From positions 1 through 37,800 of the IMG/VR virus record IMGVR_UViG_3300018424_008687: a stretch of 37,800 nt of DNA. One strand, given 5' to 3'. Both the position numbers and the translations under genes were made by a program. Within the stretch, counting starts at the first letter, position 1. Each line of letters opens with the position of its first letter. Shown here in pieces: positions 1 through 37,800 of this stretch. Source of the stretch: a virus. The notes under the pieces are model-generated. The model saw nothing but the letters and a program-made list of their open reading frames with translations. It made no database searches and had not been told where the DNA came from.

Positions 1-122
1 ACAAAATTATCCGCTTTATACTTAGGAAGTGCGAATGATACCCCCTCTGCGATATCGAGTAATTTTTTACTCATTTCGTCTTTTAATCCTGATTCTTTAC
101 TGTAGGTATAACCTTCTGACAT
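1..122 (-). CDS. Start of an unidentified gene, truncated by the left edge
   Basis: Only the first 40 codons are in the window. They begin MSEGYTYSKESGLKDEMSKK and continue into a short helical, Lys-rich stretch. The ATG at 122 is preceded by AAAGGA at ideal spacing, which is one of the clearest Shine-Dalgarno sequences in the window. The gene lies just past an intrinsic terminator that ends the fibre cluster, so it probably has its own promoter in the AT-rich gap, although I cannot pick out a convincing one. Too little is visible to name a family. Confidence 0.75.
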   Translation of the reverse strand, partial: MSEGYTYSKESGLKDEMSKKLLDIAEGVSFALPKYKADNF

Positions 123-150
123 AGTCCTTTATTTTTGTCTATAATATACA

Positions 151-178
151 AAAAAAATATCACTTAATAAAGTGATAT
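151..178 (-). terminator. Intrinsic terminator closing the fibre gene cluster
   Basis: Read on the minus strand, a perfect 9-bp stem (ATATCACTT / AAGTGATAT) with a 4-base TATT loop is followed directly by a run of seven T residues. It sits 28 bases after the stop of the last propeller-like gene and before the next start codon. The stem is AT-rich, so strength is uncertain, but stem plus T-tract in the only clear intergenic gap at this end is a good match to a rho-independent terminator. Confidence 0.8.
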
Positions 179-205
179 CTCTGTTTATCATCTAATAATG
201 TTATA

Positions 206-1321
206 TTATTCTCTCCAACCACAATGCCCTGATGATGTACCACCATTAACTGCGGGTTGCAACCCTGTTGGATTAAAAACACCCGTGTCAGTGTAATAAT
301 ATAATTTCCAAGTGTCATTATTCTGTACTCCGTTATAGTTACCCAACATATATTGGTGATCTTGTCCCATGGTGAAGTTTTCTTCACCTGTGTTTCCTTG
401 AATCTTAGCAATATTACCCACATTAGTGTCGGTTGTTAGATCCCATCTTCTTAGGTTATATCCACCATTATATGACCCTTCATTACCGGCATATCCTTTT
501 GATACTTTGGATGAGATACCTTTTTGTTGTCCGTGTGCCGCCCACGCATTTGAGGATGATGATATCGTTTCAGTAGTAAAATTCATTTTTCTATTACCAC
601 CATCAGAATGTATATAACCATTATTCTCGTCTGAGAATGCACTTACACCCCCACCACTACTAATTGATGTTACACCATAATTTAAAATCCTTGTTTCGCT
701 ACTTAAGTTAAACTTATCCACCTCAGTTCTATTACCACCAAAGATCCATGCAAAATCATGTTCTTTATGAACAGTACCACAATCCGATCTTGTATATTGT
801 ATATCATGTTGTGATTGGTGTGCGTAATTGGTATCTGTGAACATATTAACCGCCGATGTGGTGGTACTATGTATGGACGTTGGTCCTTTGTGGGCACCAT
901 CTGTATTCACCGACCACATAAAAAATATTCTAAGATTACACGCCCCTGAGGTATAGTTCGCCGGGTAATCTAATAACTCACCAATGTGGTATGTTTGATC
1001 TGTGGAGTTAGTTGATTTATGAACATTCTTCCATGGTGACGAACTCTTATATCCACCGGCTATGTAAGAGTAGTTGATGATTTGTCTAAATTTAAAACCT
1101 GTCGCCATATTTTGTTGTGCGGCAACTCTTTCCCATCCTCCGTCGATATTACTTACACCCGTATATATCATCAAATAACTCGTATGGACATCAGATGTCT
1201 CTAAGTACATAGATCCTGAGAGTGGATTCGTGGGTCTATTCGCCGCAGAACCTTTCGGAGGTCTTGCAGTGACCTTATCCACCTTTAACGATCCACTAAC
1301 GGACATGTTTTCGTATATCAT
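206..1321 (-). CDS. Propeller-like virion/fibre protein, paralog 1 of 3 (371 aa)
   Basis: This is the last of three tandem paralogs downstream of the giant fibre, and it is probably a virion surface protein. A short N-terminal module (residues 1-65) has VSGSL near residue 10, a RP..P..GS.YLE motif near 29-41 and a YTG.SN..GGWE motif near 53-64. From about 85 onward there are kelch-like blades with a Gly-Gly turn then a strand: YIAGGYKSSSPWKNVH, WIFGG...VDKFNL, GYAGN...GGYNLRRW, YMLGNYNG...W. The C-terminus ends in GHCGWRE, shared by all three copies. Unlike the other copies it has GNTGEE instead of GNCGEE, so one conserved Cys is lost. No signal peptide or membrane segment is visible. The fold is inferred from repeats and the fibre role from position. 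Confidence 0.85.
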   Translation of the reverse strand: MIYENMSVSGSLKVDKVTARPPKGSAANRPTNPLSGSMYLETSDVHTSYLMIYTGVSNIDGGWERVAAQQNMATGFKFRQIINYSYIAGGYKSSSPWKNVHKSTNSTDQTYHIGELLDYPANYTSGACNLRIFFMWSVNTDGAHKGPTSIHSTTTSAVNMFTDTNYAHQSQHDIQYTRSDCGTVHKEHDFAWIFGGNRTEVDKFNLSSETRILNYGVTSISSGGGVSAFSDENNGYIHSDGGNRKMNFTTETISSSSNAWAAHGQQKGISSKVSKGYAGNEGSYNGGYNLRRWDLTTDTNVGNIAKIQGNTGEENFTMGQDHQYMLGNYNGVQNNDTWKLYYYTDTGVFNPTGLQPAVNGGTSSGHCGWRE

Positions 1322-1331
1322 ATCTTAAATT

Positions 1332-2441
1332 TTAATCTCTCCAACCACAATGACCCGATGATGTACCAGCGTTAACTCCCGGTGATAAACCTGAAGGGTT
1401 TAGTACGCCCGTATCGGTCGCATATGTGAATTTCCAACTATTATTATTTTGTGCACCATTATAATTACCTAACATATATTGCCAATCCTGACCCATAGTA
1501 AAGTTTTCTTCACCACAGTTACCATCGGGTTTAGCCACATTACCAATGTTTGTGTCTGTTTGATTACTCCATCTTCTTAGGTTATATCCTCCCGCATATG
1601 AACCTTCGTTACCCACATAACCCTTTCCTAATTTTGAACTGATTCCTTTTTGTTGTCCGTGGGCACCCCATTTTGTTGATGATGACTGAGTTTCTGTTGC
1701 GAATATAAATTTGAATCCTCCGAACGATCCCCAACCATAACCATAATGTTCATCCGAAAATGCACTTGCCCCTTCACTTGAATCACTTGAGGATATTGTT
1801 CGTGTTATTTTAGTTTCATTAACGAGATCGAAAATCTCCATTGTACTTGTGCCACCCGCAAAAATATATGCGTATTCGTGTTCTTTGAATAAAGTACCTA
1901 AATCCGATCTGTTCGTTGACAAATCAAATTTAGCATCATGTGCCAGGTTAGTGTCATTCCACATGTTAATTGCGGAGGTGTATGTGGAGTTTACACTTGT
2001 GGGACCCATAAATGCACCACTTGTATTGACTGACCATACAAAAAAAGTAAATCTACTACAAGCACCTGAAGTATAAGACGCTGGATAATCCAATAACTCA
2101 CCTAAGTGAGAAGTTTGATCGGTAGCATTAATTGTTTTGTGTACATTTTTCCATGGTGAAGATGATTTATATCCACCCGCTAAATATGAATAAGAAATAA
2201 TGTGTCTATATTTAAATGCTGTCTTCCCGAAATTTGATTGGTGTGAAACTCTTTCCCAACCACTATCATTATTAGAAATACCTGTATAAACCATAAGGAA
2301 ACTACCTGATGTAGCCTCCTCTAAATAGAGTGATCCTGTTTCAGGTGATGATGGTCGATCTCCTTTCGCACCTTTCGGCATTTTAAAGTCGTTACCTTCT
2401 CCCCTTAATGATCCACTTATTTCTAAATTTTCGAATAACAT
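1332..2441 (-). CDS. Propeller-like virion/fibre protein, paralog 2 of 3 (369 aa)
   Basis: This is the middle of the three tandem paralogs, and its layout matches its neighbours over the whole length. The N-terminal VSGSL-type element (here ISGSL), the RPSSPETGSLYLEE element and YTGISNNDSGWE are followed by blade-like repeats (YLAGGYKSSSPWKNVH, YIFAGG...EIFDL, GYVGN...GGYNLRRW, YMLGNYNG...SWKF) and the GHCGWRD terminus. The most divergent stretch lies roughly at residues 195-245, while the last 120 residues are nearly constant. This is the pattern expected of a receptor-binding or decoration protein with a conserved scaffold and variable face, but that function is inference. The gene follows paralog 3 after 12 bases, and its own Shine-Dalgarno is weak. 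Confidence 0.85.
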   Translation of the reverse strand: MLFENLEISGSLRGEGNDFKMPKGAKGDRPSSPETGSLYLEEATSGSFLMVYTGISNNDSGWERVSHQSNFGKTAFKYRHIISYSYLAGGYKSSSPWKNVHKTINATDQTSHLGELLDYPASYTSGACSRFTFFVWSVNTSGAFMGPTSVNSTYTSAINMWNDTNLAHDAKFDLSTNRSDLGTLFKEHEYAYIFAGGTSTMEIFDLVNETKITRTISSSDSSEGASAFSDEHYGYGWGSFGGFKFIFATETQSSSTKWGAHGQQKGISSKLGKGYVGNEGSYAGGYNLRRWSNQTDTNIGNVAKPDGNCGEENFTMGQDWQYMLGNYNGAQNNNSWKFTYATDTGVLNPSGLSPGVNAGTSSGHCGWRD

Positions 2442-2453
2442 ATCTATAAATAC

Positions 2454-3599
2454 TTAATTTCTCCAACCACAATGACCTGAGGATGCACCTGCATTAACAC
2501 CCGGAGCTAACCCCGCGGGATTTAAAACTCCCGTGTCAGTTGAGTATGTAAACTTCCAACTATCATTATTTTGTTGACTATCCCCATAACACGCTAACAT
2601 GTATTGGAAGTCTTGTCCCATGGAGAAGTTTTCTTCCCCACAATTACCTCTTGGTTTAGGTACATTACCAATGTTTGTTTCGGTAAATGCATCCCATCTT
2701 CTAAGGTTATATCCTCCTTGGTAGGTACCTTCATTACCACAGTACCCTTTACCCACTTTAGAACTAATCCCTTTCTGTTGTCCACTTGATGCCCATGATG
2801 ATGCTCTTGTTTCGAAAGTATCGGTTGCAAAGTGACATTTATTACCACTCTCAGAACCATATCCATAACCATAATTCTCATCCGAAAATCCCGAAGCACC
2901 AAGGGTACTCGTAATAGATGTTGTTGTGGTTGTATAAGGTCCCGTTCCACTTGGGTAGTAAGTAGTATACATAGACTCGTTAGTTAAGTTAAACTTTTCA
3001 ACTGCCGCCACTGATCCACCAAAGATGTATGCGAATTCCGTTTCTTTAAATAAAGTACCGGGATCATCTCTTGAATTCAATAAGTCCCATTTTGTTTGGT
3101 GAGCGTATGCGGTTTCATTGACCATGTGTACGCCTGTTGTGTGTGTTCCGTGAACTTGAGTTGCTGATTTCCACGCATTGTCACTATTGGTTGACCATAT
3201 GAATAGTATGGTTTTACTACACGCACCCGAAGTATAAGATGCGGGATAATCCATAAGTTCACCAATATGAACTGTTTGATCCGTTGCATGAGTTGCCCTA
3301 TGTACATTCTTCCATGGAGATGAGGATTTATATCCTCCTGCTAAATAGGAATAGTTAATTATATTTCTATACTTGAATGCGGTTCTATCGGTATTTTGAG
3401 AACCTACGGGTTCCCATCCACCATCATCATTAGATGATCCTGTGTATGTTACAACAAAACTACCACTTGGTGATTCTTCAAGATATAAAGAACCAACTTC
3501 AGGACTCGAAGGTCTGTTTGCCCTCGGTCCTCTTGGTATTATGAACTGTCCGCTTTGTACATCTAACGAACCACTTACTATAACATTTTCTCTTAACAT
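2454..3599 (-). CDS. Propeller-like virion/fibre protein, paralog 3 of 3 (381 aa)
   Basis: This is the first and longest of the three paralogs, starting 11 bases after the giant fibre stop. The ATG at 3599 has AAAAGGA upstream. It carries the N-terminal VSGSL / RPSSPEVGSLYLEE / YTGSSNDDGGWE module, then five blade-like units at about residues 85-108, 190-209, 244-263, 285-311 and 333-357, of the type Gly-Tyr/Gly-Gly turn followed by K/W-F-x-x-x-T-x-T. A Thr-rich insertion at 215-232 (PYTTTTTSITST) is absent from the other copies and sits in the variable zone. It ends GHCGWRN. The likely role is a small fibre or receptor-binding protein, inferred from position and repeat architecture. Confidence 0.85.
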   Translation of the reverse strand: MLRENVIVSGSLDVQSGQFIIPRGPRANRPSSPEVGSLYLEESPSGSFVVTYTGSSNDDGGWEPVGSQNTDRTAFKYRNIINYSYLAGGYKSSSPWKNVHRATHATDQTVHIGELMDYPASYTSGACSKTILFIWSTNSDNAWKSATQVHGTHTTGVHMVNETAYAHQTKWDLLNSRDDPGTLFKETEFAYIFGGSVAAVEKFNLTNESMYTTYYPSGTGPYTTTTTSITSTLGASGFSDENYGYGYGSESGNKCHFATDTFETRASSWASSGQQKGISSKVGKGYCGNEGTYQGGYNLRRWDAFTETNIGNVPKPRGNCGEENFSMGQDFQYMLACYGDSQQNNDSWKFTYSTDTGVLNPAGLAPGVNAGASSGHCGWRN

Positions 3600-3610
3600 A
3601 CATTTTCCTT

Positions 3611-6600
3611 TTATCCGACTACTACTAATCTACCTGATCTTGCTACCTCAAAATTAACTTCAACAACTCCACCCTGAACATTGACTCTTGATGGGAAGAA
3701 CAGATCTCCATTACCATCATAGACTTGTACGATCACATTATCGTGTCCAATACCGTGAGTAAATGTTACTGTGGTTAGATTCGTAAAGGTTGTTGATTTT
3801 CTTAATGCATATCCCGAATCATTAGTGAATCTACTGATATTCATATCGAACAGACTCGTTGCGTAATCCGCCCTATATGCCGTATTCACTAACACCGCAC
3901 TTGCGTCCGTTCTTCCTACGGCCCATCCACCTAAATGTAAGTATGCCCCATAATTATTTTCTACCACTTGATCTGTACCCGAGATACCAGCAAGTGTTGC
4001 CGTTGTACCTGCGGACATATCTAAGTCACCTTGTAAACCAAGAGAACCCGCAATTGTACCTGAACCTCGTGATAAGAAACTACCATTAGAGTAAATAATA
4101 AATCTATCTAAATCACCACTGTAACCGAAGTGGAATTGATCGGTTGTGCCTGAATCATCAGACACCGAGAATTCCATCCTTGCGGTGTTATTTGATTCAT
4201 AATGTCTAATGAATCCCGCGTCATTAGTTTGTGCGGGGAATGAGATTGTTGAGTAGTTACCGTCCTTACTAATTGTTAAGTCTCCACCACCAACAACTAA
4301 ATCTCCTGTAATTGTACCTCCACCAATAGGTAAGTATAATCCTGAGTGATCACCCCATCCATGTGCATCGTCCCAATTTGATTTGTTATAACCTGATGCA
4401 CTTAATGTACCTGATGTTGATATATTACCTGAAGAGTCAATTGTGACAACCCCTGTTGAGTTAACCATTAATTGTAGTGAGTGGTTTGAATATGTACCAA
4501 TCTTACCTACGTTTTGTCCTGTGTGTGCATACATAGAAGTGATAATACCATCACTTACTGATTTTACATCAAGTCTTGCATGAGAACTACCAGCAACGTT
4601 AACCCTTGCATTCCAACTACCATCGTTAGACACACTACCCGTACTATTACCAAATTCATTGTACGAGTTAGTGAAACTGTTACTCGCCGTGAGTTGTGCG
4701 TATCTCGCGTCACCCTCAGTTTGATTTAATGTGTTTGTACCAACCCAAGTCTGTGTTGCGATTGCACTACCATTAATTCTAACACCACTGTCCGTCGCAT
4801 TTACAATAAAGTTAACACCATCCGCAGCGTCATTATGAGATTTAATCTCAATAACGGAACCTGATAATCCACCACTATTGGTTGTGTGTAGGATATGTGC
4901 GGTATCAGATGCGTCTGTTGTTCCTTCTTTATCATATGCGGTCCAATAGATACCCCTACCTTGGTTTGTTGTGGTTACAGGACCATCAAACTCGATATTA
5001 CCACTACCGTTGATTACTTTATTATCACCAACATATAGAGAACCAAGTGGATCAAGTGTTACCGAACCATTTGCATTTACATTAAGGATTGGTACACCTG
5101 ATGCGTCCGATACTGAGAACAAGTCTCCCGTTAAATCATCGGTAATTGAGAACAACTGACCACTTGTACCTTGTATATCAAATATTGTCGATCCTGAAGT
5201 GGAAGATGTTAGAGTTAATTTATCAGTAAACTCCGACTCACCGTTCGAACCTAAAGTTAATATTCTTGTAGATCCAACAGCAAACTGTAAGTTACCACCT
5301 GTGTTTGTTGAAAGGTCGTTTGGTGATTCTACAATCTTGAATCCACTTCCTCCTGCCCATATAATACCTTCAGTTGGTCCCGGATCGTTGAAGGTTAATG
5401 ACTCAACATTAGTAATGGTATTATTACCCATACTTATCGAACCCGACATGGTTCCACCCGCAAGTGGTAAGTGACCAACTTGTGAGTAAGTGTATGCCGT
5501 ATTCCAATTGTTGGAGTTACCACCTGTTGCGGTAACAACACCGGCGAAGTCACCCGAACCACCAAATGTGATATCGTTATTATTTAAGTTACCTTGGAAT
5601 AACCATCTACTGTTTGCTTGTTGAGCCCAACTTGTACTGTTATTAGCACTACCATTTAGGATATAGAAGTAGTTACTGTTAACATGGATCATCGCAGATC
5701 TATTATCAGTATCCTGTAAGTATAGTGTTGGTGATGCGTTATTCAAGTAAATGTTACTTGAGGTAGATGACCCTCTTGCCGTTACAGTTGCTAATGTATC
5801 ACTCTCCGCTGTCAAGTACCTACCGTCAAGGTCCACAGTCCAAGTTCCACCATCATTACGAGTTCCTGTAATTATACCATTACCCGTATTGAACGTTGCA
5901 CTTGTCGTGTAGTAGTTTGTGTCTGTATTGGTTACTGTTTCAGTACCTGTAGTAATACCGGTTACGTGTCCATTACCATCTAATAATATATCTTGTATGT
6001 ATGTTCTACCACTATTGTTAGAACTACTTGCCGCACTTATCGATGGGTGAGTAGGATTACTTGTTACCCAACTTTCAGTGGCAACTTTGTTACCACCAAT
6101 GTATGTTCCACCTGTAGTTACCTTAACTTCGTTACTATTTGAGTTGTTACCCGCTCTAATGTATACATTATCACCATTTATATAAGTGTCAGTACCTGCA
6201 CTGATGATCATGTATTGTTGTGTTGTAGATGTGGATGCTTCAGAGTTCCAAAGACCCCAATAACCACCATGTACCGCATGTTCTCCGATTCTTAATTCAC
6301 CTAAAGAGACTGTACCTGTAAGTGTTCCACCACCAAGTGGTAAGTATCTTCCGTCAATATCTACGGTCCAAGTACCACCATCATTTCTTGTACCGGTAAT
6401 TATACCGTTACCCGTATTAAAGGATGCACTTGTTGTGTACCAATTGACATCAGTATCAACCGCGAACCCTGATACAGCTACAGTAGTACCGTCTGATTTG
6501 GTTAATGTTAATGTTTGGTTACCACTATTATACGTACCACCTGTGACAGTCACATCACTCAACGTATTTAATAATGTTACGTTGAATGTATCTCCATCAT

Positions 6601-9600
6601 TCCTTGTAAAGGTTAATACCGCATTACCACTATTCCAAGTTGCGCCTGTTACATATTCATCATTTGTTACATAACCTTGTGTTGCGTGATTGCCCCATCC
6701 ATATGCGGTCTTAAAGTTTTGAATATTAGTCTTGGTTAATGACTCACCATCTAACGTTAATTGATCACCTCTTAGATATGCTGTCTTTCTTGCTGCCCAT
6801 CCACCTGACCAATTACCTGTTTCAGAGTTAATCTCAAGACCTTGTTCGGCATTTAAGTAAATGTACTCAGCGGTTTGTCCTGTAGCGTATAAGTGTGATT
6901 CACCCGCATTTAAGACGAGTTGTTGACCTCCACCTCTAATGTGTCCATTAACCTGTAGATCACCCGTGATAGTACCTCCACCATATGGTAAGTATCTACC
7001 ATCAATGTCAACACTGAATGATGCTCTACCCACACCTGAACCGGTAATAATACCGTTACCTGTATTGAATGTTGCACTTGTTATATAATCTACTGTGTCT
7101 GTATTGACAACTGTTTCTGTTGCGGTGGTCAATCCTGTTACGTGACCATAACCATCTAATAAGACATCTTGTATATATGTTCTACCACTATTGTTAGAGG
7201 ATGCTTGTGAAGAAGTATCTGCGTGAGATATTGTCACACTACTACTACCTGTTTGGTTTGCTGTAAATGACCCACCACCTGACATACCCCCACCCGCGGA
7301 GATCGTCATAGTACCATTACCAATAGTCGGTTTGTTAGTGAAGTTATTGTAGTCTAAGTAGTAAGACCCTTGTTGACCATCTAATGTGTCAGAGTCTAAA
7401 CCTGATCCCGCACCATCATTACCTTCGTGCCATATCTTAACCCAATCATACCATGTTTCTGCAGTTGAGTTATGTGCTCTTCTGAAGTAGATATTATCGT
7501 TATTATATGGTATGGTGATTTGTGCTTGTCTTGTTCCACCACTTCTTGCGTGCCATAATGCGTGCCATGCACCACCATCAGGACTGTTCGCATTTGCCTG
7601 TCCACCATAGTCTAAGGTATAGATACCCGAAGTCCTTACATTATTAAAGTCAGAATTTGTACTTGTTTGGTGTCCGTATTGTGCGTATCTACCATCAATA
7701 TCGAGAGTTAATGAACTTAACCCTTGCCTACCAAGTGTGATAATACCATTACTCGAGTTCCAACTAATTGCATTAAGGTAATAGTTAGTATCTGTATTGG
7801 TTACTGTTTCAGTACCTGTAGTGATACCGGTTACGTGTCCATTACTATCTGTGAGTATGTCTTGTATATATGTTCTACCACTGTTGTTTGATGATACCCC
7901 CGCAATTGATGGGTGTGAGGTTAGATATCCACTATCATTGGTGAACATTGATATATTCCCTGACACATTCTGAAGAACCCTACTCGAGTTAAGGACAATA
8001 GTATCATTTAAGTAAATGTTACCATATATTCTTGTATTTCCTGAGGATTGTCCATAGTTTAGATAAAGTGTACCTCCCGTACCAATTACTAAGTGTGTAC
8101 TATCACCTCTAAAGTAGTTATTGAAACCATGAGTACTATTACTGTTTGAAATTGCGAGATTTAAACCTTCAAATGCAACATAACCACCCTGTCTAAATAA
8201 GTTAATGTATTGTCCACCATCAAATCCTGATCTGAACCATTCAGTTCCCGCACCTGTGGAGTGTTGCATGAACCTAACATAACTCGTATTATTGTTGGAG
8301 TTGGTATCAACTCTGAATGTTAAATCATTAAATGAATTAACAGACATAGAGTCATTATAGTTACCACTCGCATCCGTTGAGAAGATACCGTGATTATCAG
8401 TATCCCAATTCGACCCACCACTTGTGAATGTAATTCTTTTAATTCTTCTGAATTCAGATCCCCACGTATTATTCGTTACAAAACCTGATTGTGAATTACC
8501 AAAGTAATTACCTCTACCAACAACATCAGATAGAGTTGAGGTTTCAGTGTAAGAAGTTAAGTATCTTCCGTCAATATCAACCGTCCAAGTACCACCATCA
8601 TTTCTTGTACCGGTAATAATACCGTTACCCGTATTAAAGGTTGCCCCTGTTGTGTAGTAGTTAGTGTCGGTATTGACAACTGTTTCTGTTGCAGTTGTTA
8701 ATCCTGTTACGTGACCGTTACTATCTGTAAGTACATCTTGTATGTATGTTCTACCACTGTTATTAGACGAAGCACCCGGAATAGTTGGGTGAGATGTTAG
8801 ATACCCCACACTCGCATGATTACCCCAACCATACGCTGTGTCCCAATTCGATTTGTTATACCCCGATGCCGTAATTGTACCTGATATGGTAACATTACCC
8901 GAACTATCTGATCTAAGTAAAGTATATCCAATAGGGTTAGTTGAACTATCGGTTAATGCTCCCGTTTCTAAATCAGTTCTACCAATCCAAAACCCGTTGT
9001 CACCCACGGCAATAATACCATGACCACCACTACTATTTCCTGCAGATTTCAAATAGGTGTAATCACCTGTACTTGAGGTCCAACCATTATAAACAACATC
9101 ATGTGTGGTATATGTCCAACCTGAACTGTACCTTCTTAGTAATTGACTCCCCGTTGATTGGAAATACGACGCCTGTAGATATTGATTCGTTGAATTCCCT
9201 CTATCCGCGACACTATCTAAAGTATCTGTCTCTGTATAACTTGTTAGATATCTACCATCTAAATCTACAGTCCAAGTTCCACCATCATTACGGGTTCCTG
9301 TAATAATACCATTACCCGTATTGAATGTTGCACCTGTAGTGTAATAGTTAATATCTGTATCGACCGCGAAACCTGAGACATCTATTGAATTACCGTCCGA
9401 TTTGACAAGGGTAAGGGTTTGAGTTCCACTGTTATATGTACCACCTGTTACTGTGATCTCTGATAGAGTATCACTAATATCAAGGGTGTAGGTATCTCCA
9501 TCATTCCTTGTGAATGTGATTACACCATTACCACTATTAAATGTTGCTCCTGTTGTATACTCATCAGTATTAACTACCGTTTCGGTTGCTGTGGTAATTC

Positions 9601-12600
9601 CTGTCACATGTCCGTTAGAATCTGTTAAGATATCTTGGATGTATGTTCTACCACTATTGTTTGACGATACCCCTGCAATTGATGGGTGTGAGGTTAAGTA
9701 ATTTCTCGAAGAAACCCATGATTGTGTGGCCACTGTTGCCCCATTTATAGAGAACGAAGCCCCCGTACCTGATAAGTTTAGAATGTTATCATTAGAATCA
9801 TCTACAATTGCGAGTGTTATATCACCTGAAGATCCTTGTTTGAATACAATACCTTCACCCGGATCGGCAATCTCTAATTGATTAACCCCTGTGATATTGA
9901 AGTTGGTACCTGAAATACCGTTGGATAATGTTAGTCCGTTAATACCACCACTTGCGGTTAATCCACCACTAAATGTGACCGCTGTACTTGTTGAGGAACC
10001 TCTTGAAGTTACAGACGATAATGTGTCTGTCTCTGTATATGAAGTTAAGTACCTTCCATCAATGTCTACAGTAAACGTGTCACCATCATTCCTTGTGAAT
10101 GTAATTACACCATTACCACTATTAAATGTTGCTCCTGTTGTATACTCATCATTTGTTACATATCCTTCTACACTGTGATCACCCCAACCATATGCGGTAT
10201 TCCATTGTGAGGAGTTACCACCTGTTGCGGTTACCGAACCTGTTACACTTATACCTGAAGATGTTGTTCTCATCTTCTCTCCCGTACCATTGGTTAATAT
10301 TAAATCACCACCCGTAGAGTAGATTTTCGCATGATAACTTTGGTTGTAGAAGAACAATTCATAACTCGTAGTATCTGTACCTGACCATCTAATATTAAGG
10401 TCACCGTTCATGTTTAAACTTGATAAACTACCACCTGTAAGTTGTAAATATCTGTTGTCTAAATCAACATCATACGTATCACCATCATTCCTTGTAAATG
10501 TTAATACACCTGTTGATGTATTAAATGATGCCCCTGTTGTGTATTCATTATTGTAAGAGGTTAAATAACCCTCTGTACTATGGTCACCCCATCCGTATGC
10601 GGTGTTCCAATTCGAGTCATTATATCCCGATGCAGATATGGTACCTGTAACATTTAAGTTACCTCCATTACTAACATTGATAAGGTTACTACCAACGGAA
10701 CCATCGTCGTTTAAGTTTCTTATGTATAAACCACCACCACTAACTAAGATTTCTTTATTCTTATCTGTTGTGTCGGTTTCAATAAGTTTAATTTTAGGTT
10801 GTGCTGAAGACATTGAGATATACTCACCAATATTCAATGATTGGTTTGTTGTGTTACCTCTATCCGCAACACTATCTAATGTGTCGGTCTCAGTGTATGA
10901 TGTTAGGTATCTACCGTCAATATCAACAGTAAACGTATCACCATCATTTCTTGTAAATGTGATAATACCATTACCTGAGTTGAAAGTCGCACCTGTTGTA
11001 TACTCATCATTTGTTACATATCCTTCTACACTATGATCTCCCCAACCATATGCCGTATTCCAATTACTTATATTTGTATTGGTTATACCAGCAGATGGAG
11101 ATGCTGAGAATATTGGATCAGTTTCTGTGTAACCCGTTAAATATCTTCCATCTAAATCAACTGTAACATCGGAGGTTCCTTTAATACCTAAAGTTAAAAC
11201 TCCATTTGAGTTGTTAAAGGTTGCCCCTGTAGTGTAATAGTTAATGTCTGTATCAATAGCAAAACCACTAACACTTATTGTTGATCCGTCGTTTTTGGTT
11301 AATTCTAATGTTTGTGTCCCACTGTCGTAGGTACCTCCTGTTACTGTAACATCACTTAATGTGTCTAATAATGTTACGTTGAATGTATCACCGTCATTTC
11401 TTGTGAATGATAAGACCGCAGTACTATTATTCCACGACGCGCCTGTTACATACTCATCTGTGTTAACCACAGTTTCAGTCCCTGTCGTCAAACCTGTCAC
11501 GTGACCATTTGAATCGAGAAGAACATCCTGTATATAAGTTCGACCACTATTGTTAGATGATGGTGCTGGTGTAATGTTTGGGTGTTCTGTTAAGTAAGAA
11601 CCTGTTGCAGATTCTAATGATGTTAATCTACTATTTTGTGTGGTGTTTAATGTATTATTAGATGATGTGTAACTATTAAAGGTACCTCTAATAGACCCAC
11701 TCTCAACTTCTAACGAATCAATTCTACCATCTAACGTAGATATATCACCATCTAAAGAACCCGTCTTAGACTCAAGACTATTCAGTCTACTATTTTGTGT
11801 GGTGTTTAATGTTTGTATTGATGATATGTCACTGTCATTAGATGATGTGTAACTATTAAAATCACCTCTTAGGGTTGATACGTCACTATCGGTCGCATAT
11901 GTACTATCAATACTCGCGGTAAATGATTCCACAGAATCTAATCTACCATCTAAACCACTAATGTCATTATCTAAAGAACCTGTTTTAGATTCGAGTGATT
12001 GTAATCTATTGTCTTGATCCGAATCAGCACTTTCTAAACTACCTATTCTACTACCATGTGAACCACTCGTAGTTTCTAACGCATTTAACCTATTGGTTTG
12101 TGTATTGTTTAATGTATCGTTAGATGATGTATAGGTATTTAAGTCGTTTCTAAGGTCTGTTACGTCTTCATCACTCGCATATGTATTATCAATACTACCT
12201 GTGAATGATTCTAATGATGTTAACCTGCTATTTTGGGTGGTGTTAGTTGAGTCTAAGGATCCTGTCTTAATTTCTATGGAATCTAAACGACCATCTAAAC
12301 CACTTATGTCATTATCTAAAGAAGTTAAGTCGGTAGTTGTTAAAATTCTCTCCTCACTACCTTTAGTACCACCAATCCAATGATTATTACTACTGTCCCA
12401 TAATAAAGAACCCGATAGTACGCCCGGTGATGTGGTATCTCTTACTTCGATACCCCCATTAACAGCACCACTTCCATTTAAAGAGATTATGTTATCACTA
12501 ACCTCAACGGTTGTTGAATCAACTCTTGTCTCAGTCCCTTTAACTAATAGGTCACCCTTAATTGTTACGTTGGATCCTGTAAATTCTAATCCACCATCAA

Positions 12601-15136
12601 CTTTGGTCTCAAAGGTTTCAAGATTATTTAATCTCGTGTTATGTGATCCACTTGTACTTTCTAATGAACTAATCCTATCGTTTTGAATCACGGTGGCATC
12701 ATCATTAGATGATGTGTAGGTATTAAAGTCACCCCTTAATGTTGATACATCACTATCGGTTGCGTATGTATCGTCAATACTTGCAGTGAATGATTCTAAA
12801 GAACCCAATCTAAGGTTTTGAAGGGTATCTTCTCCCTCAAGTGAACCCGACTTGGTTTCTAACGAGTCTAATCTACTATCGTGTGATCCTGAGGTTGACT
12901 CTAAAGAACCTAATCTAAGATTTTGGAGTGTGTCTTCCCCCTCAAGTGAACCTGACTTCAATTCTAACGAATCTAATCTACCATCATGAGAACCTGAAAC
13001 GGTTTCCAAAGAATTTAATCTTATGTTGTGTGATGTGATATCATTTGATAAAGAACCCGTCTTGGTTTCAATACTACTTAACCTATTATTCTGTGTGGTA
13101 TTTAAGGTTTGTATCGAATTTATATTAATATCGTTCGATGAAGTATAAGTATTGAAATCTGTAGTAAGATTACCTAAGTCATTAGATACATTACCAATTG
13201 TTAAATCGTTAGAAGATGTATAGGAATTTAAATCATCTCTAAGATCTGAAACGTCTTGGTCACTCGCGTATGTTAGATCTAAACTTCCTGTGAAAGTTTC
13301 CAAGGAATCAATTCTACCATCTAAAGTACTGTATCCTGTGGTATCTGAGATAGTTATTTGTTCTGATCCACTTACTACCCCTTCGGTATTTAATTTTGTT
13401 TTTACCCTACCATCTGTGTAGTATAAATTGTTTGACCCTTCTGTGATTGAGTCAGTATCTCCCGCACCACCAACAAAAACTTTATTACCCATACCATTAT
13501 GATTGGTACAGTAGTATTGTAATGTTTGTGGGGTATCTTGATTAACTATGATTTGAACGTACGCCCCTGAGGAACCTTCAGTACCATTGACAGTAACCCC
13601 ATCAGTGTATTGTGTATCATCAGGTAACGAGAACCTAAATGGGTGACCTGATAATGAAGAATCAGAAACATCAAATCGATATATTAATCCTTTCGCTAAT
13701 GAAACAATTTGTTGTTGTACCCCATCAATATAATACACACCACCACTTTGTGTTACAGTGACATCAACGTACTGAAGTATCGGTGTGGTACTATTTAATA
13801 CGAATTCAGAACCTGATACTACATTTTCAGAATCTAATTTAGATTTAATTGTGGTGTTTATACTACCACTAAACGTTTCAAGACTATCAATCCTACCGTC
13901 GTGAGAACCACTTGTGGTTTCTAAAGACGATAACCTATTATTACTTGATGTGTAGTGGGACGCAAATGCCTCATCATTAGTGGTATCAACACTATTAATG
14001 AGTGAGACGATTTCGGCGAAAGAATCTTTGTCCGCTGACGAACCCGCCAAAATAGCATCCACGTTAGATTTCAAATCCGCAATGTCTACACCATCTACAG
14101 TTCCTGATAATACGATACTTCCTGTTACTATTAATCCATTACCGAAATGTATTGAATTACCATCAGACGATAATATCTTATTACCGGCACCTATCTGAAT
14201 TGGTGCATCTAATTCTATATTACCATTACCTGATGAAGTAAGGGTTATATCCCCATTTTCAGTCTGTAATGTAATGGTATCTGACCCCGTTTCTAATATT
14301 TTAATTGATTCACCCTCATCGGTGGTAACTCTAAGTTCGTTACCTGTTGTAGATAGGACCTGTTGTCCATTAATGTAAAGTGAACCTGAAGAAAGGAATA
14401 AATCCCTCCATTGTTTTGTTGGTGACCCTAAATCTCGAGTATCTGTTAAATCAGGTTCGAAATTGGCGTTGAGTGTCATTTTACCGTTACCGATAGAAGC
14501 GGTGACCGCACCATCGGCAATTTTGTTAAGACTTAACCCTTGAACCGCACTTGCAGGTACGTTAACTAAACGAGACCCATCTCCAACGAAGGAACCCGTA
14601 AATGATCCTGATAACGCCGCCGCCTCATCTTTAGTGTCGGCACTATCCATGAGTTTAAATTTACCGTTATCAACCTTAAGTACTTTTTTAGAATTACCCG
14701 ACCCAATCTCAATTTCAGAGGCAACAATCTTTTTTAAGTTATTGGATGAATCTTTAACTTCGACATCACCATCATCATTTTTGGTGATTTTAGTACCACC
14801 TAAATTAATGGTATTACCCGCCAAATAGATGTCTCTCCATCTTTGACTGTCACTACCTAAATCGTGGGTTAGTGTTCCTTGAGGTAACAATGATCCACTA
14901 ATTGTTTGATCCCCAATAAAGGTATTACTACCTGTAATTGCTACTGACCCTGTGTATGATTCGAAACTTGATGTTAATAGGTAGGACGCCGCGTGTGATG
15001 CACTAACAGCATCATCTACTTGTCCTGTAATTTGTGCGGAACCATAAATTGTTCCCGATACGATTAAGTCCCCTTGAATATTTGCCGATGCCGATACGTT
15101 GAGGGACCCTGTAATGTGTGGATCAAATATTTTCAT
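3611..15136 (-). CDS. Giant tail-fibre/virion protein (3841 aa) with embedded cupredoxin-like domain
   Basis: This is a very long Ser/Thr/Asn/Gly-rich repetitive protein with the composition of a trimeric phage fibre. Visible order: (a) N-terminal ITGSLNVSASANIQGDLIVSG beta-helix-like part and two RWRD/QWRD elements, about 1-270; (b) residues about 400-1180 with many copies of RL.SLE..SGS and TYTSSND units that look like short coiled-coil/linker repeats; (c) within this, about 450-555, a cupredoxin-like insert (His498, Cys543, His546, Met549); (d) about 1180-3070, a mosaic of NNSGRTYIQD, AYGWGDHS and NDGDTFTVDIDGRYL repeats; (e) about 2490-2590, a knob-like segment ending KIWHEGNDGAGSGL; (f) a C-terminal domain from about 3778 (FTHGIGHDNVIVQVYD) that resembles the C-termini of other phage fibres. 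The ATG at 15136 sits at the base of a hairpin. The role in adsorption is inferred. Confidence 0.93.
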   Translation of the reverse strand: MKIFDPHITGSLNVSASANIQGDLIVSGTIYGSAQITGQVDDAVSASHAASYLLTSSFESYTGSVAITGSNTFIGDQTISGSLLPQGTLTHDLGSDSQRWRDIYLAGNTINLGGTKITKNDDGDVEVKDSSNNLKKIVASEIEIGSGNSKKVLKVDNGKFKLMDSADTKDEAAALSGSFTGSFVGDGSRLVNVPASAVQGLSLNKIADGAVTASIGNGKMTLNANFEPDLTDTRDLGSPTKQWRDLFLSSGSLYINGQQVLSTTGNELRVTTDEGESIKILETGSDTITLQTENGDITLTSSGNGNIELDAPIQIGAGNKILSSDGNSIHFGNGLIVTGSIVLSGTVDGVDIADLKSNVDAILAGSSADKDSFAEIVSLINSVDTTNDEAFASHYTSSNNRLSSLETTSGSHDGRIDSLETFSGSINTTIKSKLDSENVVSGSEFVLNSTTPILQYVDVTVTQSGGVYYIDGVQQQIVSLAKGLIYRFDVSDSSLSGHPFRFSLPDDTQYTDGVTVNGTEGSSGAYVQIIVNQDTPQTLQYYCTNHNGMGNKVFVGGAGDTDSITEGSNNLYYTDGRVKTKLNTEGVVSGSEQITISDTTGYSTLDGRIDSLETFTGSLDLTYASDQDVSDLRDDLNSYTSSNDLTIGNVSNDLGNLTTDFNTYTSSNDININSIQTLNTTQNNRLSSIETKTGSLSNDITSHNIRLNSLETVSGSHDGRLDSLELKSGSLEGEDTLQNLRLGSLESTSGSHDSRLDSLETKSGSLEGEDTLQNLRLGSLESFTASIDDTYATDSDVSTLRGDFNTYTSSNDDATVIQNDRISSLESTSGSHNTRLNNLETFETKVDGGLEFTGSNVTIKGDLLVKGTETRVDSTTVEVSDNIISLNGSGAVNGGIEVRDTTSPGVLSGSLLWDSSNNHWIGGTKGSEERILTTTDLTSLDNDISGLDGRLDSIEIKTGSLDSTNTTQNSRLTSLESFTGSIDNTYASDEDVTDLRNDLNTYTSSNDTLNNTQTNRLNALETTSGSHGSRIGSLESADSDQDNRLQSLESKTGSLDNDISGLDGRLDSVESFTASIDSTYATDSDVSTLRGDFNSYTSSNDSDISSIQTLNTTQNSRLNSLESKTGSLDGDISTLDGRIDSLEVESGSIRGTFNSYTSSNNTLNTTQNSRLTSLESATGSYLTEHPNITPAPSSNNSGRTYIQDVLLDSNGHVTGLTTGTETVVNTDEYVTGASWNNSTAVLSFTRNDGDTFNVTLLDTLSDVTVTGGTYDSGTQTLELTKNDGSTISVSGFAIDTDINYYTTGATFNNSNGVLTLGIKGTSDVTVDLDGRYLTGYTETDPIFSASPSAGITNTNISNWNTAYGWGDHSVEGYVTNDEYTTGATFNSGNGIITFTRNDGDTFTVDIDGRYLTSYTETDTLDSVADRGNTTNQSLNIGEYISMSSAQPKIKLIETDTTDKNKEILVSGGGLYIRNLNDDGSVGSNLINVSNGGNLNVTGTISASGYNDSNWNTAYGWGDHSTEGYLTSYNNEYTTGASFNTSTGVLTFTRNDGDTYDVDLDNRYLQLTGGSLSSLNMNGDLNIRWSGTDTTSYELFFYNQSYHAKIYSTGGDLILTNGTGEKMRTTSSGISVTGSVTATGGNSSQWNTAYGWGDHSVEGYVTNDEYTTGATFNSGNGVITFTRNDGDTFTVDIDGRYLTSYTETDTLSSVTSRGSSTSTAVTFSGGLTASGGINGLTLSNGISGTNFNITGVNQLEIADPGEGIVFKQGSSGDITLAIVDDSNDNILNLSGTGASFSINGATVATQSWVSSRNYLTSHPSIAGVSSNNSGRTYIQDILTDSNGHVTGITTATETVVNTDEYTTGATFNSGNGVITFTRNDGDTYTLDISDTLSEITVTGGTYNSGTQTLTLVKSDGNSIDVSGFAVDTDINYYTTGATFNTGNGIITGTRNDGGTWTVDLDGRYLTSYTETDTLDSVADRGNSTNQYLQASYFQSTGSQLLRRYSSGWTYTTHDVVYNGWTSSTGDYTYLKSAGNSSGGHGIIAVGDNGFWIGRTDLETGALTDSSTNPIGYTLLRSDSSGNVTISGTITASGYNKSNWDTAYGWGNHASVGYLTSHPTIPGASSNNSGRTYIQDVLTDSNGHVTGLTTATETVVNTDTNYYTTGATFNTGNGIITGTRNDGGTWTVDIDGRYLTSYTETSTLSDVVGRGNYFGNSQSGFVTNNTWGSEFRRIKRITFTSGGSNWDTDNHGIFSTDASGNYNDSMSVNSFNDLTFRVDTNSNNNTSYVRFMQHSTGAGTEWFRSGFDGGQYINLFRQGGYVAFEGLNLAISNSNSTHGFNNYFRGDSTHLVIGTGGTLYLNYGQSSGNTRIYGNIYLNDTIVLNSSRVLQNVSGNISMFTNDSGYLTSHPSIAGVSSNNSGRTYIQDILTDSNGHVTGITTGTETVTNTDTNYYLNAISWNSSNGIITLGRQGLSSLTLDIDGRYAQYGHQTSTNSDFNNVRTSGIYTLDYGGQANANSPDGGAWHALWHARSGGTRQAQITIPYNNDNIYFRRAHNSTAETWYDWVKIWHEGNDGAGSGLDSDTLDGQQGSYYLDYNNFTNKPTIGNGTMTISAGGGMSGGGSFTANQTGSSSVTISHADTSSQASSNNSGRTYIQDVLLDGYGHVTGLTTATETVVNTDTVDYITSATFNTGNGIITGSGVGRASFSVDIDGRYLPYGGGTITGDLQVNGHIRGGGQQLVLNAGESHLYATGQTAEYIYLNAEQGLEINSETGNWSGGWAARKTAYLRGDQLTLDGESLTKTNIQNFKTAYGWGNHATQGYVTNDEYVTGATWNSGNAVLTFTRNDGDTFNVTLLNTLSDVTVTGGTYNSGNQTLTLTKSDGTTVAVSGFAVDTDVNWYTTSASFNTGNGIITGTRNDGGTWTVDIDGRYLPLGGGTLTGTVSLGELRIGEHAVHGGYWGLWNSEASTSTTQQYMIISAGTDTYINGDNVYIRAGNNSNSNEVKVTTGGTYIGGNKVATESWVTSNPTHPSISAASSSNNSGRTYIQDILLDGNGHVTGITTGTETVTNTDTNYYTTSATFNTGNGIITGTRNDGGTWTVDLDGRYLTAESDTLATVTARGSSTSSNIYLNNASPTLYLQDTDNRSAMIHVNSNYFYILNGSANNSTSWAQQANSRWLFQGNLNNNDITFGGSGDFAGVVTATGGNSNNWNTAYTYSQVGHLPLAGGTMSGSISMGNNTITNVESLTFNDPGPTEGIIWAGGSGFKIVESPNDLSTNTGGNLQFAVGSTRILTLGSNGESEFTDKLTLTSSTSGSTIFDIQGTSGQLFSITDDLTGDLFSVSDASGVPILNVNANGSVTLDPLGSLYVGDNKVINGSGNIEFDGPVTTTNQGRGIYWTAYDKEGTTDASDTAHILHTTNSGGLSGSVIEIKSHNDAADGVNFIVNATDSGVRINGSAIATQTWVGTNTLNQTEGDARYAQLTASNSFTNSYNEFGNSTGSVSNDGSWNARVNVAGSSHARLDVKSVSDGIITSMYAHTGQNVGKIGTYSNHSLQLMVNSTGVVTIDSSGNISTSGTLSASGYNKSNWDDAHGWGDHSGLYLPIGGGTITGDLVVGGGDLTISKDGNYSTISFPAQTNDAGFIRHYESNNTARMEFSVSDDSGTTDQFHFGYSGDLDRFIIYSNGSFLSRGSGTIAGSLGLQGDLDMSAGTTATLAGISGTDQVVENNYGAYLHLGGWAVGRTDASAVLVNTAYRADYATSLFDMNISRFTNDSGYALRKSTTFTNLTTVTFTHGIGHDNVIVQVYDGNGDLFFPSRVNVQGGVVEVNFEVARSGRLVVVG
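5925..11570 (-). repeat. Mosaic of near-identical coding repeats in the giant fibre
   Basis: Six copies of a unit translating as SSNNSGRTYIQD(V/I)L.D..GHVTG.TT.TET occur near 11460-11565, 9580-9680, 8690-8770, 7800-7900, 7100-7200 and 5930-6030. They alternate with at least five copies of AYGWG(D/N)H and several of NDGDTFTVDIDGRYL. Stretches of the DNA itself are almost identical between copies, for example around the word for YIQD, so this is recent duplication or gene conversion and not only protein-level similarity. The units probably form repeated beta-rich shaft segments. The region is prone to recombination and to assembly collapse. Confidence 0.85.
11600..13960 (-). repeat. SLE..SGS / TYTSSND linker repeats in the giant fibre
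   Basis: On the minus strand this stretch encodes roughly twenty short repeats of the form RL.SLE.(T/K/F).GS alternating with TYTSSND and NTTQN.RL and with TYA(S/T)D.DV..LR.D(F/L)N. Two adjacent copies of SGSLEGEDTLQNLRLGSLES are almost exact. The periodic Leu/Ile spacing suggests short helical coiled-coil segments of a trimeric shaft. The cupredoxin-like insert (13465-13795) interrupts this block near its 5' end. Confidence 0.75.
13465..13795 (-). other. Cupredoxin-like domain inside the giant fibre
   Basis: Within the fibre reading frame, about residues 450-555 differ in style from the flanking repeats. The segment has YRFDVSDSSLSGHPFRFS, then a beta-rich stretch, then LQYYCTNHNGMGNKVFVGG. 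The ligands His498, Cys543, His546 and Met549 fit the type-1 blue-copper order His...Cys-x2-His-x2-Met of plastocyanin-like and related cupredoxin folds. I recall similar HPFRFS/YYCxNHxGMG segments in other marine phage structural proteins. Copper binding is inferred from the residues. Confidence 0.7.
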
Positions 15137-15163
15137 CTAATAAGTACTTTTTTCTTATTAGAT
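15135..15163 (-). promoter_or_regulatory. Hairpin covering the giant-fibre start codon
   Basis: On the minus strand a perfect 10-bp inverted repeat (ATCTAATAAG / CTTATTAGAT) encloses a 9-base AAAAAAGTA loop, and the last two bases of the stem are the first two bases of the fibre ATG. No T-tract follows on either strand, so it is not a terminator. In mRNA it would hide or present the start codon, and it could set translation rate or be an RNA-processing site between the biosynthetic genes and the fibre. Function is inferred. The repeat itself is seen directly. Confidence 0.55.
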
Positions 15164-15188
15164 AAATACTTTATAAATCAATAGTGAG

Positions 15189-15530
15189 TTAGTTTTTACT
15201 CGCATTTCTGATTGAAGTTCCTGAAATTTCTTTTATATCCTCAGGAGGGAAGTGTTCAATGACCTCATAACCGACCCCTCTTCCATAATTAACGGATTCG
15301 ATATCAGGAATAATAGATAGTAGGACCCTATCACTATTCTCTTTAAAGAATGGTTCCTCACTGAGGCTCATAAGTACCTCGTGTGCTGTTTTAGGGTTGT
15401 TTTCACCAACCTCAACATCTCTAATAGCAACCCAACAGTTCTTTCCCTGATCTAATTGTTGTCTTATTAACCATTCATGTCCCGAATGCCATGTTTGCCA
15501 TCTACCGATGAACATTGCGTATTTTTTCAT
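15189..15530 (-). CDS. HxGH-type nucleotidyltransferase (cytidylyl/adenylyltransferase-like)
   Basis: This is a 113-residue protein of the cytidylyltransferase/NMN-adenylyltransferase superfamily. It has the N-terminal nucleotide-binding signature FIGRWQTWHSGHEWLI (residues 8-21, catalytic-type His15 and His18) and a C-terminal ISGTSIR (102-108), which matches the ISxTxIR phosphate-binding motif. It is short but complete for the minimal family fold. Such enzymes join an NMP to a phosphorylated small molecule, for example making CDP- or ADP-activated groups. Its start overlaps the stop of the APS-kinase-like gene by ATGA, so the two are probably made together and may act in sequence (a kinase followed by nucleotidylation). 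The substrate cannot be read from the sequence. Confidence 0.85.
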   Translation of the reverse strand: MKKYAMFIGRWQTWHSGHEWLIRQQLDQGKNCWVAIRDVEVGENNPKTAHEVLMSLSEEPFFKENSDRVLLSIIPDIESVNYGRGVGYEVIEHFPPEDIKEISGTSIRNASKN

Positions 15531-15979
15531 AATTGTTTAAGTATTTTCAATAACGATTCTTCAGGAGAATCTAATGTGGTGTCGATATCTATATAATTTT
15601 CGGTTGGTGGTTCGTAATCTTTTACGTGGAAGTGGTCTCTCTCACGTTTTTCGGTGGTATGGGTGTAGATCTCAACTATATTGTCACCCAAATCTATTTT
15701 AAATTCTTCTCTAAGGTCTAAAAACGGTGCAACCAAACTAACAACCACATCACAATCTTTATTGTGTATGAATTTGGCGATCATTTGTGCGTTTCTAATG
15801 TTATTAACCCTACCCATTGGTGAATAGTCTTTGTTGGAACTTAGATTCCTTAAATCGTCCCCATCAATGTGGAACACCTCTTTCCTTAAGTTTTTTTTCT
15901 CTAATTCTAAATGTTTTTTTAGTAGTAATGCTAAAGTTGTTTTACCCGATGAGGGCTGTCCTGTAATCCAATAAATCAT
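15527..15979 (-). CDS. APS-kinase-like P-loop kinase
   Basis: This is a 150-residue kinase resembling adenylylsulfate kinase (CysC). The Walker A loop GQPSSGKTT is at 7-15, followed by HIDGDDLR at 37-44, equivalent to the DGDxxR signature, and GRVNNIRNAQMIAKF at 56-70, equivalent to the DRxENIRR helix. The open frame extends 10 codons further to a GTG at 16009, but the ATG at 15979 is preferred: it puts the P-loop at the usual distance from the N-terminus and avoids overlap with the small gene upstream, whose stop is 4 bases away. True APS kinases make PAPS for sulfation. No sulfotransferase is visible here, so another small-molecule kinase role, perhaps feeding the adjacent nucleotidyltransferase, is equally possible. 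Confidence 0.85.
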   Translation of the reverse strand: MIYWITGQPSSGKTTLALLLKKHLELEKKNLRKEVFHIDGDDLRNLSSNKDYSPMGRVNNIRNAQMIAKFIHNKDCDVVVSLVAPFLDLREEFKIDLGDNIVEIYTHTTEKRERDHFHVKDYEPPTENYIDIDTTLDSPEESLLKILKQL

Positions 15980-15983
15980 TTCT

Positions 15984-16103
15984 TTAATGGTTATATGTGA
16001 AGGGATCACGTTTCTTTAATTCCTTCATTATTTCATTATACTTTTTATCCTCTTTAGTTTTTTTTCTAAAGATTCTTTTCAAAAAATTAATTAATCTCTT
16101 CAT
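15984..16103 (-). CDS. Small basic protein, 39 aa, unknown function
   Basis: This frame reads MKRLINFLKRIFRKKTKEDK at the start and ends KKRDPFTYNH before a TAA. Its ATG overlaps the TGA of the carbamoyltransferase gene as ATGA, and its stop lies 4 bases before the ATG of the kinase, so it fills the gap exactly and fits translational coupling. The first twelve residues could form a basic amphipathic helix that contacts a membrane or nucleic acid. About a third of the residues are Lys or Arg. There are no Cys residues. I do not recognise a family. The junctions are the main evidence that it is a real gene. Confidence 0.65.
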   Translation of the reverse strand: MKRLINFLKRIFRKKTKEDKKYNEIMKELKKRDPFTYNH

Positions 16104-17767
16104 TGTTTGTAAATAATAAAATTCTGTAATATTAGGATGTCAATATCAACCTCTTCAAATGTTTTCATAGCATCTTGAGGTGTCAACACCATTGTTTTAT
16201 CTTTTATATTGAAAGATGTGTTTAATAAGATTGGGTAAGAGGTTATCTTCTCAAACTCCCTAAGTAATGAATGTATTGGGTTGTCCCTGCTAACGGTTTG
16301 AACTCGGGCAGTACCATCAATATGAGTAATTGCAGGTAGTTTATCTCGATATTCTTCCTTAACCTTTATCACTTGATTCATGTACGGTATGTTTTGGTTA
16401 GATTCGAAAAAATCCGCTTGTCTCTCTTTTGTGACCATCGGGGCGAAAGGTCTAAATCCCTCTCTCTTTTTAACTAAATCGTTAATTCTTTTTTTCATTT
16501 TAGGATTCCTTGGATCGGCAAGAATTGATCTACCCCCTAATGCTCTTGCACCGAACTCAATTTCATTTTTAAACCAACCTATAACCTTACCTCTACTTAA
16601 TTCTTTTGATATGATCCTATTAATTGTGTCATTATTGGCGTAGAAACTTTTTGAATGTTTTATCTTCTTTTTGAAATCTTTATTGACATTGAAGGATGGA
16701 CCCAAAAAAGGTGTTGTTGGTATACTAACTCCAACTCCTTTATTCACGTAATAATTAATACACGCCCCTATTGATGATCCCGAATCTGAGGGTGATGGTG
16801 GTATCCAAATGTTACTAAAATTAGTCCTAAATGGTATCTTACCATTTGCTAACCCGTTGTATGCACATCCACCACCTAACATGATATTGGGTGTTTTGTG
16901 TAATTCTCTTAAATGATTTAAAAATGAGAAAAGTACATCTTCATATACCTCCTGAACCGCACGGGCCAAGTCTTTATGTTCTTTACTTATTTGGGTGTCA
17001 GGTAAACGTGGTGGTATTCCCAATAAAATATATAAGTTCTTATTGTACATGATTTTATCTGATTTGTCCCAATCAAAATATTTCATGTCACAATGTATTC
17101 CACCATCATTAAAGTAAATGATCTCACTTAATTTGTTTTTAAGGTGGGTTCTTTTACCATACGCACCCAACCCCATGACCTTATATTCACCTTCATTCGG
17201 TTTAAAACCTAAATAAGATGTCATTGCCGAATAAAATAACCCTAAAGAATGTGGGTATTTGGATACTCCCGTCACCTCGAGTTTAGACCCCCTAAAATAA
17301 GGGGCGAATGTTGTTGTTTCATATTCACCAACACCATCAATTGAGACGACTAAACCACTTTTGAATGGTGAACTATAGGAAGAGTAATATATGTGAGAAT
17401 CGTGGTGTTTACTGTAAAAAACATTCTTATTAAAGACCTTTAAATTTTTATTAAGGTCATATATGTTCTTTAAAGACTTATAAAGGATCCTAATAGAGAA
17501 GATTGGGTTTTTAGTGATATTCTTCTTGGCGGTCTCCACCACTCTTTGGTGTTTTAGTTTAGGTTGTTCATAAAAACACACCGTCTCCAAATTCTCGTCA
17601 GTAACCCCATATTTCCTATAAATGTAGTCAATGGTTTTTTTAGGGAAAGACTTATCATGTTTAATTCCCGTAAATTTCTCTTCTTCGCACGCAAATATTA
17701 ATTTACCATCCTTGAATAGACAGGCAGCAGAATCATGATAATAAGCGGAAATCCCTATGGTGAACAT
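16100..17767 (-). CDS. O-carbamoyltransferase, NodU/TobZ family
   Basis: This 555-residue protein is the full family length. NodU/TobZ enzymes transfer a carbamoyl group from carbamoyl phosphate to a hydroxyl, usually on a sugar, through a carbamoyl-adenylate. Visible signatures are GISAYYHDSAACL at the N-terminus, EEEKFTGIKHDKSFP, the metal-site HxxxH (His121, His125), Asp144 in SIDGVGEYE, LGGGCAYNG, Asp328 in PPSPSDSGSSIGA, GARALGGRSILADPR and NTSFNIKDK near the C-terminus. The N-terminal ASKHA-like and C-terminal YrdC-like halves are both represented. A 50-base gap precedes the gene, which is large for this block, and no good Shine-Dalgarno is seen before the ATG, so a weak promoter there is possible. 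It probably finishes a sugar made by the upstream genes. Confidence 0.95.
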   Translation of the reverse strand: MFTIGISAYYHDSAACLFKDGKLIFACEEEKFTGIKHDKSFPKKTIDYIYRKYGVTDENLETVCFYEQPKLKHQRVVETAKKNITKNPIFSIRILYKSLKNIYDLNKNLKVFNKNVFYSKHHDSHIYYSSYSSPFKSGLVVSIDGVGEYETTTFAPYFRGSKLEVTGVSKYPHSLGLFYSAMTSYLGFKPNEGEYKVMGLGAYGKRTHLKNKLSEIIYFNDGGIHCDMKYFDWDKSDKIMYNKNLYILLGIPPRLPDTQISKEHKDLARAVQEVYEDVLFSFLNHLRELHKTPNIMLGGGCAYNGLANGKIPFRTNFSNIWIPPSPSDSGSSIGACINYYVNKGVGVSIPTTPFLGPSFNVNKDFKKKIKHSKSFYANNDTINRIISKELSRGKVIGWFKNEIEFGARALGGRSILADPRNPKMKKRINDLVKKREGFRPFAPMVTKERQADFFESNQNIPYMNQVIKVKEEYRDKLPAITHIDGTARVQTVSRDNPIHSLLREFEKITSYPILLNTSFNIKDKTMVLTPQDAMKTFEEVDIDILILQNFIIYKQ

Positions 17768-17817
17768 ATATTAGTAATTACTTAAAATATACGTTTTTAT
17801 AGGGAAAAAGAAAATGG

Positions 17818-18684
17818 TTATCTTAAATTAAAGTATATGCCGTTTTGGGGGTTCGGATAGGTAATATCTTCATCATCAAAATAAACTCTTGTGTCTTGTT
17901 TTTGATAAAAAAGGTTGGTCTTCTTTTCGAAGAAATGATTTACTCTGGCATGGTTAAATTCCGACATAGACTTTACCTTCTCGTCCAATTCAATAATGGT
18001 TTTATCATCAAGAACACGATCATACCCAATTCTTGGTATTAATATGTCATCTAACCAATTCACGTGTTCTATTATTGTAGGGTGGTAATCAATCTCACCA
18101 CCAAATTTGTATATACCTTTTCTATCCCACTCATCACTTTCAGGAATTAAGTAATTTTTAAAGTCAATAACATCCAATGGCGATTCACCCTTAACATATT
18201 CCATGTGATCTTTAATGTCTGAGTTCACGTCACCCTCACCTATGTAATTATCGGTATATTTGAATACGTCGAACATGGCGGTGGTTATATGAGGAATTTG
18301 ATTTACCTCTAAAAATGATTTAATTGCAAGTATGGTATTTAAACTTCTATGGATTAGAGATTCTTCAGTCCAAAGACTGTATTGATACTTTACCAACTCA
18401 GATGAAGTTGTCTGACCCCAACAAGACCAAGTACTAACCTTTTTATCACCATCACTGAGGTTGTTTATATCCCACCTTATCAATGAAGGGTACATAATAA
18501 CAACGGTATCATTCTCATTAATTTTATACTTGTTTGTCGCCCAAATTAATTTATTTAAGATTTGATCGTATCCACCACCTGTTTGACCTAAGTTAATCCC
18601 TCTATTACCATAACATATAATGTCCGCCCATGTTATCCAATTATAGGAAGTGAAACTACAACCAAACGTAAAGATTCTACCCAT
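17818..18684 (-). CDS. SGNH-hydrolase-like protein A
   Basis: This 288-residue protein has SGNH/GDSL-type landmarks. Block I is FTFGCSFTSY with candidate nucleophile Ser10, block II is the Gly-rich QTGGGYDQI near 35-41, and the C-terminal acid/base pair is Asp199-Tyr-His201-Pro followed by a further His. SGNH proteins hydrolyse or transfer acyl esters, and many members in glycan loci act as sugar O-acetylesterases or acyltransferases. The ATG at 18684 overlaps the upstream TGA as TGATG. A GTG one codon earlier is open but gives no benefit. The next gene encodes a second protein of the same general type. Substrate is unknown, and an acyl ester on the island's glycan is a guess. Confidence 0.7.
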   Translation of the reverse strand: MGRIFTFGCSFTSYNWITWADIICYGNRGINLGQTGGGYDQILNKLIWATNKYKINENDTVVIMYPSLIRWDINNLSDGDKKVSTWSCWGQTTSSELVKYQYSLWTEESLIHRSLNTILAIKSFLEVNQIPHITTAMFDVFKYTDNYIGEGDVNSDIKDHMEYVKGESPLDVIDFKNYLIPESDEWDRKGIYKFGGEIDYHPTIIEHVNWLDDILIPRIGYDRVLDDKTIIELDEKVKSMSEFNHARVNHFFEKKTNLFYQKQDTRVYFDDEDITYPNPQNGIYFNLR

Positions 18685-19418
18685 CACAATGAATTTATAA
18701 ACTTATTAAAGTGAGGATAGAAGTACCCCTCAAAAATATCTTTATGTTGATCACTACTGTAATGGTAATCTAACTCAGGTTTACCGTATATTCTTTTTTC
18801 GTGTGTGTAAGTCGCAACACATTTATCAACAACATAATCAATGTTATCTAAAATTCCCTGATAATGATTTTCCCTGTTTTTTTGTTTGAGTAATTCATCA
18901 AACTCCACAAACCAACTAAACACAAAAAGTTTTGTGTTGAACATTTTAGATAAACCTATGATTGATAGTAGTGTGTGAAAAATTTTTACCTTTAAATTAT
19001 ATCTCGTTGTGCTTATATTTTTTAGTATGAAATCATCCACTTTAATATCCTCGTTTAGTAACGAAGATAAGTAAGTGTTGTTATCGTATATATTAAAGGT
19101 ATAATACAGTACGTCATCGAATTCACGATCCGAGTGGTACATTTGATTCGGAGGTAAAGACATCTTATTATAATTAATATTAAAATCTCTTATACCTTGA
19201 GTAAGTCGGGCGGGTTCTGTTAATTGGACCACAATAACGTCAATATCGTTATTTGACAAAATATGATATAATTTATCAATAAACATTTCATTCCCACCTC
19301 CCGGTGACGATGATGAAATCACACTGTATTTATCAGGATCTAAATAATCGTGGTAAGGTCTCCCAAATAAAAACGATGAGTGACTACAACCAACTACCGC
19401 AACATTCGTTTTACTCAT
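18684..19418 (-). CDS. SGNH-hydrolase-like protein B
   Basis: This 244-residue protein begins with a beta strand and VVGCSHSSF, placing Ser12 at the nucleophile position. It continues with a Gly-rich SSSPGGGNEMF turn and the strand VIVVQLTEPAR, in the order expected for an SGNH fold. The C-terminal catalytic pair is less clear than in protein A: LDYHYSSDQHKD has Asp and His candidates but not the usual D-x-x-H-P. It starts by ATGA overlap with the GT-like gene upstream and ends at the start of protein A. It could be an inactive or divergent partner of A. The family call is moderate and the function is not known. Confidence 0.55.
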   Translation of the reverse strand: MSKTNVAVVGCSHSSFLFGRPYHDYLDPDKYSVISSSSPGGGNEMFIDKLYHILSNNDIDVIVVQLTEPARLTQGIRDFNINYNKMSLPPNQMYHSDREFDDVLYYTFNIYDNNTYLSSLLNEDIKVDDFILKNISTTRYNLKVKIFHTLLSIIGLSKMFNTKLFVFSWFVEFDELLKQKNRENHYQGILDNIDYVVDKCVATYTHEKRIYGKPELDYHYSSDQHKDIFEGYFYPHFNKFINSL

Positions 19419-20836
19419 ATCAATTCATTAAATTCCTTATATGGTATTTTGGGTTGTATATCTTCCAATATTTCACCCAACCTAAAAGAATTAAAAGAGG
19501 TTAAGTGATTAAAGTTGTGTACTAAAATTGGTTCCATGTCTACATACATTTGTTTTAGCTCATTATAACCCATTTTATTTATATCTCTCATTATGGACAT
19601 GATTTTATGGATTTTCTCCTTAAATGTTGGTGCATCGTCATAAGATTCATCCCAAAAATCATTAAATGTTTTAAACCCTTTATCCCTTAAATGTTTCAAA
19701 CTACCATTACTATTGACCATAATAAAAGGTTGTAAACAATACATTGGTTTGAAGGTTTTTTCTGAGAAGAATACTTCACCATTAACTTTGGTTTCAGAAA
19801 CAATTGATAGGAATGTCTTTTTATGCATTCCAAGATCGATAGTCATTGCCTGATTTTCGGTGATATCTACGTCATCAAAAGTTAAATTCTCGACAAACCC
19901 ACTAAAAAAATCATTTATTAAGTGGGTCTCCTTTGTGGTGTAACCGTATATCTCATAGGATTGATATCTTGTTCTTTCCTCATTCCAAAAACTTAGGAAC
20001 GTGTCTCTTTTTAATACATCATCATTCATCAACTCATACGTAATCAATCTTCGGTGTTGATGTGCTCTTCTTTGGTAACAAAGGAATTTTCTTTCGAAAA
20101 TTGGGTTTGTGTTCTTGAGTGCAAATTTTCTGAAGTCATTTTGTATTTCCTCCGTATGTATGTCTCTCCTAACTTTGGTTATTTCGGTGTTCATGTTAAT
20201 GAACCATGGGAAGTCCCAAAAATACATATAGGGTACAAACTCAAAATCAGAGATGGACAGATCCGGTGGTGTTTGGTCACCACAAAGAACTTTAAAATTA
20301 TCCCTATTTAATTTATGTTTTTTTGAAAATGAGACTAACTCATTATAAAATTTAGTGGGTATTAAAGAAAAGGGTTCACATGCAGTATGCATTGCAATTA
20401 CACCTAACCCTTCGTGAACCATTTCTAATACTTCATCAGGTATTCTTAAAATCCTAAATTCATTGGAATTATTGGTGTCAATCACATAAACAAAGGGTAT
20501 GTTTTTCCCTTTTATCTCATGGGTCAGTTTAACCTTTTCTCTTATTCGAAACCCCATGACAGTATTCATAAGTCTACCACCCTCGATAGGTTCATAGAAT
20601 ATTGGATTCATTACGTCCCCATTCACTAACACTTTAAAATAGGATTGGTATTTATCCAAATCGTTTGAGTTGATTCGTTTTATTCCGGATCTTGATTCGA
20701 AATATTCAATATCAAACCCATTTGGATAATAGTCAACAAACCTACTCTGTCCTTTATGTACGCCGCTTGATTTATCGAGAACCATGATCTCAATATGGGC
20801 GTAATTATCGAAAAGATAATTGAACTTATAGTCCAT
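19415..20836 (-). CDS. GT-like protein with EKT-type donor-site module
   Basis: This 473-residue protein has a C-terminal half (about 250-470) with two recurring elements: an Arg-rich helix LCYQRRAHQHRRLITYEL and, around Glu359, the motif VFFSEKTFKPM..LQPFIMV followed by LRDKGFKTF. The order of an acidic residue, Tyr/Phe, (S/T)EK, a hydrophobic Pro step and then a Gly-Phe is reminiscent of the TEK nucleotide-sugar site of GT10 fucosyltransferases and exostosin-like GT-B enzymes. Two other proteins here share it. The N-terminal half is unrecognised. The frame is open to a GTG at 20863, but the ATG at 20836 has GAGTGG upstream and reduces the overlap with the radical SAM gene to 11 bp. A transferase role is inferred and the sugar is unknown. 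Confidence 0.65.
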   Translation of the reverse strand: MDYKFNYLFDNYAHIEIMVLDKSSGVHKGQSRFVDYYPNGFDIEYFESRSGIKRINSNDLDKYQSYFKVLVNGDVMNPIFYEPIEGGRLMNTVMGFRIREKVKLTHEIKGKNIPFVYVIDTNNSNEFRILRIPDEVLEMVHEGLGVIAMHTACEPFSLIPTKFYNELVSFSKKHKLNRDNFKVLCGDQTPPDLSISDFEFVPYMYFWDFPWFINMNTEITKVRRDIHTEEIQNDFRKFALKNTNPIFERKFLCYQRRAHQHRRLITYELMNDDVLKRDTFLSFWNEERTRYQSYEIYGYTTKETHLINDFFSGFVENLTFDDVDITENQAMTIDLGMHKKTFLSIVSETKVNGEVFFSEKTFKPMYCLQPFIMVNSNGSLKHLRDKGFKTFNDFWDESYDDAPTFKEKIHKIMSIMRDINKMGYNELKQMYVDMEPILVHNFNHLTSFNSFRLGEILEDIQPKIPYKEFNELI

Positions 20837-22034
20837 ATTTGGACCACTCGGGTAAAAACTCACTCATTTTATTTTTTCTTTGGTTATCAAGTATCTTGGA
20901 GAACCTTATAAATTTATCAAACTCCTCTTGACTACTTTCTTTGAATAGTTCCGCCTTTAGACGATCGACCTCATCTTCTCTGAGGTATTTTATATTGTTG
21001 ATGATCTCGTCTTTCATTTCCTGAGGAATGATCGACACATGATGATGAGAGGGGTGATGTACGTAGTTGTGTGCGATTACAATATCATATTGATTGAAAA
21101 ATTGTTTGAAATTATCAATATTGTAAACGTTTAAACAACTAACTGTTTGGCATATCTCCAATCTAAAGATGTCTTTATAATCCATGATCTTGTGGAAGTT
21201 TTTCATTATGTTACTCCAATTAGAACCATGTCTAATGTATTCATTCCTACCCTCAGTGTCATCAATTGATAGGTGTAACCTGACATGTTTAAATTTTTTC
21301 CATATCTCTATGAATTTATCGGGTATTGACCACATGTTTATACTGTAGTGTAGGTTCACATTTTTAGATCTCCCATCCTCAATCAATTTTTCTAAGAAGT
21401 ATGCATGTTCCCTAATAAGGGTTGGTTCACCACCGTTTATCCAAACCTCTTCCAACCCATCACACTTAGTTAATAGTTCGTCATAAAAATCATGACTTCT
21501 AAACCACTCCGTCCTTATATCACATTTGAAGTAATTTTTCTCAAACTCAGTGTCTTTAAATGCATCAACATCTTCATTCCATCTGTTACTACTAAAAGGG
21601 TTACATGTAACACATTTTAAATTACATACAGTCCCCAACCTAAGTTCGATGTATTTGTAGTTTACGTTTTTTATTGTACCGTCTTCTTCTGTGTTTTTAA
21701 TTGCGTCATCAATTAAATGTGAGAACTTTAAGTTACTCTCCATTCTCTTACTGTAAATTTTATTCTTCTCGTAGAAGTAACAAGTCTTACATTCGGATGG
21801 GAATTCACCTGAGATCATTTTTCTTCTTACTTCTTTAAAGTTTTTAGAGTTTGCAATATCCTCGAGTGAATCTTTATCTAAAAATAAATTTAGATCGTCT
21901 TTTTTGGCGGTACTCATATCATTCTCCATATCAGTGATACAACATGGTGTAACAGTCCCTATGGGATGAGTTGCTAAATGAATAAATGGTAAAACACAGA
22001 ATGGTTTTCCGTCGAATTCTTCTTCGTTAGTCAT
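20826..22034 (-). CDS. Radical SAM enzyme with N-terminal twitch-like cluster (CC type)
   Basis: This 402-residue protein has the radical SAM motif Cys137-x3-Cys141-x2-Cys144 (CNLKCVTC) and GGEP at 201-204, so it should bind a 4Fe-4S cluster and SAM. The auxiliary Cys cluster comes before the core: Cys13 in FCVLPFIHL, Cys31-Cys32 in VTPCC, and Cys82/Cys85 in CKTCYFYE. This is the inverted order of twitch/SPASM-like proteins, in which auxiliary Cys are normally C-terminal. SIDDTEGRNEYIRHGSNW after the core is shared with the other copies. It overlaps the dehydrogenase gene by 8 bp. The substrate could be a sugar or a peptide, and nothing in the sequence decides this. Confidence 0.9.
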   Translation of the reverse strand: MTNEEEFDGKPFCVLPFIHLATHPIGTVTPCCITDMENDMSTAKKDDLNLFLDKDSLEDIANSKNFKEVRRKMISGEFPSECKTCYFYEKNKIYSKRMESNLKFSHLIDDAIKNTEEDGTIKNVNYKYIELRLGTVCNLKCVTCNPFSSNRWNEDVDAFKDTEFEKNYFKCDIRTEWFRSHDFYDELLTKCDGLEEVWINGGEPTLIREHAYFLEKLIEDGRSKNVNLHYSINMWSIPDKFIEIWKKFKHVRLHLSIDDTEGRNEYIRHGSNWSNIMKNFHKIMDYKDIFRLEICQTVSCLNVYNIDNFKQFFNQYDIVIAHNYVHHPSHHHVSIIPQEMKDEIINNIKYLREDEVDRLKAELFKESSQEEFDKFIRFSKILDNQRKNKMSEFLPEWSKYGL

Positions 22035-23115
22035 TATAATCTATTAATCTATCTTTCCACACATCATAATGTGTTGATTTAGGTTTATGGTTAGTGTTTA
22101 ATAGGACAATCAAACTATCGTCATCTTCTTCATCAATCAGACAGGTAATGCCTCGTTTTATTAAAGAATTATATAATAAAACCGCGGAAGATCCGGTTAG
22201 GTTATCTACACCAACCTTATAAGACAATCCAAATAACGACACCCCTTTCTTATTTGTTTTTTTTAGGTGTTTAATGATTCTATTTGTTAACCACTCTACA
22301 TGATCAAACCTTTCATTTACGATATTTGAAAATATACCGTTGTTTACATCATGACCACTAATAACCATACTATCTCTTGGGATGCATGGACCACCTGAAG
22401 GTAATCCCACATTCAAAAATTTAGGTGAATTAAATAGTGGGAACGTTTTAAGATTATCTAAAATATTTTGAGCGTCTCCACCGGTAATGTCTGTTAGTCT
22501 TTGAACAGAATTAACAAAACTTATTCTCAATGATGTGTAAGAATTATGTAACATCTTAATAAGTGATGCCTCCAAAGGAGAAACCTTATTCACATGACCA
22601 ATAGTACCCACCTCTTCATATAGATCAATAAGTTTTTTATATGATTCCGAAAAACTCCCTATTATCACATTTTTTTGATCTTTTATTGATTGATATTCAT
22701 TACCCCCTTCAAACATAAAAGGGTTATAGATTATATTCAAATAATTGTACTCTTCGAAGATACTTCTTATCTTATCAGGTGAAATTGTTGAAGTGATAAC
22801 TACGGTCACTTCAGTGTCTTTTATGTTATCAAGTATATTATCTACAGAATCGTAATTGTAGTCAAAACCAATTAACTCTTTTTGATCTATCACTTTAGAA
22901 CCATCATATTCTTCGGGTTGTGGTGTTGATACACAAATAAAAATGAGGTCTTTGCCTGTGGTTGCATCATCTAAATCCTGAAACTCGTAAGAATCATATT
23001 TTTTGATGATGTCATAGTATGATAACTTATGATTACTATTATCACGAATGACATCATAAAGTGAGGTACCTAACTTACCTAAACCAATGATTGATATGTT
23101 CAATGTTTTAATCAT
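22027..23115 (-). CDS. Nucleotide-sugar 6-dehydrogenase (UDP-Glc/GDP-Man dehydrogenase family)
   Basis: This 362-residue member oxidises a sugar C6 alcohol to a uronate using NAD. It shows the N-terminal Rossmann motif GLGKLG (11-16), FICVSTP (59-65), the central helix with Lys187 and Asn191 (SLIKMLHNSY), the catalytic-Cys loop GGPCIPRDS with Cys244 and Asp248, and LFGLSYKVGVDN at about 294-305, the start of the C-terminal UDP-binding part. It is shorter than typical members (about 390-450), and the usual NPEFLREG is reduced to NPFMFEGG, which keeps only one of the two Glu. It is the one gene here that points firmly to a uronic-acid-type precursor. It overlaps its neighbours by 8 bp on each side. 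Confidence 0.9.
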   Translation of the reverse strand: MIKTLNISIIGLGKLGTSLYDVIRDNSNHKLSYYDIIKKYDSYEFQDLDDATTGKDLIFICVSTPQPEEYDGSKVIDQKELIGFDYNYDSVDNILDNIKDTEVTVVITSTISPDKIRSIFEEYNYLNIIYNPFMFEGGNEYQSIKDQKNVIIGSFSESYKKLIDLYEEVGTIGHVNKVSPLEASLIKMLHNSYTSLRISFVNSVQRLTDITGGDAQNILDNLKTFPLFNSPKFLNVGLPSGGPCIPRDSMVISGHDVNNGIFSNIVNERFDHVEWLTNRIIKHLKKTNKKGVSLFGLSYKVGVDNLTGSSAVLLYNSLIKRGITCLIDEEDDDSLIVLLNTNHKPKSTHYDVWKDRLIDYND

Positions 23116-24853
23116 TTAGTGTGTTGGGTAGGTATTTATATTCGTTTCTTAGTTTTGTTTGATATATTTCACGAGGGATATTAACAAACTTAGTATTTCT
23201 TAACTTCTCTAAAATAGAGTAGTTAAATGATGCGGTTTCTCTCGTTAGATGAAATATCTCTTCTGCAGTGTACTTATTAGAAATTCTAACCAATTCATTA
23301 ATCTGAGCGTCGAATCTTTTGTCTAATTCAGTTATCGAATCGAAACTATAATCTATTAACTCGTCGTATAATTTAAAACCATATTTTTCACTAAGTTTTT
23401 TATGGTAGTTCTGACACGAAAACACCATAAATGGTTTTTCTGACATTATGGGTCGAAGGGTTTTCTCAGTCACAAAAAAATAATCTGTGATTGTCTCAAC
23501 CGCAATATCAAACGAACCCATCATATATTCAACAGGTGTTTTACTAATGTTAAACTCGATAGAGGGATCACTCTTATAGTTTAAATCGATGTTTTTATCC
23601 CAATAAAGTGGGTGATATCTCAAAACCCCACCTTTCTTATCTGTATACGAAAACGCTGATTCATTATACGATCTAATACTACTATCAACTCTTAAACATA
23701 GATTTGTCTTTTCATTTAGTTTAGTTTCGTACAATTTCTCTGCAATATACCCCCTCCATTCTCTACCTGCCTTGATAAATGTCATAATAGAAAAGTGTCT
23801 TGACGGTATAATGGTTTTAAGTAATTCAAAAGTGGCTTCCTTATGATGTTTACCATAAAACATCAAACTTGGGAAACGGTATGGTTGTGATTTTGCAAAG
23901 TAGTCAACACTGTCCCATGTCACTACTTTTATATTATCACATCTTTTGTTGATTTCCTCGTCGAACTCTGATCCACAATAATAGGTTAGATACTTGTCAC
24001 ACATTTTCAAATCATTATCCAACTCAATAAAATAATCAAGGTGATTTCTCTTATGGTAATAAATCATATACTCTTGGGGTAGAATAATATTGAAATATTT
24101 TTTTGGTGATTTGATAATATCTTGAATCATTTTACTTTCGTAGTAGTATCCGTCCCATACATCAAAATTGTGAGTATCTAAAACCTTTTTACTAAAGATG
24201 TTTTGATTTCTTAAGTCTTTATAGTCCTCATGTGAAGCACACATAATAACATCCTCCCCAATCCTGTCCGAATGCAGTATTGATAATCCTTTTTTAGCAT
24301 CCTCGGGGGTCATATACATGTGATACCCATAACAATCGAATTCGTCATTATCGTACTTCACTTCTTTGTGTCTACCGTCATAGATCATTGTTCTTGCCCA
24401 ACCTTCGAATTCTGCATCGTTAGTTAGTATCATACCACCCTTACCGATGTTTATTATTTTCCTATGGTGAAATGAAAGTATTTTATAGTGAGGGTCTTGG
24501 TGAGATATTGCAGAGTTTTTTTCGAACTTACATGCGGAATCGATAATTCCCGTCTCACCTATTTCATATTCACCGTACCACTCCATACCGACTAATTCGG
24601 GGTAGTTACCTGAATGTATGATCTGATTAGGTACAGACACATAAGTCTTAGCCGGTATTCTAATTTTTTCGTTTTTTATACCTAAGTACTCAAGACAAAG
24701 TTTAATTGCGTTGGTGTTGGAGTCACACGCAATTGCAAAACCATAACCACAATATTCCTTTATTGCGTTTTCGAAGGAAGTGACGTAATCCCATGGATCC
24801 TCAATTCCATATTTTTCGATTATTTGATCTTCATTCAGTCTTTCGAAACTCAT
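23108..24853 (-). CDS. Fusion: DegT/DnrJ-like sugar aminotransferase plus GT-like module
   Basis: This 581-residue protein has two parts. Residues 1 to about 235 follow the DegT/DnrJ/EryC1 PLP fold: N-terminal CGYGFAIACDSNTNAI, IRIPAKTYVS, Asp105 in IIDSACKFE, and SFHHRKIINIGKGG with candidate Schiff-base Lys132. The family's C-terminal small domain (usual total about 370-400) is missing. From about 240 to 581 there is a different module: an Arg-rich helix (IKAGREWRGYIAEKLYE) and, near Glu463, the VTEKTLRPIMSEKPFMV motif with YGFKLYDELIDYS, shared with two other GT-like proteins in the window. It may make an amino sugar and transfer it, or the aminotransferase part may be a binding relic. It starts by ATGA overlap with the oxygenase gene. 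Confidence 0.8.
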   Translation of the reverse strand: MSFERLNEDQIIEKYGIEDPWDYVTSFENAIKEYCGYGFAIACDSNTNAIKLCLEYLGIKNEKIRIPAKTYVSVPNQIIHSGNYPELVGMEWYGEYEIGETGIIDSACKFEKNSAISHQDPHYKILSFHHRKIINIGKGGMILTNDAEFEGWARTMIYDGRHKEVKYDNDEFDCYGYHMYMTPEDAKKGLSILHSDRIGEDVIMCASHEDYKDLRNQNIFSKKVLDTHNFDVWDGYYYESKMIQDIIKSPKKYFNIILPQEYMIYYHKRNHLDYFIELDNDLKMCDKYLTYYCGSEFDEEINKRCDNIKVVTWDSVDYFAKSQPYRFPSLMFYGKHHKEATFELLKTIIPSRHFSIMTFIKAGREWRGYIAEKLYETKLNEKTNLCLRVDSSIRSYNESAFSYTDKKGGVLRYHPLYWDKNIDLNYKSDPSIEFNISKTPVEYMMGSFDIAVETITDYFFVTEKTLRPIMSEKPFMVFSCQNYHKKLSEKYGFKLYDELIDYSFDSITELDKRFDAQINELVRISNKYTAEEIFHLTRETASFNYSILEKLRNTKFVNIPREIYQTKLRNEYKYLPNTLND

Positions 24854-25605
24854 TTCTCAACGGTTTTGTCAATAGGCTTCCCTTCATTTTCATCATAGTA
24901 ATATAGACTTCTATGTGGTAAATCGTCTTTCTTATATTCTGAGGAACTCACATAGAAAAAGAATCTAAATCCATCTCTATAATGACCTTCAGGACAGTTT
25001 AGGGGATTAGGGTGTCCGTGGTATCCAAGTTTGTCGTACTGCCACACTAACATATTACCATTAGAGGGGAATATTGAATGTACTTTACCACTTCTATCTT
25101 TGTCCCATAATTGTAAATCACCATTCCAACTCTCATCCCATTCGGGATTTAGATAAAAGATCACACTAAGTGCCCTATGTAAATACAATTCATTGTTCCA
25201 ATTGAAATCAGTGTGGATTTTAAGACTATCACCTCTACCACATCTCATGTAACCCGCACCAACCAATGAAGGATCCGATATTAAACCTTTAATACCTGTA
25301 ATATCTTCTAAAAAACTAATAAATGTTTTAGAGTGAACCGCACTTATTAAATTCTCCGCATGTTCAAATTCATGGTTATCCAATATCTCAAACATGTTTG
25401 AACCTGCACGTGTAAATATTTTATGATTGTCTTTATTAGTGGTGTATTCGTGATCTAATTCATTTTTTAGGGAGATTACAACATCATCACTCAAAAATTC
25501 AGGAAATACATACCATGGGACCGGATTATTGGTTTGGAAAGTCTTCCTTATTTTATCTCTGTCAAAAGTTTTTAAATCATGTTTAATTAAATTTTTAATG
25601 TTCAT
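24850..25605 (-). CDS. 2-oxoglutarate/Fe(II)-dependent oxygenase, prolyl-4-hydroxylase-like
   Basis: This 251-residue protein has the double-stranded beta-helix iron site: HTD at 131-133 (His131, Asp133), a distal His in YHGHP at 195-199, and Arg214 in YRDGFRFFFY, which would bind 2-oxoglutarate. The stretch SVIFYLNPEWDESWNGDLQLW between them is the usual core strand pair. It should hydroxylate a substrate, either a peptide side chain or a sugar/lipid, using O2 and 2-oxoglutarate. It lies 2 bases after the GT-like gene and overlaps the aminotransferase fusion by 4 bp, so it is in the same transcript. Oxygenases of this kind are common in marine phages. Substrate is not visible. Confidence 0.88.
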   Translation of the reverse strand: MNIKNLIKHDLKTFDRDKIRKTFQTNNPVPWYVFPEFLSDDVVISLKNELDHEYTTNKDNHKIFTRAGSNMFEILDNHEFEHAENLISAVHSKTFISFLEDITGIKGLISDPSLVGAGYMRCGRGDSLKIHTDFNWNNELYLHRALSVIFYLNPEWDESWNGDLQLWDKDRSGKVHSIFPSNGNMLVWQYDKLGYHGHPNPLNCPEGHYRDGFRFFFYVSSSEYKKDDLPHRSLYYYDENEGKPIDKTVEK

Positions 25606-25607
25606 TA

Positions 25608-26753
25608 CTAATTAATTTTTATACAATGGTTTGTATCAAATTTCCTTAAAATGGCCTCATTTAATTGAAACCTGAAAAGATTATCATGATAAAACTTATT
25701 ATAATCAGGGTACTTTGATTTAAACCTCTTTATTTCGGTTATAATCGCCTCAGACCTTCCTTCCAATGTAGGTAAATTATCCCACTTTGTGTAGTCTATA
25801 ACATCTTTGAATAAATCAAAACCGTAATTTTTATGTAACCACTTGGTGAATCCCGTGGTGGTATTAATTATAGGTATTTGATGATTTAAAAAGGGTCTCA
25901 ATGTTTTTTCCGTAAGATAATATACCCCACCATGCATGGAATTGGTCCCACCAACATCAGATGTTGTGGGGATTGTCTCATTCACTATCTCAAATATCGT
26001 ATTTGATGAGTTACCTATTTCTGTTTTAAATTGGGTATTATCCTCTGTTACGATTTGTTCCTTATCCACTATTAAGGGGTATTCTATTTCGGGGTTACCA
26101 CTTAAGAACCTTAATAGGTTATGATCCTTTTTCGATACGTTAGAGGTTTCATCCACACCTAAACTAATAGTATATTCATCAGGGTTAAAGTTTTTAATGA
26201 TATCCGATACTTGTAGAATTCTTTGTATAGTAGTTCTTCTATTAAATGATGACACTAATTTACTTTTAACTTTTTTGGTGATTTTATCATTCTCTATATA
26301 ATCACCCTCTAATAGAAAAACTTTAGAAAAGTAAGGGAAGTAATATACATTAACCTTAGTGTCTTTATATATGTGATGTTTAGTTGCGGTTATTACGTGT
26401 ATATTCTTTTCGTCGATACCGTATTCGTACTTCGCAGTATATAAAAATTTAGATAGATTGAAATTTCTTGGTTCTGAACGATTATCTAAAAAGACATGAG
26501 TATCCTTACCAATGGAATGTTGACTGTTCTTGAGTTGGTATAATGGTTTCCTCGCAACCTCAATCGACACATCGAAAAAATCTTCAATGAAGACCACATT
26601 ATTTTTCTCAAGTTCCCTGTCGTTATTTATGATATCAACACCAATCAGGTTTAATAAGTCCTTTACGATACCATAATGGTATTGAGATGTATCATTCTTA
26701 CTACTTTCATGATACCTTACTGTCTTTTTATGTCTCGTAAAAAACACTAACAT
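25608..26753 (-). CDS. GT-like protein with EKT-type donor-site module
   Basis: This 381-residue protein shares its C-terminal half with the GT-like protein upstream of the SGNH genes and with the aminotransferase fusion. It has an Arg-containing segment VSSFNRRTTIQRIL (about 170-183), FEIVNET, VYYLTEKTLRPFLNHQIPII around Glu282, and then KNYGFDLFKDVIDYTKWD. This order resembles the TEK nucleotide-sugar site in GT10 and exostosin-like GT-B enzymes. The N-terminal part (VFFTRHKKTVRYHE and onward) is not recognised but contains beta-alpha alternation suited to a Rossmann-like half. It starts with TAATG overlap with the radical SAM gene. The transferase call is inference from motif order, and a pyruvyl- or phospho-transferase cannot be excluded. 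Confidence 0.62.
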   Translation of the reverse strand: MLVFFTRHKKTVRYHESSKNDTSQYHYGIVKDLLNLIGVDIINNDRELEKNNVVFIEDFFDVSIEVARKPLYQLKNSQHSIGKDTHVFLDNRSEPRNFNLSKFLYTAKYEYGIDEKNIHVITATKHHIYKDTKVNVYYFPYFSKVFLLEGDYIENDKITKKVKSKLVSSFNRRTTIQRILQVSDIIKNFNPDEYTISLGVDETSNVSKKDHNLLRFLSGNPEIEYPLIVDKEQIVTEDNTQFKTEIGNSSNTIFEIVNETIPTTSDVGGTNSMHGGVYYLTEKTLRPFLNHQIPIINTTTGFTKWLHKNYGFDLFKDVIDYTKWDNLPTLEGRSEAIITEIKRFKSKYPDYNKFYHDNLFRFQLNEAILRKFDTNHCIKIN

Positions 26754-28090
26754 TAAACCTCAATACTATTCCACCAATTTATGAGGTCCTCGTTTTGTGA
26801 GAAGATACCTTCGATTACACCTAAATTACCCCTATGTCTATCAATCTCCTGTAGTCTTTTTTTGCCTCTCTTTATTCCCTCCTCCCAATCATCATACTCC
26901 TCTTGGAATGTCTTTTTCTTTTTTATGTCCTCGAAACATGTGACGTAATTATAAATCTTTGGGTGTGTTTTAGACTTTTCCCTCGCATATTCAATGATAT
27001 CATCGAGTATTGGGTTTAGAATTTCTCGTGGTATCATCATGGGTGACATAACAATACTACTATCGAAAGAGAAAGTGGTTTTGATTAGTGTATGTACATC
27101 TAAATCCGCAGTAATGTCTATCATCTCCTTCATAGAGAATAATCCCGGTGAGGTTACAGTTAAATCAAATGCGGTACCATATTCACCATACTGTTCATTT
27201 AAGAATAAACCTTCTTTAAAATTTTCAATCCACGAGTCCCACTTGATCCCGTGTCTAACATATTCGACATTACTACCAATACCATCAATACTCGCACAAA
27301 TCTGAACACTCTTAAAATGTGGTAGATAATCATATAAATAATGGTCCTTATATCTCACCCTACTCAAATTGGTATTGTATCTTACCGTAACGTTTTTTGA
27401 TTGTCCATTATCAACCAAATACTTCATCACGTCCCAATGTATGTCCCACATAAGTGGTTCACCACCAACCCAATATATTTCCTCAATCCTACCGTCGTAA
27501 ACCGCATCCCATAATTCTTTTTCCGCCACTTCTGTTTGGAATTCTTGGATCATAGGTTTATTTTCTTTTAACGCCCACGCGTCACCCCCACTTGAATATC
27601 TACCCAACTTACGATTTTCAGCCTCCCATGATGATGATAATTGGTCACCACACATTCTACATTTAAAATTACATAGGTTTGTAATTCTGTAGTCAAAGGA
27701 TATCGGTTTCAATTCGGTATAACCATCGTCATTTGTCTTTTCGAATATTTCGTCAATCTTATGGGGAAAAAGAGTTTTCGTGAAGTAATCCCTATAAACA
27801 TGGATATTCAAGATTTGATTATTACAAACATCACATTGAGAGATCTTCTCACCCGCCATAAGTTTCTTCCTTATGTCCATCATATATGGACTATTCCAAT
27901 GTTCTTCCAAACTCGCAGGTTTATATTCGGAATTCTCGTCGGCCTTATCTGCATCGATATATTGTGTTGCCCAAGTCGCCTTTTCTCTACTTGCACAACA
28001 TAATCTCCTTTCACTTTGAGGTGAGAGGTATGTGTGTGTCCACGGTGCAACACAAAACGTTTTATTTCCTTCTGATGGTTTAATTTTCAT
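26753..28090 (-). CDS. Radical SAM enzyme with N-terminal twitch-like cluster (CC type)
   Basis: This 445-residue protein is closest in design to the radical SAM protein at 20826-22034. The auxiliary Cys are first (Cys13 in FCVAPWTHT, Cys31-Cys32, Cys86/Cys89 in CDVCN), then the core Cys140-x3-Cys144-x2-Cys147 (CNFKCRMC), GGEP at 209-212, a TNLS strand and SIDGIGSNVEYVRHGIKW. FCVAPW..TYLSP....LCC is a signature I associate with twitch-domain radical SAM proteins, found in phages and in bacterial glycan loci. It ends with INWWNSIEV, like the ...WWDSI and EEFFNKI ends of the other copies. Starts 2 bases after the SPASM-type gene. Reaction unknown. Confidence 0.9.
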   Translation of the reverse strand: MKIKPSEGNKTFCVAPWTHTYLSPQSERRLCCASREKATWATQYIDADKADENSEYKPASLEEHWNSPYMMDIRKKLMAGEKISQCDVCNNQILNIHVYRDYFTKTLFPHKIDEIFEKTNDDGYTELKPISFDYRITNLCNFKCRMCGDQLSSSWEAENRKLGRYSSGGDAWALKENKPMIQEFQTEVAEKELWDAVYDGRIEEIYWVGGEPLMWDIHWDVMKYLVDNGQSKNVTVRYNTNLSRVRYKDHYLYDYLPHFKSVQICASIDGIGSNVEYVRHGIKWDSWIENFKEGLFLNEQYGEYGTAFDLTVTSPGLFSMKEMIDITADLDVHTLIKTTFSFDSSIVMSPMMIPREILNPILDDIIEYAREKSKTHPKIYNYVTCFEDIKKKKTFQEEYDDWEEGIKRGKKRLQEIDRHRGNLGVIEGIFSQNEDLINWWNSIEV

Positions 28091-28092
28091 AT

Positions 28093-29250
28093 TTAATTAC
28101 ATTTCCCACAAACAGTCTTACAAAAAATAAACTGTGTGTTATTCTCAAAATTATCATAGACAAACTCATGCAAAACACCGCTCTCCAAAACCTCATTTAT
28201 GGTTCTATTATTCAATGAAAATTTGTCTATACCTATATCTATAAGTTTATTTAAAATCTCTTTCTGTTTGTCGTTTTCGTCACCCTTAGAATTCTCAATA
28301 CTAAGTGAGTATTCAGGGGGTATCATACAACAGGGCATCAAATAACCGTCATATGTTATATACAAGTTGTGTTGACTCTCTGATAGGTTTGATGGGTCTT
28401 TACTATTCTTAGAATAACATGTTTGTTGGAAATTATCCCCGTTCACATCAACCCTATTAAAATCAGTATATTCATACGGTCTCTTAATATGGTTATATTC
28501 GATAACGTTATCCTCAACAACAAGTGGTTTTTGTCCTAAGTCCTCCGTAGAGAGAATTAGGTTTAATTCGATACTATCCGATAAAGACCACTTTTTGTTT
28601 GATAGTTTATTAGTAAGGTTATTCGATTCATAGGTTAAACTATGGGTATATTCCCCTTTCATGTTATACCCACGAGTATATTGACCCAACGTAAAAGGTT
28701 CCCTTAAGAAGAGACTATTACAACCTATGTCCGTACAAAAATCATATATGGGTTTAATTTGATCCCTTGTTTGGTCCCACAATAGAAACTGTATCTCTAT
28801 TTGATTTTTATCGATTACATTTTCAGAGAATGATCTGATATTCTCTTCGACTTTTTTCCATTTTGCGTTTATCCGATATAGTTCGTTTTTGTCACCATAT
28901 CCGTCAATACCAAAGGTTATCCAAACACCTAACTTAGCCAATTCTTTATATTGGTTTGGTTTACCGATACCCCCATTGGTACTTATATGTATATGACAAC
29001 TTGGATTAGAATCCCTAACCCATTTTAGTATATTAACGACTTCGGGATTACCCATCCCGTCACCGAAATTACCACAAACATTAAAGTATTCTAATTTGGA
29101 TACGAGATCGTCACCGACAACTCTTTGGACCTCACTTAAAGTCCAATATGTTTGATTAAACTGATTGTATACACCCCCATCCCTACGAGGACAGACAGGA
29201 CATCCCGCATTACATAGTGACGATATTTCAAAATCTAAATGGGTAATCAT
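28093..29250 (-). CDS. Radical SAM enzyme of conventional SPASM-like layout
   Basis: This 385-residue protein has the core cluster at the extreme N-terminus, Cys13-x3-Cys17-x2-Cys20 (CNAGCPVC), with GNFGDGMGNPEV in the place of GGEP. The auxiliary Cys are C-terminal: Cys278, Cys307-Cys308 (GYLMPCCM) and Cys377/381/384 (FCKTVCGKC), which is the standard SPASM-like arrangement and the opposite of the other four radical SAM proteins here. SPASM enzymes usually modify peptides, but some act on sugars. It overlaps the preceding radical SAM gene by 4 bp and is followed by another after 2 bases, so they are probably expressed at similar levels. Product unknown. Confidence 0.9.
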   Translation of the reverse strand: MITHLDFEISSLCNAGCPVCPRRDGGVYNQFNQTYWTLSEVQRVVGDDLVSKLEYFNVCGNFGDGMGNPEVVNILKWVRDSNPSCHIHISTNGGIGKPNQYKELAKLGVWITFGIDGYGDKNELYRINAKWKKVEENIRSFSENVIDKNQIEIQFLLWDQTRDQIKPIYDFCTDIGCNSLFLREPFTLGQYTRGYNMKGEYTHSLTYESNNLTNKLSNKKWSLSDSIELNLILSTEDLGQKPLVVEDNVIEYNHIKRPYEYTDFNRVDVNGDNFQQTCYSKNSKDPSNLSESQHNLYITYDGYLMPCCMIPPEYSLSIENSKGDENDKQKEILNKLIDIGIDKFSLNNRTINEVLESGVLHEFVYDNFENNTQFIFCKTVCGKCN

Positions 29251-30839
29251 TCATCATCTTTGTCATTAATGAAATCCATCATTTCATTTTGCATGTTATC
29301 CACATCATCTTCAGGTTCCACGTAGTCTTGTGCACCGGGATTTGCCCATTGGGGATCTAACACCCATCCTTCTTTCTTGGCGGTATCTAAAACTTCGTCG
29401 ACGTAACGATTTGATTTTGCATCATCACCATCAACTAAACCTTTTAATGGTGCAATGTTAGTTTCAGGTATACTATCCCACCATTCTTTTAACATTGGGA
29501 ACGCCTCTAAGAAGTTTTTACCTCTCCTCATATCGTATTGAGTATAAAAAGATTTAAAATCCCTTTCTCTCGATTCTAAAGAGGATGTAAATGCGTGACC
29601 CGTACTAACTTCTCTGATGTAGGTGACCAAACGGGTCATACTATCCTTTTCCCATTGGATAAACCCATTCTTTTCATCATCCCAATTGTCGTTAATCCAT
29701 TTCTCAATTGCATCCGCTCTTTCAAGTCTTATTTCTTTGGGTAGTGTTACTATCGATTGAAATGATGGGAATCTTAAAATATTGAACGAACATACAGGTG
29801 ATTGTGTGTTGTGTTTCTTTTTGAGTTTTAACATCTCATCCATGAATTCAGGTAGACTGAATAAACACAACGCATTTATGGTCATCATACAATTACTTGA
29901 TTGTACATTACCTTCACCTAACATCCTATCCATGTTTGTGATCCATTTATCCCAAACTAAACCATCTCTAATGTACTCGGCTTGTATCCCAACCGCCTCA
30001 CAACTTGTATAGAGGTGAAAACTTTTAATGTTGTGGGATGCTTTAAGTAACTCCTCAAATAACGCATCTTTCTGACCAAGATTGGAGTTCACCGCAAATT
30101 CAACTTCACACTCAGGGTGTTGCTCCCACCACTTCATCAACTTCCAAAAATCTTTAGACATGGTCGGTTCACCACCTGTAACTCTAAGTTCCCTTAAAGT
30201 GTGTTGTAATTCACCTTCCCACCATTTCCAAAACGCCTCAATGTATGGGTTACCTTCATTCTTCCTACCATACGGCATCGAATGTGATCCGTCGTGTTGG
30301 AACGCCGCTGCACCGTCAGACACTAAATTCTGATATGCACCATTCTTCTTAACGTCGTTTTGCCACTGTGTTGAAAAGGAAGCATTACAATAAGAACAAC
30401 CAAAATTACAATTAGGGTCAAATGCAATTTCTAACGTCTTTAAATCAACATCTTCCTCCCATCCAAAGGTTTCCTTACACTCATTCAATTCCTCATCAGT
30501 GTAAATAACAGATTTATGTACCCTATCGGATATCTTTTCAGGCCCTAAGTCTTCAATCTTCCAACAGTATTCACATTCTTTGGGTCTCTCACCCTCCAAC
30601 ATCTGTTTTCTTATGAGTTTCTTATATTGTGTGTTGTGGATTGCTTTATGGTTCATTGCCACCTCCTCTAAAGGAATTTTATGTGCGGGTGGGTGGTGAC
30701 AACTCGCCGTCGTACCATTACCTAACCAAATAGTTGCATTATACCATTTTGCACCACAGAAAGAAGGTGAAACCTTGTTCACCACACGATCTCTGTAGTC
30801 GAGATAACTCTCATCGTGTTTTTTTGCTATTATACCCAT
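29247..30839 (-). CDS. Radical SAM enzyme with N-terminal twitch-like cluster (CHH type)
   Basis: This 530-residue protein has an N-terminal auxiliary region that differs from the CC type: Cys28, then Cys47-His48-His49-Pro (SCHHPPAHKIP) and Cys89/Cys92 (CEYCWKIED). The core is Cys144-x3-Cys148-x2-Cys151 (CNFGCSYC), with GGEPTM at 222-227 and a TSCEAVGIQAEYIRDGLVW segment. Its sister is the protein at 31503-32885, with which it shares NPY(I/V)EAFWKWW. The last 60 residues are acidic and low-complexity (EPEDDVD...NDKDDE), perhaps a contact for a partner. It lies 1 base after the free LamG gene. His in the auxiliary site may change the cluster's ligands. Confidence 0.9.
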   Translation of the reverse strand: MGIIAKKHDESYLDYRDRVVNKVSPSFCGAKWYNATIWLGNGTTASCHHPPAHKIPLEEVAMNHKAIHNTQYKKLIRKQMLEGERPKECEYCWKIEDLGPEKISDRVHKSVIYTDEELNECKETFGWEEDVDLKTLEIAFDPNCNFGCSYCNASFSTQWQNDVKKNGAYQNLVSDGAAAFQHDGSHSMPYGRKNEGNPYIEAFWKWWEGELQHTLRELRVTGGEPTMSKDFWKLMKWWEQHPECEVEFAVNSNLGQKDALFEELLKASHNIKSFHLYTSCEAVGIQAEYIRDGLVWDKWITNMDRMLGEGNVQSSNCMMTINALCLFSLPEFMDEMLKLKKKHNTQSPVCSFNILRFPSFQSIVTLPKEIRLERADAIEKWINDNWDDEKNGFIQWEKDSMTRLVTYIREVSTGHAFTSSLESRERDFKSFYTQYDMRRGKNFLEAFPMLKEWWDSIPETNIAPLKGLVDGDDAKSNRYVDEVLDTAKKEGWVLDPQWANPGAQDYVEPEDDVDNMQNEMMDFINDKDDE

Positions 30840-30840
30840 A

Positions 30841-31506
30841 TTATTTTTCTAAAATTTTATGAATGAAATTACAATTACCTGTAAAATCATATACTTTGTA
30901 ATTCGTCTTCTCTTTAAAATCGTACAACCCAACCACTTCATAATCACCAACGTCCTTGGTTTCATAGATTGATTTGATATTATTAAAAGATAAGTATTTT
31001 TTTGATATTAATAAATGATCAATGTCATATTCACAGTAGTTTAGGTTAAATCCATTATGAGGGAAATTACCTGACCCAAAAAGAATATGAGGTTCATGAC
31101 CCACACTTAATTTTTGACCTCCAACCATCATTTTTTCAAGTACTACCATATCATTAATTAAAACCTCAATGTAGTTAAGTTGTTTATTATATCTGATAGT
31201 TATAAAATTCCAATCCCAACCTAATTCGTTGTTTATGAAAAGATACTCTGCCTCCACTTTACCATCTTTTTCAAAATTGCAGATGAAAAGAAGGTTATTG
31301 TTTTCTTTTTCCACGTCCAATCCCATGTAGTTAGGTAGTTTCGCAAATAAAGTCCTCTTAGATGGTTCCTTACTTAGTATTTTAACCCTCATATTGATGG
31401 TAAAATCATTTCCACCCTCAAAAACGGAACCTATGTCTCCTTTATTTATTCCATATGAGACCGTATCGGGCCACAATAACCATGGTTCTCCGTGTTCTAT
31501 TGTCAT
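30841..31506 (-). CDS. Free-standing LamG/concanavalin-like lectin domain protein
   Basis: This 221-residue protein has LamG-like jelly-roll features: VFEGGNDFTINMRVKIL near the N-terminus, the paired strands WNFITIRYNKQLNYIEVLIND (about 116-136) and a C-terminal YDIDHLLISKKYLSFNNIKSIYE, the usual closing strand and helix of LamG folds. There is no signal peptide and no catalytic motif. It lies between two CHH-type radical SAM genes, with a 4-bp overlap on one side and a 1-base gap on the other. The same type of domain is inserted in all three GT7 enzymes upstream, so it may bind the glycan or acceptor that they handle and present it to the radical SAM enzymes. That role is inference. Confidence 0.75.
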   Translation of the reverse strand: MTIEHGEPWLLWPDTVSYGINKGDIGSVFEGGNDFTINMRVKILSKEPSKRTLFAKLPNYMGLDVEKENNNLLFICNFEKDGKVEAEYLFINNELGWDWNFITIRYNKQLNYIEVLINDMVVLEKMMVGGQKLSVGHEPHILFGSGNFPHNGFNLNYCEYDIDHLLISKKYLSFNNIKSIYETKDVGDYEVVGLYDFKEKTNYKVYDFTGNCNFIHKILEK

Positions 31507-32885
31507 ATCTTAATTTTATTAAAGAATTCTTCTAATTCAGGGAACGTCTTAATAAAATCAGTCCCTCTACGTCTATCATGTTCAAGAACGAACCTTTTAA
31601 AGTTTTGTCTTTCGATGATTTTATCATCACCTGACTCAGAAATAGACCAATCATAAATTCTCTTTATTTTTTCGGTTTCAACTTCTGTCATACCCATGTG
31701 TTTATTATCAAAAACAGGAACACCTAAGTAAAGTGATAACTCAGCATTGGTTAGTATTAATTCCTTATGTTCATCGGTGAGTAATTTAACCGATTGATGA
31801 GCTGGATATCTTAAATAAGAAGTATCTAACAATATTGGGTGTAACCAAAATCTATCTTCATTATAGTGGTCATATTTTAATTGGTGGACGTTCTTTATTA
31901 GTTTGTTATAAGTAAAGGGACTCATTAGGTTATAAGTGGACATAATGGTTACCGTAACTTTAGGTAATTCACTTAATACTTTATTAAGGTTATCCCAAAA
32001 TTTATTAAACTCGAGTCCATTTCTTATATACTCCGCTTGTTCACCCCACGCATCCACTGAAGTGAATAGTATTACCTCTTTGACTCTATCCTCATCTATA
32101 ATTCTCTTGAGTTTCTCAATCATTCTATCGATAAGTCCGTCAACCACACCTAAATTAGAATTAATTGCAAATTTTAATTCTTTATTTGGGTTTGGGTGTT
32201 CGATTATGTAGTCCAATACTTTCCATGTGTCTTTAGATAGTAGAGGTTCTCCTCCTGTAATTCTAAATGTGTTTAAGTCTTCATAGAGTTCGGGCCACCA
32301 CTTCCAAAACGCCTCGACATAAGGATTGTATTCACTCTGTAGTATGGGTACACTACCTTCCGCAACCATGGTTTCATAACTATTAAATGATGGTTGTGTT
32401 GGATATCCTCCGTGTTCTTTCGATTCCTGAAACCATTTAGATGAATATGCGGGTCCACAATAAGAACATTTGAAGTTACATGTGTTGGTAAATGACACCT
32501 CCACATATCTCGGATTAAAATCTGACTTCCAATCCGAGTTAACGATTTCATCGAAGTGAGGTTTAGACCACGGTTCTGAGGATTTATAGATACGATCAGA
32601 ATATACATCTGAGTTATCTTCAATGTTCCAACAGTATTCACACTCGGAAGGTCTACCTCCCGTTAACATTTCCTTTCTCTTATACTTTTTGAAGATGGTG
32701 TTGTGTAATGCCTTAGGATTTTTCTCCACCTCCCTTACGGGGATTTTATGTACACTTGGGTGGTGACATGAGTGGTTAAAACCTGTTTGTAAATGCATGG
32801 TGACTTGTGTCCATTTTGCAAGACACATCCCACACCCAACAGAGTTTAATTTATTTTTAGTCTCTTCAAAATTAGTATTTGACAT
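31503..32885 (-). CDS. Radical SAM enzyme with N-terminal twitch-like cluster (CHH type)
   Basis: This 460-residue protein is the second CHH-type copy. The N-terminal auxiliary residues are Cys18/Cys21, Cys40-His41-His42-Pro (SCHHPSVHKIP) and Cys82/Cys85 (CEYCWNIED). The core is Cys136-x3-Cys140-x2-Cys143 (CNFKCSYC), with GGEPLL at 211-216 and TSVDAWGEQAEYIRNGLEF. Its N-terminal 220 residues match the protein at 29247-30839 closely, including ALHNT..KK..RK.ML.G.RP.ECEYCW. It ends without the acidic tail of its sister. It starts by a 1-bp TAATG overlap with GT7 copy 1. The shared operon suggests the radical SAM chemistry acts on the GT7 substrate or product. Confidence 0.9.
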   Translation of the reverse strand: MSNTNFEETKNKLNSVGCGMCLAKWTQVTMHLQTGFNHSCHHPSVHKIPVREVEKNPKALHNTIFKKYKRKEMLTGGRPSECEYCWNIEDNSDVYSDRIYKSSEPWSKPHFDEIVNSDWKSDFNPRYVEVSFTNTCNFKCSYCGPAYSSKWFQESKEHGGYPTQPSFNSYETMVAEGSVPILQSEYNPYVEAFWKWWPELYEDLNTFRITGGEPLLSKDTWKVLDYIIEHPNPNKELKFAINSNLGVVDGLIDRMIEKLKRIIDEDRVKEVILFTSVDAWGEQAEYIRNGLEFNKFWDNLNKVLSELPKVTVTIMSTYNLMSPFTYNKLIKNVHQLKYDHYNEDRFWLHPILLDTSYLRYPAHQSVKLLTDEHKELILTNAELSLYLGVPVFDNKHMGMTEVETEKIKRIYDWSISESGDDKIIERQNFKRFVLEHDRRRGTDFIKTFPELEEFFNKIKI

Positions 32886-34318
32886 TACAGTTTTACGTTT
32901 AACATTTCACAATCATCGTCAAACATAATAGTTTCCACTAATTCGTATTTGAGATTAGACATTCCGTCGTTTTTATAGTCGATTTTCTTTTGTTGCATTT
33001 CCCTAACGAATCTCTTTTCGTTCTTTGCGGTGGTCTCTCCTTGATGCCACTTACCATTAACAAAACCTAAGTCCAAATGTGGTAAACAGTAAAACTTACC
33101 ATCTCTTCTATATGGTAATATGTTTTCAACGATTTCGATGTCGGTATTTCTAATTTCTACATCATTTAAAGTACCAACAACACCATTAACCTTATCTGTG
33201 ATTTTACCATCACTAATATTTTCAAAGTCGAGATCCATAACTGCACCATCACTACCACCTTCAAAGACATGTGATATCTCTTCGGGTGAGAAGAATCTAT
33301 TATATACCTTACACTCGGCAATTTCACCTTTGAGTCTTGTGTTTGCTTGTGGGTCGAAACCTAAATAAAATGGATTTCTTAGATCATATCTTAATAATCT
33401 ATTATCAAAATCTAATGGTCTTTCTTCCTTTTTATTCCTAACATTGGTCGCCAACTCATCATTTACGTAACAATACATTTTCTTATTCTCCGCATCAATG
33501 GATATGGTAAGTCTTGTCCACATGTTCTCAAACCTCTTTATCCAATTATAAATCGGTGCCCTTGTCATATCAAATAATTGAAAGGTCATTGCTCTTGAGT
33601 TGTTGAATGATATTCCATAGTTGAATCCCCCACTTTTTCTAAAGATTGGGTACTCGATGAACTGTCTATCCTCATCACCCACTAACCATATTGGAACCTT
33701 ATCCTCTTGTTGTTGGGTTTTGACTAATAAGGTTATCGTATGATTCCTATTTAAGTACTCCACAACCCTCCTATTCGATGGAATTTCAACATGAGAAGTA
33801 TCTCCATTAAAGTATAACGAAGGTCTATTAGTTTTACTGTCAATTACTTTACCGGTGGTATACCCCTCATAGTAAGCCCTCCAAAACAGGTCGTCATCCT
33901 CCATACCCCAATCCCAATAATCGTTAGAGTATCCATTAGTTCTTTCAACCTGTTCCTTATTGAAAAGGATGACACCACCGAAGTATTGATCATAACTCAT
34001 ATCATATCCGTACTTTGATAGTTGAGTGGCGATATGTATTGGGGTCTCTTCAGGATACGAATAATCACAAGTCTCATCATAGGGTAACATATCAACATCA
34101 TGCCAAGCAATGTAATCACATCCATCCTCGAACGCTCTTTTTGCTGCAATATTTTTCATTGCACCCCTATTAAATAACTTATCATCGACTTGGTGAGCAA
34201 CATAAAATTTATGATCTATACCCTGTCTATTTAAGTGTTTTCTTAAGTGGGGTACCAATCTCTTTAAGTGTTCCTCCCTATCTCTATATGGTATACAAAT
34301 ACCTAATTTGTGACTCAT
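32885..34318 (-). CDS. GT7 beta-1,4-galactosyltransferase-like enzyme with inserted LamG domain, copy 1
   Basis: This 477-residue protein has an N-terminal GT7 half (1-150): IPYRDREEHL, FNRGAMKNIA, the metal-binding HDVDMLP (Asp74, Asp76), QYFGGVILFN and NGYSNDYWDWGMEDDD (128-143). Residues about 165-355 form a LamG domain (SLYFNGDTSHVEIP, WTRLTISIDAENKKMYCYVND, GEIAECKVYNRFFSPEEI). The GT7 pattern then resumes with a late NEKRFVREM and DGMSNLKYEL (451-460), corresponding to the DGLNSL.Y end of animal beta-4-GalT. Family enzymes use UDP-Gal or UDP-GalNAc and Mn2+. The animal catalytic core is about 270 residues, so the extra length is the lectin insert. Donor and acceptor here are unknown. 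It starts by ATGA overlap with copy 2. Confidence 0.9.
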   Translation of the reverse strand: MSHKLGICIPYRDREEHLKRLVPHLRKHLNRQGIDHKFYVAHQVDDKLFNRGAMKNIAAKRAFEDGCDYIAWHDVDMLPYDETCDYSYPEETPIHIATQLSKYGYDMSYDQYFGGVILFNKEQVERTNGYSNDYWDWGMEDDDLFWRAYYEGYTTGKVIDSKTNRPSLYFNGDTSHVEIPSNRRVVEYLNRNHTITLLVKTQQQEDKVPIWLVGDEDRQFIEYPIFRKSGGFNYGISFNNSRAMTFQLFDMTRAPIYNWIKRFENMWTRLTISIDAENKKMYCYVNDELATNVRNKKEERPLDFDNRLLRYDLRNPFYLGFDPQANTRLKGEIAECKVYNRFFSPEEISHVFEGGSDGAVMDLDFENISDGKITDKVNGVVGTLNDVEIRNTDIEIVENILPYRRDGKFYCLPHLDLGFVNGKWHQGETTAKNEKRFVREMQQKKIDYKNDGMSNLKYELVETIMFDDDCEMLNVKL

Positions 34319-35568
34319 ATTTGAACTGTTAATTTTCTATAACCCTTAAGGTTCTTATCTTTTATTAATTCATATTCTAAACTATTCAAACCCTCATTAG
34401 TAAAATCGTTTAATCCTTGTTTTACTATGTTGTTATAATAGATTTGATTATTTCTTGTTTCCTTATGTATCCAATTCTTTTCTACGGATGCATTATTGTC
34501 ATGGTATAACTCCCTGAAAATCCCATGCCTTCTTATTGGTTTAGGTATCGACGTTGAATGGTTAATCTCTCGATCGGTTACTTGTGACTTATACATCGTT
34601 AGATCTGTTGTTGAACACTTAATACCATTCAACTTTAGGGTTATTAAGTTCATATCAAACTCAACTCTTTCCTTATCTGAAATAGATCCCACATACATAA
34701 ACTTATTTTGTAGATCTAATATGTCATTATCCATTGTAACCTCACCAACAAACACGTCATTCATAAACATAGAAACCTTTCTATCTTTTTTAATGATTCT
34801 AAATGATGATGTGACATCATCTAAGACATCAGTGGTGATTGAATAAGGTTTCTTATCCTTATCGAAGACCTGAAAAAAGAAACGGTTGAATGAGTTGTAG
34901 AATAGACCTATATTATAACCCGGTATACAAATTAATGGGTACTCATCATATTCTTTATTTTCGTTAAAGTACCTTGAATTAACTTTAATTGTTGTATCAA
35001 TATTGAAATCGTTGGTTAAGAAGTCTTCTTCTATCTCAACTCTGCAGTACCCATCCTCGATAATCTCGACAGAATACTTACTGTAATTGTCCACACCAAC
35101 TTTCTCGGTGTCGAAGAATAAACCACCATGAGTAACTCTATGGAATAAGTCGTCATCTTCGAATCCCCATCCCCAATAGTTATTTGAATATCCGTTGATA
35201 CCAACGAAGTCCTCGGTATTAAAGATGGTTACACCACCGAAATATCTAAACAATATATCACCCTCCTTATTCTCAACTTTAGAAACTAATGATGTTGGGT
35301 ATTTTGGATAACTGTAGTCTACATCAATAGGTAATAAATCAACATCATGAAAGCACAAGTAATCGAACCCTTCATCAATTGCAATTTTAGATCCAATATT
35401 TAGAAGTTTACCTCTATTAAAAGGTCCGTTATCCGACTGTTCCACCACGAATATTTGATATTCCTCTATCCCATTTTGGGGTAGGAAATCACTCATATAC
35501 TTAATGAACGTTCTAAGATGATTGGGTCTATCCCTATACGGTACTATTATCGCCAGATTCTTCTTCAT
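34315..35568 (-). CDS. GT7 beta-1,4-galactosyltransferase-like enzyme with inserted LamG-like domain, copy 2
   Basis: This 417-residue protein uses the ATG at 35568 (MKKNLAIIVPYRDR). The frame stays open to a TTG at 35598, but that would add residues not found in the family. The GT7 half has VPYRDRPNHL, FNRGKLLNIG, HDVDLLP (Asp75, Asp77), RYFGGVTIFN and the intact NGYSNNYWGWGFEDDD (125-140). A beta-rich insert of about 200 residues (150-350) contains KKDRKVSMFMNDVFVG, a LamG-like strand pair but more diverged than in copy 1. The frame resumes with NEGLNSLEYELI at the C-terminus. This copy keeps the full WGWGxEDDD set, so it is the best candidate for an active enzyme. It overlaps the 79-residue gene by 35 bp. 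Confidence 0.88.
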   Translation of the reverse strand: MKKNLAIIVPYRDRPNHLRTFIKYMSDFLPQNGIEEYQIFVVEQSDNGPFNRGKLLNIGSKIAIDEGFDYLCFHDVDLLPIDVDYSYPKYPTSLVSKVENKEGDILFRYFGGVTIFNTEDFVGINGYSNNYWGWGFEDDDLFHRVTHGGLFFDTEKVGVDNYSKYSVEIIEDGYCRVEIEEDFLTNDFNIDTTIKVNSRYFNENKEYDEYPLICIPGYNIGLFYNSFNRFFFQVFDKDKKPYSITTDVLDDVTSSFRIIKKDRKVSMFMNDVFVGEVTMDNDILDLQNKFMYVGSISDKERVEFDMNLITLKLNGIKCSTTDLTMYKSQVTDREINHSTSIPKPIRRHGIFRELYHDNNASVEKNWIHKETRNNQIYYNNIVKQGLNDFTNEGLNSLEYELIKDKNLKGYRKLTVQI

Positions 35569-35773
35569 ATTCTCGTTTTGGTCTATTTGTCCCACCAATA
35601 GTCTTGGCTTTGCTTAATTCATAAAACTCATTCAGGTACCATTCAAGTCTTTGGGACCATGATGCGGTATCTAATTCGTAAACAAAATTGTTTATTCCTT
35701 CTAATGAATCTGCAATTCTTTCGAGGGCTTCTACACCCCTCTTATTTAAATTCTCTTTATCAGATGTCGCCAT
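35534..35773 (-). CDS. Small helical protein, 79 aa, unknown function
   Basis: This 79-residue protein begins MATSDKENLNKRGVEALERI, followed by ADSLEGINNFVYELDTASWS and QRLEWYLNEFYEL, and ends in a charged tail. Its residues 14-53 resemble residues 13-50 of the coiled-coil protein upstream (LE.(I/F)AD(S/T)LE.I....D..SWS/DDWS....L..YL.E), so the two probably share a small helical domain. It overlaps the coiled-coil gene by 14 bp and the GT7 copy 2 gene by 35 bp. No enzyme motif is visible. The overlaps and the paralogy to a neighbour support its being a real gene. Confidence 0.65.
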   Translation of the reverse strand: MATSDKENLNKRGVEALERIADSLEGINNFVYELDTASWSQRLEWYLNEFYELSKAKTIGGTNRPKREYEEESGDNSTV

Positions 35774-36485
35774 ATTTTAGTCTTTTATTTAATATTAAAT
35801 TATTTTTGATGGTCTCGAATACCTTCTCTTCGGGACTATCCAATTCCACTTTCCATTCAGAATCTTCTATGTGATTTTCTATTTCAGAAAGTTTATGATC
35901 AATAACCTCCACCTTCTTATATAAGTCGTCATTTTCCGCACTTATAGTAGAAGTGTTTTTATGTATGTCTTCGATATCGGATTCTAAAGACTTAATCTCA
36001 AAATATTCCCCATCGACAATACCATTTCGTTCGGTTTCCAATTTTTTAATTTGATCGTATTCCTCCTGTACTTTCCTTTGTAGTTCCTCCTCTATGGATT
36101 TTATATTTTCATAATGTTTTTCAATAGAAGAATTTAAGGTGTCCTCAGTTTCTTTTATAGTGTCGTAATGTTCCCTTACCTGATCCCACTTTTCATTTAC
36201 AATATTCGGTGACTCTTCTAACCTCTTAACGTTCTTATTAATTTCATCGAATAAGATCTTTTTTTCTTCTTGTAATTTCAATTTTACGGACTTACTCTCG
36301 TCCGTTTTAAAAACAAAATCGTAGATGTTAGATTCTTTAAGATTAGATTCGAGATACAACAAAAAGAGTGATACCACAACAGACCAATCATCAGATTCGT
36401 ATCTGATATTTTCTAAGGTGTCCGCAAACCCCTCCAATTTATTAACTACGGGTTCTGTAAACTCTATGTAACTATCTTGTACCAT
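35760..36485 (-). CDS. Coiled-coil protein, 241 aa, unknown function
   Basis: This 241-residue protein has a short N-terminal domain (1-50) with KLEGFADTLENI...DDWS and a hydrophobic VVVSLFLLYLES stretch that is probably a buried helix, not a membrane span. Then, from about 65 to 215, there is a long run of Lys/Glu-rich heptads (for example KIKLETER-like and SIEEELQRKVQEEY) expected to form a coiled coil. No catalytic motif is seen. It lies between GT7 copies 3 and 2, overlapping copy 3 by 22 bp, and its N-terminal domain is echoed in the 79-residue protein next to it. It may act as a scaffold for the glycosyltransferases or be a minor structural protein. Both are guesses. Confidence 0.75.
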   Translation of the reverse strand: MVQDSYIEFTEPVVNKLEGFADTLENIRYESDDWSVVVSLFLLYLESNLKESNIYDFVFKTDESKSVKLKLQEEKKILFDEINKNVKRLEESPNIVNEKWDQVREHYDTIKETEDTLNSSIEKHYENIKSIEEELQRKVQEEYDQIKKLETERNGIVDGEYFEIKSLESDIEDIHKNTSTISAENDDLYKKVEVIDHKLSEIENHIEDSEWKVELDSPEEKVFETIKNNLILNKRLKYGDI

Positions 36486-37800
36486 TCTGTGTTATCATCA
36501 TATGTTGTTTTATTCAGGACTTTGTAATTAATTGAGTTCAACCCATATTTCTTACTATCTATTTTACCTTCCAATAAATCCATATAGGTTAGTTTGTTTT
36601 CAATTATGTCAGGATCATAGGTATCGATTAATTCTTCGAATTTTAATCCTTCGATATCAAACTGACCTTCCTTCCTGTTCGGAGTGTATATTTCTGTGGG
36701 ATCCTTAAAATGAAATTTCGTTTTAATGTCAATCATTCCACCAATCTGCCATACCGATGCGGTCATATCTAATAATACGGAATTTTCCTTAAAAAGACAA
36801 GGTTTTCTAAGATCTAACCAATCCGCATCGATACCATAATAGTATTCTTTACTGATCTCAAAATCATTTAATTTTCTCTTAAATAATTTAAAATCATATA
36901 GGTTAATAAAGTTGTGGTTGTCAACATCACCTATCAACAATGTCGCGGACCTAACCCTTAACTCACCATGATAGGTAATCTCTTCACTTAGATTTGAATT
37001 GACGTATATATGAACATACTTATTCTCACTATCATGTGTCACCACAAAATGATTTAATACTGATAAATCAAGATCTTTAATTTCGATTTGGAACATGTTC
37101 ATATCGGTATTGAACATTTGAACAATCACCTGATTGTCGTTAGAGAATACTTGAAAATCCCAACCATTATGTGTCCTAAAGAAGGTGTTTTTGTTTATAG
37201 GGATTTCCTCTTCCCTGTAAAAAAATGAAATAGTGAAATCATTCAATAGATTATTCGACGGTTTAGTCATAAAAATAGATTTAGGTTGTAATGAAATCAA
37301 CGAACCATATCTACTTATCTTCCTATCTTTAAAATCTGTTTTGAATATTTCATTATTAGAGTATCCATACTTTTTGTTCATTTTAACCTTGGATGTTGCA
37401 CACCTGTGTAGGAGATCTAAATCAATATATCCTTTACCCCAATAATCATTTGAAAATCCATTAATTTCGTCAAATACGTCTTTTGGAAATATTACAACTC
37501 CACCAAAGAACTGTTCGTAGGGTAAGTCAGTACCATCACCTTCTCTATATCCGAATATTTGAGTAGGGGTGTCCACATAATAATATTCAGAACTATCGTT
37601 CTTAGGTAGTAGATCAACATCGTGGAAACAGAAATAATCGAAGTTATCTTTAATTTCATTTACAACCGCGTTACATAATTTACCGTAGTTGAAGGGTCTA
37701 TCGTCAGATTGCTCCGCAACAAATATTTTATAGTCTATTTGTTTATTAGATAAAAACTCCACCATATGTGGTAGAAATACATCTAACTCGTCTCTTCGGT
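36464..37800 (-). CDS. GT7-like protein with LamG-like insert, copy 3, altered active site; runs off right edge
   Basis: At least 445 codons are visible and the frame continues upstream of the first in-window ATG (37765). Residues RRDELDVFLPHMVEFL before it fit the family's N-terminal PYRxRxxHL...F helix, so the true start is beyond the edge. The metal motif HDVDLLP and QFFGGVVIFP are intact, but the acceptor/catalytic motif reads YWGKGYIDLDLLHR instead of WGWGxEDDDLxxR: the second Trp becomes Lys, Glu becomes Ile and one Asp becomes Leu. A LamG-like insert (HFVVTHDSENKYVHIYVNSN, INLYDFKLFKRKLNDFEISKEY) precedes a C-terminal KYGLNSINYKVL. It may have a different acceptor or be a non-catalytic glycan-binding copy. 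Confidence 0.85.
   Translation of the reverse strand, partial: RRDELDVFLPHMVEFLSNKQIDYKIFVAEQSDDRPFNYGKLCNAVVNEIKDNFDYFCFHDVDLLPKNDSSEYYYVDTPTQIFGYREGDGTDLPYEQFFGGVVIFPKDVFDEINGFSNDYWGKGYIDLDLLHRCATSKVKMNKKYGYSNNEIFKTDFKDRKISRYGSLISLQPKSIFMTKPSNNLLNDFTISFFYREEEIPINKNTFFRTHNGWDFQVFSNDNQVIVQMFNTDMNMFQIEIKDLDLSVLNHFVVTHDSENKYVHIYVNSNLSEEITYHGELRVRSATLLIGDVDNHNFINLYDFKLFKRKLNDFEISKEYYYGIDADWLDLRKPCLFKENSVLLDMTASVWQIGGMIDIKTKFHFKDPTEIYTPNRKEGQFDIEGLKFEELIDTYDPDIIENKLTYMDLLEGKIDSKKYGLNSINYKVLNKTTYDDNTEWYKIVT

Follow-up and report, generated by a model that had tools for sequence, protein, structure and literature searches.

The closest described system is the host recognition cluster that Zaragoza-Solas et al. 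(2020) reported in pelagimyophages. This hypervariable island lies within the structural region of T4-like marine phages, where radical SAM cassettes, glycosyltransferases and UDP-glucose dehydrogenase accompany the fibres (PMC7029224). The authors name GT8 as the most represented glycosyltransferase family and propose modification of the host LPS; their paper is not known to describe a fixed core of glycosyltransferase, methyltransferase, GT7-GT7 and radical SAM genes. In chloroviruses, viral enzymes make the capsid glycan in the cytoplasm as a conserved core with variable decoration (PMC7826918). PBCV-1 thus resembles the locus described here in its virus-encoded cytoplasmic transferases, conserved core oligosaccharide and virus-specific decorations, there carried by a virion protein, but it is a eukaryotic algal virus whose acceptor, the major capsid protein, is proven (PMC7826918). 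Mycobacteriophage virion proteins also carry glycans (Freeman et al. 2023, cited in PMC12619734), located on the C-termini of capsid and tail tube proteins; the likeness is one of virion glycosylation, enzymes set aside.

The window (the whole stretch of 37,800 nucleotides that was analysed, from IMG/VR record IMGVR_UViG_3300018424_008687) contained 20 genes that share the minus strand between positions 15189 and 37765, most of them overlapping (intergenic gaps of -38 to 161 bp), directly upstream of the gene of a 3841-aa fibre, in agreement with the one-strand, nearly gapless island of the original prediction. Gene identities were assigned with Pfam/NCBIfam and PHROG profiles, and the features are the following.

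36464..37765, minus strand: GT7a, third, divergent GT7 plus LamG protein (Pfam GT7N/GT7C/Laminin_G_3); its 5' end may lie past the contig
35760..36485, minus strand: coiled-coil protein between GT7 copies (Pfam coiled-coil matches sub-threshold only)
34315..35598, minus strand: GT7b, beta4GalT-like transferase, core gene (PDB beta4GalT1/beta4GalT7)
32885..34318, minus strand: GT7c, beta4GalT-like transferase with inserted pentraxin/LamG domain, core gene (Pfam; AF2 model)
31503..32885, minus strand: rSAM1, N_Twi radical SAM enzyme, core gene (NF033640 E 6e-102; CNFKCSYC)
30841..31506, minus strand: small protein, possible stand-alone LamG-like domain (homologues are 38 ORFs of the fetched loci)
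29247..30839, minus strand: rSAM2, N_Twi radical SAM enzyme (NF033640 E 4e-91)
28093..29250, minus strand: rSAM3, radical SAM enzyme with C-terminal SPASM-like cysteines (Pfam; N_Twi below cut-off)
26753..28090, minus strand: rSAM4, N_Twi radical SAM enzyme (NF033640 E 1e-95)
25608..26753, minus strand: GT-B-like transferase, TEKTLRP motif (hhalign 96.4% to the GTx3 alignment, 249 columns)
24850..25605, minus strand: 2OG-Fe(II) oxygenase (PF13640 E 2e-14)
23108..24853, minus strand: fusion of a shortened DegT aminotransferase-like domain and a GT-B-like C-terminal motif (PF01041 in two pieces)
22027..23115, minus strand: UDP-glucose/GDP-mannose-type dehydrogenase (PF00984, PF03721; phrog_9148)
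20826..22034, minus strand: rSAM5, N_Twi radical SAM enzyme (NF033640 E 6e-103)
19415..20863, minus strand: GTx3, GT-B transferase, SEKxxKP motif (alignment; AF2; fold comparison)
18684..19418, minus strand: possible SGNH protein (GCSHS motif only; no family match)
17818..18687, minus strand: possible SGNH protein (GCSFT motif only; no significant family or PDB match)
16100..17767, minus strand: NodU-type carbamoyltransferase (PF16861 E 1e-63, PF02543; phrog_1601)
15527..16009, minus strand: APS-kinase-like P-loop kinase (PF01583 E 6e-16)
15189..15530, minus strand: nucleotidyltransferase half of a kinase/nucleotidyltransferase pair (matches the C-terminal part of phrog_10255, which backs the pair)
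3611..15136, minus strand: giant tail-fibre protein, 3841 aa, candidate acceptor (phrog_22284, phrog_9729 tail fiber)
206..3599, minus strand: three tandem phrog_1417 paralogues, fibre-module marker (phrog_1417 E 1e-45 to 1e-51)

The island encoded GT-B-type transferases and three GT7 enzymes resembling beta4GalT, five radical SAM enzymes and a nucleotide-sugar dehydrogenase, as well as the DegT/GT fusion, the 2OG oxygenase, the carbamoyltransferase and the kinase/nucleotidyltransferase pair. The original observation was thus confirmed, with the corrections that follow, and a role in building and modifying glycans is supported. The predicted sugar aminotransferase matched DegT and was not an intact enzyme, its residues 443-540 being related to GTx3 (hhalign 96.5%), while the SGNH proteins showed their motifs and no library match. 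The Ser/Thr/Asn-rich giant fibre (S 12.3%, T 13.5%, N 9.0%) was confirmed by tail-fibre PHROGs. The claim that no comparable phage system had been described was too strong, because pelagimyophages have been reported to carry such hypervariable islands, with radical SAM cassettes as well as glycosyltransferases and UDP-glucose dehydrogenase (PMC7029224). Since the contig end falls inside the island, the window holds only part of it, and VrlC and gp14, the landmarks of the host recognition cluster, were absent from the window, which ends before either. No longer contig of the same virus extending past 37800 was found with GT7a. The tRNA and Rfam scans gave no tRNA and no Rfam match, and the T4-type late promoter motif TATAAATA showed no enrichment.

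In relatives the arrangement proved larger and more regular than in the window, which holds only its truncated edge: a possible GT-A gene is followed by methyltransferase, GT2, GT7, GT7 and radical SAM genes in fixed order. This order, from the methyltransferase to the radical SAM gene, was found in 48 of 48 evaluable unique viral loci when the search was made with the GT2-like gene alone, and the core was present in about 86 of 93 loci when GT7 or radical SAM was used, these counts being taken from IMG/VR, which carries redundancy. The GT7-LamG gene and the two GT-A genes of the core had no match among 50,697 isolate phage records. With gp23 strong in 26 of the 50 relatives' records and fibre-like genes beside the core, the arrangement shares one defining feature of the host recognition cluster, a hypervariable island with fibres and glycosyltransferases in the structural region of a T4-like phage; such clusters are already known, and the fixed core appears to be undescribed. 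The three genes upstream of GT7 were also considered as neck proteins gp13-15, an identity that was discarded: hhalign gave no match, and the domains recognised by Pfam were of GT2 and methyltransferase type, so that the genes proved to encode glycosyltransferases and a methyltransferase. The expectation that the whole set travels with the fibre gene held for the core and, mostly, in the closest relatives, for a skeleton of carbamoyltransferase, kinase-nucleotidyltransferase, fibre and phrog_1417; it did not hold for the genes between the radical SAM gene and the fibre, mostly variable cargo. The fixed core offers a handle on what these host recognition clusters, hypervariable and long known in ocean phages, do.

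The GT7 domains of the three ORFs (E 1e-13 to 1e-23) scored above the Pfam cut-off for both GT7N and GT7C and carried the DxD metal motif, both Asp residues of the DVD sequence being invariant in 62 of 62 sequences. Against the PDB, GT7b matched beta4GalT1/beta4GalT7 (E about 1e-30) and kept the C-terminal GLNSLxY, and GT7a matched beta4GalT1 (E 1e-22) with a divergent active site, in which I, L and L take the place of E317, D319 and the metal His (alignment A2). The AF2 model of GT7c (pLDDT 93.2, pTM 0.88) had the beta4GalT catalytic fold when compared with 1tvy (VIA; Z 28.6, rmsd 1.7, 217 residues aligned), and its residues 163-440 matched ConA-like domains (VIA; Z about 20). The GT7 protein is thus modelled as beta4GalT1 with an inserted pentraxin/LamG domain: it shares the fold, the DxD and the catalytic Asp with vertebrate beta-1,4-galactosyltransferases 1 and 7, but it is soluble and viral, and the inserted domain, of about 230 residues, lies ahead of the C-terminal GLNSLxY strand. 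The position that we take to tell Gal from GalNAc use (the Y289 rule) was Y in 61 of 62 sequences, which hints at Gal as the predicted donor sugar. The LamG identity of the small protein at 30841-31506 was too weak to claim (hhalign probability only 22% to the GT7/LamG alignment).

The core was closely associated with virion genes. A fibre-like virion ORF lay at most 4 kb upstream of it in 46 of 54 and 32 of 35 loci of two locus sets, and downstream in 5 of 73 and 0 of 14 loci, random positions giving 32%, with fibre-likeness called partly from reference ORFs of the same contigs. The PHROG names of these upstream ORFs were tail fibre, tail spike, minor head and virion structural, and at several loci the core and the upstream fibre-like ORF had overlapping start and stop codons; in locus L022 the upstream ORF matched only a PHROG of unknown function. 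In six relatives of the phrog_1417 lineage the island stood directly before the fibre and a phrog_1417 block, and the phrog_1417 homologue of P-SSM4 sits in the fibre region.

The identities of the genes, the constant order of the core, its place behind fibre-like genes, the lack of membrane proteins and the fold of GT7 are results of this analysis; acceptor, sugars, order of reactions and purpose are inferred from them. The explanation that we prefer, with moderate confidence, is a phage-encoded virion glycosylation system with a conserved core and variable decorating cargo, whose likeliest target would be the neighbouring fibre or fibre-like proteins. The core order, the nearby virion genes, the lack of multi-span membrane proteins, the GT7 structure and the chlorovirus precedent speak for it. 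The core enzymes (GT-A-type transferase, methyltransferase, GT2-type transferase, two GT7-LamG enzymes of beta4-galactosyltransferase type and radical SAM) would build a common oligosaccharide in the cytoplasm from host nucleotide sugars. The cargo (extra GT-B transferases, sugar dehydrogenase, DegT, carbamoyltransferase, 2OG oxygenase, further radical SAM enzymes and the kinase/nucleotidyltransferase) would supply rare sugars and decorate the core glycan differently from phage to phage, which may serve to alter adsorption, protect the fibre or escape recognition. If the fibre is the target, exchange of sugar genes, in addition to that of fibre genes, would let these phages alter the surface with which they adsorb, and the fibre sequence alone could not predict receptor binding. 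The N_Twi family would then gain a testable class of substrates, and a soluble beta4GalT scaffold that contains a lectin-type domain would become available. More tentatively, a core operon shared by widespread uncultured marine T4-like and jumbo phages may make the virion glycan by means of a radical SAM step and of animal-type beta4GalT enzymes with a built-in pentraxin/LamG domain, exchangeable cargo customising the sugar from phage to phage, as a counterpart of the chlorovirus system and a first role for N_Twi enzymes. The data fit a protein, a lipid-linked or a free cytoplasmic sugar acceptor, which counts against a virion glycan, as do the lack of late-promoter enrichment, the use of reference ORFs from the same contigs in calling fibre-likeness, the loci L022 and L100, and the Bdellovibrionota relatives of rSAM1.

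The main rival, which we consider less likely, is that the island modifies a host-surface glycan (O-antigen or capsule) during infection and blocks binding by other phages or by the phage's own progeny. Modification of the host surface is favoured by the authors who described the pelagimyophage cluster (PMC7029224), O-antigen modification by phages is well known (PMC11990801), soluble transferases could use lipid-linked precursors and the host's own flippase, and locus L100 has a GtrB-like GT domain upstream of the core. However, none of the 276 island ORFs of 12 contigs was a multi-span membrane protein (at least two hydrophobic segments), whereas the same scan detected WbbH, RfbX and WzxC of the E. 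coli control with 6-9 segments; these 12 islands had no gene for a flippase, a polymerase, an initiating transferase or a multi-span protein of the Gtr kind, and a place right behind virion genes would not be needed for such a role.

SPASM/twitch radical SAM enzymes often modify peptides or aminoglycosides, and together with the oxygenase and transferase genes they could make a soluble product that has nothing to do with surfaces, either a small molecule or a glycopeptide, such as a toxin or a signalling compound. Relatives of rSAM1 found in Bdellovibrionota without GT7 neighbours would agree with this, but we noticed no gene for a transporter, for export or for a candidate short precursor peptide, and the core goes together with virion genes; we regard this explanation as improbable. 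Glycosylation or hypermodification of the phage DNA seems very improbable: phage glycosyltransferases often act on DNA and T4 BGT was among the GT-B fold matches of GTx3, but such fold ties lack specificity, the GT7 family acts on sugar acceptors, the island adjoins fibres, and it contains no nucleotide-biosynthesis or base-hydroxymethylation gene. The GTx3 model (AF2; pTM 0.73) matched alpha1,3-fucosyltransferase (VIA; Z 12.6), with T4 BGT, TarM and exostosin tied within 1, so that the fold is not specific enough to assign GTx3 to GT10.

All five radical SAM ORFs had CxxxCxxC, and four of them scored 306-345 bits against NF033640 (N_Twi_rSAM), far above the curated cut-off of 170 bits, while rSAM3, with 50 bits, is outside the family. 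We know of no established substrate for N_Twi_rSAM enzymes. Their genes form arrays of 1-9 per record in these viruses; many radical SAM genes (12) were likewise found in an environmental genome of a marine T4-like virus by Nishimura et al. (2017, PMC5332604), who discussed them in connection with iron-sulphur cluster assembly (IscU) instead of a glycan core. In the relatives, rSAM1 comes after GT7-GT7; it had no match in the PDB, and the possible SGNH protein at 17818-18687 had none either. The Bdellovibrionota loci lacked GT7 or obvious glycan genes and had mixed neighbours, so this context was set aside as a clue to the substrate. Finally, locus L299 belongs to a Neomarinimicrobiota MAG and is probably of phage origin, because this MAG carries gp23 on large contigs.

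Domain searches agreed in nearly all points with the gene list of the original prediction, except for the identity of the sugar aminotransferase and the basis of the SGNH calls. The window spans the whole IMG/VR record, a linear fragment of 37,800 bases with a GC content of 36%. The island had been described as lying on one strand with almost no gaps, and indeed all its genes (15189-37765) are on the minus strand, with spacings of -38 to 161 bp and ends that mostly overlap. The features discussed here are:

206..3599 (-), three phrog_1417 paralogues in tandem
3611..15136 (-), fibre protein of 3841 aa
15189..16009 (-), kinase and nucleotidyltransferase, two overlapping ORFs
19415..20863 (-), GTx3, a GT-B transferase
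31503..32885 (-), rSAM1, an N_Twi radical SAM protein
32885..34318 (-), GT7c, a GT7 protein
36464..37765 (-), third GT7 copy

The searches detected in the island three GT7 proteins, five radical SAM proteins with the CxxxCxxC motif intact in each, a UDP-sugar dehydrogenase, a DegT protein, a 2OG oxygenase, a NodU-type carbamoyltransferase and an APS-kinase-like protein. The supposed sugar aminotransferase does have the DegT domain, but it is shortened and has a GT-B-like C-terminal motif fused to it, and short motifs were the sole basis of both SGNH calls. The kinase and nucleotidyltransferase correspond to a single protein in phrog_10255 and the pair is kept in relatives; as a guess, its product may be a CDP- or ADP-activated small alcohol.

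Viral relatives numbered 509 in the rSAM1 scan and 211 in the GT7c scan. The N_Twi radical SAM was present in 50/50 long records and GT7N in 49/50, nearly always as a tandem pair, and a strong T4-type capsid protein gp23 was found in 26/50. When 12 relatives' contigs were examined gene by gene, the region upstream of the GT7 pair was also conserved, comprising a protein of ~245 aa that carries a DAD motif, a methyltransferase (Methyltransf_24) and a GT2-like transferase (Glyco_tranf_2_4-like, slightly below the Pfam cut-off); the first of these has no Pfam match and is likely a GT-A enzyme. The window ends short of this region. Counting with HMMs in unique loci, after near-identical sequences were taken out, we found the order methyltransferase-GT2-GT7-GT7(-GT7)-rSAM1 in about 86 of the 93 evaluable loci found via rSAM1 or GT7c, more than half of which also had the GT-A-like gene. 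An independent test with the GT2-like gene as sole query recovered the methyltransferase, GT7 pair and rSAM1 in the same order in 48/48 evaluable unique loci, although related sequences remain in this set and the loci are therefore not 48 independent events.

The predicted structure of GT7c (pLDDT 93.2, pTM 0.88) matched beta4GalT1 with both chain ends aligned (Z 28.6, rmsd 1.7, 217 residues, 32% identity) and its residues 163-440 matched pentraxin/LamG-type domains (Z about 20), indicating that a lectin-type domain is inserted in the transferase, in the model before its last strand. The DxD motif and the catalytic Asp did not vary across 62 sequences. In the third GT7 copy, which comes after a coiled-coil gene, the alignment shows other residues in place of E317, D319 and the metal histidine; it may thus be no ordinary transferase and might serve the other two copies as an inactive partner. 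GTx3 conserves the SEK-KP motif, and its fold search placed alpha1,3-fucosyltransferase at the top, tied with others.

Whether the whole set travels with the fibre gene, a check that had been proposed, received a divided answer: the core lies directly behind fibre-like ORFs, but most of the rest is variable cargo. The end of a virion fibre-like ORF lay no more than 4 kb upstream of the core in 46/54 loci found via rSAM1 or GT7c, and the start of a fibre-like ORF no more than 4 kb downstream in 5/73; the corresponding values in the independent GT2-found set were 32/35 and 0/14, against 32% when positions were drawn at random from those loci; a weakness of these counts is that the reference set for fibre-likeness included ORFs of these same contigs. 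Several loci show an overlap between the 3' end of this upstream ORF and the first gene of the core. PHROG names for the upstream ORFs were tail fibre, tail spike, minor head and virion structural, and one matched only a PHROG of unknown function. Downstream of the island, the 3841-aa protein has PHROG tail fibre matches and is followed by the phrog_1417 paralogues, a family that serves as a fibre-region marker in P-SSM4 and other cyanomyophages. The triplet was seen again in the relatives G003, G030, G033, G035 and G038; in this lineage, and more weakly in G037, the island also leads straight into a second fibre and then the phrog_1417 block. The carbamoyltransferase and the kinase-nucleotidyltransferase pair are retained by most members, the other genes being variable cargo. 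Cargo in relatives included repeated DUF6734 proteins (L249:11395-13376, L268:9222-10373).

The fixed core with variable cargo, the soluble enzymes and the place behind virion genes together make a phage-made virion glycan the best fit, which we consider slightly better than an even prospect. Among working systems, the one most like it is the capsid glycan of chloroviruses, with a conserved core, virus-specific decorations and cytoplasmic synthesis (PMC7826918); phage virion glycosylation as such is already known from mycobacteriophages (cited in PMC12619734). No ORF with at least two membrane segments was detected by a hydropathy scan among 276 ORFs of 12 islands, and the same scan detected WbbH (6 segments), RfbX (9) and WzxC (7) in the E. 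coli rfb region and next to it, making it unlikely that the phage supplies a whole O-antigen or capsule pathway. Soluble enzymes could still work on host precursors. The rival reading, a change to the host surface, is the view of the authors who described such islands (PMC7029224); we regard it as the main alternative and the less likely one.

The island type is already known (PMC7029224), and T4-like genomes rich in radical SAM have also been noted (PMC5332604). Among 50,697 isolate phage records, the GT7c, GT2-like and GT-A-like genes had no matches, and rSAM1 matched in isolate phages only three Vibrio phages, at 21-23%. A literature search confined to open-access papers turned up no account of the GT7 pair together with a radical SAM.

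Bdellovibrionota genomes (L289-L293, L300-L309) also carry proteins related to rSAM1 (about 36-48% identity), some of them paired or clustered by four, and GT7 was absent from the three such genomes checked. MAGs of Pelagibacterales and Gammaproteobacteria contain phage-like contigs with the whole or partial core (L294, L288), which hints weakly at the host. Finally, two contigs of 153 and 335 kb (L297, L299) in a Neomarinimicrobiota MAG carry homologues of rSAM1, GTx3, DegT and the dehydrogenase, and gp23 (E 4e-97) was found in this MAG on contigs matching in size; the probable explanation is that a T4-like jumbo phage was assigned to a bacterial bin.
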